Virus record (IMG/VR): IMGVR_UViG_3300035099_000047
Location: 62,001-126,000 of that record
Direction: 5' to 3' (one strand)
Source of the DNA: a virus
Length of the DNA: 64,000 nt
In this document: in pieces, positions 1-64,000 of the stretch
Layout: every line of letters starts with the position of its first letter
Position numbering within the stretch: the stretch's first letter is position 1
Notes under the pieces: generated by a model
The model's database searches: none
The model's input: the letters and a program-made list of their open reading frames with translations, nothing else
What the model was told of the DNA's origin: nothing
Translations under genes and position numbers: made by a program

Positions 1-29
1 ATCCCTCCTTTTTTCCTCACGACACCTTT

Positions 30-58
30 ATTATACGGTTTTCAGTTCATCAGGTCAA
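30..58 (-). promoter_or_regulatory. sigma-70-type promoter, leftward
   Basis: On the minus strand TTGACC (58-53) is followed after exactly 17 nt by TATAAT (35-30). It reads out of the window to the left, so its gene is not visible. The core from -35 to beyond -10 is nearly identical to the promoter at 3929-3957. An AT-rich upstream block TTTTCAGAAAA lies at 84-74, 15 nt before the -35. Confidence 0.75.
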
Positions 59-84
59 CACCCAAAATGGGTATTTTCTGAAAA

Positions 85-1536
85 TTATTTGAAGATTTCT
101 GGCTGGTTCAACGCCAACCGAACCAACTGGGAACCCAAGTCAGCCAATGCATCGTAATACTTTTGACTCAGGTGATCACTCTCGTAGTGGTGAGCGAACT
201 CATGAATGAGTAAACTGTTTAACTCATTGCTGATGCCCTGATCGAAAAATCTGTGCCCAAGACGCCCCAGGTTGAATGTCAAATGGCCGTTGCCATAGGT
301 TGCCCCATAAGGCCAAGCCACCTCAGAGGCTATGTCCACACAAACCTCTTGACCGAGCAACTCGTGGGCAATTCGCTTGGTATAGGCAGCGACCCCTCGC
401 ATCCCACTAGTCCACCTGTTTTCTGGTAATAGCTTGAGTGGAGTACCATTGGGAGAGTAGGGCTTGGGGCTGGGTGTAACCTTGCCGGCCGGAGGAATTA
501 GTCCAGCCTGTTTAATGTTTTGCCACTCCGCCCCAGTCAAGCTCCTTCCATACACAACTGGGCGACCTTCAGCCTGGCTGCGCTTGTTGGCTTCAGGGTC
601 CGTAGGATCAAAAGCAACTGCATTTTCCCCAAATCGCAAAGTCACGGCAGTCTTGAGCGCTTTGGGGTCTACCCGCTTATCCCCACAAGCTTCCCGCACC
701 CAAGTTTGAGAGGCATCCGAGTCCGTGATCAAATGGTGAGTAGCATTCAACACAGCCACCCTGATAGCTTGCAAATAGCTAGGGGTGACGTTATCACGGT
801 CCATGTTGAGAGGCACCTTTTGTTGCACATCCACATGGAAACGGTCTCCGGTCTCCACCACTGGAATGCCCATTTCGTACAAAGAGGCTTTCTCACCAAG
901 CTTTGGTTCATACACATTTACCACGGTCTTGCGAACTGTGGGCTTCATCACCCCATCCCCGCTTGCGACCACAGTAGGCAAAGCAGCCTCAAAGCTGGTC
1001 ACTGCCTTGGGTCGCTCCAGCTGGACCCCGTTGATCGTGGTAGCAATCCTAACCGGAGCGATCAGATGTTGTGCCGATCGAATGATCTCTTCCACTTCCG
1101 ACTTGGTCAGAGGCATTACCACCTCAAACCAGCTGCCTGAAGCTCTGCAACAATTGGAGACCAACCGGGTGCCCTTCTCAGTGAACTCCACCGTACCCTT
1201 GGTGGTTTCCAACCGAGCGGACTTGGCCAACGCCAACACCAGCTTCTCCCCAATGTTGAAGCGGCCTCGCTGTTGAGCATTGGTCTTCTTACGACTCTCT
1301 GCAAACAGCGTGTAAGCGTCCCGTAGGTCATTGAACCCATTGGGATCGTCGTCTTCAATTGCAATCACGGCATGCTTATGGCTACCTGCGACCATTTGTG
1401 CTGTCACGTCCACTTGAGTCACATTCTGATCCCAGGCATTTTGCAACAGTTCGTACAGCACAAATGCCTTGGGGCGGCTGGCTACCAGCTTGGCTAGCCC
1501 TACCTTATCTACTATCAACCAATTGTTCACTCCCAT
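85..1536 (-). CDS. GHKL-type ATPase with C-terminal HExxH zincin-like domain
   Basis: The 483-residue protein begins with a Bergerat-fold ATPase (HSP90/histidine kinase/MutL superfamily). The N-box ELLQNAWDQ is at about residues 29-37, an acidic EDDDPNGF segment at 60-67 and a G-box-like GRFNIGEKLVLAL at 90-102. The C-terminus carries HEFAHH at about 445-450, an HExxH zinc-protease motif, with further histidines just downstream. Coupling of an ATP-driven clamp to a peptidase is inferred; the family fold assignments are by motif only. The start has a good ribosome site (AAAGGAG) and a strong promoter upstream at 1561-1589. It is the last gene before the left-edge promoter. Role in the phage unknown; candidates are chaperone-protease or anti-defence protein. 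Confidence 0.72.
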   Translation of the reverse strand: MGVNNWLIVDKVGLAKLVASRPKAFVLYELLQNAWDQNVTQVDVTAQMVAGSHKHAVIAIEDDDPNGFNDLRDAYTLFAESRKKTNAQQRGRFNIGEKLVLALAKSARLETTKGTVEFTEKGTRLVSNCCRASGSWFEVVMPLTKSEVEEIIRSAQHLIAPVRIATTINGVQLERPKAVTSFEAALPTVVASGDGVMKPTVRKTVVNVYEPKLGEKASLYEMGIPVVETGDRFHVDVQQKVPLNMDRDNVTPSYLQAIRVAVLNATHHLITDSDASQTWVREACGDKRVDPKALKTAVTLRFGENAVAFDPTDPEANKRSQAEGRPVVYGRSLTGAEWQNIKQAGLIPPAGKVTPSPKPYSPNGTPLKLLPENRWTSGMRGVAAYTKRIAHELLGQEVCVDIASEVAWPYGATYGNGHLTFNLGRLGHRFFDQGISNELNSLLIHEFAHHYESDHLSQKYYDALADLGSQLVRLALNQPEIFK

Positions 1537-1560
1537 CTCCTTTTGCCTTACAACAACGTT

Positions 1561-1614
1561 ATTATACTATATCGGCTAATTGAGGTCAAGGGCTTTCCTC
1601 AAAAATCCTGAAAA
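1561..1614 (-). promoter_or_regulatory. sigma-70-type promoter with conserved upstream element
   Basis: TTGACC at 1589-1584, 17-nt spacer, TATAAT at 1566-1561, directly ahead of the GHKL/zincin gene (start 1536). The upstream block TTTTCAGGATTT at 1614-1603 is 14 nt before the -35, as in the three sister promoters. Confidence 0.75.
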
Positions 1615-1619
1615 TAATC

Positions 1620-1823
1620 TCAACTCAACTCATGCCGCCTCAGTGCATCCCGAAGTGCCCACCCCTCCAATTCCATAATCTCCTTCAAAAACGGTTCGGA
1701 TCGCCTCAATCCTCTCAAGTCCTCCTCAGCCTCTCCCCTGGTATCGTAAGGTCCCATGTCAGGATCGGATAGATACTCCACAATCCACCAACCATCCGAT
1801 CGCTTCTCTAGTCTACCGTTCAT
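1620..1823 (-). CDS. small hypothetical protein, 67 aa
   Basis: Not recognised. It has an N-terminal DGWWIVEYL segment followed by GPYDTRGEAEEDL, which resembles the short GTYDTRAGAE motif of the 53-residue protein at 42188-42349, so the two may share a small alpha/beta fold. The start overlaps the stop of the preceding gene by 4 nt (ATGA), indicating translational coupling in one transcript from the promoter at 2892-2920. No signal peptide or membrane segment. Confidence 0.6.
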   Translation of the reverse strand: MNGRLEKRSDGWWIVEYLSDPDMGPYDTRGEAEEDLRGLRRSEPFLKEIMELEGWALRDALRRHELS

Positions 1824-2869
1824 GGTCCTTTTACCTTGTAATGCTTGACCACCTTACCCAAGTTCTCGCTCCCACGCGCGTGCTGGGGAATCCAGAACCT
1901 GCCGTGCAACTTTCCAAATAGTCCCGGCGAATCCTCTCCATACGTGCGAAAGTGACCCCGGCAAATATGAAGTGCTTTTTTAAGACCTTCTTGATCCATT
2001 CTACCCTCACTCCGTAGGATGGTCCGCATGGGTTTCAGTTCCAGCACTTTGTACTGAATTTCGGGCAACCGCTTACGTCGCAACCATCGGTGATCAGTAA
2101 CGGCTTCACCCTTTGTTACTACCACATTCTTGCAGTGCATGAAACTCAATGTGAGCAACGCAATATGGGTGGGACTGAAAAGTACGGCTGGATTGGGCTC
2201 TATTACCCCTTTCCGCACAGAAAAGGTTCCAGGTCCGGCTTGAAACCAGTGAACCGGAGACCCTTGCGAATCCACTCCCACAACTGAAAAAGCCCCAGTC
2301 CAAGCTGGCCGTCCCAAACAAGGTGGTTGAAACAAAGCCACCCAATAAGACATCACCATCACCCATTTGGATCGGTTCACCATGTTATCAAATCTTCGCT
2401 CTAACTCTGGGGACCAACTATCTCTCATATTCGGTCCACCAGCCACGTTCTTCAAGAAACTGATATATTCGTTTTTAGAACCTTCTTCAGGGGCCTTGAA
2501 TGGAATACACACCATACCCGCCTGCCCCGCTGGCTCCTCTAACCATTCCCCCTTAATCAACACCCGCAGGGGGTTGTTCCATTCTATTGTAAACACTGGA
2601 AAAGGTGGTGCAATACAAGGGAATGCTGAGGGCTCGTCCTCATTACCAACGATCCGCCATTCCTCTTGGGGGCTAGCCGCATACATCTCCGCGATCTCAT
2701 CAGCGATGATCACCGGAAAACCCGCAGCCATCTCAGCCTCGGCTTTGCTGCGAACCAAGACATCGTCCATTCGCATCCCCACGTTAGCCCAAGAGGGCTG
2801 ATACTGCTCATGCAGTAAAGGCAAAGACCTCATCCGTTCAATCAACCTAAGTGGTTTTTCACTACTCAC
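1820..2869 (-). CDS. conserved phage hypothetical protein, 349 aa
   Basis: The C-terminal region contains CRGHFRTYGEDSPGLFGK, then FWIPQHARGS and a final VVKHYKV. From memory this block recurs in hypothetical proteins of phages and actinobacteria, without assigned function. The rest is a soluble mixed alpha/beta protein with several Trp-rich stretches and no transmembrane segment. First gene of a two-gene unit with the 67-residue protein downstream; promoter at 2892-2920. Function unknown; an early accessory or takeover role is only a guess from its distance to the structural genes. Confidence 0.65.
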   Translation of the reverse strand: MSSEKPLRLIERMRSLPLLHEQYQPSWANVGMRMDDVLVRSKAEAEMAAGFPVIIADEIAEMYAASPQEEWRIVGNEDEPSAFPCIAPPFPVFTIEWNNPLRVLIKGEWLEEPAGQAGMVCIPFKAPEEGSKNEYISFLKNVAGGPNMRDSWSPELERRFDNMVNRSKWVMVMSYWVALFQPPCLGRPAWTGAFSVVGVDSQGSPVHWFQAGPGTFSVRKGVIEPNPAVLFSPTHIALLTLSFMHCKNVVVTKGEAVTDHRWLRRKRLPEIQYKVLELKPMRTILRSEGRMDQEGLKKALHICRGHFRTYGEDSPGLFGKLHGRFWIPQHARGSENLGKVVKHYKVKGP

Positions 2870-2891
2870 AACAACCTCCTACTTTGTGAAA

Positions 2892-2945
2892 CACTTACGG
2901 ATATTGGCCCTTGAGGTCAATAGACCCTTGCAAAGATTCTGAAAA
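2892..2945 (-). promoter_or_regulatory. promoter with weak -10 and conserved upstream element
   Basis: TTGACC at 2920-2915 with a 17-nt spacer to TAAGTG at 2897-2892, a poor -10. The block TTTTCAGAATCTT at 2945-2933 lies 13 nt upstream of the -35. Drives the 349-residue gene starting at 2869. The weak -10 suggests more dependence on an activator than in the sister promoters. Confidence 0.55.
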
Positions 2946-2949
2946 GTTT

Positions 2950-3282
2950 TCATGGGTCCCCAGCCAAAATGGCTTGGTAATCAGCTTCCAAGGTTACGTC
3001 TTGGACAATCCGATAACTTACCTCTTTGGGGGGTTTGCTGTTCCGTTGTAATTTGCGAATCCAACCAAGACGGATTGCTTTCCTACGCACCTCACATACG
3101 TATCCGGGGGGTACCAACCCCACTTTGAATCCTCCCCATAGCTCTACTGGCCCTATGAACTGCTGAATTGCATAGGGGCTGGCCACCAATCCCAACTGCC
3201 CCAATGCCTTTCGTATTGCCGCAGCTACATAGCCACATCTTACTACCCCTTTTGACCTTACTACCTCTTTGAAAGGGTTCAC
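2950..3282 (-). CDS. hypothetical protein, GTG start, 110 aa
   Basis: Not recognised. I chose the GTG at 3282 because it overlaps the stop of the upstream gene as GTGA, the coupling used throughout this operon; the open frame extends further upstream but only through the neighbour's coding sequence. The protein has a small positively charged N-terminus and a YVAAAIRKAL helix; overall basic and soluble. Last gene of the four-gene unit 3903-2950. Confidence 0.55.
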   Translation of the reverse strand: MNPFKEVVRSKGVVRCGYVAAAIRKALGQLGLVASPYAIQQFIGPVELWGGFKVGLVPPGYVCEVRRKAIRLGWIRKLQRNSKPPKEVSYRIVQDVTLEADYQAILAGDP

Positions 3283-3491
3283 TTTTTCGTCTCCTCCGTC
3301 TCCTGTTTGACAAAGCTCTGACAGCAGTCGCACTTGCACTCGCGAGGCCCATCATTGATCTGGTTACTCTGGTAGAAGTACACAGGACCATGATATTCAA
3401 CGTCCTGCACAAACCTTCGACCGCTGAAGCATCGGAACAAGCTCTCTCGGACTTCCATCCGTTTGCCATTGAGTTCAATTTCGAGCTTCAC
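3279..3491 (-). CDS. small protein with cysteine pair cluster, 70 aa
   Basis: Contains CKCDCC near the C-terminus, a possible metal-binding patch, and an N-terminal beta-like MKLEIELNGKRMEV segment. Starts with an ATGA overlap at 3491 and ends with GTGA overlap onto the next gene. Function unknown. Confidence 0.55.
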   Translation of the reverse strand: MKLEIELNGKRMEVRESLFRCFSGRRFVQDVEYHGPVYFYQSNQINDGPRECKCDCCQSFVKQETEETKK

Positions 3492-3700
3492 GATCGCCTC
3501 CTTTCTTCCCTAAATTCCTTAAATGAGCGTAACATTTCCAACGACAACCTCAATTGAGAAACCACAATGCCACAATCTCCTCTACCTTCCAGGTAAGGAA
3601 TTACCAACTCAAGAGCTTCAATCTGTCTCTCCAGTTGTTCATCATCCCATTGGGACGCCTTGGACAACTTACCGGCGGACTCCATCTGCTTGCTGTTCAT
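3488..3700 (-). CDS. small helical hypothetical protein, 70 aa
   Basis: Highly charged and predicted helical by eye (QLERQIEALELVIPYLEG then QLRLSLEMLRSFKEF). It could form a short coiled coil. ATGA overlaps at both ends place it in a tightly coupled four-gene operon. No family recognised. Confidence 0.55.
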   Translation of the reverse strand: MNSKQMESAGKLSKASQWDDEQLERQIEALELVIPYLEGRGDCGIVVSQLRLSLEMLRSFKEFREERRRS

Positions 3701-3903
3701 GGTTTCTTCCCCTCGCTACTCAAGTTGTCGGGACAATAATCTGCCCTTTCATCGGGGGAAGAATACTTGCTGAGGCTCCACCCGTGAGAGTGATACCGCC
3801 TGTAAGTTTGGCAAACCTCACACCATTCTTCCCCATCAAGAACGACATGAAGGTGAGACCCGCAAGTGTGACACCTTCCACAATGAGTTTTTCCCATTTT
3901 CAT
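3697..3903 (-). CDS. small zinc-ribbon-like protein, 68 aa
   Basis: Two cysteine pairs, CGRCHTC near residues 8-14 and CEVC near 28-31, plus histidines, fit a one-zinc ribbon. It is the first gene of the unit and lies immediately after the promoter at 3929-3957. Small zinc-ribbon proteins in phage early regions often bind nucleic acid or host enzymes, but no specific function can be read here. Confidence 0.6.
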   Translation of the reverse strand: MKMGKTHCGRCHTCGSHLHVVLDGEEWCEVCQTYRRYHSHGWSLSKYSSPDERADYCPDNLSSEGKKP

Positions 3904-3928
3904 GCCCTTTTTCCCTCACGACACCTTT

Positions 3929-3983
3929 ATTATACGGTTTTCAGTTCATCAGGTCAATAGCCAAAATTGAATTTTCTGGAAAA
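3929..3983 (-). promoter_or_regulatory. sigma-70-type promoter with conserved upstream element
   Basis: TTGACC at 3957-3952, 17-nt spacer, TATAAT at 3934-3929; the core is almost identical to the promoter at 30-58. The upstream block TTTTCCAGAAAAT is at 3983-3971. It drives the four-gene unit ending at 2950 and is divergent from the plus-strand regulator promoter at 4006-4034. Confidence 0.78.
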
Positions 3984-4005
3984 ATTACTGAAAACAGCCT
4001 CCCCC

Positions 4006-4062
4006 TTTACGACTAACTGTTTGGCTACTATACTAGTATACAGCATACGGTTAAACTTAACC
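4006..4062 (+). promoter_or_regulatory. regulator promoter with two palindromic operator candidates
   Basis: TTTACG (4006-4011), 17 nt, TATACT (4029-4034). The -10 is embedded in the perfect palindrome TATACTAGTATA (4029-4040). A second inverted repeat, GGTTAA-AC-TTAACC (4049-4062), lies between the -10 and the regulator start at 4076. Position over and after the -10 is typical of autorepression by Cro/CI-type proteins; the binding itself is inferred. Confidence 0.6.
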
Positions 4063-4075
4063 GAGGGCTCACAAC

Positions 4076-4282
4076 ATGAATTTAGGCAGACTCATACGGC
4101 AAAGGCGACGGGAGCTGCGGTTGACCCAACAAGAATTAGCCCAACGGCTGCAGGTGAGCACACCCCGAATCAGTGACCTAGAACGGGGCAAGGTACGCAA
4201 CCCCCGCAGAAACACACTGGTAAACCTGGCTTCAGCCTTGGAAATACCAGTCGGTGATCTTTTTGTTCAAAGCAGTAGTTGA
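4076..4282 (+). CDS. Cro/CI-type (XRE) helix-turn-helix regulator
   Basis: A 68-residue single-domain HTH_3 protein: RLIRQRRRELRLTQQELAQ, then VSTPRISDLERGKVRNP as the recognition region, ending with ASALEIPVGDLF. This is the classic XRE layout and length for a phage Cro or small repressor. It opens the plus-strand island and sits divergently from the minus-strand unit that starts at 3903, so it may switch between the two directions. Operators are likely the palindromes at 4029-4062. Confidence 0.88.
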   Translation: MNLGRLIRQRRRELRLTQQELAQRLQVSTPRISDLERGKVRNPRRNTLVNLASALEIPVGDLFVQSSS

Positions 4283-4317
4283 CCTGAACGGTTCAGGTTG
4301 TCAAGTGAATGTATAAT
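4283..4317 (+). promoter_or_regulatory. inverted repeat and TATAAT box ahead of the 103-aa gene
   Basis: CCTGAAC-G-GTTCAGG (4283-4297) is a 7-nt inverted repeat starting one base after the regulator stop. TATAAT follows at 4312-4317 with no good -35 at 17 nt. The repeat could be an operator or a short attenuator hairpin. Confidence 0.4.
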
Positions 4318-4364
4318 AGTAGAGGTCGGAATGATCTCAAGTTCAGTTACAGGAAAGCCCAGAC

Positions 4365-4676
4365 ATGACCCAATTGAGTGAATCACAAGATCGGTATCAA
4401 GAGAAGCAGGAAAGCTCGTTGCCAAAGATTGGCTCGTTGTTAGAAACGATGAACCACGAAATCATTAGGCCAGATGACACCCGCAGTGAGAAAGGTTGCA
4501 GCATTCGATGCAATGTTTCCGATCCCGATGAGGGGGATTCCCACTGGTTCATACACCATGAGCATAGTGGGCTGGTGGTGATACTAAAGCCTGAACCAAC
4601 CCAAGACTTTGATACCGTCAAGGTCACGGGTCACGCTAAGAGTGGACGGTGCATTTTTGCCAAGGTGGTCCATTGA
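4365..4676 (+). CDS. hypothetical protein, 103 aa
   Basis: Has a good ribosome site (AGGAAAG) before the ATG. The sequence is acidic with a central SDPDEGDSHWFIHHEHSG segment and C-terminal beta-like strands (GLVVILKPEP; GRCIFAKVVH). No family recognised. Its TGA overlaps a TTG start of the next gene, so the two are probably co-translated. Confidence 0.6.
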   Translation: MTQLSESQDRYQEKQESSLPKIGSLLETMNHEIIRPDDTRSEKGCSIRCNVSDPDEGDSHWFIHHEHSGLVVILKPEPTQDFDTVKVTGHAKSGRCIFAKVVH

Positions 4677-4876
4677 ACACCCCCCTTCCAGAAAAAGAAG
4701 AATCGGCTCGGGCCAAAGCCAAAAGGTTAGGGAACCGGTTCATATATTGTTGGGACGGAGCTGAGGCTTGGATCTCTTGCGTAACTCCAGAATTTCCCCA
4801 ACAGGAAACCCCCAAATCCCAACATCAGAACCCATCAGTTCATCAGAACCCATCAGTTTCCAAAAAAACTAGCTGA
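4673..4876 (+). CDS. hypothetical protein, TTG start, 67 aa
   Basis: Chosen start is TTG at 4673, overlapping the upstream stop as TTGA; an ATG further upstream at 4649 lies inside the neighbour. The N-terminal half is basic, the middle has FIYCWDGAEAWISC, and the tail is a low-complexity Gln/Ser/Pro stretch with a duplicated HQNPSV. Function unknown. Confidence 0.45.
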   Translation: MNTPLPEKEESARAKAKRLGNRFIYCWDGAEAWISCVTPEFPQQETPKSQHQNPSVHQNPSVSKKTS

Positions 4877-4903
4877 TCAACAAAATTGCATCTCGTTAAC
4901 ATG

Positions 4904-5120
4904 TATAATAAAAAACGGTGAGGCACGAGTCCTATTAGCTGCTCACCAGTTGGGTCAACACAACTGGTTGCTCATGAGAAAGGACTAGCTTCACTATTAC
5001 CAGCCCTCTAAACTAAGGGTCGACAAAAACCCCCGGGGGTGCCCACTTGGGGGAACAAAGCGACTGCTCCGGGCATAGGAGAAGCCGTCCGGCTTTGACT
5101 GGACGGGGGTTGGCTTTTTG
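4904..5120 (+). ncRNA. structured intergenic RNA with promoter box and terminator
   Basis: No open frame fits this stretch. TATAAT at 4904-4909 is followed by nested complementary segments: AGTCCT (4928-4933) with AGGACT (4981-4986), enclosing CCAGTT (4946-4951) with AACTGG (4962-4967). Next comes a G/C-rich part with TGCCC and GGGCA complementarity, then CCGTCC (5085-5090) pairing with GGACGG (5101-5106). The region ends in TTGGCTTTTTG, a terminator-like 3' end. It could be a stand-alone RNA or the leader of the peptide gene at 5244. No known RNA family was recognised. Confidence 0.5.
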
Positions 5121-5150
5121 AATCATTCCATCTGTAGTGGAGAGCAAAGC

Positions 5151-5216
5151 TGTGGCTTGCTCACAGGCTGGGATCAGTTACGCTTTCATGTTAAACAACA
5201 AGCTAACAACGGTGGG
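5151..5216 (+). promoter_or_regulatory. conserved intergenic module, copy A
   Basis: GGCTTGCTC-ACAGGCTGGGATCAG-TTACGCTTTCA followed by GTTAAAC. The same order of blocks occurs at 5551, 24862 and 53326. TTGCTC and TACGCT are 16 nt apart, so it may be a promoter of divergent consensus. It lies just upstream of the secreted peptide gene at 5244. Confidence 0.5.
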
Positions 5217-5243
5217 CCAGAGCTAACTGCAAAGGAGGTCTCA

Positions 5244-5498
5244 ATGAAAACTGTGATCCTAACCCTATTTTTGGTGCTAGCTCTGGCCATCCCAGCAAGT
5301 GCTTACCATCATGGCTACTCTTCTTATTCGAGGTCCCGAGCCCACCCAGGGGCCTATTACCCAAGGGCCTATTACCCAAGAATCTACTACAATGCTCGTC
5401 CATACTACCCACCATTGATCATCAGCTATTGGTATCCAACACCGTGGGGGATCTACATACAATGGATCGGAATCCCTACGGCTCGGGTCATCCGCTAA
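5244..5498 (+). CDS. secreted Tyr/Pro-rich small protein, 84 aa
   Basis: Start ATG at 5244 follows a strong AAAGGAGG site. Residues 1 to about 19 form a signal peptide (MKTVILTLFLVLALAIPASA) with an AxA cleavage motif. The mature part is Tyr/His/Pro rich, with the repeated unit AYYPR/IYYNARPYYPP, and ends in a hydrophobic aromatic segment. Export to the periplasm or cell surface is inferred; a role in superinfection exclusion or envelope modification is possible but unsupported. It is transcribed opposite to the structural genes in the small plus-strand island. Confidence 0.65.
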   Translation: MKTVILTLFLVLALAIPASAYHHGYSSYSRSRAHPGAYYPRAYYPRIYYNARPYYPPLIISYWYPTPWGIYIQWIGIPTARVIR

Positions 5499-5550
5499 CT
5501 ACTTGAACTCCTACGCACTCTGACTTCATTCACTCCCCACTGGACTTGGT

Positions 5551-5636
5551 TGTTGCAGCTTGCTCGCAGGTTGGGATCGGTTCACGGTTGCTCAATCCTA
5601 AACCTGGGCAGGTGCAACGGCAGCCCCGGTGGGGTT
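5551..5636 (+). promoter_or_regulatory. conserved intergenic module, copy B
   Basis: GCTTGCTCGCAGGTTGGGATCGGTT is identical over most of its length to copy D. It is followed by AACCTGGGCAGG and CAACGGCAGCCCCGGT, which matches copy D (CAACGGCAGTCCCCGGT) and can fold as a hairpin. Located between the peptide gene and the HTH protein starting at 5656. Confidence 0.5.
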
Positions 5637-5655
5637 ATTTTTTGGAGGCACTACA

Positions 5656-6393
5656 ATGGCTTCAGACCCCAACCGACATCGAGTAATGCGCACCTACATT
5701 GGAGAACGGGATTTGGGCATTCCTTACTTCCGGCGATGCTACAAATGCCACACTCCAATATCCCGTCACAGCAAAAGTGGAATGTGTCGGCTTTGTGTTC
5801 ATCGCTATAATCCCAAGCCACCCCAAACTACCCCTTGTAGAGCCAAAGCCATTCGGCTGTATTCGTTAGGTATTACTACCGCAGAGATTGCTCGGTCCTG
5901 TGGCATTTCTAAAGAAAGGGTGTGCCAGTTCTTAAGACCCACTGGGCTGATAAGCAAAATTCGGCAAGGGAAGAAAAAAGCCAAAGAACTGCAAAAACGG
6001 GTAGACAAGTTCTACCATAAAGCTCCACGATTGCAACATAAGATCATGCAACGATATGCTGTGGTCAAACTATACAAATCAGGTCTCAGTATAGACAAAA
6101 TAAGAAAATGGTTCCCAGGAGCCCAAGGCATCCTAGACAAGTCGAGAGTTGCAAAGCGCAAAGCGGGGAAGTACGGTCGTATCAAATCAAAAATGAGGCC
6201 AGGACAAAAGCTATGGTGGGAATCAATAGCCGACGGAGAATGGCATTGTATTCAATGGGACAACAAAAAAGGTCCGGGATCAGCTTACAAATACGCAACT
6301 AATCACAATTTCAAATTTACTAGGCGCCAACTATCCAATGGATTTTACCTGGTCAAATTTTACAGACCGCCATTCATTGGGGAAGGGATATGA
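5656..6393 (+). CDS. zinc-ribbon plus HTH DNA-binding protein, 245 aa
   Basis: ATG at 5656 follows GGAGG. Residues about 29-52 have CYKCHTP and CRLCVHRY, a two-pair zinc ribbon. A helix-turn-helix follows (AIRLYSLGITTAEIARSCGI then SKERVCQFL) resembling the region 4 HTH of sigma factors. A second HTH-like segment is near VVKLYKSGLSIDKIRKWF. The C-terminal third is basic, with two Trp-rich motifs. Probably a transcription factor or homing-type DNA binder; last gene of the plus-strand island, convergent with the tail genes. Confidence 0.65.
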   Translation: MASDPNRHRVMRTYIGERDLGIPYFRRCYKCHTPISRHSKSGMCRLCVHRYNPKPPQTTPCRAKAIRLYSLGITTAEIARSCGISKERVCQFLRPTGLISKIRQGKKKAKELQKRVDKFYHKAPRLQHKIMQRYAVVKLYKSGLSIDKIRKWFPGAQGILDKSRVAKRKAGKYGRIKSKMRPGQKLWWESIADGEWHCIQWDNKKGPGSAYKYATNHNFKFTRRQLSNGFYLVKFYRPPFIGEGI

Positions 6394-6460
6394 CGCAGTC
6401 AGGTCTAGTACACTGTGGCAACGGTTCCCCTCCTATTGTAGCTTCCTATGTAGCAACAAT

Positions 6461-8155
6461 TTAGAACATGAGTACGTGATTAAACTGGAAAACCCAATCA
6501 CTCGACTTACTCAATGCTCCAAATGTTCTCCTCGCCACCAATGTGTTGTCTCCACACACCAATCCAGCCTCGCTGATAGCGAACCCATTAGCTTCCCCTT
6601 CCAAAATATAAGCAGTGATCAACACACTGGTTGTGCTTGGGAATTCAAACATAGTAATAGGTTTCACTAGCACTACAGTCTCCAATGCTGCATCATTCAC
6701 TGTAGGATTTACAGGTTCGCTAGGATCACCTGGTACATGGCCACCTGTGTTATGCACGAATACCCCAGCTGTCAACGCGAAATTGTGATATTTTTCCACT
6801 TCCAAACAGTACACATCTTCCACATAATCCAAGCGTTTCACTGAAACCACAGTGTGGTTATAAAAAGCTAAAGCTTCACTGGTTGGAGAGGAATGGACCA
6901 TTTTGCCAATTGATTTCAAATACCGAGATCCTTCATCCCATTGAGTGACCGGATCGAACCCATTTTCTATCAGCAGCTTTCTAGCAACAGCAATTTTTCC
7001 CACCATCTGCTTCCGGCGGGAGTCATTGTCTGAATTCACAAACAGAATGGTCTTTTTAGCAGCCATTCTGCTAGCTTTTGATTTACCCCGATTCATGTGG
7101 AAATTGGGATCTTTATTCAGTCTGGTCATCGTCAAAGAGGACCTTTTAGACCGTATCATCCTGGCGTTACGCGCTTGTGGGTTGTCAGAATTGTTAATCC
7201 ACTCGTTGTAATCTGAGATATTTTTAACACTAATTTCTTTCATTTTATCATAGTTTTCACTCCAACTTTTCAAGTTGCGAGCAGTAAGAATGCTGGAGGC
7301 ATTGTTCCTATGGAACGCCCTGTGAAAACACCTAAACAAAACGGTCAAATTCGTAGGATCGTTGTTCCTGTGGTCAAAGTTTTTGTGGTGCACCACAAGT
7401 TTGCAACCTTCACAACCATCGACATGGTTAGAAGTGCATCTAGCTCCCAATTCATGAACCACCATCCAATGAGTAGTCAACCATTTCATGGTTGCGGGAG
7501 ACAAAAAGACTTCGTACCCTTTGTTATCTTCCCTATACAACGGCATGAGACTGTCACCTGGGGACAGTGACTCTGCATTTTTATAAAAACCATCCCTCAT
7601 CATCCACGGGTGGTTTAACGTGCATCGAACCACCTTAATGTTCCCTAGATAATCTCGAATCGTGACTTCCACTAAATTAGCACCCTTTTGAGTTAAAAAA
7701 GGTCTTTTGGCTTTACCAGGCACGACTCTACCTCGTTTTACATCATAGGAATACACCCAAAACTCGTCGCGATAGTTTAGGAGTTCCTCAAAAGACCTCT
7801 CTGTACCATCCAACAATGATACTTTTGTATCTTTGGTAAAGCAACCAAAAGCCATTCGGCTCACGAACTTGGTTGCAGTGCTATCCCCCACAACTAAGTG
7901 ACTCAGTTGCGTCTTGAGCCGAGTCAAGGCCAAGTTGTTGCCTTTGTAAACTCGTTCAATTTTGCCATCTGGCACCTCAACTCGAACCCTCTCCAATTGC
8001 CCGGTTTCAGCATTGATACGAGTGACTTGTTGAGGCCGGTACGATCCTGCCCGTCGCACCAATATGGTTTGTTCACCATGGACTTCACTCACTACGGACT
8101 TGGTAAACATGGGATTGCTCCTTATTACAGATTGGTTAGCTTGTTGTTTGGTCAA
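6461..8155 (-). CDS. small tail/virion structural protein interrupted by an HNH intein
   Basis: The precursor is 564 aa. N-extein residues 1-104 and C-extein residues 470-564 splice to about 199 aa. The C-extein end (NGFAISEAGLVCGDNTLVA then RRTFGALSKSSDWVFQFN) matches a pattern I know from phage tail-associated structural proteins. The intein occupies residues 105-469, starting at Cys105 and ending VHN before Thr470. It lies at the downstream end of the tail-tip cluster, 9 nt after the radical SAM gene. Exact structural role unknown. Confidence 0.7.
   Translation of the reverse strand: MTKQQANQSVIRSNPMFTKSVVSEVHGEQTILVRRAGSYRPQQVTRINAETGQLERVRVEVPDGKIERVYKGNNLALTRLKTQLSHLVVGDSTATKFVSRMAFGCFTKDTKVSLLDGTERSFEELLNYRDEFWVYSYDVKRGRVVPGKAKRPFLTQKGANLVEVTIRDYLGNIKVVRCTLNHPWMMRDGFYKNAESLSPGDSLMPLYREDNKGYEVFLSPATMKWLTTHWMVVHELGARCTSNHVDGCEGCKLVVHHKNFDHRNNDPTNLTVLFRCFHRAFHRNNASSILTARNLKSWSENYDKMKEISVKNISDYNEWINNSDNPQARNARMIRSKRSSLTMTRLNKDPNFHMNRGKSKASRMAAKKTILFVNSDNDSRRKQMVGKIAVARKLLIENGFDPVTQWDEGSRYLKSIGKMVHSSPTSEALAFYNHTVVSVKRLDYVEDVYCLEVEKYHNFALTAGVFVHNTGGHVPGDPSEPVNPTVNDAALETVVLVKPITMFEFPSTTSVLITAYILEGEANGFAISEAGLVCGDNTLVARRTFGALSKSSDWVFQFNHVLMF
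6749..7843 (-). mobile_element. intein with HNH endonuclease domain
   Basis: Hint domain of about 365 residues. Block A begins CFTKDTKVSLLDGTER, block B has TLNHPWMM (TxxH) and the end is HNFALTAGVFVHN with the canonical penultimate His-Asn, followed by Thr as +1 nucleophile. The centre contains LVVHHKNFDHRNNDPTNL plus later paired histidines, the HNH fold seen in homing inteins, so it can probably move into intein-less alleles. Block sequences are close to those of the other three inteins here, indicating a shared recent ancestor. Confidence 0.85.
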
Positions 8156-8164
8156 TATGGTTTG

Positions 8165-10705
8165 TTAAGGCCCAACCGGGGTAGTTGGGCATGGTTGTTT
8201 ACCATCTTCTCTGACTAACGCCGTCACGGGTATGTTCTGAGACCAACGATGTACGGGTACCCCTGCTGGGTCGAGTTTGATTTCCGACCCCGGCAAATAG
8301 CTACACAGTTGGCAATTCTTGCCTCTCTGTTGAGACGGATCCTTGACGTACTTGGCTATGGTCTGCTTGGGCAGTTCGCTGAGGATGTGCAAGGCACTTT
8401 CAATCCAGAGACTTTTCAGCACACACTGAGCCGGATCTGGAGTATGGATGTCTCGACCAGATGCTAAACTGTCCTCGCGGCAATTCCCCACCACCACCCC
8501 AGCAGATAAAACAAAGTTGTGACAAGGATGGTCTATAACCACACAGTACACGTCTTGCTTTTCTTCCAACCATTTAACAGAAATCACTCTGTGGTTTACA
8601 AGGTGTCCATCCTTTCCCTTCTTGCTTTCATAAAAAGGCATCAAGCTATCCCCACACTTCAATTCACAAGATTTGGTCATAGTTCCATCCGACATCATCC
8701 ATTCATGATCTGGAGTACACTTGACTTTTTCACCATTGTCCAACCCCACTTCCATCAAGGGCATGTTCTCCCTAGTTTTTCTAACCTCTCCCTGAGTAAC
8801 TATGAATTCTTTCCACCCTGGATGATAAGAGTAAAACCATTGTTTACCCAAACCTACCAATTCCGCAATTGGGTGGTTTGTCCCATCTACCATTTTGACT
8901 CCAGTATCCCCAGTAAAACAACCAGAACCGCACACCCAACGGACGGGACATTTCATACAATCCTTGCGCTGATAACCACGGTTATCCAACCAAGGAGCTC
9001 TCAATTCCTCATCAATACCAGTAGACAAATCCCCGATTTTGGAATATCCCTCCCGATGGCATGCAAAAATCATACCTTTGCCGTTGACCGAAAGATAACC
9101 TCGACTCGCACCACAATTTCGTACAAACACTCCAGCAGTCAAGGCGAAATTGTGACAATCGTGTTGAATTTGAACGCAATACGTATCGTGGAGCCCTGTT
9201 ACAAATTTGACTGATATCACTTTGTGGTTGGATTGAACCACTTTACAGTATTTGGTATGGGTTACTTGACTCCCTTTGAAACAATCTGTACTCTCCTCAA
9301 GAACTTTCCCATACCATGGCATCAAGCTGTCACCCGGTTGCAATTGATCAGCCCGCTTGTAAGTGCCATCCCTCATCATCCATAGATGATCAGGAGTGCA
9401 CTTGACCCTTTGACCATTGTCCAATTCCACCTCCAACAAAGACCTACCTTCCCCGGTTTTCACTCCAACACCTTTGGTAGATATGATCTCTCCGTTACAA
9501 ACACTGTAAAACCAGTGCTCTTGACCTACAATGGACTCCAAAGTCCTCTCAGTACCATCCAACAAAGACACTTTGGTATCTCCTGAGAAGCACTCACTTG
9601 CACTATGGATACTCCAAAACATGCGTTCAATGCTCTTGTGTACGTTGTGCCAACGTGGAGTCTTATCTGCCTTAGCCCGTTCTATCCACCAATCAGCGGC
9701 ATCGAGGTATTCATCCTCAAATCGGTCCCATGCCTCCTCTTCCTTGATTTCCAATCCCCGGTTTTTCAAAGGACTATCATGGCTCAGGGCCACTGGTTCC
9801 ACGCTTACCCAATTTGCACAACCGTCATCGCACAACTGATTCAAGTAATCAAGCCGCTCCCGGATAGTTTCCACACTGTTAGCTGGAAACGTGCTGCGCA
9901 GGGTGTTGCTGCTAACTAGCCTGGTGCCCTTGAGCAGCTTCAAACCCTTCATTACCTTTTGCCAGCTGCTTCGTCCATTTGCATAGCGGCGCATATGGTC
10001 TTGGCTCTTTTGAGTCCCGTCTATGGAACAGATCAAGCTGTATCCATGATCATTTAGAAAAGCAACTCGTTCGGGAGTGAACAAGGTAGTATTTGTGGTA
10101 ACATGCAGTCCAGGCCTCTGCTTACCCAATCCCAAACAATTTTCACAAACGCTTCCCCCTACCCGACCAGATCCCCCGCAGGACCGACAAACCTGGCCGA
10201 ATTGCTTAGCCAAATGTTCCACATACTCTGTCACTTTGAGTATCAATGGCCAATTGGTCAAGGGCTCCCCCCCAAAGAACCCAACAGTAAAATGCTGGCG
10301 AACGTTTACCAAATCATCAATGGCCCGTTTGGCCATCTCAAAGGTCATTACATCTCCATCGTAGCCCTTATGTGGGTACATGCTCACAAAGCAATACTTG
10401 CACGACAAATTGCACGCATGTGTTGCTTCAAGGACCAAATTGCCCACCTTTGGTTCTGGTGCCCCTCCGGCACGAAACACTGGCTTATAACGTGCCATTA
10501 CATATGGGCTGGGTGGGTGATCCCTGAGTTGCAAGTAATCCTCAAACGAATCCACCTGCAACAATGCCAAACTGTTGCTATCAAATGCAAACTGTTTGTG
10601 TCGCTTTGGAATCTCAATGTAGATAAGCTCCGGTCGTTCATCCTCACGCAAGTCCTGGCAAGGTACACGGGGATTCAACAACCCGTTCAAAATGCGGTAA
10701 GCCAT
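8165..10705 (-). CDS. radical SAM/SPASM enzyme interrupted by two mini-inteins
   Basis: Precursor 846 aa, spliced form about 541 aa. The radical SAM [4Fe-4S] motif CNLSCKYC is at residues 98-105 and the SAM-binding GGEP at 145-148. Residues 173-194 carry two CxxCxGxG units (CRSCGGSG, CENCLGLG), a DnaJ-type zinc element not usual in this family. After splicing, all seven SPASM cysteines are present: C531, then G-x4-C549, CxxCx5CxxxC (583, 586, 592, 742) and a final C761. This layout is that of peptide/protein maturases (sactionine, anaerobic sulfatase and related enzymes). Its neighbours upstream encode three giant Cys-rich virion proteins, the obvious candidate substrates. Substrate and chemistry are inferred. 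Confidence 0.85.
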   Translation of the reverse strand: MAYRILNGLLNPRVPCQDLREDERPELIYIEIPKRHKQFAFDSNSLALLQVDSFEDYLQLRDHPPSPYVMARYKPVFRAGGAPEPKVGNLVLEATHACNLSCKYCFVSMYPHKGYDGDVMTFEMAKRAIDDLVNVRQHFTVGFFGGEPLTNWPLILKVTEYVEHLAKQFGQVCRSCGGSGRVGGSVCENCLGLGKQRPGLHVTTNTTLFTPERVAFLNDHGYSLICSIDGTQKSQDHMRRYANGRSSWQKVMKGLKLLKGTRLVSSNTLRSTFPANSVETIRERLDYLNQLCDDGCANWVSVEPVALSHDSPLKNRGLEIKEEEAWDRFEDEYLDAADWWIERAKADKTPRWHNVHKSIERMFWSIHSASECFSGDTKVSLLDGTERTLESIVGQEHWFYSVCNGEIISTKGVGVKTGEGRSLLEVELDNGQRVKCTPDHLWMMRDGTYKRADQLQPGDSLMPWYGKVLEESTDCFKGSQVTHTKYCKVVQSNHKVISVKFVTGLHDTYCVQIQHDCHNFALTAGVFVRNCGASRGYLSVNGKGMIFACHREGYSKIGDLSTGIDEELRAPWLDNRGYQRKDCMKCPVRWVCGSGCFTGDTGVKMVDGTNHPIAELVGLGKQWFYSYHPGWKEFIVTQGEVRKTRENMPLMEVGLDNGEKVKCTPDHEWMMSDGTMTKSCELKCGDSLMPFYESKKGKDGHLVNHRVISVKWLEEKQDVYCVVIDHPCHNFVLSAGVVVGNCREDSLASGRDIHTPDPAQCVLKSLWIESALHILSELPKQTIAKYVKDPSQQRGKNCQLCSYLPGSEIKLDPAGVPVHRWSQNIPVTALVREDGKQPCPTTPVGP
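8483..8920 (-). mobile_element. mini-intein B in the SPASM domain
   Basis: Residues 596-741 (146 aa), no endonuclease. Starts CFTGDTGVKMVDGT, block B TPDHEWMM, ends HNFVLSAGVVVGN. The penultimate residue is Gly instead of His. It is inserted inside CGSG|C so that the +1 nucleophile Cys742 is itself a SPASM cluster ligand. Confidence 0.85.
9116..9592 (-). mobile_element. mini-intein A in the SPASM domain
   Basis: Residues 372-530 (159 aa), no endonuclease. Starts CFSGDTKVSLLDGTER, block B TPDHLWMM, ends HNFALTAGVFVRN, with Arg in place of the penultimate His. The +1 residue Cys531 is the first SPASM cysteine (CGASRGY). Close similarity to intein B and to the full-size intein at 6749-7843 suggests duplication and loss of the nuclease. 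Confidence 0.85.
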
Positions 10706-10709
10706 TTTT

Positions 10710-11060
10710 TCAGTCTCCGGTCAATCCTATAGAAATCTCTTCTAAACGTGTAGCCAACCATCCGATGGCCGACAGGTACAATCCATCGGCCAGGGCATAC
10801 TTCGTAACGGGCAACCAATAGTGCAAGGCCAAACCAACCCAGAACGAACAGCACATCATACAGAAGGACCGAGTGCGTTGAGCTACATACAAACTTATCA
10901 GCTGATCTTTTAATCGGGTCGATTTCCAACTTCCCACCCACAGAACGAGCCTGTCAATCACCCAAAGCACTAAATAGCGGACAGGGAACGCAAGACTTGA
11001 TCGCGAGAGTATGACGACAATCCCCAACCCGACGAGCGTTGAGCTAGTGAGATGATCCAT
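10710..11060 (-). CDS. small membrane protein, 116 aa
   Basis: Hydrophobic segments at about residues 7-40 (SSTLVGLGIVVILS and FPVRYLVLWVIDRLVLWVG) and 64-85 (FCMMCCSFWVGLALHYWL) indicate two to three membrane helices. It ends 4 nt before the radical SAM gene and its first 91 nt overlap the end of the gene at 10970-11311. The large overlap makes either the start or one of the two genes uncertain. A holin-like role cannot be excluded but lacks specific support. Confidence 0.5.
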   Translation of the reverse strand: MDHLTSSTLVGLGIVVILSRSSLAFPVRYLVLWVIDRLVLWVGSWKSTRLKDQLISLYVAQRTRSFCMMCCSFWVGLALHYWLPVTKYALADGLYLSAIGWLATRLEEISIGLTGD

Positions 11061-11311
11061 GGTTCTTTATGCTCCAAGGCTTCGGCCTTTTGACAACGCA
11101 GGCAATCATACATTCTAGCGGGTTCATGACCATACCGACTACAAAGAAATACTCGGCCTCCATCAGCCCGACAACAAGGTGATCTAGTGGTTCTACCCGT
11201 GTCAATACGATAGTTGCAATGGAATACCAGTTCCTTCAACCGGTTGCGCAACACTTCGTTTTGAGCAATGTTGAGCCCTGGCAACAGTTCTCGATTACGG
11301 TGAAGTCTCAT
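10970..11311 (-). CDS. small cysteine-containing protein, 113 aa
   Basis: Starts with an ATGA overlap on the Cys-rich protein gene upstream. Cysteine groups PCCRADGG, FLCSRYGHEPARMYDCLRC fit a zinc ribbon. Lying between a Cys-repeat protein and the radical SAM enzyme, it might assist that system, for example as a partner or iron-sulfur accessory, but nothing in the sequence proves this. The last 30 residues overlap the next gene's start. Confidence 0.5.
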   Translation of the reverse strand: MRLHRNRELLPGLNIAQNEVLRNRLKELVFHCNYRIDTGRTTRSPCCRADGGRVFLCSRYGHEPARMYDCLRCQKAEALEHKEPWIISLAQRSSGWGLSSYSRDQVLRSLSAI

Positions 11312-13692
11312 GCCACTATCCCACTAGCGCACCCAACACCTTGACATTGGGATTCGCAAGGCACTGATTCACATACAGTTTCACAAGGTTGTTCCCTTCC
11401 TTCTTCACAACACAACTGGCAACAGAACTCGCAACCTCCCTGCTTATTGGCTACACAACCCGCTTCACAAATGGCCTCACAACCACCTTGGGCTTCGCAG
11501 GCCGCTTGGCACTGAGTTTGACATTTGTCAGTACAGCTAGCGGTGCAACCACTTGTGCAACTGGCTTTGCAAACGCATTCACAACACACTTGACAGCCTC
11601 CCGGTGCACCGGTGCAGCTGGTCTGACAACCAGCAGTGGCTGTGCATTTTATTTGGCACCCAGCCACCATGCAAGGTTCCTGGCAAATAGCCATACACTC
11701 ACTTTGGCACCCTCCAGTGCATCCACTGGTGCAACCTACGATAGCACAAAGCGTTTGACACCCACTGCTTTGACATGGGTTTTGACATATCGTCATGCAA
11801 CCTTCCATGCACTGGCCACCCTGACAACCCACTGTACAATTCTTCTGACAATCGGTTTCGCAGCTTTGACATCCCTCACTCTCGCACTTTGATGCCTCAC
11901 ACCAACTTTCACAATGACCTCCTTCGCAAGATCCCTTCTCGCAAAAATCTTCACAACCCCCTTCACAACTGCCTTTTTCACACCAGCTTTCGCAATAAAT
12001 TGCACATTGAAACTGACAACCACCTACCTCACAATCGTTTTCACAGCTACCAGCTTCACATTGCAGTTCACACCCTGCAGCTTCGCAACCTTCTTCACAC
12101 CCTATCTCGCAACCCTCTTCGCATCCACACACACACGAATCTTGGCAGCATGCTTCGCAATCAGTTTCACAATTGTTTTGGCAAGCACTCTGGCAGTTGA
12201 ACTCACAATCGTTTTGACATCCAGTCGTGCAGAAATCTTCACAATTGCCTTCACAACTGCCTGTACAACCATATTCGCAATCACCTTCACAACCATTTTC
12301 GCAAAATGTTTGACAATTAGCTCCCTCACAAGTATCCTGGCAATAATTCTGACATTTGTTCTCACAACTGCCTGCACACGCTTCTTGGCAGACGAACTCG
12401 CAATCCGTTTGACAGTGAATCTCACACATCAACTCACAATTTGATTCGCAGGAGCCCAAACCTTGACACTTGTCTTCGCAACCCTTCTCACAAAAGCTTT
12501 CACAAGTGACTTGACACCCTTGAGTGCACGTGGTGATGGTTTCCAACCGGTCGCTAGCCCCGGTCAACAACTCCCGAAACCTGCTCCGCATGGAAACGCC
12601 ACTGTAAGAATCCGTTACTTCAATAGCAACTTCTCTCTTGGACATCAACTGCAACTTGCGAACCGGTATCACATGAATGGGTCGCTCGTCGGCCAAGTAC
12701 TGGTCCAACACAGCCATAGCCTCAGCAAAAGGCAAAGCCTCTCCAATACCTGGATACTTTGTTTCAACCTCCTTCAGATAGGAATTGGTTTGGTGGTAAC
12801 AAGTACGAACCCCGGACAACAAAGCATTTGTAGCATGTGCCTTTTCTACTAACACACTCAATAACGAGTTGGTTGAATGATACTGAGTGCTTTCACCCTT
12901 CAAATCAGCATCGGTGCTATGAGAAACCCTTGTAGAATATAACAGGGCATCTGTCGTGTGACTTTCAGTGATTTCACGAGCACTAAGAAAAGCATCTGTT
13001 GTGTGAGATCTGGTTGACTTTTTAAGGTAAGCATCTGTGGTATGTGTTTTGGTTACAGCTAATCCTTTGATATAAGCATCGGTATTATGGCCAATAGTGA
13101 TAACGTCTGGACTGATCACCTCATACTCTATTGCAACCTGGAGGTCATCATATTGTGTTTCCAGTGTTACTTCTGTTGTACCGCTCCACGTCGGATCAGT
13201 TACACAGTTGACCCAATTGCGAATCGAAAGGCCAATGCGATTCCACGCACCACCAGGGATTTCAGAAGGAAGGGGCTTCAGCCCTCCCCCTCCAATGGTC
13301 CACCAACCATATGTTCGGCCATAAATATCTAAACCAACAAGAAGTTGCTGTGCTTCATCTTCCGTATCCTGCCAAAGGTAAACATTTCCTACCCTATAAA
13401 GTTTAGACGAACAAAGTGGGAAGTCGTCAGCAATCGGAGCCCTCACAGCCAACCCAACAACACTGATTGCAGTGACAACACTATTTTTTGGGATACCAAA
13501 CAACTGGCTCCATGTCCCCAATACACGCCACCCTTCGGAGCCAGTTATATTACCCCGACCTTCCAAATCCATGTGCGTGGTAAGGGACCCTTGCGAGAGA
13601 TTACCATTGTACGACCACCCGCCCCTGGCAGTTGGCTCCCAACTCTCAGGGTCGTTTTCCCAACGCCACCATTTGGTTATTCTAATAGCCAC
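11308..13692 (-). CDS. Cys-repeat virion protein with jellyroll-like head, 794 aa
   Basis: Residues 1 to about 190 form a beta-rich domain (WRVLGTWSQLFGIPKNSVV) that is paralogous to an internal domain of the protein at 17387-21499. Residues about 195-310 hold eight copies of a short repeat, core HTTDAxLK, known from other phage tail fibres. From about residue 390 to the end the chain is a tetrad repeat with Cys every fourth residue, typically C-Q/E-x-x, interrupted by short Gly-rich spacers. No signal peptide. Position in the tail operon suggests a tail-tip adhesin. Likely substrate of the radical SAM enzyme encoded just downstream (inference). Confidence 0.7.
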   Translation of the reverse strand: MAIRITKWWRWENDPESWEPTARGGWSYNGNLSQGSLTTHMDLEGRGNITGSEGWRVLGTWSQLFGIPKNSVVTAISVVGLAVRAPIADDFPLCSSKLYRVGNVYLWQDTEDEAQQLLVGLDIYGRTYGWWTIGGGGLKPLPSEIPGGAWNRIGLSIRNWVNCVTDPTWSGTTEVTLETQYDDLQVAIEYEVISPDVITIGHNTDAYIKGLAVTKTHTTDAYLKKSTRSHTTDAFLSAREITESHTTDALLYSTRVSHSTDADLKGESTQYHSTNSLLSVLVEKAHATNALLSGVRTCYHQTNSYLKEVETKYPGIGEALPFAEAMAVLDQYLADERPIHVIPVRKLQLMSKREVAIEVTDSYSGVSMRSRFRELLTGASDRLETITTCTQGCQVTCESFCEKGCEDKCQGLGSCESNCELMCEIHCQTDCEFVCQEACAGSCENKCQNYCQDTCEGANCQTFCENGCEGDCEYGCTGSCEGNCEDFCTTGCQNDCEFNCQSACQNNCETDCEACCQDSCVCGCEEGCEIGCEEGCEAAGCELQCEAGSCENDCEVGGCQFQCAIYCESWCEKGSCEGGCEDFCEKGSCEGGHCESWCEASKCESEGCQSCETDCQKNCTVGCQGGQCMEGCMTICQNPCQSSGCQTLCAIVGCTSGCTGGCQSECMAICQEPCMVAGCQIKCTATAGCQTSCTGAPGGCQVCCECVCKASCTSGCTASCTDKCQTQCQAACEAQGGCEAICEAGCVANKQGGCEFCCQLCCEEGREQPCETVCESVPCESQCQGVGCASGIVA

Positions 13693-13706
13693 TTACACCA
13701 TCCCCA

Positions 13707-15221
13707 CTAAAAATTAGGGAACACAGCCACTCTTGCGGCTTTGTAAGTGTGTGTACCATTTTTATTCAAACTGTAATCCCCCATTTCGTTAGGTTCGTGC
13801 TTGTACAATTCGGAGACTGAATACTTACCATCTGAACGGTACTTCAACTTCTTATTGATCCCAAACACGGTACCATGCATTTTGTGAAAAGCCAAAGCAT
13901 CAGAGGTGAAAAATCGTATCAAATCATCTGTCCATCCATCATAATAGCTACTCCCCAACAGCTGATTGATAAGGGTCAGATATTCTGTATTGGTAGTGAC
14001 TACATTGTACAGGGCCTTCAATCCGGCTATCAACTCCTCGGTTTCCCCAAATTGTTCCTGTAACATACCCACAATCTGTTTCAAAATAGGCCCCCCTGAT
14101 ACATCCCCAGAAGCCTCCGCATCCTTTATGCGAATAATCAAAGGTAACAAATCATACAACTGGACCCGGGGCCAACGGCCTAGATAGGCTGCAGTGCGAT
14201 GGTACCTGCGTACCTCCCCCTTCAAGTCCGCATCGGCGGTATGCTTTTTCAATTGAAACTTTTGCAAAAGGGCGTCAGCACTGTGAACCTTAGTAATACT
14301 CCAAACCAAATAGCTGCTTGAAAAATGATAATTGGTAACTTCGCCCTTCAAAACTGCATTTGTACAGTGTAATTTTCGACCACCTAATATCAAGGCATCA
14401 GTTGTATGCAATAGAGAAATGGTTTCAGTAGGTGATGCCCAACTCAACCGGCGTGGCATTGCCCAAAGATCAAAGCGCGTGGCTGGATTGTAAAGCGTCC
14501 AGATTTCCGCCGCCGAAAGGGCACGCCCGTAAACCCGCACGTCACGCACCAGACCTCGCCAGAACATCTCGTACGAGCCGTAGTTCAAGGCCCCGACGAA
14601 TCCGTAGTTGCTGGACCACGTATCCGTGGGCATTTGCGCGAGCGTCTTTGAGTTTTTCAACCGTCCGTCGACGTACAGCGACCAGGCGGAATTGTCGAGA
14701 ACGGCCGCAACGTGGTGCCAAACCCCGTCGTTATGCGCGCTCGTCGCAACCAGATTAGTGTCCCATACGCTTATGCCGAGAGCGCCCGGCGGCTGCCACC
14801 GGTCGGTGTTGCCAGCACCAATAATGACCGCGTAGTGTTGGGATGTTACCCCGTAAGAAAACGCCCCGCGGATGTACTCCGACGGACATTCCGTGTAGTT
14901 GACCCAGAGCGAAATCGTTCGCGGCGATGCCCCGAGGGGGAGGCGGGTATCGGGAAAGCGGAACTGATAACTGCCGTCGAATTCCGGCACGAAGCCAAAC
15001 GTGGGATCCGCGTGCCATTTTGCCACCTCCGGCACCATGCTTATGTCAACTGCCCTGCCGTGATTGTCATAAACAATCTCCGGCGCGACACTGCCCGTGC
15101 ATGCCGAGAGCGGCCACCAGGCAATAAGACTGCGTGATTGCAGCGATTCTTGCCGGACTTGCGGTATTCTTGGAGACAACAGGTTGGCGCGGGCCATTGG
15201 GCGGTCCGAGATGACTCCCAT
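13707..15221 (-). CDS. LamG-domain tail protein with gpI-like C-terminus, 504 aa
   Basis: Residues about 27-245 form a LamG/concanavalin-type jellyroll (SLIAWWPLSACTG, GVWHHVAAVLDNSAWSLYVDG, ALSAAEIWTLYNP), a carbohydrate-binding fold. Residues 260-345 carry HTTDA-type repeats. From VQLYDLLPLIIRIKDAEASG to the end it matches the start of the 1370-residue protein, a P2 gpI-like tail domain that links fibres to the baseplate. The LamG-coding DNA (about 14440-15220) is visibly GC-richer than its surroundings, a sign of recent acquisition. Probably a receptor-binding tail protein. Confidence 0.75.
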   Translation of the reverse strand: MGVISDRPMARANLLSPRIPQVRQESLQSRSLIAWWPLSACTGSVAPEIVYDNHGRAVDISMVPEVAKWHADPTFGFVPEFDGSYQFRFPDTRLPLGASPRTISLWVNYTECPSEYIRGAFSYGVTSQHYAVIIGAGNTDRWQPPGALGISVWDTNLVATSAHNDGVWHHVAAVLDNSAWSLYVDGRLKNSKTLAQMPTDTWSSNYGFVGALNYGSYEMFWRGLVRDVRVYGRALSAAEIWTLYNPATRFDLWAMPRRLSWASPTETISLLHTTDALILGGRKLHCTNAVLKGEVTNYHFSSSYLVWSITKVHSADALLQKFQLKKHTADADLKGEVRRYHRTAAYLGRWPRVQLYDLLPLIIRIKDAEASGDVSGGPILKQIVGMLQEQFGETEELIAGLKALYNVVTTNTEYLTLINQLLGSSYYDGWTDDLIRFFTSDALAFHKMHGTVFGINKKLKYRSDGKYSVSELYKHEPNEMGDYSLNKNGTHTYKAARVAVFPNF

Positions 15222-15239
15222 CCATTCCTCCTACCAAAT

Positions 15240-15746
15240 TCAAACGACGTCTTCAGCCAGTGGTACCAAGGTAATGCGATGTGAATCGTCATTGCTTACC
15301 AAAGCCTGTCCCGACTTATTGATGACTACAGGGCAACCATAACGGGCAGGGGGACAAAACTCGAAGACCTCGGTTTGGACCACAGTAGCAGCATCTGCTG
15401 TGAGCACCAGGCAGCCAATAAGCAAAAGCTGTTGCTTCCATTCATCTTCTTCCCCAGCCTTGTAAGGGGAATCCACACCGGTGACTCCACCAGGAAAGGT
15501 TGTGTTATCCCACGAGGCTGCCCAATAAATCTCAATCACGTTGCCAGCCACTGGGGCAACAGCCAGGTTCAATTCGACAGTGACCGCCCAGCGCGGGGCG
15601 AACCGCCCGTTGGCATCCGCCAGATCGCCTTTCTGACCCATCCGCCCGGCCCCGTTGGCCAAGCCAGCCAGGGTGATCGCGTAGTCTCCTCCCGTGGCCT
15701 TCCAAACCTTTGCAGTTCCTTGTTTAACCAGTATTTCTGTAGACAT
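15240..15746 (-). CDS. phage structural protein (tail-fibre associated), 168 aa
   Basis: Contains GNVIEIYWAASWDNTTFPGGVTG, LIGCLVLTADA and YGCPVVINKSGQAL, a pattern I recognise from small virion proteins lying next to fibre genes in many phages, of unknown precise role. No Cys tetrads. It sits between the LamG protein and another small structural gene in the adhesin cluster. Confidence 0.6.
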   Translation of the reverse strand: MSTEILVKQGTAKVWKATGGDYAITLAGLANGAGRMGQKGDLADANGRFAPRWAVTVELNLAVAPVAGNVIEIYWAASWDNTTFPGGVTGVDSPYKAGEEDEWKQQLLLIGCLVLTADAATVVQTEVFEFCPPARYGCPVVINKSGQALVSNDDSHRITLVPLAEDVV

Positions 15747-15781
15747 AGCTCAAACCCAAGGGTTAAAAGTTGAAAGTTGGT

Positions 15782-16210
15782 TCACAAAGAAAGCTTGATA
15801 ATCCCGCTAGCACTCCACTGCAACACAAAGTTTTGGGCCTTCCGGCTCTTCACCATTCCAAAGCCTATGTGACCTATCAGAGGTGAGTCTGCTGGGGTGG
15901 TAACCAGCCGGTACAATACAGCATGAGCGGGGGACACAGTCACCACTGGCCAAATAACATCATCTGCGTCAAACACGCAAGTACCAGCAACTTTGTCCAA
16001 AGTAAAACTACCATTCCTCAACCGTACCCCTCCCGCTGTATAATTGGTACCTGTCACTTCATCGGTTACTATGTCCGACCAATAAACTTGGTTTTTGTAA
16101 TCTGGTATGTATTTGTCACTGAGCAGTGCACACTTGATTATGTTGTTGACCAGCGATATTTGACCATTGGCCATCGCTTTCAAATAATTCAAGAACAATC
16201 CGCAGGTCAT
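15782..16210 (-). CDS. phage structural protein (tail-associated), 142 aa
   Basis: The ATG at 16210 is chosen because AAAGGGGAAGC precedes it; a longer frame would overlap the Cys-repeat gene. The sequence (LYRLVTTPADSPLIGHIGFG and TCVFDADDVIWPVVT) matches a common small phage virion protein that tracks with fibre genes. Beta-rich, soluble, no Cys tetrads. Confidence 0.6.
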   Translation of the reverse strand: MTCGLFLNYLKAMANGQISLVNNIIKCALLSDKYIPDYKNQVYWSDIVTDEVTGTNYTAGGVRLRNGSFTLDKVAGTCVFDADDVIWPVVTVSPAHAVLYRLVTTPADSPLIGHIGFGMVKSRKAQNFVLQWSASGIIKLSL

Positions 16211-16221
16211 AGCTTCCCCTT

Positions 16222-17370
16222 TCACACCTGTTGCTGTTGTTGGCATCGACCTTGACAACCATACTCACAGGCATTCTGACATTCGGTCTCACAAGCAGCT
16301 TGGCATCCTATAGCACAAGCTGTAGTGCAAGTGAGTTGTTGACCTGCTTGGCACTTTTGCTCACAGGCGTAAGCACATCCCGGTATTTGATTTCCTGATT
16401 GACATTTTTGTTCACATTTGGTAGTACAACCCCCTGTTTGAGCTCCCGTTTGACATGATTTTTCACATTGATTTTCACACGAAGTTTCACACGAAGCCTC
16501 ACACCCTCGACGAGGGACTTGATAACTAACTTGGCACACCGTGTTGCAACCAGGGGACTGTCGATGGCTTTGACAAGAAACCTGGCAAGATCTTACACAA
16601 CCTGGCACCTGCCCACTGGCCTCGCAATTAGATTGACAAACACTATCACATCCCAAAAATTGAAGCTTGGATTGGCATTTGGTTTCACATTGCCCCTGAC
16701 AACCCCCTTCGCAGTGGGTTTCACACCTAGCCGTGCAGTTACGTGCCTGATTACCTTGTTGACAACTGACTTCACAAATCTGTTGGCAATCGTATTCACA
16801 AGCTACTTGACATTTATCAGTACACCCCGGGGTTTGGTACCCTTGAGTACAACTCAATTCGCAACTTGTACCACAGCCTGCAGTTTGACTCCCTGATTGA
16901 CAAGTCACCTCACAAGTGTCAGAACAACCAGGGGTTTGACTGCCTTTTTGACAGGTGGTTTGACAAGTGTCTGAGCAGCCGACTGATTGACTCCCTGATT
17001 GGCAAGAAACTTGGCAACGGTCTTGGCAACCTGATTGGCAAGTTGTTTCACACTTCGTGGAGCACCCTTGAGCTTGGTGACCTGCTTGGCAATGAAGTTC
17101 ACACAGGGTCTGACACCCAGATTGACACACCAATTGACAATGAGATTCACAACTGCTTTGGCAAGTGACTTCGCAAGTGGTACCACATCCGGCTACCTGG
17201 TTCCCTGCTTGGCATACGTTTTCGCACAGGTTTTGACAATTAGCTTGGCAAGTCTGTTCGCACTTCGTTTGGCACCCCGCTTGACACCTCAATTCACAAG
17301 CTGAAGTGCAACCAGCGGCTTGATACCCAGCTTGGCAACCCACTTGGCAAGTTTCAGTGCAACCTGGCAT
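16222..17370 (-). CDS. pure Cys-tetrad-repeat protein, 382 aa
   Basis: The whole chain is repeat: runs of C-x3-C with Q or E after most Cys (for example CEVTCQSSCESHC), broken by the spacer x-x-G-x-Q-x-x-G-C. By my count about 75 of 382 residues are Cys. No globular domain, signal peptide or membrane segment. A good ribosome site (GGTAGGAG) precedes the ATG. It lies 16 nt downstream of the 1370-residue Cys-repeat gene. This many thiols would require extensive disulfides, metal/Fe-S binding or enzymatic crosslinking; the radical SAM enzyme in the same cluster makes the last option attractive. I know of no characterised relative. Confidence 0.7.
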   Translation of the reverse strand: MPGCTETCQVGCQAGYQAAGCTSACELRCQAGCQTKCEQTCQANCQNLCENVCQAGNQVAGCGTTCEVTCQSSCESHCQLVCQSGCQTLCELHCQAGHQAQGCSTKCETTCQSGCQDRCQVSCQSGSQSVGCSDTCQTTCQKGSQTPGCSDTCEVTCQSGSQTAGCGTSCELSCTQGYQTPGCTDKCQVACEYDCQQICEVSCQQGNQARNCTARCETHCEGGCQGQCETKCQSKLQFLGCDSVCQSNCEASGQVPGCVRSCQVSCQSHRQSPGCNTVCQVSYQVPRRGCEASCETSCENQCEKSCQTGAQTGGCTTKCEQKCQSGNQIPGCAYACEQKCQAGQQLTCTTACAIGCQAACETECQNACEYGCQGRCQQQQQV

Positions 17371-17386
17371 TTTCAGCTCCTACCTT

Positions 17387-20300
17387 TTAGACAGAAGGCT
17401 GAGCGTAAACCTGACAACCTGCAACTTGACAGTTTAACTGACAACCAGTTGCTTCACAAGCAATCTGACATTGTAGTTGACACACAGCCTCGCAAACTGA
17501 TTGACACCGCTCGGAGCACCCAACCACTTGGGCTATAGGTTCACAACCAGATTGGCAACTGCCTCCCTGGCAAAGCGTAGTACAACCACTTACTTGATTC
17601 CAAGCTTCACAAGCAGTATGGCAATCGGTTTCTCTACGAGTTTCACAAGCTGCAGCTTGACAAGTGAGTTCACAAAGCGCCTGGCAATCATATTGACAGA
17701 CAATTTTACATGGAATGTCGCCAGTTCCACTCTCCAAACCCCCAACTTGACAAGCTACTTGACATTGGCTTATGCAATCCCTAAACTGCTTCCATGTTTC
17801 ACAATAGTTTACACAAGAGAACTGGTTTTGAGTCTGACAAGTCACAACTTGACAAGAACCCTGATAAGAGGTGAGGCAGCCAGTGTAGTCAGTTTGAGAT
17901 TGGCTCTGACAAGTTCCACTTTGACACACGGGTTGGCACCAGGATTGACAAGTTGTTTCACAAGGCTCTCCTGTAGGATATTGTGCAACCCACAAACTCC
18001 CTCCATATTGATAGTACGTTTGACAATGTTTCTGACAAGTTGTTTGGCAGTCCAGTTGACAGCTGCCCATGCACTCACCTACTTGGGCCTCCCCTTGACA
18101 AAACCTTTGACATACATTTTCACATTCATACTGGCAATCAGTCATACAAGTAGTTTCACAACTTGTACTAACACAACTTGAGTATTGGCTCAGGGTCTGG
18201 CAAGGAGCCATTTGGCACTTGGTCTGGCAAGTCCGAGAACATCCCAGTTGGGTTCGAGTTTCACAAGAATTAGCTTGACAATTATATTGACAACTTTGCT
18301 GACAACGTGAACCGCAAGGCGAAACTTGAACATCACCACAACCCAATGCTGCCCAAAGTTCCTGACAATCGGATTCACAATGGGTTTCACAATAAGTGGT
18401 ACACGGACCTTCGTAATGAGTTTGGCAATCATCTTGACAGTGGTATTCACAATGGGAAGCGCAACCCGTTTCGCATTCAGTTTCACACGAGGCTTGGCAT
18501 TTAGTGGTGCACCCCGTGGTTTTGGGGGTTTGATACCGAACTTCTAATGTCAAGTTATTGTATCCTATGCGGGCGTGCCCACCAGTCTGGCTCAAATGGA
18601 ACAAGCTTTGTAGCATAAATTCCACTGAATCGGTAGCTCCCCCTAACCCTTCAGAAATCCCGTGGATGCTTCCGGGATTCATGTAAAGCCAATCATTTTC
18701 TACTCCAAAGACCCTCCTACCCCACCACAAAATTGATGGAATAGCTGTATTACAATTCACTCCGGCTGCCCCATATTGAACAAAATCCTGAACTCCTACG
18801 TTATCCCATATCAAGCATCGAGTATTCATGCCAATAAATCGAACCCCTACCACCGTGGCATTGTCTGGTATACCAAATATCTCCTTCCAAGAGCCTACCA
18901 ATCTCCAGGTAATTGTAGTCTCAAATGGCATGCGGTATGGTTTGTCATCCCTGTACAATTCACTGTAAATGTAGCCAGAGGGGTCCCAACCCCCAATACG
19001 GGTACTCAGTTCCCCAGCGAGATACCATTTCCCGGATCCACTGGTTTCCCTAGGATCAGTTGTAAAATTCCAGGAACGCTCCGCTCGCAATGTAATCTTG
19101 GGTATATCCGCTTGATTAGCTGAGGTACAACCAGTAGTGCAATCAGAATGGCAACCTACCGTACAATCTGTAGTACATCCACCAGTACAACTTAGCTGAC
19201 AAGTACCGCCCTCACAAGTCTGAGTACCTGCTGTGCAACCACCAGTACATCCACCAGTACACCAGCTAGTACACCCACTTGTGCAAGGGTAATCCAAGTG
19301 CTGAATCTGGCAACCAGTAGTGCAAGCTTCCTGACAAATCAATTGGCAAGTGGTCTCGCATATCGTGGGCTCCAACATATGGGTAGTCACTGACCATTGT
19401 TCTGCTATTTGGTCCCCCAACTTCTTGCGGCCTACTCGTTTACTCAACAGCAAATAGAACACCTGACTGCGATGGGGTATTTTCAATGAGTTGTGTGCAT
19501 AGACATACAGATGGGGTACCAACGGGCTCCAACCAATTAGCTGCTCCCCCGTAGGGGCATATCGGTAGTCCCGATCGTACAACATCAAGTGGGTAATCTC
19601 ACCCAAATTCACATCCGGAGCGCTGAATACAATCTGACCGTAATTGCGAAATGCACTAACGATGGTGCCTGGCACGCTGTTCGGATCTATACCTGCTTCA
19701 ACTAAGAAGTCCAGGGCTTCATCCAAACTCACCCGGGCCCAAGCATTATGGGGTTCCCGATGATAACCACTTGCAGTCTTGGGCTCATTTACTGGGAGTT
19801 CTCCATACCAACCGCAAAAGCTGCGACTCATAGCCACAAAGGTACCACTAGTGCTACTGCCTGGATGCCAGCTAGTGGTAAAGTTAACAGTTGGACTGGT
19901 ACCAGAAATGAAATCCACCTCTTGCGATGAAGGACTAAAAGTCAAGGGTGGATAGTCATACCACAAGGGCATCACGGTATAGTGGCCCGGTGGCACAACC
20001 ATATTTGCCAAGCCTTCTCTGTTCGTAACCCCCCAGTAAGCAACAGGATGACCATTGGAATCTTCCCCATAAATCACCACCTCAACATTGGCTACCTGAG
20101 CTCCGGTCATGACCACTGAAGGGGAGGCATGTGGATCAGAGGTACTTGGAGGGGTAGAATGAGGTAACTCCATTGTCAGGTTGCAAGGACCATAAGTCGT
20201 GGTAATCGTTTGGCTGATTGTTTGACAAGTTTCAGCCGTGGTCAGGCACCCCTTGGTCTCATCTGGGTTTGGGCTACCCCACATGCCTTGATAACCAGTT

Positions 20301-21499
20301 GGCGGAGATCCGCATTCTGCTGCACTAGAACAAGTGCCCCCTGGTGGAGTGCAACCAGATAGTTGAGCGGGGGTTTGGCAGGCTAATTCACAAGCGTCCT
20401 GACAAGAGTACTGAATGCTGGTTTGGCAATGGGCTTGACAGTAACCCTTGCAAGTTTCCTCATAACTTTGACAAGTACCTTGACAGTGTTGCTGACACTG
20501 CTGCCGACAGGAACTTTGACAAGAGCTTTGGCAGGTATCCTGACAATAACTTTGACATGGGTCTTCGCAACCCTGTTCACAAGCCTCTTGGCAAAAGAAC
20601 ATGCAAGCGTTTTGACATTTATGTTCACACCGAGCTTGGCATACTGGTTCACAGGAGCTTTTGCAACTTAATTCGCACAAAGCAGCGCATTTGGTCTGAC
20701 AACTTAGCTGACATGCTCCAGTGCAAGTAAGAGTGAGTGATTCATCATCTGCTATGAGATTGGATGGTTCTTCGTCGAACAAAGCAACCATTCTGCTACC
20801 ATCCGCCCCATCGCAGGTTTCCTTAACCCAGTCGGGGTAGTCTTCAGTGCATATCGGTACCGGCGGCAACACCTGAATTGGCACCACCTCTTGCAAATCG
20901 TGAACCAAAGACAATGCATCTGGATAGCTAAGCTGACCAGGCACCAGCCCGGAATGGTTTGTACATCGTAGATCAACAGGACCCTCCCATGGCAACACAG
21001 ACTCTAACACTGCCCCCATACGGAGGCCATATGGAATACTGCTAGTAAACAACACTCGAGCAGCACGGTAAGGGTGGCTTAGGGACTGACTGGCCGAATA
21101 ATCCACCGTTTCATTCAAACTACCTTTGTACAACTCCACTGGGTTGTAATTACCCAGTCCCTTCAACTTCATCATCCTGATCCAGCTTAACACCAATCCC
21201 TTGATCTTGTAGCTGTTCACCAACTCCTTGGCATACTCCCTTTGGTGGAACAGAGGTAGTTCCTGGGGGCTCTCACTACCCAATGCCTTGGTCAACAAGG
21301 CCAATATCAGAGAGCTAGTGGATTCCAAATTGATCAATCCCCGCAGACCTTCGATCAAGCCTGCAGTGGAATCTATTTGTTCTTGGATCGCAGCCAGAAT
21401 CTGCTGCAAGATAGGGCCACCGGGGAGATCGCCAGAGGCATCAGAGTCCTTCTGGCGTAGAACCAGGGGTAGCAGATCATATGCACCGATCTTGGTCAT
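17387..21499 (-). CDS. giant tail protein: gpI-like domain plus three Cys-tetrad blocks, 1370 aa
   Basis: Residues 1-180 match the P2 gpI-like tail domain also found at the C-terminus of the LamG protein (AYDLLPLVLRQKDSDASGD). Cys-tetrad block 1 spans about 259-390. An Ig/SdrD-like domain follows (EVVIYGEDSNGHPVAYWGV), then a second globular domain, then Cys block 2 (about 705-790, CTSGCTSWCTGGC). A jellyroll like that of the 794-residue protein comes next (WRLVGSWKEIFGIPDNATVV) and a third Cys block runs from about 985 to the end. Position directly after the J-like baseplate gene fits a tail-fibre connector/adhesin. Likely the central fibre of the cluster. Confidence 0.72.
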   Translation of the reverse strand: MTKIGAYDLLPLVLRQKDSDASGDLPGGPILQQILAAIQEQIDSTAGLIEGLRGLINLESTSSLILALLTKALGSESPQELPLFHQREYAKELVNSYKIKGLVLSWIRMMKLKGLGNYNPVELYKGSLNETVDYSASQSLSHPYRAARVLFTSSIPYGLRMGAVLESVLPWEGPVDLRCTNHSGLVPGQLSYPDALSLVHDLQEVVPIQVLPPVPICTEDYPDWVKETCDGADGSRMVALFDEEPSNLIADDESLTLTCTGACQLSCQTKCAALCELSCKSSCEPVCQARCEHKCQNACMFFCQEACEQGCEDPCQSYCQDTCQSSCQSSCRQQCQQHCQGTCQSYEETCKGYCQAHCQTSIQYSCQDACELACQTPAQLSGCTPPGGTCSSAAECGSPPTGYQGMWGSPNPDETKGCLTTAETCQTISQTITTTYGPCNLTMELPHSTPPSTSDPHASPSVVMTGAQVANVEVVIYGEDSNGHPVAYWGVTNREGLANMVVPPGHYTVMPLWYDYPPLTFSPSSQEVDFISGTSPTVNFTTSWHPGSSTSGTFVAMSRSFCGWYGELPVNEPKTASGYHREPHNAWARVSLDEALDFLVEAGIDPNSVPGTIVSAFRNYGQIVFSAPDVNLGEITHLMLYDRDYRYAPTGEQLIGWSPLVPHLYVYAHNSLKIPHRSQVFYLLLSKRVGRKKLGDQIAEQWSVTTHMLEPTICETTCQLICQEACTTGCQIQHLDYPCTSGCTSWCTGGCTGGCTAGTQTCEGGTCQLSCTGGCTTDCTVGCHSDCTTGCTSANQADIPKITLRAERSWNFTTDPRETSGSGKWYLAGELSTRIGGWDPSGYIYSELYRDDKPYRMPFETTITWRLVGSWKEIFGIPDNATVVGVRFIGMNTRCLIWDNVGVQDFVQYGAAGVNCNTAIPSILWWGRRVFGVENDWLYMNPGSIHGISEGLGGATDSVEFMLQSLFHLSQTGGHARIGYNNLTLEVRYQTPKTTGCTTKCQASCETECETGCASHCEYHCQDDCQTHYEGPCTTYCETHCESDCQELWAALGCGDVQVSPCGSRCQQSCQYNCQANSCETRTQLGCSRTCQTKCQMAPCQTLSQYSSCVSTSCETTCMTDCQYECENVCQRFCQGEAQVGECMGSCQLDCQTTCQKHCQTYYQYGGSLWVAQYPTGEPCETTCQSWCQPVCQSGTCQSQSQTDYTGCLTSYQGSCQVVTCQTQNQFSCVNYCETWKQFRDCISQCQVACQVGGLESGTGDIPCKIVCQYDCQALCELTCQAAACETRRETDCHTACEAWNQVSGCTTLCQGGSCQSGCEPIAQVVGCSERCQSVCEAVCQLQCQIACEATGCQLNCQVAGCQVYAQPSV

Positions 21500-21508
21500 G
21501 ATCTGCTC

Positions 21509-23518
21509 CTAGTCACTAAGCAGATCTACTATAAAAGTCCCCGGTACGACCAACTGGTTCTTTTCTACTGGTATGTCCCCAGCCACCACGCTCAGCAACT
21601 GCGTATAGTTGGTGGCAATGCTAGTTTCAGCACTAGGGGCATTGGTAAACGTAAACTCATAGGCTCCGGTTTCATAATCAATCACAGCCACCTTGGTATC
21701 ATCTTTATTTCCAACCAAACGACCATGACCGTCATCTGTTACCACTTGAACTCCATCAGTAAAAGCCACAGTGTTTTTGATCAACGGAGGGTAAGTGAGT
21801 TTGCCCGTGAAGGTGCGGGTAATGCCATTAGTCGTAGCAATATCAGTTTCATTGCGTAGGTACTGCAATGGGTAGCGGTACTCAATTTTAATCTCAGCAT
21901 TCAGTGGTACCGCTTCTCTCAAGGTGAAATTCAAATCCCCAGTGGCATAATCCACCGTGTTCTCAGCCGTAGGATCCACATCCCCAATCAAACGCCCATC
22001 TCCGTTGTCTGTAATCACCAAAGTGTCAGCCTTAATGGTAATGCTACTAGGGCGGGGCACTTGCTGAGTGGTGTAATCAAACTGAGTAGTATGTCCGTCT
22101 GACAATCCAATCAATTCAGTTTTCTTGTAGGTAGCGGTCACAAGCCGTACCAAACTGTGCTCCACCCCGCTAGAGGCCTGTATAGTGCTGTAAAGCTTGC
22201 TCATGCGTACAGCCGTGCCAGGCTGATTACTTGGGTTGTTTAACAACGCCGTTAGGGCATAGTTGACATTGGTCAAAGTTTCGCTATTGCTTAGAAGGCC
22301 GTTTGGCACCACCCCTACATCCAGATCCAAGTACACTATGTTACCGTCCAACACATCCACATCTACGGTAATGATACGCACTGCTCCAGTGCCGTTGTTG
22401 TTAAAATAGGCAGATACTGCGTTTTTCAAGCCTTCGCTGGGAGGTACTATGTTACCCAATTCATTTCGTGCCCACAAGTATAAGTCTACAAGGTTGCTCT
22501 CTGGTACATTTTGATGAAGTTGTGCCTTGGCGTGAGACGGAGCACCGTAAATGGGATCTTTGAAGGTAGAAGCCAAGGTATCAAAATCAGATTCTGTAAC
22601 TGCGCGGCCGTTGGCCACCACCGATTTCGGGGCCCAAAACTTAGCGTGGTCAATTGTTTCTTTTTCTTCACCACCGCTACCACGTTCATTGTTGTACAGA
22701 GCCACGTCTACTGTTTGAATTGGCATGGTACCACTCAAGTTACCTGGTACCGATACATCAATATCCCCAATAGGCACATTGCCAACCACTCCGCCTCCTA
22801 TACGATAACTACATGAAATGGTAGCATTCTTGGTAGGTATTTGACCGCTGGTGCCGTCCCCAAATTTCACGTATCCATAGTCATCCACATCGGTGCGTAC
22901 ACTGTAACTTTGGTCCACTCCACTGCTGTAAACCAACGATTCTACTTCGTCCCAAGCGAAGCCATCTACAGTTACACTCAAGCTACCATCAATCAACGGA
23001 GTGCTGGAGAGCTTGAACTCTTGAAATGCGGTACCATCGCTAGTGAATTCATCAGTAACAGTTAGCCCTTGGACAAAAGTAAGATCCGCTGTCAAGTGAC
23101 CAGCCGGTATGGTTTGGTCCGTTAGACTTTCAAACTTGACTCCCGTTACACTGCTGATTTCCGTGTGTGCAGGTATCACGGTGTCATAGGTTTGAATAGA
23201 TGGAAGAGTAGCCGTGAGAAGGACTGAGGCGCTAGTAGCTGGCCGAAGGTTATACCCTATGAGCCTGCAGAGCAAAATCACACTTTCTCGATCTTTGGCT
23301 GTAGGGAGGAATTGTTCGTTGCAATAAGTGTCTATCATGAAGGAAAGGGAATCAAACGTAAATGCAACTAGCTCCATTAGGCAGGTCCCAATTGAGCTTT
23401 CAGTAAAGTCTTTCCATGTATTGGGAAACCTGGCCCGAATGTTGGCCTGAAGCGCAGCAAGTATCGTGGAATAGTCTTGATTTGTATAGTCTATTGCAGG
23501 AGTAGTGGTCATCCTCAC
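21509..23518 (-). CDS. baseplate wedge protein, J/gp6-like, 669 aa
   Basis: N-terminal YTNQDYSTILAALQANIRARFPN and SFMIDTYCNEQFLPTA, then RLIGYNLRPATSASV, are characteristic of Baseplate_J family proteins. The C-terminal part has two copies of a small beta domain with the signature DNGDGRLIGDVDPTAENTVDYATG; a similar domain is inserted in the major capsid protein. Builds the baseplate ring that carries the fibres. Overlaps the gp25-like gene by 4 nt. Confidence 0.88.
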   Translation of the reverse strand: MRMTTTPAIDYTNQDYSTILAALQANIRARFPNTWKDFTESSIGTCLMELVAFTFDSLSFMIDTYCNEQFLPTAKDRESVILLCRLIGYNLRPATSASVLLTATLPSIQTYDTVIPAHTEISSVTGVKFESLTDQTIPAGHLTADLTFVQGLTVTDEFTSDGTAFQEFKLSSTPLIDGSLSVTVDGFAWDEVESLVYSSGVDQSYSVRTDVDDYGYVKFGDGTSGQIPTKNATISCSYRIGGGVVGNVPIGDIDVSVPGNLSGTMPIQTVDVALYNNERGSGGEEKETIDHAKFWAPKSVVANGRAVTESDFDTLASTFKDPIYGAPSHAKAQLHQNVPESNLVDLYLWARNELGNIVPPSEGLKNAVSAYFNNNGTGAVRIITVDVDVLDGNIVYLDLDVGVVPNGLLSNSETLTNVNYALTALLNNPSNQPGTAVRMSKLYSTIQASSGVEHSLVRLVTATYKKTELIGLSDGHTTQFDYTTQQVPRPSSITIKADTLVITDNGDGRLIGDVDPTAENTVDYATGDLNFTLREAVPLNAEIKIEYRYPLQYLRNETDIATTNGITRTFTGKLTYPPLIKNTVAFTDGVQVVTDDGHGRLVGNKDDTKVAVIDYETGAYEFTFTNAPSAETSIATNYTQLLSVVAGDIPVEKNQLVVPGTFIVDLLSD

Positions 23519-23925
23519 GCTCCAACTATGAACGAGGTTGTTTGCGGTTCAGAACGAGGTTGGTAGCGGTCACGATACACAACGCTGACCAACACCTTAC
23601 TACCATTTTCTTCCGGTATGGAAGAGTTGACTGATATGACTTCCAATCGAGGGTCCCACTTGGGCACCACTCGCTGAACAATAGCAGTCAAATCGCCCTG
23701 CACCCGGGCCCCGGCAGGTTCAAACAGTAGTTCCATAATGTTACTACCAAACTCACACAGCATCACCCGCTCACCTAGCATAGTCATGATTATCATTTCC
23801 ACAGAAGAGGCGAGCACATCATGATCATTTTTGATTTCAAAGTAACTCTTAAGATTCGATCCCCATGGCCAAGCCATTCCACCGTAATTGAACGAATTGG
23901 CCAAGGGAGTTGGGAGCGTAGACAT
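23515..23925 (-). CDS. gp25-like baseplate wedge protein, 136 aa
   Basis: GPW/gp25 family: the ASSVEMIIMTMLGERVMLCEFGSN motif followed by EVISVNSSIPEENG and a C-terminal beta strand. Length is normal for gp25. Sits in the usual order between the spike (V/gp5) and J/gp6 genes. Sheath polymerisation starts from this protein in known contractile tails. Confidence 0.88.
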   Translation of the reverse strand: MSTLPTPLANSFNYGGMAWPWGSNLKSYFEIKNDHDVLASSVEMIIMTMLGERVMLCEFGSNIMELLFEPAGARVQGDLTAIVQRVVPKWDPRLEVISVNSSIPEENGSKVLVSVVYRDRYQPRSEPQTTSFIVGA

Positions 23926-23927
23926 GA

Positions 23928-24842
23928 TTAGCGGTCCTTGAAACCCTTGACGTGCCGGGCATTTGCTTTGATTTCACTTGGGCTCATCACAATACTACTA
24001 CTCACACTGATAGGGGAATACATGTTGGAGCCATCCGGCTGTGGGCTTTCCTGAATGCCGGTTTTGCTTGGCCCTAACCCCAATTGACCCGCCGTTTGGC
24101 CCGTGCTGTCGATGCATCGCAGAGTGAGCTTGCTACCCCTGAAATTACTGAGCACTGGCTGACCGTCCTTGTCATTCCCATCCAGGCCTGCTATTGGATT
24201 GCCCGAGTTATCACATTCCACATTGGCAATCACATCTACATAGACCCCTTTGACCTTGATTTTGTCATCGCTTTGAACTGTGAATGGGTACTTGCTTTTC
24301 ACTGTCATCTTGTGCCGTTTCAAGTCCATTTTGATGTAGGTGTCGTACTCCCCATGTTTACCTGGTGTACGAGTTTCTTCTCCTGTATCAGGATCTCGTT
24401 CTACTGTATCATCTCGACCTGCATAAATCTCCACACTTTCATCACTCACCAAGCGCACCATCTGACCACCTCTGGTGCGCCACATCTTGATGTCTGGATA
24501 GCGGTAGGTATTGGCGTACTTAGCCTTGCCTGGGAATTCACTGTGAGAGAACCAACCGCCCAACCAACAAGGGGCTGCAGGATCACCCCCCTCAAACACC
24601 ACCATTACCAAAGATTGGACTGGGGGTATATCCACAAACCCACAGTTGGAGCCAGAGCTAGGGAACATGGGGAATGCCCATGGGAGTTGATCTGCAGTGG
24701 CATTGTTGCCATGAATCAAGGGCACCCGCACCTTGAGTCGCCCACAATGGGTGTTGCGAGGTTCATCCCGGTCATCTTTGAGAACAACACCTCGGTAGAT
24801 TCCAAGGTATCGTGGACCATCGGGCGTTTGGATGAGGGTCAA
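23928..24842 (-). CDS. baseplate spike protein (gpV/gp5/VgrG-type OB fold), 304 aa
   Basis: RYLGIYRGVVLKDDRDEPR then GRLKVRVPLIHG and VVFEGGDPAAPCWLGGWF are the OB-fold pattern of gp5/gpV spikes. The middle has a beta-helix-like charged stretch. There is no lysozyme domain of the T4 gp5 type. Forms the membrane-piercing tip under the hub. Confidence 0.85.
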   Translation of the reverse strand: MTLIQTPDGPRYLGIYRGVVLKDDRDEPRNTHCGRLKVRVPLIHGNNATADQLPWAFPMFPSSGSNCGFVDIPPVQSLVMVVFEGGDPAAPCWLGGWFSHSEFPGKAKYANTYRYPDIKMWRTRGGQMVRLVSDESVEIYAGRDDTVERDPDTGEETRTPGKHGEYDTYIKMDLKRHKMTVKSKYPFTVQSDDKIKVKGVYVDVIANVECDNSGNPIAGLDGNDKDGQPVLSNFRGSKLTLRCIDSTGQTAGQLGLGPSKTGIQESPQPDGSNMYSPISVSSSIVMSPSEIKANARHVKGFKDR

Positions 24843-24861
24843 TTTAGTTTCCTATCCACAT

Positions 24862-24949
24862 TAACTTGCCGTTTAACGTGAAAGTGTAACCACTCCCAAA
24901 ATGGCGAGCAAGCCGCAACAATCCGCGTTATCTCACCGTTTAACGTGAA
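24862..24949 (-). promoter_or_regulatory. conserved intergenic module, copy C, with tandem TTCACGTTAAACGG
   Basis: On the minus strand GGCTTGCTCGCC, TGGGA, GGTTACACTTTCACGTTAAACGGCAAGTTAA, matching copy A. TTGCTC and TACACT are 17 nt apart. TTCACGTTAAACGG occurs twice (24883-24870 and 24949-24936). It lies 20 nt upstream of the spike gene start, so promoter or operator function is likely. Confidence 0.5.
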
Positions 24950-24964
24950 TTGTCCGGTGCTTGA

Positions 24965-25034
24965 CTAAAACTACCAACAGCCCTTGCTGCGCTTGTTAGA
25001 CAACAATCTACGTGGCTCTACGGGGCTGTTTTAG
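24965..25034 (-). terminator. stem-loop at the end of the hub gene
   Basis: CTAAAAC and ACAGCCC near 25034-25023 are complementary to GGGCTGT (24983-24977) and GTTTTAG (24971-24965) on the transcript, giving a long-looped stem that overlaps the hub gene stop. It may be a terminator or processing site; no strong T-run follows. Confidence 0.4.
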
Positions 25035-26212
25035 CCATTCCCCTCCCACCTTTTTTCCAAAACAACATACGCTTTTAATTCCCCTTGGGTGCATATGTTG
25101 CGAACTTTATTCAATTGCCAAATCCCACTACTAGAGTCTGGATCATCCCACTCTTGACAAACTACTCTCACCTTGTCCCCTGGCGTCAATCCCACAGAAA
25201 ACGGCACCTCACTTACCATTTTATACAAGCCACGAGCATTGCGAGCCCAGCGGGACTCAGCCTCGTGTTTCAACTGTTCTGTAGTCGTTTTGCCCCAAAG
25301 ATTGCGGTTCTCAGCAAAATGAGAGAATGATTGTGTTGCCGTACCCCATTCTCGATCGAAAGGTCTGCCACGAGCTAAGTAGTTAAAATCCGCATTGCTT
25401 TCGTAGGTTTCATGCCATTGATAACGATTACTCATGGGGTCATGACCATTCACTCGCATACGACCAGACCCGTCCCAAACCTGTTGGGCTACAGTCTTGA
25501 TTGCTTCCGGCCCCGCCATTATTATGATATTAGGATCGTCCTGAACCCAGTCACTAAACTTTAACCGAGGAGATTCTGTACTATTGGAAGGGCGAAATAC
25601 AACTGTGTCACCATCCCGAACCCAAAACCTCCAATCCTTGCGACCACTGCGACTGTAGGCCAAAGGTAACAAATAGTTCTTGATGAATGATCCTGAACTG
25701 CACTTGCCATTGCTGATAGTATATTGACCTACAGTTTCCTCCACATCAGCATCTAGTCCAGCATCCTCGGCCAACTCGGTCACAATATCGCTGACACGAG
25801 CTCGCTCCCAGTTGCGGTCTATGGGGTGGCACCGATTCAGTGCGTTACCATGGCACAACCCTTTGAAATTGAAAACAGTTAAGTCCCCCCAAGTTCGTTT
25901 ACGGCCTTGCAACAGCTCTAGTGTTTTCCAGTTAGTTAGCTTCTTGAGGTAAGGAGTAATGGGAAAATTAACTGGATTCTGAGGATTTATTCCATCTACT
26001 CCAAAACGAAAGCGGAATGTAAACCCAGTGCCTCCATCCAACGCCAAAAAATCGTTGAATCGGTCGCTGACTTTATCCACTAGGTTCATTGCCCATTTAG
26101 CGCAACCATCCAGACTTTCCTCATATAAAAAACTGACTAACATACCATTATTTAACAAAACGGGGTCGTCAAACCCTGGGGCATCCACATCAATCCAAGG
26201 AGTGATAGGCAT
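25031..26212 (-). CDS. baseplate hub protein, late control D/gp27-like, 393 aa
   Basis: Phage_GPD-type layout: N-terminal beta domain, RARVSDIVTELAEDAGLDADVE in the centre, DWRFWVRDGDTVVFRP, and a final SVGLTPGDKVRVVCQEWDDPDSSSGIW segment. Forms the trimeric hub on which the spike sits. Follows the LysM gene by 2 nt. Confidence 0.82.
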   Translation of the reverse strand: MPITPWIDVDAPGFDDPVLLNNGMLVSFLYEESLDGCAKWAMNLVDKVSDRFNDFLALDGGTGFTFRFRFGVDGINPQNPVNFPITPYLKKLTNWKTLELLQGRKRTWGDLTVFNFKGLCHGNALNRCHPIDRNWERARVSDIVTELAEDAGLDADVEETVGQYTISNGKCSSGSFIKNYLLPLAYSRSGRKDWRFWVRDGDTVVFRPSNSTESPRLKFSDWVQDDPNIIIMAGPEAIKTVAQQVWDGSGRMRVNGHDPMSNRYQWHETYESNADFNYLARGRPFDREWGTATQSFSHFAENRNLWGKTTTEQLKHEAESRWARNARGLYKMVSEVPFSVGLTPGDKVRVVCQEWDDPDSSSGIWQLNKVRNICTQGELKAYVVLEKRWEGNG

Positions 26213-26214
26213 GG

Positions 26215-26586
26215 TTAATCAAACAACGCTTTGTTACCCTCGGTAAGGGCTCTTTCCACTGCTGATTCTAACGGTATTTTAAGAGCCATACCAGGATACA
26301 TCTCAGCCAATGGGTCCTTGATGTTGTTAACACTAGCTATTGCCCACCACAAGTCTTCACGTTTGTAAAAGGCATAGCTGATCTTATCCAACCGGCCCAC
26401 ATCGGCTACTTGAACCTCATAATTGTAATAGTTGGTCATGTCGATTTTAGGACGGTTCCATACGCCCCAACGCAACCCGTACTTGCCTCGAATGGTATCG
26501 CCATGCAAACGGGTAAGCTGGAACCGGCTACCAGAAGGCAGCTGAGACGCTTTGGAACGCAACAGGTCATCCACGACTGAAGACAT
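26215..26586 (-). CDS. LysM-domain baseplate protein (gp53-like), 123 aa
   Basis: The C-terminal half is a LysM-type module: ISYAFYKREDLWWAIASVNN, then DPLAEMYPGMALKIP, as in gp53 and LysM-bearing tail proteins. The N-terminus overlaps the upstream gene by 20 nt. Such proteins join wedges to the hub. Confidence 0.8.
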   Translation of the reverse strand: MSSVVDDLLRSKASQLPSGSRFQLTRLHGDTIRGKYGLRWGVWNRPKIDMTNYYNYEVQVADVGRLDKISYAFYKREDLWWAIASVNNIKDPLAEMYPGMALKIPLESAVERALTEGNKALFD

Positions 26587-27190
26587 AGCTAGTACACGTC
26601 ACCCTTTCTGATAAGAACTTAATATCAGCCAATCCAGATTCTCCATATTCCCCAAAATGGCGACGGAACCCTAAGTTGACGTCTACTACAGTAGGTAAGC
26701 CGTATTGGTCTCCGCAACCCCCCCTAAAAGTTACCGTTGAACTAACAAAATACCCCCAAGCACTCCACCAGTATCCTACAACAGGTCCTTTCAATCCCAC
26801 AGCACATAGAGGGGAAGAGCTGAAACGGCTACTAAGCCAACGAGGTTTAGCTAAATTTGACAACCCTTCAGCCACGCTCTTAATGGCTGCTCCATCCTCC
26901 AACGTATATCCATTAAAATAGCAACCACAAAACAGCGTGATGGGAAACTCATAATCATCGAATTGACCACTCTTAAAATTGAAACCCCGAGGGTGGGGGT
27001 TTAACTCGGTGGTACCTGCCATGGCCTCCAATTCCAACTTATACGTTTCTGCAAACTCTTCAGCCAACTTTCCAGACACCACCAAGTCAAAATAACGGTA
27101 GCCTGGGCTCAATGCAGGCATGCTGGCATCCAACATAATAATCAAGTGGCTAGCCTTTGCAGGGATGTCAGTCTTATAATCGGCCATCAA
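26567..27190 (-). CDS. baseplate/hub-associated protein of unknown family, 207 aa
   Basis: Beta-rich with YRYFDLVVSGKLAEEFAE near the start and FPITLFCGCYFNGYTLEDG in the middle. Starts with ATGA overlap on the tape measure gene and lies between it and the LysM gene, so a hub role is likely by position. No family recognised with confidence. Confidence 0.6.
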   Translation of the reverse strand: MMADYKTDIPAKASHLIIMLDASMPALSPGYRYFDLVVSGKLAEEFAETYKLELEAMAGTTELNPHPRGFNFKSGQFDDYEFPITLFCGCYFNGYTLEDGAAIKSVAEGLSNLAKPRWLSSRFSSSPLCAVGLKGPVVGYWWSAWGYFVSSTVTFRGGCGDQYGLPTVVDVNLGFRRHFGEYGESGLADIKFLSERVTCTSYVFSRG

Positions 27191-30100
27191 ATGGTTCCAA
27201 ATTGGCTGAGTTTTTCCAGATCACTAACATCCAAGTCCTTAGCTTGCTTAAATGTCCGATCAGCGAAGTCAATCAAGGCTGCAGTTTGATTGGTAATGGC
27301 ATCTACAATGGGTTGAGCAAATTTGGTAGACTTCATAATGGTATCCAAATCGACATCTACTGTTACATCAGGCAATTCCGGGGCCAACAGACTTCGGATA
27401 GGTTGAGGGATCAACGGCATTAAGGGAACAAACATCTGCTGGATGCATTCAGCCAAATAGTCCTTCTGTCCAAAAATACCCTCGCTGAATGCACTTACAA
27501 AATTAACACCGGCTTCTGCCAGTTGACTTAATGGGCCCTTCAAGGCATCCGAATGAGGCAAATAATCATCTGCCGTTTGGGCTATTGTTTCTGTTGCTTT
27601 AGCTACTTGATCTTGTTGATTGATTTCGCCTTCAGCAAACGCACTAACTACGGCCTCCCCGCTCTTTTTACCCTCTTGTACAACCTCATCCTCAACATTG
27701 ATACCCAATATCCACCTTATTGGCTTGGGTATCTTGTGAATCAAACGCTTCACCCATTCCCATACAGCCCCCAAACTATTCTTGAAACCTTCCCACAAAG
27801 CATAAAAGGCGTTCCCTATAGCTTCAATGCCAGCCAAGAATGATTTTTTGAGTTCTTCCCAATGCTGAACCACATATTTGATGGCCAGTATCGCCCAACC
27901 CAATGGACCCATTGCTATTAGTAGCGCAGTCTTGATCTTGCTGGAACCACTCCAAATCCAAGTAAACAACTTCGTAAAAAACCAGATCAGGCCCTTGATC
28001 ATTAGCACCGGCCAAGTCAAAGGCGCAAACATGAATTTGATTGCCTTGCCTATGAAAGAGCTACCTTCCGACATCCAACTCTTCAATCTTTCCCAGACCT
28101 TCTTCAAACTTTGAACCGCTAGTATCGCCCAACCCAATGGACCCATAGCTATTAACAATGCCGTTCTAACTTTGCCGGAACCACTCCAAATCCAATTCCA
28201 CAAGAACACTATGCCTCTCCACAGCAACTTGACCCCCTCTATAACCAAGAATATTGGGGCAAGGGCTATTTTGAAAACAAATATGAAAACCTTTCCCAAC
28301 CATAGCAGCGCTGGAATGACTCCGGGACTACCCCCCACAATGGCTTTGATCAAACGGTAAATACCATATGTCAAGGCCACAACAGCTATGACTATCCAAG
28401 TTATCGGGTTCGCCCACAGTGCAGCGTTAAAAGCCCATGACGCTCCAGTCAAAATCCATTCCCATATAGCAGCCCCCTTGATATTTGTGGTTAAAAGGGG
28501 TAGCACTATGGACCCCATAAACATCAATATAGTAGCAACCTTGTCAAGTATTCCAGATTGATCACCAAATACAGCGCTGAGTCCCAGTGCCACAGAGCCT
28601 ACGAGGGACATAGCTTTGCTCAGCCTACCAGCTGCCATGGTATCTGCTATTTTAGCTCCTGTACTTGCAGCTATTGCAGAAGCTTCATGCCTCTTTTGCC
28701 TCTCAAGCAACTTGCTAGAAGACCAGTGTCTCAACTGGGCAAAATGGTTCTTGATCCACTCCCATTTTTCCAACACCAACATTTCCCACACCCGTTTCAG
28801 TGACCGCACTAAATCGTTGTGTATAAACGAGGCAAACCCTTTCCTGATTCTCAAATTTTTGATATAAAGCCACGTACTTTGCCTTATCATATTGTTATCA
28901 TGAGCCCATTTAGCAGCGGAAACTATCAACCCTCGTATTAGCTGCCATTGGGTTTGAATGAGATGAGCTAAAGCTCCATAAGCCTTCACTCCCAAATGCC
29001 ATGTATACCGTATTAACAAAGGCAACAACAATACTCCTAACACCCAACCCAAAACTTTCAAAACTACATTCAACCAACTCAACCTTTTACCTATTATTGA
29101 TAACACTTGACCCAGCTTACCAGACCCTGGTATGAAACTTCCCGTCAAGATATTGGCTATCCCCTCGAATAAACCACTAACCGGAGCCAAAACGAACTCT
29201 ACCGATTCTATGGCTTTGGCCAAAAGGTTTACCACGGGAAGCAGAGCGGTTAAAACCACCTTGAATAAAGGGACTAATAACAACACTATCCTACCTATCA
29301 CTGCTGCCATATCCATCAAGGCTGGCTGAACTGATGCAAACAAAGTCAAAAAGGCTTGTTGAATAGGCCAAATGGCTACCTTGATAAAATAATGCAACAT
29401 CTGCAAAAGGGGCTCAAAAATTTGAGTAATAGCCGAAGTGACTATTTTAACTGTGTCTCCAAGGGCATCACCTATTGCAATGACAAGCGCATCCAACGCT
29501 CTTTCCCCCATGCCACCCCCTTTGCCAAAAATCCTGCTGAACATACCACTGGTTGCCTTGCCCTGCTTTTCTAATTCCTTAGCCAACTCAGGCAAGAAAC
29601 CTTTTTTAGCAGCATTGATCATAAGGTCACTGAGTGCCTTCTTAAATTCAGGGGTACCGGGAGCAACCTTGTTTAGGCTTTTACTATACTCCTTCAACCA
29701 GAACTTCAAGAACTTCGGATTAGTTAGGTTCTTGAAAAAAGACAAGGGTAATGATGGGTCTTTAGAGAAAGCAACAAACACTTTCTGCAGCGACTTTTCA
29801 ATCTCTCCAAGATTAGGTTCCTTTTCCAAGTGTTTCCAAACCTTGCGCAAGATGGGGATACTAGAATGCTCAAACGCTATTGCAAAATCCTTCCCTGTTT
29901 TACCCATCAAATCCGTAAAGGCTTTGGCCCGTTTAGCTTCCTCTGCCAACCTTGCAAACTCAAATATAGGTTGGATGTCCACCTTGCCTGCATAAGACAA
30001 AGTACCAAATAATTCTTTATGAAACTTCTGAATGAATTTTGGATCGAAATTTTCGGTTAGCTTCTTTATGGCATCGGATGCTCCAGGGATAGCAGCTTCC

Positions 30101-30306
30101 GCTGCCCCAGCCATTTCGATCATAGCATCAGAGTAGTCCTTTGATTGAATTGTACCCTGCTGAAATTTAGTGCCAAGCTCATCAACTACATCTTGAATTG
30201 CTTTTTGATACCGTACAAAAGCGGTCTGGTCCTGAGCAAACTTCTCAGCCAGATCAGACTCCAAACCTATTTGCCAACTGATTATTCGATCAGTGGGGGT
30301 GGGCAT
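27187..30306 (-). CDS. tape measure protein, 1039 aa
   Basis: N-terminal third is charged helical, the middle (about 280-800) has many hydrophobic helices, including two near-identical WIWSGSxKxxTALLIAMGPLGWAIL segments around residues 715 and 785, and the C-terminus is helical. This composition and position between chaperones and baseplate genes are typical. Its length predicts a tail of roughly 150 nm, using the usual 0.15 nm per residue. No lytic domain recognised. Confidence 0.88.
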   Translation of the reverse strand: MPTPTDRIISWQIGLESDLAEKFAQDQTAFVRYQKAIQDVVDELGTKFQQGTIQSKDYSDAMIEMAGAAEAAIPGASDAIKKLTENFDPKFIQKFHKELFGTLSYAGKVDIQPIFEFARLAEEAKRAKAFTDLMGKTGKDFAIAFEHSSIPILRKVWKHLEKEPNLGEIEKSLQKVFVAFSKDPSLPLSFFKNLTNPKFLKFWLKEYSKSLNKVAPGTPEFKKALSDLMINAAKKGFLPELAKELEKQGKATSGMFSRIFGKGGGMGERALDALVIAIGDALGDTVKIVTSAITQIFEPLLQMLHYFIKVAIWPIQQAFLTLFASVQPALMDMAAVIGRIVLLLVPLFKVVLTALLPVVNLLAKAIESVEFVLAPVSGLFEGIANILTGSFIPGSGKLGQVLSIIGKRLSWLNVVLKVLGWVLGVLLLPLLIRYTWHLGVKAYGALAHLIQTQWQLIRGLIVSAAKWAHDNNMIRQSTWLYIKNLRIRKGFASFIHNDLVRSLKRVWEMLVLEKWEWIKNHFAQLRHWSSSKLLERQKRHEASAIAASTGAKIADTMAAGRLSKAMSLVGSVALGLSAVFGDQSGILDKVATILMFMGSIVLPLLTTNIKGAAIWEWILTGASWAFNAALWANPITWIVIAVVALTYGIYRLIKAIVGGSPGVIPALLWLGKVFIFVFKIALAPIFLVIEGVKLLWRGIVFLWNWIWSGSGKVRTALLIAMGPLGWAILAVQSLKKVWERLKSWMSEGSSFIGKAIKFMFAPLTWPVLMIKGLIWFFTKLFTWIWSGSSKIKTALLIAMGPLGWAILAIKYVVQHWEELKKSFLAGIEAIGNAFYALWEGFKNSLGAVWEWVKRLIHKIPKPIRWILGINVEDEVVQEGKKSGEAVVSAFAEGEINQQDQVAKATETIAQTADDYLPHSDALKGPLSQLAEAGVNFVSAFSEGIFGQKDYLAECIQQMFVPLMPLIPQPIRSLLAPELPDVTVDVDLDTIMKSTKFAQPIVDAITNQTAALIDFADRTFKQAKDLDVSDLEKLSQFGTI

Positions 30307-30385
30307 AGCTGTCTTTGCTTAGAAACTTTGTTAGGTTGCTTACCACTTCTTGTTTTCCGATGCTTTTTACGGTTTCTTTTAGCAA
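30290..30385 (-). CDS. possible 31-aa peptide, TTG start
   Basis: An open frame from TTG at 30385 encodes a charged helical peptide (TVKSIGKQEVVSNLTKFLS). Its TGA lies within the first codons of the tape measure gene, whose own start has no clear ribosome site, so translational coupling is plausible. Weak evidence. Confidence 0.3.
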   Translation of the reverse strand: MLKETVKSIGKQEVVSNLTKFLSKDSYAHPH

Positions 30386-30389
30386 GCCA

Positions 30390-30569
30390 TTATGCCCGTT
30401 CTTTTTGCCGTTTCATTTCTTCTTTGAGCTCCGATTTCTCTTGGTGTGCTTCCAACAAGATGGCAGGCAAAAATATGGGCCATGTAAATATCAACCCTAG
30501 ACAGATCAAATACTTCTCTCCTAGACTATACTCTCCTGGTTCTCGATCGTGGTGACAAAACAGCGACAT
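30390..30569 (-). CDS. small membrane protein, 59 aa
   Basis: ATG at 30569. Residues about 20-40 (YLICLGLIFTWPIFLPAILL) form one transmembrane helix, followed by a charged Lys/Glu/Arg tail. Lies between the 101-residue membrane protein and the tape measure gene. Holin or spanin-like roles are possible for single-pass proteins of this size but no lysin is nearby. Confidence 0.5.
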   Translation of the reverse strand: MSLFCHHDREPGEYSLGEKYLICLGLIFTWPIFLPAILLEAHQEKSELKEEMKRQKERA

Positions 30570-30584
30570 TGTTCATCCTCCCTT

Positions 30585-30890
30585 CTAATCATCTTTCGCA
30601 GCACGAAACAAACCCCACAACAACAACGGTATCCCAACTATTGGGCAACCTCCTATGGTGAACACCAACCCACTAACAGTTTGCCAAGTGCCTTCTGATG
30701 AACAACTAGCCGGTTCACCTGTCATCATCCTACGGTTATGAGCCTCCACTGAACCTATATTCCAAGGGTGTGGTGTCCTTAAACCTAGAGCCCTGAATTC
30801 ATCGTCGGTCAACTCCTTGAGTTCAAGATTACCTCGCTTGTACTGCTCTCTCAAATAATCCAATCTCTCCTGTGACACATAGCCCATCAT
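30585..30890 (-). CDS. small protein with C-terminal membrane segment, 101 aa
   Basis: N-terminal part is charged and includes LKELTDDEFRALG; the C-terminus has VSGLVFTIGGCPIVGIPLLLWGLF, one or two membrane passes. Function unknown. An ATG with AAAGGGAAAAA upstream at 30890 is the likely start. Confidence 0.55.
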   Translation of the reverse strand: MMGYVSQERLDYLREQYKRGNLELKELTDDEFRALGLRTPHPWNIGSVEAHNRRMMTGEPASCSSEGTWQTVSGLVFTIGGCPIVGIPLLLWGLFRAAKDD

Positions 30891-31207
30891 TTTTCCCTTT
30901 CATAGTAGAGCTTTGGAAATTCACCGTATCTATTCTACACATGAAAGGCCATCACCATAAAAATCACACACTGAATTTTCTAGCCCATAGTAACCAAGAA
31001 ACTCCAATTACCGGGAAACCACGGTATTTGATTCTAGCCAGACCTCCAACTCCTATGCATGAAAGGACCTCACCATGAAAATCCCAATGCAATAGGTGGC
31101 GTTAAAGTTTTTCTAGCTTGCAACCACTCCATCCCTGCCGTTACCCCATAATTCCTACATCCTTCTAATGGTCAACCCCCTACCATTTAACCCTACAAAA
31201 CCCTTAC
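30891..31207. repeat. non-coding stretch with a repeated 26-nt motif
   Basis: No frame over about 20 codons looks coding on the minus strand. A motif CATGAAAGGnC-TCACCAT-AAAATC occurs at 30940-30965 and again at 31059-31084. The stretch is AT-rich and lies between the recombinase-like gene and a small membrane protein gene. Confidence 0.4.
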
Positions 31208-31318
31208 CTAACTACCTACCTTTTTCAACATACCATCCAACCAGTTATACACAATCATATGAACAACATTCAGTACCACATCACCCGATTCATTCAGCCT
31301 ATCAACTACAGGTTCCAC
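31208..31318 (-). pseudogene. duplicated HTH fragment of the recombinase-like gene
   Basis: The frame reads VVDRLNESGDVVLNVVHMIVYNWLDG up to a TAG at 31208, clearly a divergent copy of the C-terminus of the adjacent gene (RLNELEGMLLNVTHVTVYNWLNG). It lies in a different frame directly behind that gene's stop, so it is a tandem duplicate cut off by a frameshift. Confidence 0.6.
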
Positions 31319-32000
31319 GTCTACACCTGCCATTCAACCAGTTATACACCGTAACATGGGTAACATTCAATAGCATACCTTCCAACTCATTCAAACGACC
31401 AGCAATCTGCCTATAGGATAATCCAGACTCTCTCAGAGCTTTAGCTTTGCCTATAAATTTCATCCTTCTCTTTTTCCACTCCCTCCTAACTGGTCTACCC
31501 CCTTTGCTATGTTTAGCCACCTGTCCTCTATGCTGTTGATAGAACCTTACTTCACGGGGCAAAGCATCAGGATGCAAATCAGTTACCAACACTACCCCTT
31601 CAGTCCATTTCTTCAAGTCTTCCAAATCAACGTTACGAGCCTGAGCATTTGGGTTGCTATTACTGTGATAATCGGGATGACGTATGAACCTATCCGTTGT
31701 TTCTGCCAGTAGTTTAGCCCCAACCAGTCTAGCCTTATCAACCACCTTTGCTAACCAATATGGATCAATCCCACTACCTACATAGTTCACTTTGTTTATC
31801 ACAATTGCTCCAAGCTTAGCCGCCCTTTCAACCAAGTTCAATTCTTGATCTTTCAAGTTTGTTAAACGGTCATGACTAGCCTCTGAAACCCTGCAACACA
31901 AAATGACTTTATCACCTGGACACAACACTTCAGGAGACCACTTGATGTAGTTGCTAGCCTGCCCTCGTTCAAGACGAAGGTCCTTGGTGCGCTTAAACAT
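31302..32000 (-). CDS. serine-recombinase-like protein with C-terminal HTH, 232 aa
   Basis: The segment VILCCRVSEASHDRLTNLKDQELNLV matches the resolvase N-terminus, with Ser in RVS as the candidate nucleophile. The middle (ALPREVRFYQQHRGQVAKHSKGGRP) is basic and the C-terminus has a resolvase-like HTH (SYRQIAGRLNELEG, VTVYNWLNG). Catalytic arginines of the family are not all obvious, so activity is uncertain. Likely a mobile gene inserted in the tail region. Confidence 0.65.
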   Translation of the reverse strand: MFKRTKDLRLERGQASNYIKWSPEVLCPGDKVILCCRVSEASHDRLTNLKDQELNLVERAAKLGAIVINKVNYVGSGIDPYWLAKVVDKARLVGAKLLAETTDRFIRHPDYHSNSNPNAQARNVDLEDLKKWTEGVVLVTDLHPDALPREVRFYQQHRGQVAKHSKGGRPVRREWKKRRMKFIGKAKALRESGLSYRQIAGRLNELEGMLLNVTHVTVYNWLNGRCRRGTCS

Positions 32001-32111
32001 GAGAATCTAATCCTTTTCACGAAGGGTCTCACAGAGAATCTTACAGCTGTAGTCATCACACCAACAGCTGTAAGCCTAAACACTTTTGTTAAGCCTACAA
32101 GACAAGACAAA

Positions 32112-32255
32112 ACAAAAAATCCCAGGCGGTGCAAACGGTTGTGATGGACCTCCCGCCTGGGACGAGGACCACCGAAAGGATTAGCGAACAGCAGTCCTCT
32201 AACCAACGACCCTGCTGTGAGGGCAGGGTTGAACCGTTGGCTTGAGCTTATTATA
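32112..32255 (-). ncRNA. candidate small RNA with terminator
   Basis: TATAAT at 32255-32250, then three stems on the minus strand: ACCCTGC/GCAGGGT (32229-32209), flanked by CCAACG/CGTTGG, then AGGAC/GTCCT, then CCCAGGCGG (32161-32153) pairing with CCGCCTGGG (32129-32121), followed directly by ATTTTTTG. The last is a good rho-independent terminator. No coding frame. About 140 nt; a stand-alone regulatory RNA is likely. Confidence 0.55.
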
Positions 32256-32259
32256 CCCT

Positions 32260-32503
32260 TCATCGCTTGCCAAAAGCCCCATGAACTATTTTTGCTATGC
32301 ACTTCAAAAAAGACTCATCCCGCTTCGCTTTGTGTTTAGCTTCTTCACTCAACATTTCGTTCAACTTTTTGGTCATCATTGCCCGCTCTTGATGGGTCAA
32401 ACACCAGTATTCACTGGGGCTTACATTGCCATATTTAGCAAAAGCCGTTAAGCTTTCCACTACTTCACGGAGTTCTGGGCTTGGCACGCTGGACACGAAA
32501 AAA
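32260..32503 (-). CDS. frameshift extension of the tail chaperone (GT-like)
   Basis: The frame continues +1 relative to the chaperone gene upstream: VSSVPSPELREVVESLTAFAKYGNVSPSEYW and a helical charged tail (MLSEEAKHKAKRDESF). It lacks a convincing start, overlaps the upstream gene's end, and begins at TTT-TTT-C, where a +1 slip gives UUC. This is the arrangement of G/GT tail assembly chaperones, located just upstream of tape measure genes. Probably made only as a fusion. Confidence 0.55.
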
Positions 32504-33298
32504 GTTTGCATCAAATGGAAGTATTTCCTCCCCCGCAAACCCACAAGCCGGGCATTCCGAGTTCAAAATCAGATCAGCACCAAAATCCCTGGCTTTGATT
32601 TCCTCCTTTAACTGGCTCACATCAGCGGCTATCAAGTTTTCAACATATCGTAACTTCTGAACTGCATCCCGTTTCTCGCCATTGATGGTTTCAATATGGG
32701 TAGCCAAACGAATGCAATACGCCGGATCACCCTCTTCTACCGATTGTTGGTAGCGGGATTTAGCATACCGTCGTATGCTAATCTCATCCCGGTTGCGCAA
32801 CAAGCGGAACGTGAGCTTGTCCCCATTCATAGGCAATTCGCAGGGATATGGCTCACAATCATCTTCCTCACTAAGGCGAGTAACCCTCATGTCCTCTGGT
32901 ACCTTGACATCTTTGTGGTACTTAACCCCGCATTGAGGACATTGAAGCTGAAACTGGTATAAGCTGCCGTAAGACACATTGCGTAAACACATGAGGATGT
33001 AGAAAGTGTCACTCACTAGCAAATCCTCATAAGGTACAGCGCATTCCACCAGATTCCTACGGCAAAGGGTGTCAATGATGCTAACTTTGTCTGACTTTTG
33101 AGAGCCCAGGAGACTCTCATCCGCTGCCACCATCGGCGAGATAAAAACCTCACCACCCGGGAGCCGACCATCGTACAAGAACCCATTACTTGGCAAACTA
33201 ATGCGATACACATAGGGTCGCTTGAAACGCTCGTCGGTCACTCGGGTGATGTTGGTAGTGTGCAAACTGCGCTCCGGTTCCATTCTAGACCCTTTCAA
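32465..33298 (-). CDS. T4 gp26-type baseplate/tail assembly chaperone, 277 aa
   Basis: YRISLPSNGFLYDGRLPGG then DTFYILMCLRNVSYGSLYQFQ, CPQCG, and a C-terminal CPACGFAGEEILPFDANFF with paired zinc-type cysteines. This is the T4_baseplate (gp26-like) family pattern. Lies between the tail tube gene and the tape measure region, where assembly chaperones reside. The 3' end contains the slip site discussed for the downstream frame. Confidence 0.78.
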   Translation of the reverse strand: MKGSRMEPERSLHTTNITRVTDERFKRPYVYRISLPSNGFLYDGRLPGGEVFISPMVAADESLLGSQKSDKVSIIDTLCRRNLVECAVPYEDLLVSDTFYILMCLRNVSYGSLYQFQLQCPQCGVKYHKDVKVPEDMRVTRLSEEDDCEPYPCELPMNGDKLTFRLLRNRDEISIRRYAKSRYQQSVEEGDPAYCIRLATHIETINGEKRDAVQKLRYVENLIAADVSQLKEEIKARDFGADLILNSECPACGFAGEEILPFDANFFRVQRAKPRTP

Positions 33299-33304
33299 AA
33301 GTGA

Positions 33305-33871
33305 TTAACCCGTTGTTGCTGACGTTTCGATTTTGGGCAAGTCAATCTTGTCAATCACGAAGTCTACTGTCACCTGTACTTGGTCGTTGCCCGCCTGGTC
33401 CAAATCGTTGGCGGTGACCTTGCTAGGCCATATACCGTGGACCATGATACTTCGTACCGGTGACAAATCTGGACCCATGTTAATCAATGTGCCCGTGGAC
33501 TTATAATCCTTGGCGTAGCCAATTGCCCCCGTTTCAGGGTCAAACACCAGCTGATGCCAAGCTTTTAGCGTATCATACACCGAACGGTTCACCCAATCGT
33601 TGAACACCACAGTGATATTATCTCGGGTAACGCGACCCGCCACCTTGCGGTTCTCGTTGGCATAGGGGATTTCTATGAGCTCAACTGTATCAGCCGGGAA
33701 TCCACACGTGCGCAAGCTTACCCGCAATATATCATCTCTCAGTCCCCCCATTGTCACCCCTGCGCTCACTCGGGCTAAAGGGGGGATAGCGAGTTCCAAA
33801 CTCCAGTTGTTTGTTCTCAGGGGCTCATATGTCCCCGTACTGTCAGCAATTAGGTCAGCTATGTAAGGCAT
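33305..33871 (-). CDS. tail tube protein, 188 aa
   Basis: NNWSLELAIPPLARVSAGV near the N-terminus, a central RVTRDNITVVFNDWVNRSVYDTLKAWHQLV and C-terminal DQVQVTVDFVIDKIDL match gp19-like tubes, and it directly follows the sheath gene. Polymerises as hexamer rings inside the sheath. Confidence 0.85.
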   Translation of the reverse strand: MPYIADLIADSTGTYEPLRTNNWSLELAIPPLARVSAGVTMGGLRDDILRVSLRTCGFPADTVELIEIPYANENRKVAGRVTRDNITVVFNDWVNRSVYDTLKAWHQLVFDPETGAIGYAKDYKSTGTLINMGPDLSPVRSIMVHGIWPSKVTANDLDQAGNDQVQVTVDFVIDKIDLPKIETSATTG

Positions 33872-33910
33872 AATCCAATCCTCCTATCAAAAGTTGTTCT
33901 TTTAGTTTCG

Positions 33911-35470
33911 TCAGACAACGTACTCAGTGAAGTTGGCTCCCTGCGGAGTCAACACAAACGTTAGCTGAATGATGCGGTCAGGCTTAATAGGCTTGAGCAC
34001 TATACGCCCGGCGCAAATGCCTTGTTCGATGATGTCATCCGTGTTGGTAGTTGCATCCATCACCACCAAGGAGTCGCGCAGACCTTCGCGGGCTTGGACA
34101 CTCTTTAAGTACGGCTCAACCATGTTCTTGAACCGAGTCCACAATCGCCAATCGTTCTGCTCAAACAACAAATACATACTGCTGGTAGCTATCATCTTGC
34201 GCAGATAGGTGAGCATACGTCGAACGGGCTCTAAGTTCAATGCTGTAGCCGCTCGCTGCAGAGTGAGGCAGTCGAAGCGCTTGATGCCTTGACCCGAGAA
34301 CTTCACAAACGGGTTAATGGCATTGAATCCACCTGTGCCCGACCGGCCACACAGTTGAGTACGTTCACCTTGATTGGGGCTGTACTCAATGTCCAACGCC
34401 CCCACCAAGTTGCCCCGGCGGAATCCAGATGTAGCAAACCAAACCTCATAGTTGGCATCGCTAGCAGCCATCAATCCCGCCACCCAACCACTGGGTGGGG
34501 TCCAAATGTTAGCATCCGTCCAGGAGTCATAAGTCTGGACCCAAGGCCAAGTCAGCGATCCATAACTGCTATCCAAAGCACTGGTGGGATCGTCCGCTCC
34601 CCCTCCCAATCCATTGTGCCATTTAATGATGCCATCGACATCCAATCCATAAGGAGGGTCGATCAACACCATACAATCCTGACGGTCCTCAGCTATGCCT
34701 AGCAGTTCAGCAATCACTCCTTTCCTGGAATCTCCAGGCACCGCTAGCAGATTCAAGTCATACTCCTCAGCATTGGAGAACAACTGCAAGCCGGTCTTGG
34801 TTGTGCCTACCACACTACCAATCACATCACTTTCAGTGACGTTCTCTCCGTCATCCCCTCCAGCAAAGTACACAGTGCCATTAGTTAGGGCTCCGCTATG
34901 GTTCAAAGTTATAGCTGTAACATAAGCACTGTTTGCCATGCGGGTATCAATCAAATCCGGATCATCGGCAGTCAAGACTACTGCATCATAAGTTTCCTGC
35001 AAATAGCCACGCCAATACACCCGGATTTTGTACCCTCGCACATTGCTAGTGGCTACAACCACCTGAAGACCATTGCTACCGCTGGCCCAAGTCCCTGGCG
35101 AGGTAGGTTCAAAGGTGATGACCGCGTGATCTGGAGGTTCCACCACAGTGTTTGGATTACTACTTTGTTGAGCCGTAGCGCAACTGTAACTACCCACTCG
35201 CACCACCGTCAACTGGTTGCCTTGGTGCAAGTATTGACGAGCAGCGTGCAACCCAATGTGGGTCGGGCTTGGTATTCCAAATGTGTTGATCAGTTGGTCT
35301 TCCGAACCTATTAGCTGGCGAGTGTCCAACGGACCCTTGCTGGCCGTGGTCACTATGCCAAACTGAGTGGTGGCCAGTGCAGGGATGTACTGACTCATGT
35401 CCCTTTCTGAAGTGTACACCCCTGGAGCAACAAAAGCACCTATACCCATTTGAGTGACCCTTTCGGTCAA
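33911..35470 (-). CDS. tail sheath protein, 519 aa
   Basis: FVAPGVYTSERDMSQYIPALATTQFGIVTTASKGP is the signature start of phage sheaths; GFNAINPFVKFSGQGIKRFDC, LTYLRKMIATSSMYLLFEQND and FTEYVV at the C-terminus complete the pattern. Length fits small sheath proteins. Defines a contractile tail. Confidence 0.92.
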   Translation of the reverse strand: MTERVTQMGIGAFVAPGVYTSERDMSQYIPALATTQFGIVTTASKGPLDTRQLIGSEDQLINTFGIPSPTHIGLHAARQYLHQGNQLTVVRVGSYSCATAQQSSNPNTVVEPPDHAVITFEPTSPGTWASGSNGLQVVVATSNVRGYKIRVYWRGYLQETYDAVVLTADDPDLIDTRMANSAYVTAITLNHSGALTNGTVYFAGGDDGENVTESDVIGSVVGTTKTGLQLFSNAEEYDLNLLAVPGDSRKGVIAELLGIAEDRQDCMVLIDPPYGLDVDGIIKWHNGLGGGADDPTSALDSSYGSLTWPWVQTYDSWTDANIWTPPSGWVAGLMAASDANYEVWFATSGFRRGNLVGALDIEYSPNQGERTQLCGRSGTGGFNAINPFVKFSGQGIKRFDCLTLQRAATALNLEPVRRMLTYLRKMIATSSMYLLFEQNDWRLWTRFKNMVEPYLKSVQAREGLRDSLVVMDATTNTDDIIEQGICAGRIVLKPIKPDRIIQLTFVLTPQGANFTEYVV

Positions 35471-35568
35471 AAGGGGTTCAAATGTGGTTCATATACACCC
35501 CACATCCCAGGCCCCCTAAATTGGCCTGTTCCGGTTTCCCGCAACCAGCTTCACAAACCGGCTGCGTC

Positions 35569-35751
35569 TCAAAACTCACCCAACCATTCTGGTAACAAGG
35601 GCTTGTTGACTACTTGGCGGAAGTCAGGCCCCTTGTAATTTGCATCAAAATTGTCATTATCCCAGACGATTTGACCCGTGAGTGGATTACCCTTAACAAT
35701 CGGGGTCCATGATTCCAAGACCGTGGTAGGATCGTCTGGATCAATGCTCAT
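35569..35751 (-). CDS. small hypothetical protein, 60 aa
   Basis: Starts with an ATGA overlap on the tail-completion gene. Acidic, with WDNDNFDANYKGPDF. No family recognised; its place between sheath and completion genes suggests a minor tail component. Confidence 0.5.
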   Translation of the reverse strand: MSIDPDDPTTVLESWTPIVKGNPLTGQIVWDNDNFDANYKGPDFRQVVNKPLLPEWLGEF

Positions 35752-36251
35752 GTTGGCTCCTCAATTGTAATGTTCACTTGACGAACAACTGGTACCTCTT
35801 TTATTTTCCTAGGTCTCCACCCGTGAACAATAACACTCATCGTCCATCGCAGGCTTCTTTGTTCTTGACCCGTTTCCAAGCTGGTGTTGTCTGCTATACC
35901 CTGATTCTCAACGCGGACCAACCGACGGCCCATCCCGTCACCATGATCGACCAAGATGTAAGTATAATCAGCATGCTCGAACCTGTCGGCATACAACCCT
36001 ACATACCTGCGGGCTTCCATCCTAGTCTTTACCCACAGCTCAAATTGATAGGAAAACTGATAGGGCAAAGGCCATTGAACCACATAAGCCCCTTTGATAG
36101 TGCCATCTGGGTTGTATGTCTCACCCACACGCTCATAAATGGCCGGGCACAATCGTCTGGTAGGATCCGGGGTAACGTCCCCAACCTGTTGCAAGCTCAA
36201 AAATGGTAATGGAATGGGTTGGTTCTCGCGCAACTTGAACCGCTTAGCCAT
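35748..36251 (-). CDS. tail completion/connector protein, 167 aa or longer
   Basis: Central YQFSYQFELWVKTRMEARRYVGLYADRF and SLRWTMSVIVHGWRPRK resemble neck or tail-terminator proteins next to sheath genes. From 36252 to about 36359 the frame continues upstream with coding-like sequence (IFSYDHALANWANDTF, IPLCFATPDRAFAQM) that looks like the true N-terminus, yet no ATG, GTG or TTG is available there. Either a rare start (ATC at 36359) or a frameshift is involved. A 21-codon ATG frame at 36417 leads into it in another frame. Confidence 0.6.
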   Translation of the reverse strand: MAKRFKLRENQPIPLPFLSLQQVGDVTPDPTRRLCPAIYERVGETYNPDGTIKGAYVVQWPLPYQFSYQFELWVKTRMEARRYVGLYADRFEHADYTYILVDHGDGMGRRLVRVENQGIADNTSLETGQEQRSLRWTMSVIVHGWRPRKIKEVPVVRQVNITIEEPT

Positions 36252-36429
36252 TTGGGCAAAAGCACGATCTGGGGTTGCGAAGCAGAGAGGGATTGGTTTG
36301 CCATCGGTGGTAAACGTGTCATTGGCCCAATTGGCTAGAGCGTGATCGTAGCTAAAGATAGTCCCATTCTTCTTGGAATGGGCTCAATTCTTGGTATCCT
36401 TTAGGAATGGAAGTCATGTTGCCTTCCCT

Positions 36430-36762
36430 CTACAACATAACAGGATCATTCACCAGAATCCATTTCAGTTCTGCGCCCTCGGGAATGTCATCCGTCTCTG
36501 AGTCCTGCCAGGGAATTGACAGCCCATCCTTTTCATACGATTCAATTACCCCACGGACCGCCTCTTTGACATTTGCGATGGCTTCTTCTTCAGTTGCCCC
36601 GCAACTTCCAGTTCCCGACAAATTCAACACAATAGCTGAAACCTGCCCATCCTCTTCAGGAATGAGACAAACGTGGCAGCGATACGCAGCCTGTTCTGGC
36701 CACTGTATCTCGTTAAAGACAAAACTGGTCGAGTTGCTTTCGTTAAGCAAGAGAAGGGCCAT
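36430..36762 (-). CDS. HicB-like domain protein, 110 aa
   Basis: CHVCLIPEEDGQVSAIVLNL then GSCGATEEEAIANVKEAVRGVI is the HicB antitoxin-like fold. No HicA toxin gene lies next to it. It may regulate or neutralise a host HicA toxin; solitary HicB-like proteins occur in phages. Followed by YEKDGLSIPW and an acidic tail. Confidence 0.7.
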   Translation of the reverse strand: MALLLLNESNSTSFVFNEIQWPEQAAYRCHVCLIPEEDGQVSAIVLNLSGTGSCGATEEEAIANVKEAVRGVIESYEKDGLSIPWQDSETDDIPEGAELKWILVNDPVML

Positions 36763-36798
36763 TGGGTTTTTCCTCTTTCCGATGCACGAGATCTTTTT

Positions 36799-37026
36799 TC
36801 AATTGATTACCACAACCCTTCCGCCCTTAATTCCGGTTCCTTGACAAGTTAAACAAGGACCTATTGAAAAACAACCGTCTGCATAGTAGGGTGAGGTTGC
36901 ATTCTTATGTTCGCTAATGATTCCAGAGCCACCACACTCATCACAAGCCTCAACTTCCTTTTCCAACTCTTTCCACACCTTAACTTTTTTCTTCATTCCA
37001 ACGCCTTTTCCACCAACAACCATCAA
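36799..37026 (-). CDS. small DnaJ-type zinc-finger protein, 75 aa
   Basis: CDECGGSG and CLTCQGTG form one CxxCxGxG pair as in DnaJ, binding one zinc. The real start may be the ATG at 36996 with GGAAAAGG upstream. Function unknown; similar zinc elements occur inside the radical SAM protein at 8165-10705. Confidence 0.6.
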   Translation of the reverse strand: MMVVGGKGVGMKKKVKVWKELEKEVEACDECGGSGIISEHKNATSPYYADGCFSIGPCLTCQGTGIKGGRVVVIN

Positions 37027-37030
37027 ATTT

Positions 37031-37360
37031 TCATTTTTCTATACGACATGCCATCACCTTAATTCGCATAGGGAGCCTACTTTGCCAATCCACAGGCCCT
37101 AAACTCATCTCAACTGTCTCTACATCCAACCCTCGTTTGACGGCAAACCCCAACATCTCTTTGGTCATCCTAGACGCAACCCAAACTTGATCTTTTTGAT
37201 CAACTTCCAACACCTCTTCCCAAATCAAACAGTCATTGGAAGATTCAATCCGTGGAGGCTCAACCTCTCGATAACAGAATTCCAACTTGGCCCTTTCATG
37301 GTATGCAATGAGAGGCACCAGACTGCATGATACTAACATCAGACCATCAAACAATTTCAT
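37031..37360 (-). CDS. hypothetical protein with hydrophobic N-terminus, 109 aa
   Basis: Residues 1-20 (MKLFDGLMLVSCSLVPLIAY) could be a signal or lipoprotein-type peptide (Cys in LVSCS), but the positive n-region is short. The rest is soluble and mixed. ATGA overlap with the upstream gene. Confidence 0.5.
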   Translation of the reverse strand: MKLFDGLMLVSCSLVPLIAYHERAKLEFCYREVEPPRIESSNDCLIWEEVLEVDQKDQVWVASRMTKEMLGFAVKRGLDVETVEMSLGPVDWQSRLPMRIKVMACRIEK

Positions 37361-37827
37361 TTCAACACTTCCTTCACCATTTTGCCCAAATCCAGCTTCA
37401 CACTAGGCCAATGACTGCGAAATTTCAACCACAAAGGTCTCCAAATTGGTACCGGAGGCAGTTTCAACTCAGCAGAGCCATACTCACGAATCATATGGAG
37501 TTCAGTCCAACTTCTACCACTGGGCTGGTGCACTCCATCTTTGATACTGATCTCAAGGCTCCAACCATTCGCCGTTTGCGTGATAGCAGGTACTACGCAG
37601 CCCAGGTACTGTTCAGGCGATAACAGGTAGGGAGGCTGGGGCAATTGCTGACCATTTTCATCGTACTGAGGCTCTGGCCTCCACTTATCCTTAACGGCTA
37701 GCCGCAACCACAACATCAACTGAGCTTGTATGTTTTCCAGCTCAGTTTTCAATGCCCGATCCACCCGCTGTTGGTAGAACTTGGGATCAAGGTTGAAATG
37801 ACCTATTTGCTTGAACTTGACGGGCAT
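37357..37827 (-). CDS. neck or minor tail protein, 156 aa
   Basis: VDRALKTELENIQAQLMLWLRLAVKDKW is a long N-terminal helix typical of gp10-type or tail-completion proteins, followed by beta segments ending HMIREYGSAELKLPPVP. Position between tail and head modules supports a neck or tail-terminator role. Family not certain. Confidence 0.55.
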   Translation of the reverse strand: MPVKFKQIGHFNLDPKFYQQRVDRALKTELENIQAQLMLWLRLAVKDKWRPEPQYDENGQQLPQPPYLLSPEQYLGCVVPAITQTANGWSLEISIKDGVHQPSGRSWTELHMIREYGSAELKLPPVPIWRPLWLKFRSHWPSVKLDLGKMVKEVLK

Positions 37828-38870
37828 TACAATTCTTCCCAGTCCCCTACAACGTCCTCATCATAGTAGTGCAAAACCACTGTATCCCACATACGGCTTA
37901 TGTAAGGGTGCCGCCTGATAAACTCAGCTACTTGCGGATTGTGATGCCACTTTGTGGTTCTCACCGCATCCGTCACGATAATAACTGCGTCAATTCGATC
38001 GAATATCAATGCAACAGGTACCGCATCAGCCAATCCCATCCCTTCTTTCACATCATAATGAAGAGCTTCCGTCGAATCCCATGCATAACAATGATTAGAA
38101 TCCAACCATGCTCTTACTTCTCCAAAACTCTTGATCCCTTCCAATTCTTCAAAAGTCGGATCTATGTAGAGATTCACTCTGTTGCCAGAATAACTGAGCA
38201 CTTTGATCCTGAATCGCTCTTCGCTCAGGTGCTCAACAGCCCGTTCAAATCTGTTAGCTCTACTTTCCCAGGGACGGCCATGCTCCCAACTGCCAGTTGT
38301 GAGAAATGGATCGCCTAATGGTTTTCCCCATTCCTTCCTTTTCGCAGAACGACCATAATGATACCCTGATTCAGGCTCTCCAGCTGTTTCAGGCCGTTCC
38401 GGTTTCGTGTCCTTTTTCAACCGGTGTTTTTTTCCAATGGCCTTGTACGGGTCAAAATGCTTCAGAATCTCCAAATCCCTAACTGGCATATCCATAAACG
38501 TTCTCAATTCCCCAGACGCTGGGTGGCCCAAGGCTGCTAGTTTTCCCCCTCTTTCGTAGACTATCATAGGGCCTTGATTCAAATACAGTTGGAACATACG
38601 GGCCTGTTGAGGGTTTGGGCGGCGCTTACCAGAGAAAGTTGTAGTTTCTAAGTAACCCAACGCGCGGGCCACAGGTTCCAAATCCTTCCAATTATTTATA
38701 AACCGGTAAGTCATCCCCGGAATCGGAGTTTGACCAATATGAGCGGCAATTGGGGGCAACCGAATTCCCCCTACCATAGAGGCCCCTGCACCCATCATCC
38801 CCAAAAACTTTCGACGGGTTATGCCATCCTCAATCAGCTGATATACTAGCTGTTCAAATGTACTCATCAT
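37827..38870 (-). CDS. capsid-targeted protein with twin-arginine-like motif, 347 aa
   Basis: Start ATGATG at 38870 overlaps the upstream stop. N-terminus MMSTFEQLVYQLIED fits the shared targeting peptide with cleavage after LIE. It is followed by TRRKFLGMMGAGASMVGG, a twin-arginine-type motif with a short hydrophobic stretch. The bulk (about residues 45-347) is soluble; no catalytic motif recognised. Suggests a protein carried in the head that can be exported after injection, which is inference. Confidence 0.6.
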   Translation of the reverse strand: MMSTFEQLVYQLIEDGITRRKFLGMMGAGASMVGGIRLPPIAAHIGQTPIPGMTYRFINNWKDLEPVARALGYLETTTFSGKRRPNPQQARMFQLYLNQGPMIVYERGGKLAALGHPASGELRTFMDMPVRDLEILKHFDPYKAIGKKHRLKKDTKPERPETAGEPESGYHYGRSAKRKEWGKPLGDPFLTTGSWEHGRPWESRANRFERAVEHLSEERFRIKVLSYSGNRVNLYIDPTFEELEGIKSFGEVRAWLDSNHCYAWDSTEALHYDVKEGMGLADAVPVALIFDRIDAVIIVTDAVRTTKWHHNPQVAEFIRRHPYISRMWDTVVLHYYDEDVVGDWEEL

Positions 38871-39073
38871 TTGGCCAACCTGTGCTTTTTGCTCACATGA
38901 CCACAAAACGTGCAGACCTTGCCTTCAGGTCCACCAGGCCCGGTTTGATAGTCTGGAAAGTACCCAACCCTACCACATTTACGACAACGCCGTTTTTGTG
39001 GCTTGGTAGGCACAGAGTCAGCAGGTAGCTTGCCAGCCAACAAGTTTTCAGCCATTTGTTCAAAAGGGTCCAT
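38867..39073 (-). CDS. capsid-targeted zinc-ribbon protein, 68 aa
   Basis: N-terminus MDPFEQMAENLLAG fits the shared peptide but lacks the Glu at the cleavage position. Then CRKCGRVGYFPDYQ and CTFCGHV form a zinc ribbon. The ATG overlaps the preceding gene by 14 nt, the stop of that gene lying inside the TTTTGAA of Phe-Glu. Confidence 0.6.
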   Translation of the reverse strand: MDPFEQMAENLLAGKLPADSVPTKPQKRRCRKCGRVGYFPDYQTGPGGPEGKVCTFCGHVSKKHRLAK

Positions 39074-39863
39074 ACCTTCTCCTCTTTCGGAATACGGCAG
39101 TGATTCTTTTGTAAAAGTCGTTTGCTATTTCCGCGTGGATTTTCTCTACTCTACGGTGGAGTAGCTCGATATCCCGAGATTGCTCAAAACCCGGGTATGA
39201 CCTCCGAAAGTACCATCTATCAGCCGCTGCTTTATGAGCCTCACTAGCCGCATCATTCAACCTTCGGCTCCTAATTCTGTTCTTCAACCCCTTCAAGCTG
39301 AAACATCTAAAAGTGGCATTGTATGCACGTTCGCTCCATTCAATTGCTAAAACTACATAAGGCCAATCATCCTCAAGGGTTTTAGCCAAGTCCGGCGATT
39401 TCTGCTGAATTGATAAAATCTGGGGACGCCAATCGGATCCAACAGCCTTCGCCAATTCCATTGCTTGATGAGCCAAGTGTTCAGCTTGAGCCAACTTAAA
39501 GGTTAACTCAGTTTGGCTCAAAGATTCAACCAGGTCTTCAAACCGCAATTGACGCTGCCGCAATCGGGGAGTTGGTTCACCCTCCGGCAAACCACTCAAT
39601 ATCAATGTCAACTTGTACCGGCCTTGCCCATCTGGTTCACTCCGACTATGGTTGTTCAAAAAGAACGGAGCATTGGTGTGGCGAATAGCATCACGCAGAT
39701 TTCGGATGAAGGTTTTGACAACCATTTCAGGCCACACGTGAAGTCTAGGTATGGCCGTGAACTGGTAAACCCGTTGACCCCGCTGATCTTGGACGCTGGT
39801 CAAAGTCATGCGCTCAAACCAGTCGCGACTAGATCGGTCAACTAACCGGACAAATTCATCCAT
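39060..39863 (-). CDS. hypothetical protein with targeting-like N-terminus, 267 aa
   Basis: The ATG at 39863 shares one base with the upstream stop (TAATG) and gives MDEFVRLVDRSSRDWF; a longer start at 39908 would overlap the neighbour. Charged helical protein, with RRQRQLRFEDLVE-like helices and a basic C-terminus ending RKRRRYGPF. Weakly matches the capsid-targeting pattern. Function unknown. Confidence 0.5.
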   Translation of the reverse strand: MDEFVRLVDRSSRDWFERMTLTSVQDQRGQRVYQFTAIPRLHVWPEMVVKTFIRNLRDAIRHTNAPFFLNNHSRSEPDGQGRYKLTLILSGLPEGEPTPRLRQRQLRFEDLVESLSQTELTFKLAQAEHLAHQAMELAKAVGSDWRPQILSIQQKSPDLAKTLEDDWPYVVLAIEWSERAYNATFRCFSLKGLKNRIRSRRLNDAASEAHKAAADRWYFRRSYPGFEQSRDIELLHRRVEKIHAEIANDFYKRITAVFRKRRRYGPF

Positions 39864-40231
39864 TACATCTGATACCAATAATGCTTGGGCTTCAGCGGAA
39901 AACGCCACACCCAGAACCCTCTACCTATGTATTGGAAATAGCCTCCAACTTCTCTCCTTAGTCTGTTAATAACCAATTCTTGTTCATCAATGTTACCTTT
40001 ATCTTTCAATTCCATACGCAATTCATTTGCTTCTACATCGACCAACAAACTCATTATCTTCGCACGATGTTCCTCCACTATTTGACTGGCCCTGTCCAAG
40101 CTGTTTTCCAAATCAACCAACAACCATTCCATCATCTTGGTTCTAAAATCCTCATAGAACCGCCGCAGATGTGGATTCATTGTTTCCCCACCTTCGATCA
40201 AGTTATTAGTGACTTTTTCAAAGGGACCCAT
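39863..40231 (-). CDS. capsid-targeted helical protein, 122 aa
   Basis: MGPFEKVTNNLIEG ends in LIE|G, a consensus gp21-type cleavage site. The body (LRRFYEDFRTKMMEWLLVDLENSLDRA) is paralogous to the next gene upstream (LRQFYLGYRARVMEWILADVPNVIERM), so the pair arose by duplication. No known fold recognised. Confidence 0.6.
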   Translation of the reverse strand: MGPFEKVTNNLIEGGETMNPHLRRFYEDFRTKMMEWLLVDLENSLDRASQIVEEHRAKIMSLLVDVEANELRMELKDKGNIDEQELVINRLRREVGGYFQYIGRGFWVWRFPLKPKHYWYQM

Positions 40232-40241
40232 AAAATTACAG

Positions 40242-40616
40242 TTAAATCACTTTTGGGAACTCAATAGCAAAAAGCCATTCTATCCACTCCCCTTCCTCCT
40301 CATCAAACAGTACTCCCTCCGTAGCACTCTGTAGTTCGGCTATTAGATCTTCAGGAGATTCACCAGGGAGTATCCTAATTTTCCAACCTACCAAACCTTC
40401 TAAATCTACTTCCCCTTCTTCACACTTTTCCACGAAAGCAACCCGTGCACCATACTTGTTTAGTACCCGGTCCATTCTTTCTATAACATTGGGCACATCC
40501 GCCAATATCCATTCCATCACCCGGGCTCTATAACCAAGGTAAAATTGTCGCAGTTTGGGGTCCCGCAACTCTTCTGCCTCAACCAGCCGGTTTATGGTCT
40601 TTTCAAATCCATTCAT
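40242..40616 (-). CDS. capsid-targeted helical protein, paralogue, 124 aa
   Basis: MNGFEKTINRLVEA ends in LVE|A, the best-consensus cleavage site. Body paralogous to the gene at 39863-40231 in the first 55 residues but different after that, with an acidic C-terminus (GVLFDEEEGEWIEWLF). Divergence outside the duplicated core is strong. Confidence 0.62.
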   Translation of the reverse strand: MNGFEKTINRLVEAEELRDPKLRQFYLGYRARVMEWILADVPNVIERMDRVLNKYGARVAFVEKCEEGEVDLEGLVGWKIRILPGESPEDLIAELQSATEGVLFDEEEGEWIEWLFAIEFPKVI

Positions 40617-40624
40617 GTATCACT

Positions 40625-41017
40625 TCAATACCCAAACACAGTTAGCAACCCATCAACCTCCTCGGGGGGTTCTGCAAAGCACTCATATAGCAATCTCCCA
40701 GGTGCTCTTGCCAACCGCCTACCCAACTTTTCATACCCTTTTTCTTCGCACCACTGTACCATTGATGATCTCAAATCAATCTCTGATTTTAACTTTTCTG
40801 TATAATCAGCAAATCCCCTTTTGGCTAGCTCACCTTCAAAATCCTTAGCAAAGCGATTCAAATCACGATCACGATAAACCTCAGCAGGTCCCAATATCGA
40901 AACACTACCGTGTCTGTGTGGATGATCCTTTAGACCTTCCAAACACAACTTCAAATAGTGTTTCAATTGGTTAGGGGTGAGATTACATCGCCTCCTCCAC
41001 GCAGTAGAAATCATCAT
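40625..41017 (-). CDS. hypothetical protein, 130 aa
   Basis: ATG at 41017 overlaps the upstream stop as ATGA; a longer frame would run through the connector gene. Basic N-terminus (TAWRRRCNLTPNQLKHYLKL) and charged helices; C-terminal LYECFAEPPEEVDGLL. No targeting peptide. Function unknown. Confidence 0.5.
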   Translation of the reverse strand: MMISTAWRRRCNLTPNQLKHYLKLCLEGLKDHPHRHGSVSILGPAEVYRDRDLNRFAKDFEGELAKRGFADYTEKLKSEIDLRSSMVQWCEEKGYEKLGRRLARAPGRLLYECFAEPPEEVDGLLTVFGY

Positions 41018-41640
41018 ACTATTTCCCCTGCCTCCACTGACGGTGTATTTGGTCGGAACAAATTGCACGTGAGCACCACGTACATGGGAACATTTGTGTT
41101 CCCCAAATAATTCCATTCGTGAACACTCAACACCTCATATTGATGATTTGCAAACCATAACCGATCCCCAGGGGCCGTCAAGAACCTGATAGGTCCGTTG
41201 TTGAAGTCTAACTGATCCGGCACAATTTTGGTAGGCCCTACGTACAATTCCCCTGCTCCTTGAACAGCTAATCCCAAATCTTCCAAAATGGGCAAACACG
41301 GGTATGCTAAAAGATCTCGCTTCTCATCAAGCCCAAACTTATTTAGCTCCTGCACCTTCGGCTGTATACTCACGTGGCAACGCAACTCGTATTGTTCCCA
41401 TTGCATATCGTTCTGAAGCACTTCCATGTGCAAATCATCTGTGAATTGGGTATTGGGAGTGGCGTTGCGCAAGTACGTGATCAAAGGAAAGCGGTGGAAC
41501 CAGGGGTCATCATCCCCAGCATTGCAACGTGGCCAGCCTCGATTGTAATCCCTTACAATTTGATAAAACGTAGAGAAGTCCGGTTCCAAGCTGGGAAAGC
41601 TGAACCTGGTACCAATGTAAGCTGGGCAATTGGTGGACAT
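41014..41640 (-). CDS. head-tail connector-type structural protein, 208 aa
   Basis: Beta-rich C-terminal half (GELYVGPTKIVPDQLDF, GDRLWFANHQYEVLSVHEW) with a Trp/Pro-rich N-terminus. Size and position among neck genes suggest a connector or neck protein; I do not recognise the family firmly. Followed by small non-structural genes. Confidence 0.5.
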   Translation of the reverse strand: MSTNCPAYIGTRFSFPSLEPDFSTFYQIVRDYNRGWPRCNAGDDDPWFHRFPLITYLRNATPNTQFTDDLHMEVLQNDMQWEQYELRCHVSIQPKVQELNKFGLDEKRDLLAYPCLPILEDLGLAVQGAGELYVGPTKIVPDQLDFNNGPIRFLTAPGDRLWFANHQYEVLSVHEWNYLGNTNVPMYVVLTCNLFRPNTPSVEAGEIV

Positions 41641-41684
41641 TAACGAACCCCACTTGTCAACATCATTCCCAAATCAGTGCTGAG

Positions 41685-42029
41685 TTAAGGTCGATTGTTC
41701 ACCTTTTTTAGCCACCCAGCAGCATCAGATACTACAAGTGGATTCCAACTTCCCCAATTCATCAAATGTCCAAACAACAGATGGTGACCGTACTGCTCAC
41801 ACAACGTAATCAAATTGCTTTCTACCAATTCCAACTTTGGAAACAAGTAATAAGGCTTGATGTGGTGGACATTCAAACCTATCTTACCACCACAAGCTGC
41901 ACAAGTAGGATGAACCTTCAGGAAAGACTCTCGCACTGCAGGCCAATGTGGCGATCTAACTACACCACAGACCATTGGAGGGGACGTGATAGGAACTACA
42001 AACTCATCCACTCCCATGTTCAATATCAT
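41685..42029 (-). CDS. HNH endonuclease, 114 aa
   Basis: CAACGGKIGLNVHHIKPYYLFPKLELVESNLITLCEQ, with a first zinc Cys pair and His-His of the HNH core, then HHLLFGH. N-terminal GVVRSPHWPAVRESFLKVHPTC is the usual lead-in. Stand-alone homing or packaging nuclease. Start at 42029 or the inner ATG at 42017; both overlap the upstream gene. Confidence 0.85.
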   Translation of the reverse strand: MILNMGVDEFVVPITSPPMVCGVVRSPHWPAVRESFLKVHPTCAACGGKIGLNVHHIKPYYLFPKLELVESNLITLCEQYGHHLLFGHLMNWGSWNPLVVSDAAGWLKKVNNRP

Positions 42030-42186
42030 CGGGCTGATCTCTCAGCGTCTCAGCTAGTTCAGCAATAAGCACTTCAGCCATCTCTTCACTCATTTCAATC
42101 GAAATCACACCACGTGATATTTGGTCTCGGGTCTGCTCTATCAAACCAACCTTCATCCCTTCCAAGAGGCAGTCCAACGCCATCAT
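42004..42186 (-). CDS. small hypothetical protein, 60 aa
   Basis: Acidic helical peptide (MSEEMAEVLIAELAETL). The ATGATG start follows the stop of the 53-residue gene by one base. No family recognised. Confidence 0.5.
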   Translation of the reverse strand: MMALDCLLEGMKVGLIEQTRDQISRGVISIEMSEEMAEVLIAELAETLRDQPDDIEHGSG

Positions 42187-42187
42187 T

Positions 42188-42349
42188 TCATTTGCCCCTA
42201 TGCTTAAAATACTGCACCTGTCTTTCCCGCCTCTCAGCCCCAGCCCGGGTATCGTAGGTGCCCAAGTTCTTGCCCTTTTTGCTGAGCAGACGCCATCTGC
42301 CGTTGGACAAATGGACTATACGTTCCACCAGTTGTTCAAAGCTGTTCAT
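42188..42349 (-). CDS. capsid-targeted small protein, 53 aa
   Basis: Begins MNSFEQLVERIVHL, the shared peptide, but without a Glu at the expected cleavage position. It continues with NGRWRLLSKKGKNLGTYDTRAGAE and ends with a basic tail (QVQYFKHRGK). The SKKGKxLGTYDT core resembles short domains in phage-related hypothetical proteins. Nothing else is known. Confidence 0.55.
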   Translation of the reverse strand: MNSFEQLVERIVHLSNGRWRLLSKKGKNLGTYDTRAGAERRERQVQYFKHRGK

Positions 42350-42357
42350 GATAATGC

Positions 42358-42654
42358 TTACCTCTCATACCATTTCAAAACGTCAATACCTTTGTCTGTA
42401 GTTTGCACTACCACCTCACCCCCGATCTCGAAACCCTTCGCACCAAGGATGAGTATTAACTTATGGGTATACAAAACATAAAGCAGTTCTACAAATAACC
42501 TGGAGTCCCTCACACCCAAATCCCTATAAAAATCGGATTTCAATTCGTCAATGGTAGCTCCTTTGATTGCAGTTTTGAGTATTGTTAACCAAGGAGCAGC
42601 GGTTCAGCCCCACCGTCGAACCGCTCTATCCACAGCTTTTTCAAACTCGCCCAT
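42358..42654 (-). pseudogene. capsid-targeted winged-helix paralogue with in-frame stop
   Basis: ATG at 42654 gives MGEFEKAVDRAVRRWG, then TGA at 42606-42604, after which the same frame continues as a recognisable paralogue (TILKTAIKGATIDELKSDF ... QTTDKGIDVLKWYER) to TAA at 42358. The continuation matches the family at 48580, 50402, 50691 and 51688. TGA is a normal stop elsewhere here, so recoding is unlikely. Probably recently inactivated; a 16-residue peptide may still be made. Confidence 0.65.
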
Positions 42655-42986
42655 CAATCTCCCCTATCAAGCTCCCTAGCCATATCTTTGGGCGAACGCC
42701 TAAACACTATTGTGAGATTGTCCCGTTTAGCTGTAACAAGGGCAAAACCAGGATGCCTTAACAATGCAACCACATTGCGTTTGCGCAACAAGCCATCCTG
42801 TAAACTAACAAACCACAAGTTCTCCGTCTTTTCTACCTCTGCGTTAATTGCTTCCTCTTCCCAAATGGTTATTAGCACCTTCCGAATGTGGGTAGGCAAA
42901 GCTTCCCAACTGCTGGGTTCTACAAATCCGCCTTCCTGTTCCATCAACAGGGCGTGTAATGCTTCAGCTAGTAGTGCCGGCTCCAC
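42654..42986 (-). CDS. capsid-targeted hypothetical protein, 110 aa
   Basis: MEPALLAEALHALLMEQEGG contains LME|Q, a plausible cleavage site. The body is helical at first, then LWFVSLQDGLLRKRNVVALL. Its TGA shares a base with the next ATG. Function unknown. Confidence 0.55.
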   Translation of the reverse strand: MEPALLAEALHALLMEQEGGFVEPSSWEALPTHIRKVLITIWEEEAINAEVEKTENLWFVSLQDGLLRKRNVVALLRHPGFALVTAKRDNLTIVFRRSPKDMARELDRGD

Positions 42987-43040
42987 GTCTAACCCCTCTA
43001 ATTGGTTGCCTAGCCAACGCTAGACTGTAAGCGGGTACTT

Positions 43041-43310
43041 TTACACTATAGGCACGTCGCGAGTGCCTACCCGCACGCTAGACGGCTCTCGCTGTAACCG
43101 GTCAACTATTTCAAGAGCGCGCATAAGTAACGATTTGATACGTTCCAACAACTCACTCAACCCCCGACCGCGGAACTCGGGCACGCGGGCAGTCAATTGA
43201 CTAACCTTGGCTGCCATTACACTAACTTGATTAGCCAAATCAGTGAGGTCTTCTTGCAAGCAAAGGTCCTCATTCAGCAGCTTCTCCGCTTCGGCCTCTA
43301 TAGAATCCAT
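43041..43310 (-). CDS. capsid-targeted coiled-coil protein, 89 aa
   Basis: MDSIEAEAEKLLNED contains LNE|D. The rest is almost entirely heptad-like helix (LANQVSVMAAKVSQLTARV, LLERIKSLLMRALEIVDRL). DNA-binding or scaffold-like behaviour is conceivable; unknown function. Confidence 0.58.
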   Translation of the reverse strand: MDSIEAEAEKLLNEDLCLQEDLTDLANQVSVMAAKVSQLTARVPEFRGRGLSELLERIKSLLMRALEIVDRLQREPSSVRVGTRDVPIV

Positions 43311-43311
43311 A

Positions 43312-43623
43312 TCACCTTGCTCCCAGAAAACGCAGTCCGGCCTCCCGCTCCAAATATCCTAGGGACGTCAGTGCTGCTTGTACTTGTTGAACAGCAGACG
43401 AAAAATACTGATCTCCTTTGCCCTTTTGGAAATGAGCCAAATTCAAATGGGCATTGTACAAATACTTGTAAGCACTGGCAATCCTCTTGGCTACATTGTC
43501 GGGAACTGCAGACTGGACTGCAGCACCAGAACTCGGCCTCCGTCCAGTGGACTGGGGTGGAGGTGGAGGGACCTGACCAGCTTCTCCTAACAAGCGATCA
43601 ACTGCCTCTAAAAAACTATCCAT
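43312..43623 (-). CDS. capsid-targeted hypothetical protein, 103 aa
   Basis: ATG at 43623 has AGGAGTG upstream; a GTG at 43632 is less likely. MDSFLEAVDRLLGEA ends in LGE|A. A Pro-rich linker (PPPPPQSTGRRPSSG) leads to a helical C-terminal half (AYKYLYNAHLNLAHF). Function unknown. Confidence 0.6.
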   Translation of the reverse strand: MDSFLEAVDRLLGEAGQVPPPPPQSTGRRPSSGAAVQSAVPDNVAKRIASAYKYLYNAHLNLAHFQKGKGDQYFSSAVQQVQAALTSLGYLEREAGLRFLGAR

Positions 43624-43650
43624 TTGATTCACTCCTATATGCTGTGGTTT

Positions 43651-43992
43651 TCAAAATCGCTCATAGGGCTCTTCCTCCACTTCTTCCTCCTCATCGCGCC
43701 CTGGAGGACCTTCTTTGGTAACCCACCCCTGATTCCGCACAAATTCATCATCTGGAGTCTGTGGGAATAGTTGGCCTTTAATAGGTACAGGAAGCTGATT
43801 CTTCACGTGTTCCAAGAAAGTCAGGAACCGAGCCAACAACCGACCCTTGATGGCCGTAAGGTGTCGATCGCTCCACCGCAGCAGTACTGCCTCCAGATCC
43901 CCAACACTGTATTCAGGCTCTGGAGTTGTGGTGAGTTCGTGTTCTGGCTGCTCAGCAAGCAACTGACGGACTGTCTGTTCAAATTGGTCCAT
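43651..43992 (-). CDS. capsid-targeted hypothetical protein, 113 aa
   Basis: MDQFEQTVRQLLAEQ contains LAE|Q. Body: LEAVLLRWSDRHLTAIKGRLLARF helices, then a C-terminal acidic tail (DEEEEVEEEPYERF). Unknown function. Confidence 0.6.
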   Translation of the reverse strand: MDQFEQTVRQLLAEQPEHELTTTPEPEYSVGDLEAVLLRWSDRHLTAIKGRLLARFLTFLEHVKNQLPVPIKGQLFPQTPDDEFVRNQGWVTKEGPPGRDEEEEVEEEPYERF

Positions 43993-44080
43993 TGTTTCAC
44001 CTTTTTACCTCTGAAACAAAATAGTCAAAACTACAAGTTCCTCAACTCGCCAAATCAAGGCACCCGCTCCATTGTTGATT

Positions 44081-44470
44081 TCAAGCATTCTCTCTATTCA
44101 AAACAACTTCCTCAACTAGGAGGGCTAACTCTTCTGGCGAAAGTTGATTTCTGAACCAATACACTCCGACTACCACCTCAAGTGTTGAGGAATGATATGA
44201 TTTGGGCCAATGATACGCATTTGGGTGCCGAATGCGAGTTTTACCACTTGGAGTTGTGTAATACCAAGATTCTCCGAACAACTGAGGCGGATCATCGTTA
44301 AACAAAAACCTCACGGGGCAAGTGTTATGAGCTCTCACCGCTTTACGAGCTAAACGTCTTGCTTTCAAAAAGGCTCTGGCTCTTCGGCCTTCTTCTGCTG
44401 GAAAAAATGGCAAACCAGGTCCACCCTGTTCTACCAAATACTCAACAGCACTTTTAAACAAGCGACTCAT
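44081..44470 (-). CDS. capsid-targeted hypothetical protein, 129 aa
   Basis: MSRLFKSAVEYLVEQ contains LVE|Q. A basic helix follows (GRRARAFLKARRLARKAVRAH), then a beta-rich part (ESWYYTTPSGKTRIRHPN). ATGA overlap with the gene upstream. Function unknown; basic middle would suit nucleic acid binding. Confidence 0.58.
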   Translation of the reverse strand: MSRLFKSAVEYLVEQGGPGLPFFPAEEGRRARAFLKARRLARKAVRAHNTCPVRFLFNDDPPQLFGESWYYTTPSGKTRIRHPNAYHWPKSYHSSTLEVVVGVYWFRNQLSPEELALLVEEVVLNRENA

Positions 44471-44844
44471 TCAAAAGACTCCCACTCATCAGCCCAATCT
44501 TCTGGTTCTATCATTTGACGTATGTGATGCAAGGCGGCGTCTGCCTCTACTTCATTATCAAATATCAAGTTGATATATCCAGGTGGATCGTGTTCTTCTT
44601 GAAACACAAAGCCCAAATCCACTAGGTATGCAATGGCTTCTCTGGCTCTGTAGCTATCCCGAAAGCCAAACTCAACCCTCTCCCAACGGTACTCCATGGG
44701 TTCGGATTCCTCGGGTTCAGGCGGTTTTGGTTCTGTGGCTCGATAGGGTTGAGTCCCATAATGGAAACCATTGCCTCCCAGGGGGAACCCGTGGTGAGGT
44801 AGGTCCTCCACCAAACGGTGGACCTGGTACTCGAATGGGCCCAT
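44467..44844 (-). CDS. capsid-targeted hypothetical protein, 125 aa
   Basis: MGPFEYQVHRLVED contains LVE|D. Low-complexity Pro/Glu linker, then a ferredoxin-like or RRM-like alpha/beta half (RAREAIAYLVDLGFVF; GYINLIFDNEVEADAALHHI). No residue-level function recognised. Confidence 0.58.
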   Translation of the reverse strand: MGPFEYQVHRLVEDLPHHGFPLGGNGFHYGTQPYRATEPKPPEPEESEPMEYRWERVEFGFRDSYRAREAIAYLVDLGFVFQEEHDPPGYINLIFDNEVEADAALHHIRQMIEPEDWADEWESFE

Positions 44845-44848
44845 GCTA

Positions 44849-47125
44849 TCAACCCTCGATTGCAGCCAGAGTGAATGGGTACGACTTGAGGTAGGCTTCG
44901 ATTTTAGTTAGCATTGCATCTCCACGAGTGCGCATTGCTTCAACGTCCATTTGAACCGGACCAGTGGGGCCTGGTATCTCGTTGCCGAACGTGCCAAGTA
45001 TATCAGCCAAGGTAAGCCTACAGTAAGCTTCCACTGTATCCAGAAAACGGCTTTGGAGGGTTTGGGGAAGAGTGGTAATGGTGTGTTGGTATGATAAAAT
45101 GTAATTTATGTGGTAAGGTGACGCCGGATGCCACAACACAAGCCATTTCTTCTCCGGATCAAAAATCCAATCAGGTTCAAGACTCCTGGCCCGGAGTACT
45201 GATTTTCTTTGTGCTAGTAACTCCGGCAGGGTGGTATTGTGCACAAATACTCCAGAAGATACTGCAAAATTATGATACTCCGGAACTGTCAAATCATACA
45301 CATCTTCATAACCAACAAATTCGACTGACACAACCTTGTGATTGGTTGGTTGGAATTGGTTTATTCCATGGGTTCTTATCATATGGGTCTTATACCCTCG
45401 GCCCTTCTTACACTTTTTACCACAACGGAAACAAATCTGATATTCTACCTTACCATGAGAATTTTGTTTGTGACGTTTCAATCCTGCTTCACTATTGCAA
45501 ACTGTTCCACAAATGTCGCAGATAGTTTCTTTGTGCCCCACATGAACTGTGCGGTGATGCCTCTGTAATCCCATTTCATTTTTGCAAACTTTACCACAAA
45601 TTTCGCAGGTTGCTGGTGTGTGCTCTCCATGAGCACTTTTCATGTGAACCACCAACGAACCCTTGTTCTCACAATCCCTACTGCAAATTGGACAAATCAC
45701 GGGCTCGGGGTCGCCGTGATACCTCTTTTTGTGTTGGGCTAAATGTCCAACATTAAAACAAATTTCCCCACAAATGTCACAAACGGCTGGAGTGGTGGCT
45801 AACTTCCTGGCGTTCTCCACACACCAAGCTTTGTACTTTTCATCCTCTCGGTGTCGCCTTTTCATTCTATCCTTGAAAAGCTGTACATTATTTGGGTCGT
45901 CCCAAAACTCGTCTCTCCCTTTTGCTATATTTAACTGAAAGATCGGATCTTTGTGCCGTTCTACCATCCTTTTGGATTGTCGTTCCCGACCTCCCTCTTC
46001 GTCCCAATATCTACGACCCCCTTCACTACGGGCCTTAACGAATTCCGAATCCTGACACAGCTTGGTCATGACTTCGGAGTTGACAGTAGCCATTTTGGCT
46101 ACGTACTCTGGATCGGACCAAAGCTTGGCCATGTGCTCCACCGCAAACTGAGAATGAAACTGCAAATGATCCTCATAAACCATCCATACCAAATTGTCTG
46201 GGCGATTGTTTCGCTTGTTAAAATCCAAGTGGTGGCGTATGCTACCTCTAATCCCTCCATGGAATACCAACTTGTTATTCTCATCTACAGTAGCCGACCT
46301 GTTTACGAATTCGGCTACTCGCTTGTGAGTGAATTCCCACTTGTTTGCAGTGGGGTCGAGGAATTCTTCGTAACCATCGCAGTATCCATTTTCTTGCTTG
46401 GCAGACATCCTGCGGTACAAAGGCATCAAGCTATCGCCTGGTTGTAAGTCCTTAGTTGCTTTGTATTCTCTATTTTTCATCAGCCACAAGTGATCAGGTG
46501 TAACTTTTTCGGACATTCCATTGTCCAGAATCACCTTGAACACAGGCACATTGATCCCGCTTCTGAAAGGTTTCCCTGCCTTGCCTGGCACTATCTTTCG
46601 TCTCTGATGATCGTAACTGTAAAGCCAGATTTGGCCTGCATAATCAAATAGTTCCTCAATTGTCCGCTCGGTACCATCTAGCAAAGGGATCTTTGTGTCT
46701 TTAGTCAAACATTGGGGGGTTCCCGGGCCTATACGATTTGCAGAAATTGTACCAGTTGTAAACGGAGAAGAGGTCAACAAACGTGATGTTAAATTGAAAA
46801 TTGAAATATCGATAATAGGACTGTAATCTTTTGGGGGTAGGAATTCTACATCTGCAACTCCAAGCAAACCCTCTTCTGCACTTAGATCAATATAGCTACT
46901 TTCTGTTTGCAAACTTATTTCTCCACTAGGGCTCCCCACATAAGCATATCGGCGTTCCTTCCGGTTCACGTACTGATTGAACAAGTCCAATGCCCGATCA
47001 ATAGCTTCTTGGTAATGGTCAATGTTTTCCCCACTACCACCGCTTTGCACCAGGGCCAAACACCGAGCCCCATAGCCCAGTCGAACCTTAATTTTCTGTG
47101 CAATTTGCCCAGCAGTTAGATTCAT
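44849..47125 (-). CDS. neck protein interrupted by a zinc-finger intein
   Basis: Precursor about 758 aa from the ATG at 47125 (a start at 47152 would lie inside the upstream gene). N-extein MNLTAGQIAQKIKVRLGYGA and YQEAIDRALDLFNQYVNRKE resemble neck/connector proteins of myoviruses. The intein starts at CLTKDTK and ends VFVHN before Thr; splicing gives about 266 aa. C-extein is helical (ILSYQHTITTLPQTLQSRFLDTVEAYC). Probably an essential head-tail joining protein, as inteins favour conserved sites. Confidence 0.7.
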   Translation of the reverse strand: MNLTAGQIAQKIKVRLGYGARCLALVQSGGSGENIDHYQEAIDRALDLFNQYVNRKERRYAYVGSPSGEISLQTESSYIDLSAEEGLLGVADVEFLPPKDYSPIIDISIFNLTSRLLTSSPFTTGTISANRIGPGTPQCLTKDTKIPLLDGTERTIEELFDYAGQIWLYSYDHQRRKIVPGKAGKPFRSGINVPVFKVILDNGMSEKVTPDHLWLMKNREYKATKDLQPGDSLMPLYRRMSAKQENGYCDGYEEFLDPTANKWEFTHKRVAEFVNRSATVDENNKLVFHGGIRGSIRHHLDFNKRNNRPDNLVWMVYEDHLQFHSQFAVEHMAKLWSDPEYVAKMATVNSEVMTKLCQDSEFVKARSEGGRRYWDEEGGRERQSKRMVERHKDPIFQLNIAKGRDEFWDDPNNVQLFKDRMKRRHREDEKYKAWCVENARKLATTPAVCDICGEICFNVGHLAQHKKRYHGDPEPVICPICSRDCENKGSLVVHMKSAHGEHTPATCEICGKVCKNEMGLQRHHRTVHVGHKETICDICGTVCNSEAGLKRHKQNSHGKVEYQICFRCGKKCKKGRGYKTHMIRTHGINQFQPTNHKVVSVEFVGYEDVYDLTVPEYHNFAVSSGVFVHNTTLPELLAQRKSVLRARSLEPDWIFDPEKKWLVLWHPASPYHINYILSYQHTITTLPQTLQSRFLDTVEAYCRLTLADILGTFGNEIPGPTGPVQMDVEAMRTRGDAMLTKIEAYLKSYPFTLAAIEG
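45236..46711 (-). mobile_element. intein with HNH-like nuclease, NUMOD-like repeats and five C2H2 zinc fingers
   Basis: 492 residues. Hint blocks: CLTKDTKIPLLDGTER, TPDHLWLM, HNFAVSSGVFVHN with canonical penultimate His-Asn. After block B an HNH-like IRHHLDFNKRNNRPDNLVW, then NUMOD-like helices (AKLWSDPEYVAKMATV, WDDPNNVQLFKDRMKR). Between the nuclease and the C-terminal Hint part are five tandem C2H2 fingers (nt 45784-45362), each CxxC-x12-H-x4-H with 5-residue linkers. Five-finger arrays are characteristic of eukaryotic DNA-binding proteins and unusual in prokaryotic viruses. They probably extend the homing target. Confidence 0.85.
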
Positions 47126-47126
47126 A

Positions 47127-48407
47127 TCAATCCAGTCTTTTCTTTGCCACATAAGTCTGATAACCCTCCCACAAACCTGGATCCGTTCTCAACAGCTTTT
47201 CGGCCTTTGGCCACCTTCCACCAATCACGTGGCTAGCATATAGATAGCTAAAATCGACCGTAGTAAGTATGGCCGGTTCCCCCAACCGGAACCGCTTGTT
47301 TCCCAAGGGACCCCTAGCATAACGGTAGGCCGCTTCCGGATCTTTGGCCATAGCAGGTTCCCCCATAGGAAACGGCCCATGAAGCGTCTCCGATGCATAC
47401 CCCAAGGCTATCTTAGCGTTCTTGGACATGGCTGGTTCACCAGCTGGGAATGGGCCAACGATCTCGGAGTAATCAAGAGAACTCTTACCGTTCCTGGCAA
47501 TTTCGGGCTCCATCTCAGGCCAACCCTCGGATCCTATGAATTTACGTATGTATTCTATTAAGTGCTCACTTTTAGCAATGGCCGGTTCCCCCAGTGGAAA
47601 TCGTCTGCCTAGCACTTCATGAGCATACCTATAGGCAGCATCACCATCCTTGGCAATGGCCTCTTCACCTTCAGGCCATTCCCCTCCCACTATTCGCTTA
47701 GCATAACCAAATGCCTGATCACCACTTGGGTTAGGTGGAGGGGTCAGCAAACGATTCAACAAAGGCCCAGGCTCCATAGGCTGGTCCTGTACGTCCATCA
47801 CTTGACTGTAATCAGGCGTGTATTGCATGAAAGGAACTCCGTCCTTCAACACAACGTAGATGGCTCCAAAATCCTCCAAATAGCTGCGAGCCCAACTAGA
47901 ATTAGCTCCACGAGTACACCACCTAGTGCCCTCCCCTAAAATCCCCAAGCTCCTTGGATCAGTAACACGCAAGGTGATATAAGGGCCGTCAACCTTATTC
48001 ACTTCAACCCCTTCTAATCCAGATATCTTGCTTGCCACCTCCGCAGGCACCCGCAGCACCTCTGGCCTTTCTTGTTGCACAGCCCGTTGCAAATCACCGA
48101 AAGTAGGGTAACGGTGAATATCACGATTCAACTGGCTAGAAGGCTTGCGTTTTAGTTCAGTGAAATGTTGCAAATACTCTTTGACTTTTTCCGCGTCTTC
48201 AGGCAGAATGACTTGATGAGTTACCCATTGCCTCAAAATCCAACTGTCGTATTGTTTATCAGGTGTTGGATCTGCATCGTCAACCAACCGAGTAATGGTA
48301 CCCACCGGCAAATCCAATACCCTGTGCGCTTTCTCCAACTGACTAGACTGTATGCCTTCTTGGAGCATTTGCCGAACCAAACGCGGGTATGGGATTCTAT
48401 AGGTCAT
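47127..48407 (-). CDS. capsid-targeted repeat protein, 426 aa
   Basis: Start chosen at 48407 (MTYRIPYPRLVRQMLQEG, with LQE|G); longer starts up to 48497 exist. Middle: VEVNKVDGPYITLRVTDPRSLG, TRWCTRGANSSWARSYLEDFGAIYVVLKDGVPFMQYTPDYSQVMDVQDQ, shared with the protein at 57810-58268. The C-terminal half is seven repeats of about 27 residues, core AYRYAREVLGGRFPxGEPAIAKD, which I have seen in other phage proteins of unknown role. Probably an internal or virion protein. Confidence 0.62.
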   Translation of the reverse strand: MTYRIPYPRLVRQMLQEGIQSSQLEKAHRVLDLPVGTITRLVDDADPTPDKQYDSWILRQWVTHQVILPEDAEKVKEYLQHFTELKRKPSSQLNRDIHRYPTFGDLQRAVQQERPEVLRVPAEVASKISGLEGVEVNKVDGPYITLRVTDPRSLGILGEGTRWCTRGANSSWARSYLEDFGAIYVVLKDGVPFMQYTPDYSQVMDVQDQPMEPGPLLNRLLTPPPNPSGDQAFGYAKRIVGGEWPEGEEAIAKDGDAAYRYAHEVLGRRFPLGEPAIAKSEHLIEYIRKFIGSEGWPEMEPEIARNGKSSLDYSEIVGPFPAGEPAMSKNAKIALGYASETLHGPFPMGEPAMAKDPEAAYRYARGPLGNKRFRLGEPAILTTVDFSYLYASHVIGGRWPKAEKLLRTDPGLWEGYQTYVAKKRLD

Positions 48408-48579
48408 GTTCGTTTCTCGCCGAGGCCCCATCTCTTGAAAAGTAAAGGGGAACGATTTCTTCTTCATTTTGAAGCATTTTTGCGGGAACCCCACCATAAG
48501 GGACCCTTTTTACCCACTCAGTCTCAAATGGGCTAGCAAGACTGAATCCGGAGGAATTCACCATCACGCTCATTTCTGA

Positions 48580-48933
48580 TCAATGTCCAGCGATGTTTTT
48601 CTTTTGGGCTCGTTCATATCGCCTCAGGACCTTCCTCCCTTTTTCAGTGGTTTGGTAGACACTGTTTCCTGGGGGACCGAGTTTAATAAGCAATCCTTGA
48701 TCTGTCACTGGTGTTCTCCCCCCACTCACAATATAACCAGGCCAAATACCCAAAGCGTAAAGGTCTGTGTTCACATCCGTGAGTCTCGTGGAGGCTCCAA
48801 CTGCTCTCCTAGCATCAACCAACTCTTTATAAATGCACCCCTTCAAAGCTGCTCTCAACATAGCAGCTTGACTGCTGGGTATTGTCCGCTTTGCCTCAAC
48901 CAGTTGTTCAACCATACGCCGGAATCTTACCAT
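48580..48933 (-). CDS. capsid-targeted winged-helix-like protein, 117 aa
   Basis: ATG at 48933 gives MVRFRRMVEQLVEA, ending in LVE|A. Body family shared with genes at 50402, 50691 and 51688: AMLRAALKGCIYKELVDARR and C-terminal SVYQTTEKGRKVLRRYERA, probably a winged helix. Probable DNA or host-regulator binder, by fold resemblance only. Confidence 0.6.
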   Translation of the reverse strand: MVRFRRMVEQLVEAKRTIPSSQAAMLRAALKGCIYKELVDARRAVGASTRLTDVNTDLYALGIWPGYIVSGGRTPVTDQGLLIKLGPPGNSVYQTTEKGRKVLRRYERAQKKNIAGH

Positions 48934-48993
48934 TACCACCAACTCCAATCCTGAACTCTCCACCGTTCCAACCATCTTTTCCAAACCATTTCA

Positions 48994-50091
48994 TCACACT
49001 TCCCATCCTTCGTCTGGCTCTTCTGGCTCCCACTCTTCCTCTTCAGGTTCCCATTCTTCAATATCAAACTCCTCTGGTTCCTTCACCAATTCATTCAACA
49101 ACTCAGCAGCTTCATCCGGCTCCCGTATCACAGCATATACTATGCGGTGCAGGTCCACTGGGGTCTGGGTGGCCAAGGCGTAATATAAATCAGCCAAGGA
49201 CAAATTGCGGGGCTTGACCGCCAGGAACCGCCGCCACAACTCAGGTCCAATTTGAATCAACCATGGCTCATGCCGTATATCATCAGCCTTGCTCAACACT
49301 GCCTTGGCTGTAGGCTCGTCCATATGAGCCAAACCATGATGGCTGATCAACTCCGCCACCCCCTTACTCATCTCCTGAGCCAACACAGGGAAACAAGTCG
49401 CCCGGGCATCCACTACCGGGGTCTCCTCACCCTCTTCATCTGGTTCATACCTAACACGGGTAGACCCTGTAGCCATGTCGCCTAACATTGCTAACATAGC
49501 AGGTACATCTATTAACCAATGGTAATGGTGAGCTCCCGCTGTAAGTTTGTTATACAAGGGTAGCAACCGACGGTCAATTCGATTGATCTCCTGGTCCACC
49601 ACGTGATGCATGGTCATCATGGCATGAACGGCTGAACCGTGAGTCAAGGCGTTCATGGTCAAGCGCTTGTTGACCTCATCAGTCACCTCCAATCTCTCAT
49701 CAGGCAATTCTTCCTCTTCTTCAAATTCACTACCAATTCCAACTTCTCCGGTCAACCTGCCTTCCAACATTTCTTCCGGCACACCCCATATTTGCATTGT
49801 AATGCGTTTAGCTAGATCAACCAGCTCTTGAGCATGGGCTCTCTCAATGCGTTGCACCTGCTGGTACAAGCTCATCAGCTCTCTCATATCCAATCCAGAT
49901 TGTTGCACCCGCTGGCTGGTATATTCCCAACCGCCGCGGGACAACTCATGGCCAAAAGTTCTCAGGATGGGATGTTGGCTGAACTGGTGACCACCTTGCC
50001 GCAACCCTCGCCAAAAGCGGACAGTCTCAGGATGGGCCTCATCCTCATAAGCTTCATACAATTGGTCAACCAGATTTTCAAAGGTACCCAT
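48994..50091 (-). CDS. capsid-targeted conserved phage protein, 365 aa
   Basis: MGTFENLVDQLYEA contains LYE|A. The central part (TMNALTHGSAVHAMMTMHHVVDQEINRIDRRLLPLYNKLTAG) and IQIGPELWRRFLAVKP are motifs I have met in large-phage hypothetical proteins. The C-terminus is a Glu-rich repeat (EEWEPEEEEWEPEEPDEGWEV). Its start overlaps the previous gene by 14 nt through the Phe-Glu stop junction. Largest well-conserved member of the targeted set. Confidence 0.6.
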   Translation of the reverse strand: MGTFENLVDQLYEAYEDEAHPETVRFWRGLRQGGHQFSQHPILRTFGHELSRGGWEYTSQRVQQSGLDMRELMSLYQQVQRIERAHAQELVDLAKRITMQIWGVPEEMLEGRLTGEVGIGSEFEEEEELPDERLEVTDEVNKRLTMNALTHGSAVHAMMTMHHVVDQEINRIDRRLLPLYNKLTAGAHHYHWLIDVPAMLAMLGDMATGSTRVRYEPDEEGEETPVVDARATCFPVLAQEMSKGVAELISHHGLAHMDEPTAKAVLSKADDIRHEPWLIQIGPELWRRFLAVKPRNLSLADLYYALATQTPVDLHRIVYAVIREPDEAAELLNELVKEPEEFDIEEWEPEEEEWEPEEPDEGWEV

Positions 50092-50415
50092 ATTGCCTCA
50101 GGACCTCCTCCCCTTTTTCCGTAGTTTGATAAACCTCATTATCAGGACTACCGATCACCAGCAAGGAACCAGAAAGGTCTGGAGGCTCTCTACCAGCCCA
50201 AGGTAAATACGTAGTGTACCCTCTCAACAATTCCCTGAACGCTTGGCTATCTCTAAAGGTGTCCTGTGTTCCCCCATCCTTTTGTATGTTTCTTGCATTT
50301 CCGCGGCACTGCAACCGCCCAGAGCGGCCTGCAATAAGCGCATTTGAAACGGAATCCATTCATCTTGCGGTTCATCTTCACAAAGTCGTTCAACGGCTTT
50401 TTCAAAGATACCCAT
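50078..50415 (-). pseudogene. frameshifted capsid-targeted winged-helix paralogue
   Basis: ATG at 50415 gives MGIFEKAVERLCED and QAALGGCSAAEMQETYKRM, then a frame ending at TGA 50224. A second frame, shifted at or near the GGGGG run (50275-50271), carries the rest: FRELLRGYTTYLPWAG and EVYQTTEKGEEVLRQYGYL to 50078. Joined, they equal a full paralogue of the gene at 50402. Either inactivated, a sequencing error in a homopolymer, or a programmed slip. Confidence 0.6.
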
Positions 50416-50716
50416 ATTGCTTCAGAATTTCCATCCCTTTTTCTGTGGTTTGATAAATATGTCTCTTACCCTTCACGCCTCCAAATCTAGTCATCCATCC
50501 TTTGCCAGCAGGGTGCCAGTCCCCTAACAAATACAAATAGTTGTTCACACTCCACAAGCTCTTCCATTCTCCAGCAGCCTTATCCAAGTCATTCCAAAAG
50601 CAGCCTTTTTCAGCCGTTTTCAACAAAGCTAATGCAAGTGGAGACGGTTTTCTAACCCTTTGGGCTTCCACCAATTGGTGAACCACTTGCTCAAACCCAC
50701 CTGCGTTCACGCTCAT
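50402..50716 (-). CDS. capsid-targeted winged-helix-like protein, 104 aa
   Basis: MSVNAGGFEQVVHQLVEA with LVE|A. Body ALLKTAEKGCFWNDLDKAAG, C-terminus HIYQTTEKGMEILKQYGYL as in its paralogues. Starts overlap the upstream gene by 26 nt, the stop lying within the GGGTTTGAG of Gly-Phe-Glu. Function unknown. Confidence 0.62.
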   Translation of the reverse strand: MSVNAGGFEQVVHQLVEAQRVRKPSPLALALLKTAEKGCFWNDLDKAAGEWKSLWSVNNYLYLLGDWHPAGKGWMTRFGGVKGKRHIYQTTEKGMEILKQYGYL

Positions 50717-50987
50717 ACCTTTTCAACGCTTCCAAACCTCTTTTGGTCGTTTGGAAAATCCGCCCTTCATGGTGACCAAAACGCACTATCCAACCAAACA
50801 TCTCAAAGATTCCGATCCACTCCCCCACGCGGGCTTGCTTAGGGATAAGGCGCAAATCCTGGCTAAGGCAACCCCCAACGCAAGCCCTTAACACTTTGAT
50901 TCCATTTTCATCCAAATCCCGACGGAAAAATTCTTCTTCATCTGCATAAAAACGCATTTCACAAAGTCGGCCAACTTGATGATTCAC
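50691..50987 (-). CDS. winged-helix paralogue with reduced targeting peptide, GTG start, 98 aa
   Basis: GTG start gives VNHQVGRLCEM, a shortened match (LCE|M). Body IKVLRACVGGCLSQDLRLIPKQA and C-terminus RIFQTTKRGLEALKRYERERRWV match the family. Its start lies within the end of the decayed copy at 50959-51144. Confidence 0.55.
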   Translation of the reverse strand: MNHQVGRLCEMRFYADEEEFFRRDLDENGIKVLRACVGGCLSQDLRLIPKQARVGEWIGIFEMFGWIVRFGHHEGRIFQTTKRGLEALKRYERERRWV

Positions 50988-51144
50988 TGAATTCTTCCAT
51001 TTCCGGTTGAGACAAACCTTGCAAAGCTACTTTTAATAGCACCACAACATCACTGGACATGAAAGTTGCTTTGTCACCACTGCGGAAGTATACTTCGTGC
51101 AAATGATCAATGGCTTGCTCACCTACCCGAGCTTATTCTCCCAT
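50959..51144 (-). pseudogene. decayed capsid-targeted copy
   Basis: ATG-GGA-GAA-TAA at 51144-51133, then the same frame reads VGEQAIDHLHEVYFRSGDKATF and VALQGLSQPEMEEFSE to TGA at 50959. This is the N-terminal half of the family with its start cut off by a stop and its C-terminal half missing, replaced by the neighbouring copy. Confidence 0.5.
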
Positions 51145-51161
51145 CCGCTATTCATACCTTC

Positions 51162-51350
51162 TCAAGGCTTCCAAGCCTTGGGAGTTGGGACCACCTTCGG
51201 TTTAGGAGGGTTGAACGGCCGGGGCTTCCCCGGCTTAGTAGGAGGCTGATAAGGCCTGCGCACCGGGACTCTCTTGGGGGGAGCTTTTGGAGGGGCGATT
51301 ATAGGCTCTTCACTTAACAATTGCAACACAGCGCGTTCAAAACTGTTCAT
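51162..51350 (-). CDS. capsid-targeted Pro/Lys/Arg-rich basic protein, 62 aa
   Basis: ATG at 51350 gives MNSFERAVLQLLSEE with LSE|E. Nearly all of the rest is a basic proline-rich tail (PPKAPPKRVPVRRPYQPP), unstructured, similar in character to packaged basic proteins that neutralise DNA. 14-nt overlap with the upstream gene by the Phe-Glu stop junction. Confidence 0.62.
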   Translation of the reverse strand: MNSFERAVLQLLSEEPIIAPPKAPPKRVPVRRPYQPPTKPGKPRPFNPPKPKVVPTPKAWKP

Positions 51351-51660
51351 AGCGGTCCACCTGCATATCATAGAGTTTCATGGGGTCATCGGTCAAAAAC
51401 AAATCATGCAACCTGGTAGTAGCCAACTCGTGGAATGCCTGTTGTTTTTCTTCCTCTGAAGTGTCATCTATCCACTCGGCTTCATCATGATTCCAATAGC
51501 ACTTATCCGGGAACATTTCAGCTAACTTTTCCATCAAATCGTCTGGGTCCACAAATACCTTACCAGTGAGGGTAGCCCAAGCATAATAATACCGGTTGCG
51601 GCGTCCCCGACTGTGATAATAGCTAAGAACATCATCCGCAGCTTCCTTGAACCCACCCAT
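51337..51660 (-). CDS. capsid-targeted hypothetical protein, 107 aa
   Basis: MGGFKEAADDVLSYY fits the N-terminal pattern without the final Glu. Body: YYAWATLTGKVFVDPDDLMEKL and an acidic C-terminal part. Unknown function. Confidence 0.52.
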   Translation of the reverse strand: MGGFKEAADDVLSYYHSRGRRNRYYYAWATLTGKVFVDPDDLMEKLAEMFPDKCYWNHDEAEWIDDTSEEEKQQAFHELATTRLHDLFLTDDPMKLYDMQVDRYEQF

Positions 51661-51687
51661 AAAAACCCTTTCAAACTAAATCTGTTT

Positions 51688-51984
51688 CTACTTGTTCCTT
51701 CCCGCCCTTTCCCAAAATCGGCTTCCATCGTATCTTCTCAAGGCTTCCATACCTCTTTTGGTCGTTTGAAACACTCTACCTCCAACTGAACCCAAGACCG
51801 CAATCCAACCATCTTCTATAAGCCGATACATAATACTGAACAGCATCCCCCCAACAGCCTGGTCCAACTCGTCAGGTGTACATCCTTTCATTGCTACTCT
51901 CAAATAATCAGCTTCATCCGCAGTAGGAATCCTACCTACGTTGTCCTCACAAATCCGCTCAACTGCTTTTTCAAATCTGTTCAT
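51688..51984 (-). CDS. capsid-targeted winged-helix-like protein, 98 aa
   Basis: ATG at 51984 has GGAGGGAAGGG upstream. MNRFEKAVERICED contains ICE|D. Body LRVAMKGCTPDELDQAVGGM and C-terminus RVFQTTKRGMEALRRYDG match the paralogue family. Likely winged helix; target unknown. Confidence 0.62.
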   Translation of the reverse strand: MNRFEKAVERICEDNVGRIPTADEADYLRVAMKGCTPDELDQAVGGMLFSIMYRLIEDGWIAVLGSVGGRVFQTTKRGMEALRRYDGSRFWERAGRNK

Positions 51985-52064
51985 ACCCTTCCCTCCCATT
52001 GCTCATACCTCCTCAAGGCTTCCAATCCCTTCAGGTGGTTGACCCTATCTTCAAACAACCCCAA
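51981..52064 (-). CDS. possible mini-gene: targeting peptide fused to family C-terminus, 27 aa
   Basis: TTG at 52064 reads LGLFEDRVNHLKGLEALRRY and EQWEGRV, to TGA at 51981 (overlapping the next ATG). It joins a targeting-like N-terminus directly to the GLEALRRYE end of the winged-helix family, with the middle deleted. A deletion relic; expression uncertain. Confidence 0.4.
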   Translation of the reverse strand: MGLFEDRVNHLKGLEALRRYEQWEGRV

Positions 52065-52067
52065 AGC

Positions 52068-52850
52068 TTACTCTCCCGTCAATTGCTTCACATGTTCCAA
52101 CATTTGAGCCCGCTTAGAACAGGAAAACTCCAAATCCAATTTGCTAAGGTACGTAAGCTTGCCTTCCTTGGCCACAAACACGTAATAGGTTTGATCCTTA
52201 GTTACATCACTTCGAGTAAATCCATGATGGGCCAACACCTCTTCAGTAGTGTGTGTTATTGGCTTAGGTTTCTCAACTTCAATAGTACCTACCTTGATAG
52301 GTTTGGCCTCAACCGATTGCTCTTCCTTGGTCAAGCTGGTTGATCGTGTAGAACTGACTGCAGGTATTGCCGGAGTGCTTATAACCGGCCGAAAGGAGCT
52401 AACCTCGGGCACCTGAGCAGGCGGTTCTGGACTGATATCAAACTCGACCACAGTCATACAAGCCTGTTCGCAAGCTGTGATGCAACTACCATCCTCACTT
52501 TGAGTATAAGGGTGAGTTGGCACCGGGCTCTTGAGACCCACCCGGGGAACAGACCGACTCGTTGGCCAATCGCGTTTGGCGAATTCGGCTGGTCGGACGG
52601 ATACAGGCCGGGCAGGTCTAGCGGGTCTGGCTGGAACTGGGAGTTCGGCCGTGGGTGGTTGAAATAGGCCGTCTATAGCCACCCTTATCAAGCACTTATG
52701 TCCACTGGGCTTATCCCCTGGGTTGCGGGCATAGCGGGAGTAATAGGGGTCTGTTACACTTTGACCAGGGGCCAGGGCAATACGGCCCCCGCGTGGATCG
52801 CTCAAGAAAACGGTTTGGTCGCTAGCATTTACAAATTTGAATTTGGTCAT
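52068..52850 (-). CDS. head-associated protein with Cys-x3-Cys motif, 260 aa
   Basis: N-terminal beta domain (FKFVNASDQTVFLSDPRGGRIALAPGQSV), a Pro/Ala/Arg linker, then CITACEQAC at residues 123-131, a short Cys tetrad like those of the tail fibres. The C-terminus (VLAHHGFTRSDVTKDQTYY) is a second small domain. Located beside the capsid genes; may be a head decoration or fibre. Function unknown. Confidence 0.5.
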   Translation of the reverse strand: MTKFKFVNASDQTVFLSDPRGGRIALAPGQSVTDPYYSRYARNPGDKPSGHKCLIRVAIDGLFQPPTAELPVPARPARPARPVSVRPAEFAKRDWPTSRSVPRVGLKSPVPTHPYTQSEDGSCITACEQACMTVVEFDISPEPPAQVPEVSSFRPVISTPAIPAVSSTRSTSLTKEEQSVEAKPIKVGTIEVEKPKPITHTTEEVLAHHGFTRSDVTKDQTYYVFVAKEGKLTYLSKLDLEFSCSKRAQMLEHVKQLTGE

Positions 52851-52880
52851 TTCCAGTTCTCCGGTTCGAGTTGAGTAACA

Positions 52881-53159
52881 CTAATCATCTTCATCCGATT
52901 CCTCAGCGCATGCTAGACGGTCAATTTCCACCATGTCAAACTTGGCCTTTTCCAGCATCCCCAAAGCACAACTTAAACAACAGCTACCGGCGATCACCAG
53001 CCTTTCTATCAAAAAGATGGCTGCTGAACTTTGCATTTTGTCCGGTAATCTTTTGAACAAACAACCCAGGATTGCAGCTTCTTTTTCCACTTCCTCCCAA
53101 GTGGCGTTGGCCAAAGGTTCCTCTGAATCTGGAGAAGAGTTGTGGTTCAAATCTGACAT
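52881..53159 (-). CDS. hypothetical protein, 92 aa
   Basis: Helical with a Cys-rich hydrophobic stretch (LVIAGSCCLSCALGMLE) and acidic tail (CAEESDEDD). No targeting peptide. Upstream region holds a hairpin, a TATAAT box and module D. Confidence 0.5.
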   Translation of the reverse strand: MSDLNHNSSPDSEEPLANATWEEVEKEAAILGCLFKRLPDKMQSSAAIFLIERLVIAGSCCLSCALGMLEKAKFDMVEIDRLACAEESDEDD

Positions 53160-53207
53160 TGATAGGTTCCTTTCGCAGGTTGATGGTTGAGCAGCTCACC
53201 TAACGCT

Positions 53208-53300
53208 ATTATACAAGGCATCGGTGATTCAGTGCCCAGATTAGTTTTAAGGGGAGGTGAACTGGCCAACCTGCGAGTAAATGCCAATCCACCTCCCCTT
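53208..53300 (-). promoter_or_regulatory. TATAAT box and 11-bp inverted repeat downstream of the capsid gene
   Basis: TATAAT at 53213-53208 without a standard -35. AAGGGGAGGTG (53248-53258) is the perfect complement of CACCTCCCCTT (53290-53300), enclosing a sequence that partly repeats module D (ACTCGCAGGTTGG). Could be terminator of the capsid transcript followed by a new promoter. Confidence 0.45.
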
Positions 53301-53325
53301 CAATTGGGTCATGTCTACTTTCCCA

Positions 53326-53396
53326 CCCCTAACCGGGGACTGCCGTTGCCCGGGTTTGGAAGTGTAACCGATCCCAACCTGCGAGCAAGCCACAAC
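53326..53396 (-). promoter_or_regulatory. conserved intergenic module, copy D
   Basis: On the minus strand GTGGCTTGCTCGCAGG, TTGGGATCGGTTACACTT, then AACCCGGGCAACGGCAG and CCCCGGTTAGGGG. It begins 5 nt after the capsid gene. TTGCTC and TACACT are 16 nt apart. Very similar to copy B over about 60 nt, so the element is under selection or recently copied. Confidence 0.55.
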
Positions 53397-53400
53397 CCCT

Positions 53401-54891
53401 TTACACTAAGGTCCCAACAGCGTAGAACCTGTTGTTGATGACTTTTTGTGCTGAACGTGTCAAAAGTCCACGGCGGCTCACAAAGTCATCCAACGTGATG
53501 GTGGGCGTGCTGATCAATCCCTGATACACAGCATGCACATAGCCAGTATCCAGGAAGTTGCCTCCCTTGCCACCCATCAGCCACTCATTGGTTGGATACG
53601 CCGAATCCTTGTAAACCTCCCAATCTCCAAGGGTTCCAACCTTCCTAATACCTGCCACCCCACTCACAGGCGGACTCTTAACAAACGCAGGCACCAAGGT
53701 CTCGACGATGTTGGCCACATTCATGCCCACCACCAACCAGGAACCTTGCATCCGCTGAGTCTGTTGGAAAATCGTGTTCGACGTTTCAGTAAAAGCGTCG
53801 ATCAAGATTTCCTTGTGGTCCTTATAGCTGACACCAACCGGCGGAGTCGGATCAAACGTCACTGGGCTGGCTGCATTGTATGCAATAGCCCGCAGGTGCC
53901 GAATGATCTTTTCGTTGATCTCCTGGCTGATACGATTGGTGGCCAGCGTGACCAACTCCGTTTCGGCCACAATGCCGTGGACAGCCAGCAGATCCTGTTC
54001 GGCTTCAAGGCTCCACCTGAACCTTAGTTTATTCGGCCTAGTGACTACCGGGCTGGAGGTCAGCTGGATCTCCAATTCCGGAATCAAGTCACTTGCCTCC
54101 ATGTCATACTCATAGGTGGCTGTAACAGCGTCGCTATCACTATGACCTGCCGTGAATACCACAGCGTAAACACCTGTGGCATAGTTGACAGTATTGGTGT
54201 AAGTGGCATCTGGTGTGCCTACATTACCAATCAAATTCCCGTTGCCATCATCCGTGATGTGATAGGTTCCATCGGTGATATCCACTGTGCCTGGCCTTAC
54301 TGGGTAATAACTCAGTGTACCCTTAATTTTGTCGGTGCTAGTAACACCCAGAGCCTCATTCTCCACCACCTCATCAGTGTAGTGGTAACTGCGCTCCGGG
54401 CCAGCCTGGGCATCATAGATCTTAGTGCCCTTGGTGAGTGTACCCTTAGTACGGCCAGCCACGGCGTCCATGTAAAAGACTAGGCCGGTCGGGGCAGGCA
54501 GGGGCTGCACGCTGACCAAATCGGCAGCCACCAGGTTAGCAAACACCATGCGGATGATGGGGAACACGTATTTTTCATACGTACCCACTTGCAAGGTGCG
54601 GGTGGCTTCATCCAATCGGTCATAGTACCGCTTGGCATTTTCCAACAGAGTGGCCACCAATGCCCGACGATACGGGTCCTCAATACCTTCCATGAAGTTG
54701 ATGGAGCCTTCCTTGCCCCAATGACGCAGCCGATTGGCGGGCATATTGCCCCAGCTCTCGGCCAACACCTGTCCTCGATTCAACATGTCCTCCCAAGTTT
54801 CGTACATCGAGGACTCTTCAATTGCATGTCGATTACCCATGACTAAGATCTCCAACGAACGGTGCAGTTGATACCATGAGAGTTCGGTCAA
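53401..54891 (-). CDS. major capsid protein, gp23-like, 496 aa
   Basis: VFPIIRMVFANLVAADLVSVQPLPAPTGLVFYMD is the gp23 signature. The C-terminal part (QGSWLVVGMNVANIVETLVPAFV, WEVYKDSAYPTNEWLMGGKG) fits the HK97-fold core. Residues about 205-275 hold an inserted beta domain like that in the J-type baseplate protein (DDGNGNLIGNVGTPDATYTNTVNYATG). LAE|S at residues 43-46 is a candidate prohead protease site for a short propeptide. Followed by module D. Confidence 0.9.
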   Translation of the reverse strand: MTELSWYQLHRSLEILVMGNRHAIEESSMYETWEDMLNRGQVLAESWGNMPANRLRHWGKEGSINFMEGIEDPYRRALVATLLENAKRYYDRLDEATRTLQVGTYEKYVFPIIRMVFANLVAADLVSVQPLPAPTGLVFYMDAVAGRTKGTLTKGTKIYDAQAGPERSYHYTDEVVENEALGVTSTDKIKGTLSYYPVRPGTVDITDGTYHITDDGNGNLIGNVGTPDATYTNTVNYATGVYAVVFTAGHSDSDAVTATYEYDMEASDLIPELEIQLTSSPVVTRPNKLRFRWSLEAEQDLLAVHGIVAETELVTLATNRISQEINEKIIRHLRAIAYNAASPVTFDPTPPVGVSYKDHKEILIDAFTETSNTIFQQTQRMQGSWLVVGMNVANIVETLVPAFVKSPPVSGVAGIRKVGTLGDWEVYKDSAYPTNEWLMGGKGGNFLDTGYVHAVYQGLISTPTITLDDFVSRRGLLTRSAQKVINNRFYAVGTLV

Positions 54892-54922
54892 CGCAACCGA
54901 ACCCCGACCCAGAAAGAGCCCG

Positions 54923-56485
54923 TTACTTGACTTTTCTAACCAGGCTCTCCATCAAATTGGTCGGCTTGGCAACACCCGCACGGGCTGGTCTCGCTGAGGA
55001 GCCTCTGGCTTCAGTCAGCGGGGGCAGGTCGGAGGGGTAGTCCTTGCGACCACTCATAATCGGCTGGATGAAACCTTCAACCAGCTGTTTGACTTGCTTA
55101 ACCGTATGGCACTCACTCAATTGTTTCTCAATGGGCTTGAGAGCAGGGGCGTGGTTCATTAACGACTCCACGTATTGGGCCACCTGTTCACCTCGGTATC
55201 GCTTTACAGTGGCTTCTAACAGCTTCAAGCTGGCCTCAGCCCGCTTAAAAGCTTCAGCCAATTGACCCCTGAGCTGTTTAATAGTGCGCTCGGCCATTCG
55301 CTTGTTGGCCCTGCTCTTGGTCACCAGTGTCTCACCCAACTGAATGGCCACGTGATACCTTTCCTGCAGTGATCGGTCGCGGCGGTAGGCGCGCTCCATC
55401 ACCCGAGCAGCTGCATCATCAGTTGGGGTGATGTCTTCCTTTTTCTCTTTTTCCTTTTTGGCTTTTTCCTCAGCCGCAATGCATTCCTCAGCTTCACGCA
55501 TCCGGCGAATAGCTCGTGTGATTTCTTCTCCACGATTGGTCAGCTGACCCCGCAAGTGGGCCACATCCGAACTAAACTCACTTTCGGTAATGGAGCCCAA
55601 CCCGGCCAACGTGTCATTGACCTTTTGAGCGTGCTCCAATAGCCCTTCCAATGTGATGTCCTTACCTCCCAGGTATTGACCTGAACTCTCCACAACCACT
55701 CGGGCCCGCGCAGTGCGGTCCGAAGACTCTTTCAATTGAACCGGTGTAGTCATTGTCTTGTTCTCCAAAATGGGTACCAGAAATATCCTCGATCCGTTGT
55801 TGGTTTGTAGGCTTTCCACAGGGCGAGTTGTTGCTCCCATTACGCTTGGGATGTAAACGTGATCAAACGTGTCTAACACATAGTCGCTAGCCTCTACGAT
55901 TTCGTCTCCGTTCTCGTTACGAGTGCTACCAGAACCTCGGCTACTCACCGCAACAGGCACTCCAACGTCAAAATACTCCCTCAAAATTTGACCAGCTGGA
56001 GTATTGAAAATCAGATGGGTCACATAAATCTTACCATCCTTGCGTTGAACATCTTCTACCAAGTGGCTTAGCCCCAAGTTGTTATGTCCGTGCAACTTGG
56101 TGTTGCCACTTTCAGGGTGCTCCAACTCCCCCAACACACTACGTTCCCGCAACCTGCGACGAAAGGTTCCATCCTCAGACAACACCCGATCCCACAAGGT
56201 TGAGGGATAAATGCGGCCATTCTGATTCTTGAGATTTTCCACTTGGCCTGGACCCGTCACCCGCAGCCGTTTGTTATGGCTCAATAGCTCTTGCAGGATC
56301 TGATCCTTGCTACCCCGCCAGTGTTCAATCAGCTGTTCATTTTTCTCCTGCTCCAACAGCCGATTAAATTCCTCCCAACGGGGCATCAACACACTTTCCT
56401 TCAAACCCTCCGAAGTGACCCACTCCTTTTGCCACTGGTCTGGGGGTACTGTCATTGTTTCTATTAGCAATTTTCGTTCAGCCAT
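54923..56485 (-). CDS. prohead protease (gp21-type) fused to scaffold-like tail, 520 aa
   Basis: Residues about 85-225: NQNGRIYPSTLWDRVL, LGELEHPE (candidate His 123), SHLVEDVQRKDGKIYVTHLI, FDVGVPVAVSSRGSGS (candidate Ser 181 or 182), DTFDHVYIPSV. This is the gp21-type serine protease pattern. The C-terminal half (from about 250) is a charged coiled coil (EEKAKKEKEKKED, RTIKQLRGQLAEAFKRAEASLK) like gp22 scaffolds, containing several LxE sites (LAE|A, LVE|G, LTE|A). T4 keeps these as two genes. The enzyme should process the capsid and the targeted proteins. Confidence 0.82.
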   Translation of the reverse strand: MAERKLLIETMTVPPDQWQKEWVTSEGLKESVLMPRWEEFNRLLEQEKNEQLIEHWRGSKDQILQELLSHNKRLRVTGPGQVENLKNQNGRIYPSTLWDRVLSEDGTFRRRLRERSVLGELEHPESGNTKLHGHNNLGLSHLVEDVQRKDGKIYVTHLIFNTPAGQILREYFDVGVPVAVSSRGSGSTRNENGDEIVEASDYVLDTFDHVYIPSVMGATTRPVESLQTNNGSRIFLVPILENKTMTTPVQLKESSDRTARARVVVESSGQYLGGKDITLEGLLEHAQKVNDTLAGLGSITESEFSSDVAHLRGQLTNRGEEITRAIRRMREAEECIAAEEKAKKEKEKKEDITPTDDAAARVMERAYRRDRSLQERYHVAIQLGETLVTKSRANKRMAERTIKQLRGQLAEAFKRAEASLKLLEATVKRYRGEQVAQYVESLMNHAPALKPIEKQLSECHTVKQVKQLVEGFIQPIMSGRKDYPSDLPPLTEARGSSARPARAGVAKPTNLMESLVRKVK

Positions 56486-56775
56486 TTGTTATCCTCCGAA
56501 CGAAGGCCCCAACTTGAAGGTCCAGTTGGTTTGTCTACTGTGTAAGTGTGTTTCATCCATATGTGATACTTTTCCAACAGTTTCATCAACAATTCAAACT
56601 TGCCACGAGGTATAAACACCTCTCTGGCTGGCATTTCCGGGTGCACTCCCGTATTACGAATCAGGACACCAGATTTATAATCATGACTGGGCAAGTACAA
56701 TTCCAATCCACCCTCGCGGGCGATCAAATGATGCTCGTTTAACAATTGCTCAGCGGCTTCTTCAAAACAGTTCAT
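56464..56775 (-). CDS. capsid-targeted hypothetical protein, 103 aa
   Basis: MNCFEEAAEQLLNEH contains LNE|H. Body: LELYLPSHDYKSGVLIRNTG, and a helix with KFELLMKLLEKYHIWMK. Overlaps the next gene upstream by 14 nt through the Phe-Glu junction, and its end overlaps the protease start by 22 nt. Confidence 0.6.
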   Translation of the reverse strand: MNCFEEAAEQLLNEHHLIAREGGLELYLPSHDYKSGVLIRNTGVHPEMPAREVFIPRGKFELLMKLLEKYHIWMKHTYTVDKPTGPSSWGLRSEDNKWLNENC

Positions 56776-57091
56776 TCGTACCTAGAACCCAGGTGTACTG
56801 ATCCAATGGCCCCACCAAATAACTAGTGTCTTCTGGCAAAGGTTCAATTGAGTAATTGTAACCACTCCTCAAATCAACTCGGATTGCATACGTATTCCAT
56901 ACTCGATCAAGTATCCTGTCAATCACGTGGGGCAACAGCTTCCAACACCTCAGCAGGCAACGGGCCTCATCCAACGTGACCAGGTAAGTATCTCCATTTG
57001 GATAACAAAGGGTCAAATCAACTTCACGAACCCCACGGTAAATGTCAAGGGTACGCAGCTGCGGAATGTACGGTGGAGTTAGCTTGGGCAT
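56762..57091 (-). CDS. hypothetical protein, 109 aa
   Basis: YIPQLRTLDIYRGVREVDLTL, then YLVTLDEARCLLRCW; beta-rich. No targeting peptide. Function unknown. TGA/ATG junction with the upstream gene is overlapping. Confidence 0.52.
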   Translation of the reverse strand: MPKLTPPYIPQLRTLDIYRGVREVDLTLCYPNGDTYLVTLDEARCLLRCWKLLPHVIDRILDRVWNTYAIRVDLRSGYNYSIEPLPEDTSYLVGPLDQYTWVLGTNELF

Positions 57092-57489
57092 CAGTCTTTC
57101 TTCCCGCCACCAAATATGCGCTTTTTGAGTTCCGCTTTGCTGAGTCCAGGAAACATGTGGCTGATGTGTTCCAACGTTTCTTCCTGCTCTTCCTTGCTAA
57201 ATTCAATACCTTCCAATGGGGGAGTGAGCCATGGTAACGGTACGGTATCCACATCAGCCGTGGTCGTGGCTTCTTGCACACGTTCCAAGCTCTCACTCTT
57301 CCGCTTTTTCCTACGAGATTTATAGCCTTTGCTGCGCATCCACCACGCTAAAGCCCAAGGGTTATCAATTTCCCTGTGCCTTTTCATCCCTTTGACGGTT
57401 CCTTCCCAACCAGGTGGAGCCACCTCCACAATCTGAACACCCTCACCAATCAACCGCTGGGCCACAGCATCAAAATCGGCTTTGTCCAT
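57091..57489 (-). CDS. capsid-targeted protein, conserved phage motif, 132 aa
   Basis: ATG at 57489 after GAGGAG. MDKADFDAVAQRLIGEG contains IGE|G. The block VAPPGWEGTVKGMKRH followed by DNPWALAWWMRSKGYKSRRKK is one I recognise from many large-phage proteins of unknown function. Basic linker, then an acidic helical C-terminus. Confidence 0.62.
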   Translation of the reverse strand: MDKADFDAVAQRLIGEGVQIVEVAPPGWEGTVKGMKRHREIDNPWALAWWMRSKGYKSRRKKRKSESLERVQEATTTADVDTVPLPWLTPPLEGIEFSKEEQEETLEHISHMFPGLSKAELKKRIFGGGKKD

Positions 57490-57493
57490 ACCA

Positions 57494-57766
57494 TCAGCTC
57501 CTCTGGTAAATACCAGTATGGAATGCACCCATGCCACTCTTACCTTTCTGAACAAGAGCCACTGCTTGCTCCAACTCGTCATCCGTCATCATCGACATCG
57601 CAGCGGAGTCAAAACCCTTCGACCTCAAAAACTCAACTGATCGCTTGCGTTGCCGCATAGCAGGAGACAGTTGACCCGGTGCTTGTGGCCCCGAGGCACG
57701 TTGCCCAGGAGGTGAACCTTGACCCTGATTACTAAGTTGATTCACGGCTTCTTCAAAAGATCCCAT
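57494..57766 (-). CDS. capsid-targeted protein, 90 aa
   Basis: MGSFEEAVNQLSNQG fits the pattern without Glu at the site. Gly/Pro/Gln linker, then RQRKRSVEFLRSKGFDSAAM and MMTDDELEQAVALVQKGK helices. Unknown function. Confidence 0.55.
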   Translation of the reverse strand: MGSFEEAVNQLSNQGQGSPPGQRASGPQAPGQLSPAMRQRKRSVEFLRSKGFDSAAMSMMTDDELEQAVALVQKGKSGMGAFHTGIYQRS

Positions 57767-57809
57767 AAGTCACCTTCACAAACAGTTAGACAGACCCGCA
57801 ACTAACCCC

Positions 57810-58268
57810 TTACCAACCACTCAAGGACCACAGGAACTGTCGAACTTCCTCAGATTTCAACGCCCTATCATGGAGGTCAACCACTATTTTCAAATCCGGT
57901 GTAGCCTGAAGGTAGGGTTTACCATTTTTCAACACCACGTATATCACACCATAATGTTTAAGGTACGTATTAGCGTATTTCTCATCTCTGGTATCCCAAT
58001 AAGTTCGCCTGCCTATCGTCGCCAAGCTCTCTGGATCAGTTACGTGTAAAAACACGTAGGGGCCCTTTTGCCTTTCCACCTTTACCCCGGGCAGAGTGGT
58101 CAAATCCTCTCTAGGAGCACCACGCCTTGGCAATCTTCTCGGCATGTTTTCTGGCTCATCAAGGGCTGGGCTGCTTTCAAATTCATCTTCAAACTCCGCG
58201 GGCTCAGGGGGTTCAAAAAACGGACCTGTTTCTAACAAACGGTCAACAGCTTGTTCAAAAATGTCCAT
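57810..58268 (-). CDS. capsid-targeted protein with shared linker, 152 aa
   Basis: MDIFEQAVDRLLETG (LLE|T). The acidic linker PEPAEFEDEFESSPALDEPE is almost identical to one in the protein at 61215-61649. C-terminal half VERQKGPYVFLHVTDPESL, YANTYLKHYGVIYVVLKNGKPYLQ is paralogous to the middle of the protein at 47127-48407. A mosaic of shared parts; function unknown. Confidence 0.6.
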   Translation of the reverse strand: MDIFEQAVDRLLETGPFFEPPEPAEFEDEFESSPALDEPENMPRRLPRRGAPREDLTTLPGVKVERQKGPYVFLHVTDPESLATIGRRTYWDTRDEKYANTYLKHYGVIYVVLKNGKPYLQATPDLKIVVDLHDRALKSEEVRQFLWSLSGW

Positions 58269-58302
58269 GTCTATCTCCTTGGACTAGTTGAGCAAATGGT
58301 AG

Positions 58303-58333
58303 AACCACCTAGCCTGGATCGGGCTAGGTGGTT
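58303..58333 (-). terminator. strong hairpin after the 124-aa gene
   Basis: AACCACCTAGCC (58303-58314) is perfectly complementary to GGCTAGGTGGTT (58322-58333), a 12-bp stem with a 7-nt loop. It lies between the stop at 58343 and the next start at 58268. The T-run after the stem is weak, so termination or processing. Confidence 0.55.
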
Positions 58334-58342
58334 AAAAATTCA

Positions 58343-58717
58343 TTATCGTTTCAAGCTATCACTTTCATCTACCAGCTCAATCTGGCCTTGGGTTTCTCCA
58401 CCCACAGTCACTGCCTGAATGCGTACCAAAGTCTCGAGGCCCTGAATGTAACCACTCAAAACCGCTTGGCTGTGAGCTTTAACCGACGAGACTGTAGCCC
58501 GCGTGGTCCAAGCACCCACTTTAGTGTCTGGGTCCACTGAATACCCATCCAAAGTAATCGTAACCGGGTTTTCCCCAGTGTTGTAAATTAGCCCCTTAAA
58601 CACCCGGGGGCCAACATCCACCTTCAAGTCATAGGCTTTGGCATTGCCTTGATAAATGGTGCTGATACTGGTCCCGGCACTGAAACGAATCGTTCTCGAA
58701 ATCAGAGTCCCCATCAC
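58343..58717 (-). CDS. beta-rich virion protein, 124 aa
   Basis: IRFSAGTSISTIYQGNAKAYDLKVDVG then NTGENPVTITLDGYSVDPDTKVGAW suggest an Ig-like or decoration-type beta fold. No targeting peptide. Probably a head or tail decoration protein; a hairpin marks its 3' end. Confidence 0.5.
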   Translation of the reverse strand: MMGTLISRTIRFSAGTSISTIYQGNAKAYDLKVDVGPRVFKGLIYNTGENPVTITLDGYSVDPDTKVGAWTTRATVSSVKAHSQAVLSGYIQGLETLVRIQAVTVGGETQGQIELVDESDSLKR

Positions 58718-58989
58718 AATTCTCCTTCAATTAAAACAGAAACCAACTTGTTTAACATCACCTGATGTTCATACAGGTTAGCTGACTGAGCCACGAGCCC
58801 AGCCAACCGGTGAACTGGCTTGTTACTGTCAGGTTTGATCTGACCCGCTTCATACACACCAATAGCGTTCAACAGTATTCGACCTTCTGGACCCAATTGT
58901 TTGGCATAGCACTTGGCTTCTTGGAGTCCTTTGACACGAACTATCTCCAAAAACTCAGCAATCGTCGGCAATGACTTGAGTTCAACCAT
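58714..58989 (-). CDS. hypothetical protein, 91 aa
   Basis: Helical (TIAEFLEIVRVKGLQEAKCYAKQLG, QVMLNKLVSVLIEGEL). ATGA overlap with the decoration-like gene. Function unknown. Confidence 0.5.
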   Translation of the reverse strand: MVELKSLPTIAEFLEIVRVKGLQEAKCYAKQLGPEGRILLNAIGVYEAGQIKPDSNKPVHRLAGLVAQSANLYEHQVMLNKLVSVLIEGEL

Positions 58990-58992
58990 TTG

Positions 58993-59397
58993 TTAGTGCC
59001 ACCAAACTTTTGCAGTTCCAACTAAGGGGGTGGCCATCTGACACTCTGGAAGAGGGGCAAAACCTACCACGTTGATCCGCACAAACCCCGTGGTCAAGGC
59101 GGTACCCAACCGGAACCCAATGAACACAGACACTTCATCATTGGACATCAATGGGTCCATTGTGGTTACTACCCGGCCCCCAGAAGACAGGCTAATAGGG
59201 CTGTCTGCCCCATAACCAATGATGTAATAACCTTGCCTTTCTTGGCACCCCTCAATGTATACCAACGCATCCTCTTCACTATTGTTCTCCAAGAACAATG
59301 CAACCCCTGGCACAGCTACTTCCCAAGGGCCCATCACTATCCGGTGATCTCCCGTTTCACTGGCCAGGATTATGGAGCGTGTTTGCAAGCCTAACAT
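58993..59397 (-). CDS. beta-rich hypothetical virion protein, 134 aa
   Basis: IILASETGDHRIVMGPWEVAVPGVALFLEN, then VSVFIGFRLGTALTTGFVRINVVGFAPL; all-beta, soluble. Adjacent to the other decoration-like gene, so a head surface protein is plausible. Confidence 0.5.
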   Translation of the reverse strand: MLGLQTRSIILASETGDHRIVMGPWEVAVPGVALFLENNSEEDALVYIEGCQERQGYYIIGYGADSPISLSSGGRVVTTMDPLMSNDEVSVFIGFRLGTALTTGFVRINVVGFAPLPECQMATPLVGTAKVWWH

Positions 59398-59400
59398 TGA

Positions 59401-59793
59401 TTAGTCCTCTTCATCATCAAAGTAACCAGGTCGGTCCTTAGCCCAAGCCTCAAATGCTTCCCAAGCAGATTGCATTTCTGCTCTGAATTGTTCTTCTAAC
59501 ATAGCCACCATCTCCTCTGGTTTCAACGAATCACTATATTCTGGATTGGTCCAATGTTCAAAGGAACTCTTCAGGCGCTCAAATACAATAAGAGACAGGC
59601 TCTCCTTTTCCATTGGACCACGAGGGTTCAAGCTGTTGTCAGGTCTCCCAAGGTGAACCCTCTTGTATTGAGGAGGCGGATGACCAAACTGCTTATAAAA
59701 ATTATGAAAATGCTTGTAACGAGGATCATCAGGATCCATAAACTTTGCTTCTGCTACTATCTTATTTACAGCCTGTTCAAACCGGTCCATCAC
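59401..59793 (-). CDS. capsid-targeted hypothetical protein, 130 aa
   Basis: MMDRFEQAVNKIVAEA contains VAE|A. Body: KHFHNFYKQFGHPPPQYKRVHLG, then LSLIVFERLKSSFEHW. Acidic end (YFDDEED). ATGA overlap with the large upstream protein. Confidence 0.6.
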   Translation of the reverse strand: MMDRFEQAVNKIVAEAKFMDPDDPRYKHFHNFYKQFGHPPPQYKRVHLGRPDNSLNPRGPMEKESLSLIVFERLKSSFEHWTNPEYSDSLKPEEMVAMLEEQFRAEMQSAWEAFEAWAKDRPGYFDDEED

Positions 59794-61208
59794 CCAATCT
59801 CCAACAGGCGATCAATCAACTTATTGGCCTCGACCTCTAATGATTCCATTCCCCGCCTGCGCCGAAAGTATGCTGGCACACCTGGACCTTCAGGCTCCTC
59901 TTCCTCCATGCCTTCCGGTTCTTCAGGTTCCTCTCCACCTCCGGGCTCTTCCTCTTCACCTTCCTCAGGCTCTTCTGGTCCGTACTCACCCCAATCCTCT
60001 TCGCCCTCTTCGGGCTCTTCCTCACCCTCTTCAGGCGCAGGGATCTCAGCCCCGAACTCCTCACCTTCTTCGCCTTCTTCCCCCTCTTCACCAGGAGGTG
60101 GACCTTGACCGGGCACACTTACCAATTGACCCCCACCCCCAGGCAGACCGGTAGCCGGATTGATGCCTTGCATACCACCACCGCTCATGCCTCTTCCTCC
60201 ACCGGCCCCGCCTGCAGCAGCCTGGGGTTCACCTGGGGATTGACCGGGCTGACCTGGCTGACCAGGCTGACCCGGTTGAGGCAGTCCCTCTGGCCCGTAG
60301 CCCGGTCCACCCGTACCCAACACATCAATCTCTTGCTCCGTACTCAAAAACACCCAACAACCATCCTCAGGCCTTTGAATAACTTGGGCTCCAGGCATGA
60401 TTTGACGAAAGCTGGCCAACAACCTCCCCGCTTTGTCTTCACCCATGCTGGGGTCAAAGAACACCAGAATGGCATCCAGATCTTGCTCAATTGACGCCGT
60501 CAAATAATAGTCCAACAAGTCCAACACATTGATACGCAATACCAAAGCGTTGAAGAACTCGTCCATAGATGGCCGGTACTTCAATGGTTGATTGTACGCC
60601 GCTGCCGTGGGATCGAGCAATCCAACCCCTTCTTGCATACGGGCTGTACCTTTTATCAGCCGGTCCACTAATTGTTCCACTGTAGGTGAAACACGGTTGA
60701 TACGAGCAATCAAATAATCCAACGCTTGGTCAAAAGCTAGCCTCGAAGCTCGTGTCACATCGTCCAAAGCTATACCATACCATTTATGAATCGCCCTTTT
60801 AGCCTTTGCCCAATCCACTCCATAACTCTTTTCCCCAGTGAGCACAGCAACCTGTGCTTTCAAAGTCTCCAATTCTTCTGGATCCAATGCAACCCTTTTT
60901 TGCAAACTTTCTACTGGGCTACCACGCTCCACCGGTCGTGGAGGACTGGGATTAACTTGTTCTGGGGCTGGACGGGCTTCAGGCGGACGGCTTTCGTCTG
61001 GAGGGCTTTGCTTAGCTTGTTTAGCTTGCAACAGCTTTTCCTTGACCCGATGAGCCAAATCACTTTTCAAAAAGTCCTCAGCTGGTTGCAACCGACTCAA
61101 CCGGTCCCGGCTCACAATAGCTGCTCGTTCCGGTCCCTCATCCCGCATGGGTGTGGGATCCGGTACCGGGGCCTCAGACAACAGGTGTTCGATGAGCTGG
61201 TTAATCAC
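59790..61208 (-). CDS. capsid-targeted protein with collagen-like and acidic low-complexity regions, 472 aa
   Basis: MINQLIEHLLSEA ends in LSE|A. Residues about 110-300 contain helices (WAKAKRAIHKWYGIALDDV, LVLRINVLDLLDYYLTASI) and ILVFFDPSMGEDKAGRLLASF. A collagen-like PGQPGQPGQPGQSPG and a Gly-rich stretch lead to a long Glu/Gly/Pro run (EEGEEGEEGEE). The C-terminus (FRRRRGMESLEVEANKLIDRLLEIG) again resembles a targeting helix. Might act as scaffold or core; inferred. Confidence 0.58.
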   Translation of the reverse strand: MINQLIEHLLSEAPVPDPTPMRDEGPERAAIVSRDRLSRLQPAEDFLKSDLAHRVKEKLLQAKQAKQSPPDESRPPEARPAPEQVNPSPPRPVERGSPVESLQKRVALDPEELETLKAQVAVLTGEKSYGVDWAKAKRAIHKWYGIALDDVTRASRLAFDQALDYLIARINRVSPTVEQLVDRLIKGTARMQEGVGLLDPTAAAYNQPLKYRPSMDEFFNALVLRINVLDLLDYYLTASIEQDLDAILVFFDPSMGEDKAGRLLASFRQIMPGAQVIQRPEDGCWVFLSTEQEIDVLGTGGPGYGPEGLPQPGQPGQPGQPGQSPGEPQAAAGGAGGGRGMSGGGMQGINPATGLPGGGGQLVSVPGQGPPPGEEGEEGEEGEEFGAEIPAPEEGEEEPEEGEEDWGEYGPEEPEEGEEEEPGGGEEPEEPEGMEEEEPEGPGVPAYFRRRRGMESLEVEANKLIDRLLEIG

Positions 61209-61214
61209 AGCACC

Positions 61215-61649
61215 TTAATCCTTCCAAGGTTCTTCTTCATACAGATCAACATTAAGCAATTTCATCAATCTGGAGATCTTACCATAGTCTTTTGGTGAGT
61301 AGTAAAAAGTGTGCATACCATGAGAATACTCATATTTGTAACCCACATGATTGATCTGAAATGCCGTAGCTATCATTTGGGCATTCTTGCTACTTCCCAC
61401 TCCGACATAACCCGGATCCAAAGCAAACCTCTTAGGCAACTTGTCTGGAGTTGGTTCAGTCTCTGGCTCGTCAAGAGCTGGGTTGCTTTCAAATTCATCT
61501 TCAAACTCCGCGGGTTCAGGAGGTAACGACCTCAAAGGTTGGTCTGGATCACGCCCAGGATAGCGCTTTCCTCCACTACCCCAACCCTCCATCTGTTCAT
61601 CTATTGATTCATCCAATAGATGATGAAGAACTTTTTCAAACGGTCCCAC
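61215..61649 (-). CDS. capsid-targeted protein with shared linker, 144 aa
   Basis: GTG at 61649, 3 nt after the upstream stop, gives VGPFEKVLHHLLDES with LDE|S. The linker PEPAEFEDEFESNPALDEPE repeats that of 57810-58268. C-terminal half NAQMIATAFQINHVGYKYEYSHGMHTF unrelated. Function unknown. Confidence 0.6.
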   Translation of the reverse strand: MGPFEKVLHHLLDESIDEQMEGWGSGGKRYPGRDPDQPLRSLPPEPAEFEDEFESNPALDEPETEPTPDKLPKRFALDPGYVGVGSSKNAQMIATAFQINHVGYKYEYSHGMHTFYYSPKDYGKISRLMKLLNVDLYEEEPWKD

Positions 61650-61651
61650 TG

Positions 61652-61882
61652 TTACCACCCTTGAGATTCAGCTTCCAACCGATCTAACCACTCCTCAGCT
61701 TCGGCTTTGCTTGCAAAAGTAGCATAGCAAAAACCACTTTCTTCCCCAAACACTCCCCAAGCTGCTGTATCAAAATCCCATTCCACGTACATTTCCTCAC
61801 GGTATTTGGGATGGTCTGGATACTTGGGATCCATTGTATATTCAACCAACAGATGCTTTACCTGTTGCTCAAATGGTCCCAT
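61652..61882 (-). CDS. capsid-targeted small protein, 76 aa
   Basis: MGPFEQQVKHLLVEY has LVE|Y. Body FDTAAWGVFGEESGFCYATFASKAEAEEWLDRL is a small alpha/beta domain. Good example of the family with a short payload. Confidence 0.6.
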   Translation of the reverse strand: MGPFEQQVKHLLVEYTMDPKYPDHPKYREEMYVEWDFDTAAWGVFGEESGFCYATFASKAEAEEWLDRLEAESQGW

Positions 61883-61889
61883 ATCATCA

Positions 61890-62174
61890 CTAATCTGGAA
61901 AAGCCTTTTTCAACAAATCACGCTGGTGCTCTTTGGGCAACTCTCGGAAGAATTCCAAAGACTGATTTATGTAAGGGTTGGCCGATCGATATCTCCCTTT
62001 CATTACGATTTCCAAAACAAATGCTCTTTCATTCAAGGCCGAAGTTAAAGCACTAGAAGTACGGTCATAATAGGCCCAAACTCTTTTCAAAGACTCAACA
62101 ACCCATTCTTCCCAACCCATGATAGGATTGTTCCAAATGCTGAGATTTTCGACAGCTTCTTGAAACAAACCCAC
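61890..62174 (-). CDS. capsid-targeted helical protein, GTG start, 94 aa
   Basis: GTG at 62174 just after the upstream stop gives VGLFQEAVENLSI. Body has LEFFRELPKEHQRDLLKKAF, paralogous to the C-terminus of the gene at 62856. Unknown function. Confidence 0.55.
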   Translation of the reverse strand: MGLFQEAVENLSIWNNPIMGWEEWVVESLKRVWAYYDRTSSALTSALNERAFVLEIVMKGRYRSANPYINQSLEFFRELPKEHQRDLLKKAFPD

Positions 62175-62176
62175 CT

Positions 62177-62869
62177 TCACCACTCCCAAGCTTTGCGTTC
62201 TTCCTCCCTATCCAATATCTCTTCGCCCCACGCACGCCATATCTCATTGCCAACCAAGCTAGGCACCCGTCGACCTTCTACAGCAGCATAGTTGAACACC
62301 AACCCCTCCGTGTGAGGATTCACAGCATAGTAAATCTCAATACGGGCATAATCTCCATCCACCACCTGGTCCAAAGTGCCTGCTACATCCGCTGGTATCT
62401 GAACATCCGCTTGCATACCCCGCTCTTCCCACCACACTCCATCTTCATCCCGGTATACATCTATCAAAAACTGATTTTCCAACTTGCCCAGATACCCACA
62501 CACCAGCTGCTTAGGGTCTTGACCCTCCAACAACTCATCTACCAAAGCTTTTTCTCTTTGACCACCATCCACCAAACCATTCAAACGCTCCACCAAGTGG
62601 CGATACCTATCCACCAAGCTATCGGCCACACTTGCGCCGTTGAAGAGCTTGGAGTATATTTGGTCTTGGCACTCGTGAATCCGCTTCAGCGTGCTGCAAA
62701 ACAAATTGTTGCGAACGTAATCGTTGTTTGGCCTAATGAGTTGCTTTTCCACTGCAGCCTTCACTACAGCCTCATATACCTCCAAGTCCCGAGACAATTC
62801 AGGACGTGGACCCAACTGGGCCAATGCGTTGCGCCAAACAGGGAGTTGAACCGGTTCAGTCATAATCAA
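62177..62869 (-). CDS. hypothetical protein, 230 aa
   Basis: Helical N-terminal half (LSRDLEVYEAVVKAAVEKQL; LVDRYRHLVERLNGLVDGG), then DVYRDEDGVWWEE and a final NEIWRAWGEEILDREEERKAWEW. No targeting peptide. Overlaps the upstream gene by 14 nt. Function unknown. Confidence 0.52.
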   Translation of the reverse strand: MIMTEPVQLPVWRNALAQLGPRPELSRDLEVYEAVVKAAVEKQLIRPNNDYVRNNLFCSTLKRIHECQDQIYSKLFNGASVADSLVDRYRHLVERLNGLVDGGQREKALVDELLEGQDPKQLVCGYLGKLENQFLIDVYRDEDGVWWEERGMQADVQIPADVAGTLDQVVDGDYARIEIYYAVNPHTEGLVFNYAAVEGRRVPSLVGNEIWRAWGEEILDREEERKAWEW

Positions 62870-63176
62870 ACCACTCCGAAGGGATTGCCCTGTTCAATAA
62901 CGAAACTTGGTGTCCTGGAGGCAACTCCCGGTAAAGTTGCAAAGCTTCCAAATCGGACGAAATTTTATCCATTTCCATCTTGGTAACCACATCATGAACC
63001 ACTTTCCTAACTTTTTCAACTTTAGAAAGTTTATCTGATACGTGGTCCCAAGCATCTCCAACCATTATATCGTCAATGAGGCCCCAAACTTCTTGCAAAG
63101 CTCCAATCACTCGATCTTCCCAAAAAAATTGTTGGGATTCCGCAAGCTGGTTTACACCTTGTTCAAAACTATTCAT
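62856..63176 (-). CDS. capsid-targeted helical protein, 106 aa
   Basis: ATG at 63176 with GAGG upstream gives MNSFEQGVNQLAES, LAE|S. Body: VIGALQEVWGLIDDIM, KLSKVEKVRKVVHDVVTKM and LQLYRELPPGHQVSLLNRAIP, paralogous to 61890-62174. Confidence 0.6.
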   Translation of the reverse strand: MNSFEQGVNQLAESQQFFWEDRVIGALQEVWGLIDDIMVGDAWDHVSDKLSKVEKVRKVVHDVVTKMEMDKISSDLEALQLYRELPPGHQVSLLNRAIPSEWFDYD

Positions 63177-63181
63177 ATTCC

Positions 63182-63448
63182 TCACTTGAACAATGGGCTC
63201 GCAGAAGCCCTGCGCACATGTTGCACTGCCCGCCTCAAATGATTTATCACTCGTTGACGTTCAAAGTCCCAAGCAGGCCCTACCTCTGGGTCTCGCATAC
63301 GGCCAATCCGTTGTACCATCCCTTCAATCTCATGCAACAATTCGTGAATATCATCCAACCTCGCTTCTTCAAGCGGTTGTCGAGCGCTAGGGCCCATCAG
63401 TTGCTCAACCAAATAGTGAATATCACTTGTTAATGCTAGCTTGGCCAT
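63182..63448 (-). CDS. hypothetical protein with targeting-like N-terminus, 88 aa
   Basis: ATG at 63448 gives MAKLALTSDIHYLVEQ with LVE|Q; a longer start at 63493 would overlap the neighbour further. Basic, helical (QRVINHLRRAVQHVRRA). Overlaps the upstream gene by 26 nt in another frame. Function unknown. Confidence 0.5.
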   Translation of the reverse strand: MAKLALTSDIHYLVEQLMGPSARQPLEEARLDDIHELLHEIEGMVQRIGRMRDPEVGPAWDFERQRVINHLRRAVQHVRRASASPLFK

Positions 63449-63902
63449 ACTTGGACCAAAACTTTCTGCTCCAAACAAAAACTGCTCCATCATTTATACT
63501 ACTAGTATCTCGCTCTTTCAACACTCCAGCGGCACTATCACTAGGCGTCAACTCACCAGGCAGGATCTTGGTACCTGGGGTATCCACAGCAGCAAAATCG
63601 CTGCTCATAGCACTTACATCGGTTGGGGCACCTTGCTCCACCAAGTCATCCACATCTACATTTGAAAACACCACCCTAATAATGGCCGTACCACCATTCA
63701 CAATGCGCTTGTCCCAGTTGCTTTTGATCCCTGTGACTATGGTTTCTATAGGGCTACGATTTCCCGAAATATCCGTCAAAGTCAACTCCGTATACAGTGA
63801 CGGTTGCTTAACTATGTCCACTCCAACCCGCAAGAATCCATAGCCGAGCTCTACCACTCGGTCTATCAACTCACCAGCAACTGGAGTGCTCAAGCGAACC
63901 AT
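63423..63902 (-). CDS. hypothetical virion-type protein, 159 aa
   Basis: ATG at 63902 follows GGAGG. Beta-rich (GGTAIIRVVFSNVDVDDLVEQ, GNRSPIETIVTGI, DGAVFVWSRKFWSKYG). No membrane or signal. First gene visible after the right-edge hairpin; a head or neck protein is possible. Function unknown. Confidence 0.55.
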   Translation of the reverse strand: MVRLSTPVAGELIDRVVELGYGFLRVGVDIVKQPSLYTELTLTDISGNRSPIETIVTGIKSNWDKRIVNGGTAIIRVVFSNVDVDDLVEQGAPTDVSAMSSDFAAVDTPGTKILPGELTPSDSAAGVLKERDTSSINDGAVFVWSRKFWSKYGQASINK

Positions 63903-63924
63903 TACGAACCTCCAACGGTTCAAG

Positions 63925-63969
63925 CCTCAGCGCCCCGGTACCCCGCCAGGTAGACCTGAGGCGCTGAGG
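63925..63969. other. 10-bp stem-loop upstream of the last gene
   Basis: CCTCAGCGCC (63925-63934) pairs with GGCGCTGAGG (63960-63969), G/C rich with a 25-nt loop. No T-run on the minus strand. It may separate the transcript from the gene beyond the window. Confidence 0.45.
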
Positions 63970-64000
63970 GAAACCGGAGAACCGCCTATCTGCTACCACA

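Follow-up and report, generated by a model that had tools for sequence, protein, structure and literature searches.

The locus analysed here raises the question of why a phage should encode a radical SAM/SPASM enzyme downstream of, and in the same direction as, three large proteins in which cysteine recurs mostly at every fourth residue. The window, i.e. the whole stretch of 64,000 nucleotides that was analysed, is part of a 172 kb uncultivated virus record, and the original prediction, made from its letters, had proposed that the enzyme crosslinks the phage's own tail proteins by radical chemistry. As a whole, this reading is partly supported: judging from sequence, the radical SAM/SPASM protein is quite probably a phage-encoded maturase of the phage's own baseplate or tail-fibre proteins, in which it would form C-x4-[QE] thioethers. 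Going beyond that prediction, the analysis pointed to a likely acceptor, the Gln or Glu at +5, and to inteins within the enzyme. On the minus strand, the order of transcription is gp25-like gene, gpJ-like wedge gene, Cys protein C, Cys protein B, two small genes, Laminin-G protein, Cys protein A, two small genes, radical SAM/SPASM gene and intein-bearing gene. The features concerned are:

27187-30306: tape measure
23515..23925, minus strand: baseplate wedge protein, gp25-like (phrog_43, E 1.5e-15)
21509..23518, minus strand: baseplate wedge protein, gpJ-like, immediately preceding the genes of the Cys proteins (phrog_219, E 3.8e-40)
17387..21499, minus strand: Cys-tetrad protein C, with an N-terminal gpI-like domain and several Cys arrays (126 Cys in 1370 aa; 98 with a predicted acceptor)
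16222..17370, minus strand: Cys-tetrad protein B, consisting almost entirely of array (75 Cys in 382 aa; 73 with a predicted acceptor)
13707..15221, minus strand: Laminin-G-like protein with a C-terminal Tail_P2_I (gpI)-like domain (PF13385, E 2.5e-21; PF09684, E 4.2e-4, at the cut-off)
11308..13692, minus strand: Cys-tetrad protein A, with HTTDA-type repeats, the RPIHVIPVRK gpI-end motif and then a Cys array (102 Cys in 794 aa; 68 with a predicted acceptor)
8165..10705, minus strand: radical SAM/SPASM enzyme, CteB/PapB/QhpD-like, 846 aa as precursor and 541 aa when spliced (PF04055, E 9.2e-16)
6461..8155, minus strand: gene just downstream of the radical SAM gene, interrupted at 6749-7843 by a third intein, which is related to the other two and has an HNH endonuclease (PF14890, E 6.2e-17; phrog_7545; phrog_5417)

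The assignment of the Cys proteins to the tail, already made in the original prediction, agrees with the two wedge genes upstream and with the tape measure gene, and this setting supports their being part of a baseplate/fibre module. The gpI domain (PF09684), borderline in the Laminin-G protein of the window, is clear in the Cys proteins of relatives (E 1.6e-11 and 5.4e-7). As for protein C, its N-terminus has no Pfam match of its own and is alignable to the gpI-type proteins of relatives and to the window Laminin-G protein. The latter, encoded between Cys proteins A and B, carries no Cys array. Among the relatives, gp25- and gpJ-like genes stand before the arrays in L320, L332 and L334, and a gp25-like gene in L326; L328 and L336 have a tape measure gene in that place, so that the system is not confined to a single kind of tailed phage. 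The gpI-like domain of the window appears to be split between 11308-13692 and 13707-15221, with its RPIHV end in the downstream gene, and HTTDAYLK/HSADALL-type repeats are found in both.

The three Cys-tetrad proteins together contain 303 Cys, about 239 of which have a predicted acceptor (C-x4-[QE]). A spacing of four is dominant, as had been noticed at the outset (64, 59 and 82 Cys intervals in A, B and C, respectively), and the residue following Cys is mostly Gln or Glu. The numbers of CxxxC pairs (71, 59 and 82) compare with shuffled means of 12.9, 14.5 and 11.4 and lie above all of 500 shuffles, while C[QE]xx units with distinct DNA amount to 71 of 71 in A, 57 of 58 in B and 79 of 81 in C. 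Taken together, the excess over shuffles and the distinct DNA of the tetrads indicate selection on the protein rather than a young DNA repeat. An artefact of DNA tandem repetition was also considered and is ruled out by the distinct DNA of nearly every unit. The AlphaFold model of array protein B has a pLDDT of 54 and is uninformative.

Concerning the enzyme, the motifs on which the original prediction relied are all present in 8165-10705, the SPASM set being complete once two overlooked inteins are removed:

10391..10414, minus strand: CX3CX2C radical SAM cluster motif, CNLSCKYC
10262..10273, minus strand: GGEP SAM-binding motif
8423..9115, minus strand: SPASM domain cysteines (seven-Cys set), interrupted by intein 2
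9098-9115, 9050-9067 and 8948-8959, minus strand: first three SPASM motifs, CGASRG, FACHRE and CMKC, respectively
8921-8938, 8471-8482 and 8423-8434, minus strand: last three SPASM motifs, WVCGSG, CRED and PAQC, respectively
9116..9592, minus strand: intein 1, 159 aa, without endonuclease domain, directly before the SPASM Cys of CGASRG (PF14890, TIGR01445)
8483..8920, minus strand: intein 2, 146 aa, without endonuclease domain, directly before the SPASM Cys of CRED

The cluster motif, GGEP and the seven-Cys SPASM set place the protein among the radical SAM/SPASM enzymes; the seven SPASM Cys are all kept in the spliced form and do not vary across 19 relatives (alignment A2). Both inteins (55% identical to each other) possess the N- and C-terminal splicing blocks, with junctions that run C...N and then, across the splice point, C (PF14890, TIGR01445). 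In each case, the extein nucleophile Cys is an Fe-S ligand Cys of the SPASM domain. Since the inteins lie directly before ligand Cys, this domain could not form without splicing. Apart from the third intein, in the neighbouring gene, a search of the whole record gave further intein matches, one at about 45236-46690 in the window and one outside it, and the occurrence of related inteins in two neighbouring genes and beyond is possibly the outcome of a recent spread within one phage. Two features close to the enzyme are also to be mentioned. A DnaJ-like CRSCGGSG...CENC zinc-ribbon insertion is found in the radical SAM core of the window enzyme (10136-10189), and none of the other rows of alignment A1 has it. 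Just upstream of the radical SAM gene, small proteins with a C-x9..15-C-x10..13-C-x2-C pattern are encoded in the window (10970-11311), L322 (9260-9781), L334 (9477-9938) and L379 (8942-9439), and they are possible Fe-S or zinc accessory proteins.

In a quick tree, the window enzyme falls into a clade of 21 rows, together with 20 other radical SAM proteins (SH-aLRT 99). As the sole query of a sequence search, the spliced window enzyme retrieved no viral relatives, an alignment being required instead. A PDB profile search with the enzyme family placed CteB first (E 1.3e-77), and an intein-free relative, modelled with AlphaFold (pLDDT 88.6, pTM 0.90), matched CteB along its length (TM 0.71-0.80; 5wgg_A, E 5.5e-25, 458 columns), so that a CteB-like fold, including the N-terminal recognition domain, is seen in this model of a family member; anSME and ChlB match the family fold too. 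For all 19 relatives, the best NCBIfam models are SCIFF, PapB, ScfB-related, Nif11 and QhpD. The intein-free relative L326 stays below the curated cut-offs of PapB (199 of 340 bits), SCIFF (195.6 of 425) and QhpD (177 of 453), and its score against the anSME model (87 bits) is well below all three; the window enzyme scores lower than L326 because of its inteins. The match to TIGR04115, with a cut-off of 350 bits, is only 62 bits for the window protein and 78 for L326, and phrog_1802 matches the radical SAM core of the window enzyme. These comparisons support the view that the enzyme is nearest to thioether-forming SPASM maturases.

The CteB/SCIFF (thermocellin) maturases (PDB 5WGG, TIGR03974) share with the phage family the closest PDB sequence and fold, the N-terminal recognition domain and the seven-Cys SPASM domain, although the phage enzyme forms a separate clade below the SCIFF equivalog cut-off. 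The SCIFF link was published as Cys32-Thr37, which spans five residues, as does the C-x4-[QE] bond proposed for the phage, but Thr34 was later found in co-expression and the position is disputed (PMC8172795, PMC8326336). In SCIFF systems, the substrate is a peptide in which 45 residues include six Cys, whereas in the phage family it would be a giant tail protein, the Cys of which number up to 191; none of the window proteins (382-1370 aa, 75-126 Cys) is of the SCIFF precursor type. As for PapB (NF047865), the best NCBIfam model for L326, it makes several links, which join Cys with C-beta of Asp or C-gamma of Glu, in line or nested, and tolerates n = 0-6 (PMC9413430), yet it does so in a small precursor at a CX3D motif, in contrast to C-x4-[QE]. 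QhpD (TIGR03906, the quinohemoprotein amine dehydrogenase maturase) forms Cys-Glu/Asp methylene thioethers in a protein (PMC8172795, PMC8326336) and thus resembles the phage enzyme in having a protein rather than a small RiPP as substrate, but these are three crosslinks in an enzyme subunit, compared to dozens to about 190 Cys in the phage structural proteins. TIGR04115 is a named radical SAM family with a target described as a CXXX-repeat peptide, against which the phage family scores low; no description of it in a phage tail context was found. A radical SAM domain is known in phages from phrog_1802 and other proteins, as here, and the open-access literature yielded no link between these and Cys-array tail proteins, nor Gln as acceptor among the ranthipeptide cases covered.

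The residue rule was examined in 143 isolated Cys runs from 44 loci, in two independently found sets (by array pattern and by enzyme). At the first Cys of a run, Gln or Glu stands at +1 in 18 of 99 cases in the array-found set and in 4 of 44 in the set found by the radical SAM enzyme, with a background of 8-9%, while at later Cys it does so in 1081 of 1179 and 252 of 300 cases, respectively (84-92%). After the last Cys, it is found at +5, with no Cys preceding, in 77 of 95 and 29 of 42 cases (69-81%). Most other offsets are near background, the exceptions being +6 in the enzyme-found set (10 of 42) and -4 in the window, the latter being where the Gln of the preceding run falls. Counted per locus, 29 are for this coupling, none against and six tied, and the difference between the Gln/Glu frequency at +5 of the last Cys and at +1 of the first has a bootstrap 95% interval of 0.50 to 0.71. 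As the first Cys lacks a following Gln/Glu, later ones have it and +5 is kept after the last, the Gln/Glu belongs to the Cys five residues upstream. Such a pattern suggests the trace that would be expected of a donor Cys paired with an acceptor Gln/Glu at i+5, and the bond itself is probably a thioether from the Cys sulfur to this residue. Where neighbouring Cys are 3 or 5 apart, the Gln/Glu moves with the next Cys to +4 or +6 (57 of 67 and 65 of 79 cases, respectively), which gives a span of 4-6 and a spacing that is not rigid; also, not all Cys have an acceptor, as the count for protein A illustrates. Glu and Gln share the acceptor position (582 vs. 499 in the array-found set, 145 vs. 107 in the enzyme-found set), and their commonest replacements at inner sites are Thr and Met. 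All four residues have a C-gamma, a hint that this may be the acceptor carbon.

An alternative is that the enzyme performs another radical SAM chemistry on the arrays, such as alpha-carbon (sactionine) bonds, C-C links, formylglycine formation or epimerisation, the Gln/Glu being a recognition or structural residue. SPASM radical SAM enzymes perform all of these reactions, the family fold is matched by anSME and ChlB as well, and some related arrays carry Ser or Gly in place of Gln/Glu (L309, L311). This alternative is nevertheless unlikely, given that the top NCBIfam models are makers of non-alpha thioethers, far ahead of anSME, that the Gln/Glu frequency is tied to the Cys five residues upstream, as for a donor-acceptor pair, and that the near-equal split between Glu and Gln fits side-chain methylene chemistry. 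As to the arrays just mentioned, L309 and L311 are large-phage contigs, in which Cys-tetrad proteins with Gly/Ser after Cys lie beside radical SAM proteins of other types; a different acceptor chemistry is perhaps at work there.

The recurrence of the pair in other phages, for which the original prediction had called, was followed in collections that are metagenomic and fragmentary. IMG/VR was scanned for C[QE]xx arrays, a general 8xCys pattern having given mostly simple repeats and wrong frames, and contigs of high tetrad diversity were kept by an entropy cut (n = 27 among the matches listed; the odd locus L217 was left out by eye, and L181 and L203 are near-copies). Among the matches listed, PF04055 was found in 22 of these 27 contigs (20 over the cut-off) vs. 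none of 34 control records with low-complexity CXXX repeats, which are unlike the test contigs in more than one respect. In most of the pair-bearing contigs listed, the radical SAM gene is adjacent to and co-directional with the array. Concerning the contigs without a PF04055 match, the arrays of G015, G020 and G023 extend to one end of the contig, on the side on which the enzyme ought to lie, and in G018, a fragment of 17 kb, the array is found at the edge. Beside the array of G008 there is an ORF that contains CSGGCVYC and is rich in Cys at its C-terminus; by eye, it looks like a divergent radical SAM protein without Pfam match. Cys-repeat proteins were therefore not found widely without the enzyme, most matchless contigs being short fragments cut beside the array. 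A CSGGCVYC protein with a Cys-rich C-terminus, of divergent radical SAM appearance and without Pfam match, was observed beside a Cys array in L301 (13216-14778).

The reverse search, with an alignment of enzymes, recovered arrays at most of the near loci among the matches listed. In the window clade of 21 rows, arrays are present in the fetched stretch at 15 loci, short C-[QE] runs were seen in L331, L337 and L339, and the records of L319, L321 and L329 are cut upstream. L344, L353, L361 and L365 have their arrays elsewhere in the record, and at a few related radical SAM loci, e.g. L350 (a long record), no array was seen. A second phage radical SAM lineage likewise sits with arrays, and the pair recurs in more than 30 loci, dozens of unrelated, uncultivated phages being among its carriers. 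Of 80 bacterial loci listed, only the two nearest have arrays (L379, an SZUA-421 MAG, and L380, a planctomycete MAG); none was found near the other 78 relatives, many of which are SCIFF maturases of Clostridia. In INPHARED, no enzyme match exceeded about 33% identity. Those fecal scaffolds that were inspected carry radical SAM proteins that by motif look like SCIFF maturases, with no arrays in the stretch examined, and an array search with the low-complexity filter on gave no match. A Cys-rich substrate encoded next to a maturase-like enzyme is the arrangement of ranthipeptides, and the enzyme and the Cys-array tail proteins very probably stand in a dedicated enzyme-substrate relation.

The same evidence bears on the possibility that the arrays are self-folding disulfide or metal/Fe-S scaffolds and that the radical SAM enzyme acts on something else. 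Dense, regular Cys could indeed ligate metals or form disulfides, and a repeat fold could impose the Cys-Gln/Glu coupling as a rule of packing; however, the recurrent adjacency with radical SAM proteins of more than one lineage, the contrast between diverse-array contigs and controls among the matches listed, and the lack of arrays near the 78 bacterial relatives make this reading decidedly improbable. Other adhesive proteins are known to contain internal Cys-Gln thioesters, and spontaneous thioester or isopeptide bonds might likewise form in the arrays without an enzyme. This is very improbable, and the thioester was rejected, as the acceptor position holds Glu as often as Gln and a Glu thioester would not self-form; the presence of the enzyme would, moreover, be left unexplained. 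That a low-complexity gene and a radical SAM gene unrelated to it lie together by chance, which a single contig could not have excluded, is a practically negligible possibility in view of the distinct DNA of nearly every unit, the spacing far above shuffles and the more than 30 loci.

Under the preferred reading, i.e. maturation by Cys-Gln/Glu thioethers, protein splicing would remove the two inteins and complete the SPASM domain. The N-terminal recognition domain of the enzyme would then bind the substrates, probably at the gpI-like or another conserved non-array region, and the enzyme would act repeatedly along each Cys array. A 5'-deoxyadenosyl radical would abstract a hydrogen from the Gln/Glu side chain, most likely at C-gamma, and the Cys that lies five residues earlier would attach its sulfur to that carbon, giving a C-x4-[QE] thioether with the loss of 2 H (-2.016 Da). 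Since every CQ or CE dipeptide would accept the bond of the preceding Cys and at the same time provide the donor for the following acceptor, the matured array should be a continuous chain of fused small macrocycles, presumably stiff and not undone by reduction. We infer that the crosslinked proteins are present in virions. In the open-access literature, no description was found of the maturation of virus particles by a radical enzyme. With moderate confidence, we favour the broader view that this mode is widespread, phage ranthisynthase-like enzymes introducing tens to hundreds of Cys-Gln/Glu (i to i+5) thioethers into fused-macrocycle fibres unlike known protein polymers. If true, this would be a genetically encoded, highly crosslinked protein polymer, and the C-x4-[QE] bond rule makes one specific prediction, with very many natural substrates to compare. 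Radical SAM maturases of this type are possible protein-stapling tools, and array maturation may explain the role of some unassigned phage radical SAM proteins.

Two further observations concern the relatives. Just downstream of the radical SAM gene, a protein starting with LREAGGxGD is encoded in L320, L321, L324, L326, L328, L330, L332-L334, L336 and L340. It belongs to Glycosyltransferase family 9 in L334 and L332, is just under the cut-off in L320, and is often followed by a family 2 glycosyltransferase gene; the tail proteins of these phages may be glycosylated as well. The record of the window phage lacks PF01075, so the glycosyltransferase pair of the relatives is not an obligatory partner. 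Finally, Phage Phass-1 (L471, OQ749652; code 15) encodes at 5932-7710 a radical SAM protein that shares 33% identity with the second phage lineage. A short ORF rich in Cys, which is unannotated, comes next (CNTCNVGCDIQCRTC), and the two are maybe a minimal pair in a named complete phage.

Follow-up and report, generated by a model that had tools for sequence, protein, structure and literature searches.

Why a phage gene for a radical SAM enzyme is interrupted by two inteins, each placed exactly in front of a cluster cysteine, and whether these inteins could control the enzyme, are the questions raised by this locus. The gene lies in the window, the whole stretch of 64,000 nucleotides that we analysed (positions 62001-126000 of a virus record of 172,227 bases). 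The window carries genes of a contractile-tail phage, namely those for a tail sheath, a baseplate wedge, a head protease and a major head protein, and a T4-like portal is encoded in the same record outside the window. The reading that we prefer, to which we give a probability of about 0.65, is that the gene encodes a CteB-like maturase split by related mini-inteins at two cysteines of auxiliary cluster I (Aux I), that both inteins splice fast and constitutively, and that the substrates are Cx3C-repeat proteins. The gene, its radical SAM motif and the two predicted inteins are located as follows.

8165..10705, minus strand: precursor of a radical SAM/SPASM protein, 846 aa, split by inteins A and B
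10391..10414, minus strand: radical SAM motif CNLSCKYC (Cys98, 102 and 105), which fits CX3CX2C
9116..9592, minus strand: intein A, a mini-intein of 159 aa (aa 372-530) that ends in FVRN; PF14890 stretch 379-530
8483..8920, minus strand: intein B, a mini-intein of 146 aa (aa 596-741) that ends in VVGN; second PF14890 stretch

The radical SAM domain of this ORF is recognised by PF04055 (E 9.2e-16, 58.9 bits against a cut-off of 29.5). The Pfam model Intein_splicing (PF14890) matches the same ORF in two stretches (E 8.2e-26; 91.1 bits for the whole protein, cut-off 35.8), and TIGR01445 likewise gives two stretches. The signs of class 1 inteins are present in both A and B, with Cys1, TPDH in block B (TxxH) and HNF in block F, and both end in Asn followed by Cys at +1 (RN/C in A and GN/C in B, where the slash marks the junction). 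The junctions read HSASE/CFSGD...GVFVRN/CGASR for A and VCGSG/CFTGD...GVVVGN/CREDS for B. Judged by their sequences, A and B are class 1 mini-inteins, with Cys1 as the predicted nucleophile and with self-splicing predicted. The best matches among solved inteins are weak, a DnaE intein for A (E 2.4e-4) and the Pho RadA intein 2lqm for B (E 3.4e-5, residues 42-146 aligned). No nuclease family is among the seven Pfam matches of the ORF, which fits the name mini-intein. MAFFT set intein B after the conserved Cys, because B itself starts with Cys, and the boundary of B was therefore taken from the intein motifs and not from the alignment. For most of A and B, the AlphaFold model of the precursor has a pLDDT below 50, as they are covered by no other row of the alignment, and this model adds nothing for the inteins. 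The first-pass annotation had described two mini-inteins in a SPASM enzyme, and the intein family matches, the junctions and 12 relatives without inteins at these two sites show that they are real. Its range of 8483-9592 is exact, with the last base of B and the first base of A as its limits, and it was also right that both have lost the nuclease (they are 159 and 146 aa long, with no match to a nuclease family) and that both lack the penultimate His, which is Arg in A and Gly in B.

The 12 relatives used for comparison come from other contigs and are 33-53% identical to the precursor, with L156 at 53%. The full-length ones were reached through Cx3C-bearing contigs and an alignment; a search for close relatives with the N-terminal radical SAM part alone gave no match, and with the whole precursor it gave intein relatives only. 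The tblastn matches in a phage collection were mostly unannotated human faecal scaffolds with 23-33% identity ('Bacteriophage sp.' in 17 of 22 records in one search and 24 of 25 in another), and four faecal-scaffold loci from tblastn as well as phage Phass-1 were left out of the comparisons. In the alignment, none of the 12 relatives has an insert at the A or the B site. After excision of A and B the sequence is in register with the relatives, with zero residues missing or extra, so that the A join reads SASECGASRGY (SECGAGxGY in the relatives) and the B join VCGSGCREDS (VCGGGCREES in the relatives and VCGSGCREES in L159). The three radical SAM cysteines and the seven SPASM cysteines are kept in all 13 aligned proteins, and a Cys stands at the position that follows each intein in 12 of 12 relatives. 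The spliced sequence fits the seven-Cys SPASM motif CX9-15GX4C-gap-CX2CX5CX3C-gap-C. The full spacing motif is present in 10 of the 11 intein-free relatives; L156 has Ala replacing Gly. The SPASM cysteines have the following codons.

9113..9115, minus strand: Cys531, +1 of A and SPASM Cys 1, an Aux I ligand by published assignment
9059..9061, minus strand: Cys549, SPASM Cys 2 by alignment
8930..8959, minus strand: Cys583, Cys586 and Cys592, SPASM Cys 3-5 by alignment
8480..8482, minus strand: Cys742, +1 of B and SPASM Cys 6, an Aux I ligand by published assignment
8423..8425, minus strand: Cys761, SPASM Cys 7 by alignment

For AhbD, it is proposed in PMC10452713 that Aux I is held by C223, C256, C274 and C324 and Aux II by C312, C315, C321 and C342. 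We infer that C256, C274 and C324 would correspond to SPASM Cys 1, 2 and 6, and C312, C315, C321 and C342 to SPASM Cys 3, 4, 5 and 7. Aux I of CteB is described as having three Cys ligands and an open site that is bound by a Cys of the substrate (PMC10452713, PMC6231123, PMC8326336). By these published assignments, A and B would both interrupt one cluster, Aux I, which is thought to touch the substrate. As the +1 residues are two Aux I ligands, both inteins would have to leave before Aux I forms, and until then the precursor should not present the Aux I ligands in their normal context. The earlier claim that the +1 Cys of each intein is a cluster-ligand position agrees with the alignments and with the published ligand assignments. 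The two ligands had also been called adjacent; both are Aux I ligands by published assignment, but as SPASM Cys 1 and 6 they are not sequence neighbours. That the clusters need both splicings would hold for Aux I, on the strength of the alignment and the ligand assignments. When two of the 21 extein cysteines are picked at random, both are among the seven SPASM cysteines with a probability of 0.10 and both are among the three Aux I cysteines with a probability of 3/210 = 0.014. Inteins favour conserved residues, and the placement at Aux I therefore does not prove that they play a special role.

A and B are 48% identical, and each is the closest relative of the other among the 15 inteins compared. 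In this set, the pair A and B has a support of 97/98, and the pair formed by the portal 2 and terminase-like inteins of the same record has 100/100. The sequences suggest that A and B most likely come from one intein, which would have spread within or into the gene, with loss of the nuclease afterwards. Inteins at another cluster cysteine were found in other viral proteins. The relative L158 carries an intein of a different lineage, with a LAGLIDADG match, at the third Cys of CxxxCxxC (CNLACSY/C...LCHN/CFV). A pattern for this site found five stretches, which are the L158 contig, two further viral proteins and two non-insertions. Inteins also stand at the third CxxxCxxC Cys in L330 (VHN/C; 35.6 bits for radical SAM, where the cut-off is 29.5) and in L328 (SKN/C; 27.4 bits, just below that cut-off). 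For the SPASM Cys 6 site, a search for further inteins gave two stretches, neither of them radical SAM, with a pattern so narrow that absence is not implied. Cluster cysteines appear to be repeated intein targets, as would be expected if inteins are retained where the codon is not free to change.

By protein search, family search and a motif scan of the whole record we found at least seven inteins in it, and there may be more. They are located in a terminase-like protein, in portal 1 and portal 2, in the ORFs 44849-47152 and 6461-8155, and in the radical SAM protein (A and B). The two ORFs of the window other than the radical SAM gene are the following.

6461..8155, minus strand: protein with a third intein (6749-7843, 365 aa), which ends in FVHN/T
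44849..47152, minus strand: protein with a fourth intein (45236-46711, HNH match), which ends in FVHN/T

The intein in ORF 6461-8155 matches the HNH family phrog_7545 (E 1.4e-8) and is related to A and B; the end of its host protein has a weak match to a tail-collar fibre family (E 0.09). C2H2-like fingers can be read by eye in the intein of ORF 44849-47152. The other ends are FTGN/S in the terminase-like protein (with an HNH match), FVKN/T in portal 1 and FTGN/S in portal 2. Over the N-terminal 99 residues, the inteins of portal 2 and of the terminase-like protein share 89% identity. The name portal is borne out by a match to Portal_T4 (E 2.9e-38). The name terminase-like (TerL) for G000 750-3800 is a tentative reading of its sequence; this protein gave no match to a terminase family, and the models that it matched were HNH, intein and unrelated ones. 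With four of the seven nuclease-free, inteins of this kind are not rare in this phage, which corrects the earlier view. The penultimate His is missing in five of the seven, one of which bears an HNH match. In 16 related or intein-bearing records (seven of them with matches) we found 14 distinct intein ends, all with His, a count that leans high because the motif favoured His ends and not all ends were checked against a whole intein. We considered and rejected His loss as a mark of nuclease-free inteins (4 of 5 mini-inteins versus 1 of 10 others lack it, Fisher p 0.017), and with it the comparison of 5 of 7 inteins in this record versus 0 of 8 in the relatives (p 0.007). These counts are not independent, as they include sister inteins and hand-chosen rows, and the viral radical SAM intein of L328 also lacks the His.

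The loss of the penultimate His could mean that A and B act as a slow timer. This His normally assists Asn cyclisation (PMC5050341, PMC4031507), and if the last step is slow without it, the enzyme would be delayed to late infection. The first-pass annotation had taken the loss as a hint of slow or conditional splicing. However, mycobacteriophage class 1 inteins are described as poorly conserving this residue, some having Gly, Lys or Ser instead, and the RDF intein with a penultimate Gly splices completely and fast, whereas its His mutant needs more than 5 h for about half (PMC5050341). In archaeal and chloroplast inteins without this His, putting it in led to better, worse or the same splicing, and the block F His, which is kept in both A and B, can take over its role (PMC5050341). 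The portal and terminase-like proteins of the record carry inteins with the same loss. As the loss is known from elsewhere and occurs at several genes of this phage, there is no ground to expect slow splicing; with five of the seven inteins lacking the His and a Gly phage intein that splices completely, the earlier claim is not supported, and we consider a timer highly improbable. Alternatively, one or both inteins may no longer splice, so that the gene is dead or yields fragments. With both the nuclease and the penultimate His gone, decay is conceivable, but the frame is open, the catalytic residues are intact, the junctions are exact and all ligand cysteines are conserved, and we give hardly any credence to this reading. 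Since all ligand cysteines are retained, the host gene appears to be selected, which would imply that the inteins splice.

A further possibility is that the inteins form a redox switch, in which oxidation leads to a disulfide with Cys1 or another intein Cys and keeps the oxygen-sensitive enzyme as a precursor that is unspliced and free of the cluster until conditions are reducing. Cys592 in the N-extein precedes Cys1 of B by four residues, and each intein has a Cys just before the HNF of block F as well as a Cys at F:4. There are precedents, as in the MoaA intein of P. abyssi an N-extein Cys bonds with Cys1 (PMC10663303) and DnaBi1 of M. smegmatis is redox-sensitive (PMC6195587). On the other hand, there is no Cys near the N-junction of A (HSASE), Cys is a frequent variant at F:4 (PMC4031507), and of the 15 inteins one besides A and B, that of L313, also has a Cys before block F. 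The part of the splicing domain that was compared holds five cysteines in A and six in B; the 13 others have 1-6, with a mean of 3.5. From the sequences, redox effects on the splicing of A and B are conceivable, and a redox switch is in our view unlikely. According to a review of 2014, a physiological role of conditional splicing was at that time still to be found (PMC4031507). That the inteins at Aux I regulate cross-linking in a condition-dependent way is very unlikely. We prefer the reading in which both splice constitutively and quickly.

The identity of the enzyme points to CteB. A profile of the 11 intein-free relatives matches CteB (5wgg) with an E value of 3.6e-82, and the next match is 8vpo (3e-33). 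A model of the relative L156 (mean pLDDT 79.9) also has CteB as its best Foldseek match, with a Z score of 33.4 and an rmsd of 2.7 over 398 residues, with the alignment beginning at the chain's first residue; ChlB follows as the next different protein (Z 27.0). The best radical SAM family matches are the models for SCIFF (TIGR03974), PapB (NF047865), nif11 (TIGR04064) and QhpD (TIGR03906), on which the precursor scores 129-135 bits and L156 150-163 bits, against cut-offs of 340-519. On the CXXX-repeat maturase model TIGR04115 (cut-off 350), the precursor reaches 62 bits and L156 63. As the scores are below every equivalog cut-off, we file the enzyme in none of these families; it would nevertheless work in the manner of the SCIFF, PapB, nif11 and QhpD maturases. 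Based on its sequence and fold match to CteB, it can be considered a CteB-like putative thioether-forming maturase.

The candidate substrates are encoded between the baseplate wedge gene and the radical SAM gene, by three genes on the same strand.

11308..13692, minus strand: Cx3C-repeat protein, 794 aa, 102 Cys, 64 of 101 spacings equal to 4
16222..17370, minus strand: Cx3C-repeat protein, 382 aa, 75 Cys, 59 of 74 spacings equal to 4
17387..21499, minus strand: Cx3C-repeat protein beside the baseplate wedge gene, 1370 aa, 126 Cys, 82 of 125 spacings equal to 4

The residue after Cys is Glu or Gln in 71, 58 and 81 cases in the proteins with 102, 75 and 126 Cys, respectively. The first two have no PHROG or Pfam match, and the third matches phrog_6085, a family of unknown function (E 3.1e-05). 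None of the three matches a tail family, and the label tail is therefore based on position.

A link between such proteins and radical SAM genes is also seen elsewhere. A scan of viral contigs for the repeat gave at least 80 loci; among those listed, 49 have an ORF with a C[QE]xx run, which were sorted by repeat diversity into 13 diverse and 36 others. Among the matches listed, a radical SAM match anywhere in the record was found for 12 of 15 diverse-repeat records (11 over the cut-off), versus 1 of 24 low-diversity controls; two of the 15, L095 and L039, were added by hand to the 13, and without them the count is 11 of 13 (10 over the cut-off). The Fisher p value of 1.4e-6 for this comparison is too small, as there may be near-copies among the records (L083 and L103 hold one repeat, and L095 and L039 are alike). 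The 24 controls were drawn from the other 34 loci, with L038, L046, L050, L052, L053, L056, L078, L096, L100 and L110 left out. Three of the 15 repeat-bearing records have no radical SAM match. Starting from the radical SAM genes, an ORF whose Cx3C runs contain 12 or more Cys was present at 19 of 79 viral loci versus 1 of 80 genome loci, a count that is biased toward the link because three of the four query rows (A2) came from Cx3C-bearing contigs, and several of the 79 viral loci are on contigs already in the Cx3C scan. That radical SAM genes go with Cx3C-repeat proteins in viral contigs is well supported. This suggests that proteins of the tail region are modified by radical SAM enzymes. The fold and the neighbourhood make it plausible that the enzyme modifies the Cx3C proteins and that the product would be a thioether. 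More tentatively, it is possible that in several kinds of phage a CteB-like radical SAM enzyme cross-links Cx3C-repeat tail proteins, of which the three in this window have 303 Cys, into thioether-stitched fibres; we hold this to be somewhat doubtful.

Taken together, we propose the following course of events. The SPASM domain would be cut twice, just before the first and the sixth SPASM Cys, which are two of the three Aux I motif cysteines. In each intein, an N-S shift at Cys1 would be followed by transfer to the +1 Cys, Asn cyclisation and an S-N shift. Splicing would free the +1 Cys, and only then could Aux I and the active enzyme form. Both inteins most likely splice constitutively and quickly, and they probably persist because their loss would need exact excision from codons that cannot change. 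The most likely substrates of the mature enzyme are the neighbouring Cx3C-repeat proteins, which it would cross-link or modify in another way. If the more tentative idea of thioether stitching is also true, the genes would form a module for virion maturation, in which, in this phage, stitching would start only after both inteins have spliced. A pairing of radical SAM peptide maturases with Cx3C-repeat proteins next to tail genes would represent a novel way of modifying virion proteins. The gene would also offer a natural precursor with two locks on one cluster, in which Aux I assembly would be a direct read-out of splicing and which could be used to ask whether inteins regulate metalloenzymes. 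Viral radical SAM proteins with inteins at a different cluster cysteine (L158, L330 and, below the cut-off, L328) make the placement a pattern that is worth explaining.

At the level of titles and abstracts, with most subscription journals outside the search, we found no paper on a phage module of radical SAM enzyme and Cx3C proteins or on the combination of inteins and SPASM. A Campylobacter phage genome is reported to contain inteins and radical SAM, and the inteins named are in the terminase, PhoH and ribonucleotide reductase genes (PMC3322345). The MoaA intein of P. abyssi also resides in an oxygen-sensitive enzyme of the radical SAM superfamily (PMC10663303). However, it is a single archaeal intein in an enzyme of the Twitch type (PMC6231123 counts MoaA among the AdoMet radical Twitch enzymes), whereas here two phage mini-inteins stand at SPASM Aux I ligands. 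The class 1 inteins of mycobacteriophages, in RDF and other proteins, resemble A and B in having Gly, Lys or Ser replacing the His, but the hosts named in the part of PMC5050341 that we used are terminases, nucleases, RDF, a nucleotidyltransferase, methyltransferases, portal and similar proteins, with no radical SAM enzyme among them. DnaB of M. smegmatis has two inteins in one protein, as here; of these, DnaBi1 is a class 3 intein and redox-sensitive and the other is not redox-sensitive (PMC6195587), whereas A and B would both be class 1 by sequence. As for the enzyme, CteB/SCIFF, the PapB ranthipeptide maturases and QhpD are alike in fold, share the seven-Cys SPASM motif and give the best matches among the solved structures and the family models. 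The family TIGR04115 is similar in that it has a CXXX-repeat target in its name, although the phage enzyme is far under its cut-off. Unlike CteB/SCIFF, PapB and QhpD, the phage enzyme is encoded beside large Cx3C-repeat proteins and not beside a small peptide.

Besides the two mini-inteins of the radical SAM/SPASM protein, the same virus record carries inteins in other proteins, and inteins are found in radical SAM proteins of other viruses, on the contigs with loci L328 and L330:

Record 750-3800, outside the window: terminase-like protein (named by eye) with one HNH-bearing intein
Record 168348-170840, outside the window: portal with two mini-inteins
Window 44849-47152: 492 aa intein with an HNH match and several C2H2-like zinc-finger motifs (fingers read by eye)
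L328, 632-3337: large intein with a LAGLIDADG match, at the last (third) Cys of the radical SAM signature CxxxCxxC
L330, 4695-6878: large intein with a LAGLIDADG match, at the same Cys

The first 99 residues of portal intein 2 share 89% identity with the intein of the terminase-like protein, and because of this identity portal intein 2 is probably a recent copy of that intein that has since lost its nuclease. The record also has two OrfB_IS605/TnpB-like genes:

Record 18785-19957, outside the window: PF01385, E 1.1e-25
Record 152228-153346, outside the window: PF01385, E 4.3e-22

The window radical SAM protein and its nearest relative, the intein-free L156, have in common a zinc-ribbon-like CxxC...CxxC insert (window 10136-10189), which in the window protein gives a DnaJ-like match (E 0.05) and is absent from the other 11 aligned relatives. 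In phage contigs, Cx3C-repeat proteins have radical SAM genes in their neighbourhood, and these genes are visibly of more than one kind:

Window 11308-21499: Cx3C-repeat proteins with a radical SAM gene nearby
L035, L065, L074, L086, L091, L095, L152, L156, L157 and L158: Cx3C-repeat loci with a radical SAM gene nearby

An FExxVxxLxE-like motif near the N-terminal Met is common to 14 of the 231 open frames of the window (at least 80 aa, both strands, spurious frames included), where shuffles predict 0.2:

Window 37830-63260, minus strand: the 14 frames with the motif

This region also holds the genes for the head maturation protease and the major head protein. The motif may possibly be a capsid-targeting signal, with cleavage after LxE, by a parallel with T4.

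Follow-up and report, generated by a model that had tools for sequence, protein, structure and literature searches.

Probable capsid-targeting peptides on a large set of putative internal proteins in a phage genome

The capsid-targeting sequence (CTS) of T4 internal proteins (IPs) is 10–19 residues long, with residues 4 and 7 serving targeting and residues 8 and 10 processing, and the T4 IPs are described as basic, according to the part of PMC9026906 available to us. At least ten IPs are known in T-even relatives (PMC12373910, available in part). In the giant phage SPN3US, propeptides are mostly much longer than the 10–20 residues of T4, with one of 20 (PMC5694885, accessible sections).

Here we analysed a stretch of 64,000 nucleotides (the window; positions 62,001 to 126,000 of the 172-kb virus record IMGVR_UViG_3300035099_000047) in which, as in T4, a short N-terminal peptide within the range of 10–20 residues is common to proteins with unrelated mature parts. 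This N-terminus is very probably a T4-type CTS, removed in the prohead from internal proteins that are then probably injected. Such N-termini served to seed a profile with the consensus M-x-x-F-E-x-x-V-x-x-L-x-E, which was run on the 251 minus-strand genes of the record and scored 32 of them as strong (at least 9 bits; four code for fewer than 70 amino acids); six weaker genes bring the set to 38. Internal segments given equal tries yielded a mean of 2.88 and a maximum of 7 over 200 repeats with all 251 proteins, and a mean of 1.83 and a maximum of 5 when proteins shorter than 70 amino acids were left out. Motif-blind clustering recovered 20 non-paralogous genes of at least 70 amino acids (20 controls: mean 3.5, maximum 5), and the 13 members listed, comprising the seed plus 12 of the remaining 19, all have the motif.

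The window holds 22 strong and 4 weaker genes, 26 together (Table 1), and the other 12, ten strong and two weaker, are found elsewhere in the record, at 4.0–5.0, 128.0–129.4, 149.5–153.8 and 171 kb of the record. The initial annotation had counted about 34 such proteins; the strong excess over controls bears this out in kind, but the window has 22–26 and the whole record 32 plus 6. All eleven peptides that it quoted were found at their minus-strand starts, and ten belong to strong members. The eleventh, MINQLIEHLLSEA, which begins with GTG at 61208, is loosely similar and falls below the profile threshold; its 472-residue protein (59790..61208) has a partial homolog in the nearest relative contig (L009).

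Table 1. Head genes and tagged genes in the window. Positions are those of the window; in peptides, the letter after the slash is the residue behind the predicted cut.
Feature	Position	Strand	Basis
CTS protein MMSTFEQLVYQLIE/D	37827..38870	-	profile; Tat-like signal and second CTS inside
Internal CTS copy NRFERAVEHLSEE, residues 206–218 of the 37827..38870 protein	38217..38255	-	29.0 bits
Tat-like signal, TRRKFLG and hydrophobic stretch, about residues 15–45	38736..38828	-	read by eye
CTS protein MDPFEQMAENLLAG, no LxE	38867..39073	-	profile
Weaker CTS candidate MDEFVRLVDRSSRD, no LxE	39060..39863	-	profile
CTS protein MGPFEKVTNNLIE/G	39863..40231	-	profile
CTS protein MNGFEKTINRLVE/A, paralog of 39863–40231	40242..40616	-	profile
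CTS protein MNSFEQLVERIVHL, no LxE	42188..42349	-	profile
CTS protein MDSIEAEAEKLLNE/D	43041..43310	-	profile
CTS protein MDSFLEAVDRLLGE/A	43312..43623	-	profile
CTS protein MDQFEQTVRQLLAE/Q	43651..43992	-	profile
Weaker CTS candidate MSRLFKSAVEYLVE/Q	44081..44470	-	profile
CTS protein MGPFEYQVHRLVE/D	44467..44844	-	profile
CTS protein MVRFRRMVEQLVE/A, winged-helix family, start uncertain	48580..48933	-	profile
CTS protein MGTFENLVDQLYE/A, 365 aa	48994..50091	-	profile
CTS protein MGIFEKAVERLCE/D, winged-helix family, short	50224..50415	-	profile
CTS protein MSVNAGGFEQVVHQLVE/A, winged-helix family (modelled), start uncertain	50402..50716	-	profile
CTS protein MNSFERAVLQLLSE/E	51162..51350	-	profile
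Weaker CTS candidate MGGFKEAADDVLSYY, no LxE	51337..51660	-	<4 bits in profile; added by eye
CTS protein MNRFEKAVERICE/D, winged-helix family	51688..51984	-	profile
gp23-type major capsid protein	53401..54840	-	PF07068 E=1.8e-46, computed from longer start 54891
gp21-type prohead protease, 520 aa	54923..56485	-	PF03420 E=1.9e-9; phrog_207 head maturation protease E=7.4e-29
CTS protein MNCFEEAAEQLLNE/H, directly upstream of protease	56464..56775	-	profile
CTS protein MGSFEEAVNQLSNQ, no LxE	57494..57766	-	profile
CTS protein MDIFEQAVDRLLE/T	57810..58268	-	profile
CTS protein MDRFEQAVNKIVAE/A	59401..59790	-	profile
Acidic head-region protein, 472 aa, loose match MINQLIEHLLSE/A, not counted	59790..61208	-	below profile threshold
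CTS protein (V)GPFEKVLHHLLDE/S	61215..61649	-	profile
CTS protein MGPFEQQVKHLLVE/Y	61652..61882	-	profile
Weaker CTS candidate (MGVVKV)GLFQEAVENLSIW, no LxE	61890..62189	-	profile
CTS protein MNSFEQGVNQLAE/S	62856..63176	-	profile

The peptide appears to end, as a CTS does, in a gp21-type site of the form hydrophobic-x-E. [LIVMC]-x-E occurs near residues 13–14 in 29 of the 38 peptides (20 end at 13, 9 at 14), in agreement with the earlier remark that most end in (L/I)-x-E, and in 11% of internal 9-residue windows; its absence from the expected place in the other nine counts against the CTS reading. Column information is 1.4 bits at residue 13, 1.2 at 14 and 0.33–0.95 from residue 16 on, compared with a mean of 0.43 and a maximum of 0.89 in random columns. 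Among genes picked by positions 2–10 alone (score of at least 16), 23 of 28 have the motif ending at 13 or 14, and it occurs at 4% of random internal positions of low-scoring genes. Genes scoring below 4 on positions 2–10 also have it there in 22 of 202 cases (11%), above the random 4%, which again tells against the reading.

A gp21-family protease and a gp23-type capsid protein, judged by their sequence matches, accompany the tagged genes, as expected for a CTS, and a T4-type (gp20-type) portal is encoded too. The protease named in the initial annotation is upheld by the phrog_207 match and by a prohead protease S77 (gp21) match of 37.8 bits, above the Pfam gathering cut-off of 27; its long C-terminal extension is possibly a scaffold part. 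No scaffold (gp22) homolog was identified, a point against the CTS reading. Five [LIVM]xE motifs lie in residues 1–110 of the capsid protein, and two of them, LLE67/N and LDE78/A, are candidate cut sites with counterparts in L009 (LLE74 and MDE85); the LTE65/A of T4 has a similar residue number, a comparison by number and not by alignment to T4.

Tagged genes gather with head genes: 22 of 49 head-region genes are strong members, compared with 0 of 95 replication-region and 0 of 39 tail-region genes (Fisher p=3.5e-15). The replication region (5–62 kb of the record, with clamp loader, RecA, SbcC/D-like, DnaB-like, gp32-like and UDG genes) also served for the question, raised at the outset, of whether early genes carry the peptide equally often, and the CTS reading withstood it. 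Counting against it are the ten strong members (of 32) found beyond the head region, three of them at 4.0–5.0 kb of the record.

Behind the predicted cuts, the 38 mature parts fall into 24 groups, four being small paralogous families (one match that joins groups spans 15 residues only, E=0.001); the claim that the proteins diverge completely was nearly right, but for those families. The median length is 93 amino acids and the median pI 5.5, with 13 of 38 basic (pI >8), whereas T4 internal proteins are small and basic, which counts against the likeness. One cargo is a strong match to DUF5662, the sole strong match to a known family among the 32–38 candidates, and its homologs in two other phages start without the first dozen residues of the tagged protein. 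The 37827..38870 protein has a Tat-like signal directly behind its predicted cut and an internal CTS copy whose score was never reached in 50 shuffles of all proteins (none above 21.5 bits). Two identities were dropped. The CTS protein at record 128014–128397, read by eye from motifs as a T4 Alt-like ADP-ribosyltransferase, has no Pfam, PHROG or PDB match and no relative in viral_contigs, and its structure model is unusable (pLDDT 42). For record 150790–152151, proposed as ATP-grasp, there was no Pfam match over the cut-off and no PHROG or phage match, and its one PDB sequence match (E=0.0093) is to a hypothetical protein.

The L009 contig has homologs for 0 of the 38 CTS proteins and for 11 of 28 non-CTS genes (99.8–131 kb of the record), and keeps the head genes in order. 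Together with the 24 groups, this absence beside conserved head genes implies that the tagged genes turn over like accessory genes. The CTS gene 56464..56775 has no homolog in another relative (L267), where its neighbours on both sides adjoin each other. No such genes were found within 27.8 and 4.7 kb in the closest relatives (major capsid proteins 65% and 80% identical), which counts against the reading. A pattern scan of IMG/VR for peptide-coding DNA gave 40 stretches, taken as chance matches because none had more than one start of at least 15 bits; as the pattern is codon-specific, would fit only some of the phage's own genes and was run on covered parts of contigs, absence of the peptide elsewhere is weakly shown. 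A protease scan found no relative, capsid-protein scans of viral_contigs returned L009 only, and an alignment scan of genome_contigs with the major capsid protein returned one contig, from a Gloeocapsa MAG, in which no tail sheath, winged-helix family or motif was found. A tail-sheath scan gave 43 distant loci, and ten contigs from these, with the L009 contig, entered the clustering.

Analogous sets with different peptides occur in other phages. Sphingomonas (Sphingobacterium) phage PAU has N-termini of the type MKTISKLYE/AKLNEA in 18 non-paralogous genes by clustering (two look unrelated by eye); the profile gives 20, each with LYE, IYE or LFE (cut type LYE/A or S), and 12 of the 20 lie at 100.2–113.7 kb, around an S77 protease (111.5 kb); a description of this peptide as a CTS was not found in the available parts of PMC5646251 and PMC7824862. 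Maribacter phage Colly_1, which has an S77 protease and a gp23-type capsid protein, has a set of the type MKxxxIKxLIE/S scattered over its genome. Clustering puts 11 non-paralogous genes in it and the profile 13, ten of which show [LM][IV]E; all seven members whose annotation was looked up are 'hypothetical protein'. The arsenal described initially as unusually large is indeed large, but we reject the idea that it has no equal, because the PAU and Colly_1 sets are comparable by the same method. An N-terminus common to 11–16 genes of Aeromonas phage 65 is without LxE and counts against the reading, so a shared N-terminus alone is no proof of a CTS. The genome G003 has 8 genes (null maximum 4), with seven adjacent genes of the MKTFKEYLEE type. 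GXN1 was not counted as support: the profile finds 8 genes there, four visibly alike, over a null maximum of 4, and clustering (5) does not exceed its null maximum of 6. Clustering overlooks small sets: T4 itself, with 4 against a null maximum of 6, goes undetected.

The peptide could be truly capsid-targeting and most tagged proteins nevertheless be parts of the prohead core (scaffold or size helpers) that act in assembly; such core parts in T4 are gp67, gp68 and partly IPIII. The interleaving of many tagged genes with head genes fits this, as do the head-assembly defects of T4 IPIII mutants (PMC9026906, available part). The 24 mature groups, the lack of homologs in L009 beside head genes conserved in order, and a cargo that includes DUF5662, a winged-helix family and a protein with a Tat-like signal make it unlikely. 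Less likely still, the helix might dock uncut to another late structure or partner (neck, membrane or replication compartment), LxE being part of the helix. Consistent with docking are the nine peptides that lack LxE, the Aeromonas phage 65 set and the strong genes outside the head region; opposed to it are the retention of LxE despite a one-residue shift in register, the fading of conservation at LxE, the gp21-family protease next door and the absence of the peptide from tail-region genes.

That recombination copies a functionless 5' end onto many genes, as a mobile gene-start cassette, is highly improbable. A cassette would fit the deviations from genome-wide codon usage at codon 4 (p=0.006), codon 5 (p=0.016), Lys 6 (p=0.045), Val 8 (p=0.036) and Leu 12 (p=0.002). 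Against it, synonymous codons at residues 7–13 are mixed, and 9 of 11 tests there agree with the genome-wide usage (p >0.05). Where F stands exactly at residue 4 (17 genes), the commonest base stays at or below 71% at every upstream position between −36 and −1. The sequence evidence establishes selection on the peptide, not on the DNA. A simple script picked the gene starts, not all of which are certain, as an artefact of chance, gene calling or paralogy would require, and yet the 32 genes, the equal-tries controls, the clustering with paralogs removed and the regional distribution leave such an artefact next to no probability.

We therefore return to the CTS on internal proteins. A helix of about 13 residues (aromatic at 4, hydrophobic at 8 and 11) would bind the prohead core and draw the protein in; the gp21-type protease would cut behind the (L/I/V)-x-E that ends at residue 13 or 14, freeing the mature protein inside the head; and the proteins would be packaged alongside the DNA and, on infection, probably pass into the next host. 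There they would most likely neutralize first-line defences or redirect host functions, as do T4 IPI–IPIII and Alt. From its sequence, we are strongly confident that the peptide serves capsid targeting plus cleavage; injection into the next host is probable, and on balance we favour anti-defence or takeover roles for most members. More tentatively, a lineage-specific, private N-terminal code could be the general capsid-loading delivery of phages with gp21 proteases, re-invented in T4, PAU, Colly_1 and the present phage, with arsenals of tens of effectors; here one relay cargo might have a twin-arginine signal exposed by CTS removal, so that the injected protein is re-exported to the host periplasm, and a second effector released by a cut at the internal CTS.

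If the reading is right, the first 13 residues are a label, readable from sequence, that marks packaged and probably injected genes, giving 32–38 candidate packaged proteins in this phage, a source of new anti-defence proteins and an indication of the number of distinct proteins that fit into a single phage head. The rule that a private shared N-terminus ending in LxE denotes a packaged protein is testable in PAU and Colly_1, because both carry analogous sets and have recorded hosts.

Among known delivery systems, the Dar proteins of phage P1 are alike in being injected anti-restriction proteins with an N-terminal packaging signal (DarB), but Dar N-termini are without a consensus in the available part of PMC9024508. 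The giant phages SPN3US and phiKZ likewise have many head-packaged ejection proteins that are cut by the prohead protease and injected; for SPN3US, no common short peptide is described in the accessible sections of PMC5694885. From T4 the present phage differs in a peptide about one helical turn longer (E at 13–14 versus 10), in gene number (three IPs and Alt versus 32–38 genes), in cargo more often acidic than basic, and in one protein that carries the CTS twice along with a Tat-like signal. The peptide consensus also differs from the T4 CTS, which limits 'homologous' and not 'works like'. The initial CTS reading is partly supported: apart from its gene number, it holds in the CTS-like peptide with a predicted gp21-type site, the gp21-type protease and the concentration among head genes. 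As with T4 IPI, IPII, IPIII and Alt, a short N-terminal peptide with an aromatic residue 4 and a terminal hydrophobic-x-E is common to otherwise unrelated proteins, cut by gp21 in T4 and putatively so here; the head genes are of gp21, gp23 and gp20 type, and the cargo is accessory and fast-changing.

We built a 13-position profile from N-termini of the type quoted in the initial annotation and iterated it; 32 of the 251 minus-strand genes of the whole record reached our threshold of 9 bits. Internal segments given an equal number of tries (200 repeats, proteins shorter than 70 amino acids skipped) produced 1.83 matches on average and at most 5; with internal segments of all 251 proteins the mean was 2.88 and the maximum 7. 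Motif-blind clustering with paralogs discarded found a 20-gene set in the record (mean 3.5, maximum 5 in 20 controls), and the motif M-x-x-F-E-x-x-V-x-x-L-x-E, hereafter the label, is present in the seed and in all 12 members listed from that set. Many genes thus share an N-terminal peptide, as first proposed, but the proposed number, about 34 tagged proteins in the window, shrinks to 22 strong (profile) members and 4 weaker ones. Six weaker look-alikes were added by hand across the record, so that tallies below refer to 38 proteins (32 + 6), called CTS proteins after the T4-type capsid-targeting sequence.

Aligned on the aromatic residue 4 (F in 36/38, I in 2/38), the peptides are most conserved at F4, V8 (30/38) and L11 (31/38), with E at residue 5 in 26/38 and at residue 13 in 20/38. 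Column information declines from 1.42 bits at residue 13 through 1.17 at 14 and 0.85 at 15 to 0.39 at 16, and lies at 0.33–0.95 thereafter; random columns have a mean of 0.43 and a maximum of 0.89 bits, which residue 18 (0.95) slightly exceeds, perhaps owing to paralogs. The gp21-type cut motif, taken as [LIVMC]-x-E, has its E at residue 13 in 20/38 and at residue 14 in 9/38 and is absent in 9/38; the triplet occurs in 11% of internal 9-residue windows of the same 38 proteins, and the signature survives a one-residue shift of register (13 versus 14). Because the full profile includes the signature positions, the choice of genes was repeated on positions 2–10 only. Among genes scoring at least 16, 23/28 carry the signature, compared with 4% of random internal positions; the rate among genes scoring below 4 (22/202) is also above that 4%, and these signatures may include diverged labels or chance matches. 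The residue after E is D in 8 proteins, A in 6, Q in 4, S and E in 3 each, G in 2, and H, T and Y in 1 each. At L007:6089-6502 (minus strand; L002 to L008 are stretches of the same record), flanked by CTS genes, lies a dual-specificity-phosphatase-like gene (PF00782, E=5.2e-8, just below the cut-off) with the sequence MEVFEMVLGHLW, possibly a diverged label.

A common gene start could also reflect a DNA cassette copied from gene to gene. Among the 17 genes whose F stands precisely at residue 4, however, no single base exceeds 71% at any upstream position from -36 to -1, and synonymous codons at residues 7–13 match genome usage in 9 of the 11 tests, with Leu 12 (p=0.002) and Val 8 (p=0.036) deviating. 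A preference for A/T-ending codons is seen at residues 4–6 (p=0.006 for Phe 4, 0.016 for Glu 5 and 0.045 for Lys 6), as is common at gene starts. These results speak against a copied cassette and for a signal in the peptide and not in the DNA.

The record is 172,227 bases long, the window being its positions 62001-126000, and has no exact direct terminal repeat of 15–399 bases. Of 255 called genes 251 lie on the minus strand; calls come from a simple purpose-written script, and individual starts are predicted and may be wrong. Positions 5–62 kb of the record were treated as the replication region because they hold clamp loader, RecA-like, SbcC/D-like, gp32-like, DnaB-like and uracil-DNA glycosylase genes; of these, gp32 and DnaB score just below the Pfam cut-off. 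No scaffold gene was identified in the record. Within region borders that we drew, strong members make up 22/49 genes of the head region (record 99.8–126 kb), 3/24 at 126–144 kb, 3/22 at 144–158 kb, 1/18 at 158–172 kb and 3/8 at 0–5 kb. The initial annotation had named an equal frequency of the peptide in early non-structural genes as evidence against its reading. Examined on the replication region, this check does not refute the reading: there are no strong members among its 95 genes, nor among the 39 of the tail region (Fisher, head region versus these two, p=3.5e-15). Amid the tail-region genes, 16222-17370 (minus strand) encodes a cysteine-rich protein with CQxGCQ-like repeats.

Coordinates of head, tail, intein, cargo and mobile-element features (plain, window; record, whole virus record)
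Feature	Coordinates	Strand	Remarks
gp21-type prohead protease	54923-56485		PF03420, E=1.9e-9
gp23-type capsid protein	53401-54891, or 53401-54840 with better start		PF07068, E=1.8e-46
Tail sheath	33911-35470 (window)		
T4-type portal	record 168.3-170.8 kb		
Intein splicing domains	6461-8110, 8165-10705, 44849-47152; L008:4345-6825; L002:747-3791	minus	Five genes, including portal and radical-SAM gene; L002 match below Pfam cut-off
Five-member cargo family	window 61890, 62856; record 128420, 128761, 129083		
OrfB/TnpB-like genes	L002:18782-19957, L003:2692-3738, L007:8156-9340	minus	

Gene turnover is faster among the labelled genes than among the head genes between which they lie, judged from contigs of two relatives. 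In the nearest IMG/VR relative, a 27.8-kb contig (L009) with a 65% identical capsid protein and collinear head and tail genes, 11/28 non-CTS genes of record 99.8–131 kb have homologs versus 0/38 CTS proteins; clustering found no shared N-terminal set among the only 33 genes of tested size there. A 4.7-kb contig of a Gloeocapsa MAG (L267, CALGKL010000295.1), whose capsid protein is 80% identical to that of the window, carries a homolog of 56762-57091 (59% identical) followed directly by the protease (64%); CTS gene 56464-56775, which lies between these neighbours in the window, has no match in the 4.7 kb, throughout which the label profile scores below 11 bits. This contig is a possible host hint, or else a binning error. 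As one of the three OrfB/TnpB-like genes, that in L007, sits between two CTS genes, mobile elements may contribute to the movement of cargo.

The product of 37827-38870 starts MMSTFEQLVYQLIE/DGITRRKFLGMMGAGA (slash, expected cut), with a twin-arginine-like signal, recognized by eye, directly after the cut. A second label copy lies inside it at residues 206–218 (NRFERAVEHLSEE, 29.0 bits). Cleavage at both sites would give two internal proteins from one gene and newly expose an export signal on the first of them. Record 129560-130234 (L006:5560-6234, minus strand) has a C-terminal copy at residues 210–222 (19.4 bits). In 50 shuffles of all proteins, matches of at least 18 bits averaged 0.02 and the best score, 21.5, was reached in 1/50. 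CTS-like sequence was also seen by eye at the C-termini of 59790-61208 and L008:2472-4280.

After the cut, the 38 mature parts fall into 24 groups: a winged-helix-like family, a five-member family, two pairs and singletons. A model of the winged-helix family from a 10-sequence alignment (mean pLDDT 79) finds PadR- and MarR-type DNA-binding proteins as best PDB matches (probability 1.0, TM about 0.5–0.6; best E=1.9e-3, none at or below 0.001). The only strong family match among the 38 is DUF5662 at record 149511-150092 (E=2.6e-28); six further Pfam families match one CTS protein each (E 0.0007–0.01), and PHROGs one (E 0.0045). The aligned homologs of Bacillus phage Eldridge and Lysinibacillus phage LysYB1 have no counterpart of the first dozen residues, so that the label seems to have been added to an older DUF5662 protein; the SP-15 and RHph_N46 homologs, outside this alignment of Eldridge and LysYB1, have their own, longer N-termini. 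Three minus-strand products (47127-48497, 57810-58268 and L008:2472-4280), one bearing a CTS, appear by eye to share a domain around YGxLYIVxKNGKPFxQ that has no Pfam match. In the 767-residue product of 44849-47152, the intein splicing domain (residues 155–639) encloses C2H2 zinc fingers and a weak HNH match, a make-up unusual for an intein.

We surveyed 23 records with an S77-type protease by motif-blind clustering (the present record, 11 viral contigs, several of them short fragments, and 11 named phages). The largest non-paralogous N-terminal sets are those of the present record (20), Sphingomonas phage PAU (18; null maximum 5), Maribacter phage Colly_1 (11; 4), Aeromonas phage 65 (11; 6) and viral contig G003 (8; 4), followed by SP-15, GXN1 and KVP40 (5 each), T4, LIS04, PhiW-14, G002 and G004 (4 each) and the other ten records (1–3). 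PAU peptides are of the type MK-T-(L/I)-x-x-L-(Y/F)-E, with the expected cut before A or S, and those of Colly_1 (I/L)-K-x-(L/M)-(I/V)-E, with the expected cut before S; [LI][YF]E in 20/20 and [LM][IV]E in 10/13 profile members are descriptive tallies, the profiles including the counted positions. Twelve of the 20 PAU profile members lie at 100.2–113.7 kb, around the protease at 111.5 kb. In G003, seven adjacent genes (L117:8750-14503, plus strand) with T4-like MKTFKEYLEE-type N-termini form a putative further internal-protein cluster; one has, by eye, a HAD-like continuation. Aeromonas phage 65 (L244-L255), in which 16 genes by profile have a common N-terminus of the MKxRFKSEE or KFKSEE type and no LxE, is a counter-example to equating every shared N-terminus with a CTS. 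Capsid-protein LxE motifs within residues 64–85 (present phage 67 and 78, L009 74 and 85, T4 65, PAU 64, Colly_1 66) are weak support, the proteins being not all mutually aligned and 3–5 triplets of this kind occurring within residues 1–110 of each. By N-terminal sequencing, 520 of 585 residues remain in the mature PAU protein (PMC5646251, Table 1 and footnote); LME64 before N predicts 521, one off, if the 585-residue protein is, as presumed, the capsid protein.

The 'capsid targeting sequence' literature, in the portions available to us, concerns T4, P1, SPN3US, P22 and T4-based vaccines or vectors. In a search that left subscription journals mostly uncovered, we met no account of a CTS arsenal for PAU, Colly_1 or phages resembling the present one, nor any mention of one in the accessible text of the Colly_1 (PMC8776804) and PAU (PMC5646251, PMC7824862) papers. 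The kind of system is already known from the T4 internal proteins; new, as far as sequence indicates, would be the size of the arsenal, its private label, the predicted polyprotein with two signals and the reappearance of such sets in other phages.

From the parts of the sources consulted, T4 internal proteins have N-terminal propeptides of 10–19 residues, 10 sufficing for IPIII; residues 4 and 7 are the main determinants of targeting and 8 and 10 of processing, and T4 Alt is processed C-terminally by gp21 (PMC9026906). The GmrSD restriction systems blocked by IP1, IP2 and IP3 differ from one another, and T-even relatives are reported to have at least 10 internal proteins between them, identified via the signal (PMC12373910); IPIII is required on strain ECOR17 (PMC9391042). 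The ejection proteins of the giant phage SPN3US have mostly longer propeptides (PMC5694885). Like the T4 CTS, the label has an aromatic residue 4, but it places the hydrophobic-x-E roughly one helical turn further on, and, in contrast to T4 internal proteins, its cargo is more often acidic (pI below 6 in 21/38) than basic (pI above 8 in 13/38).
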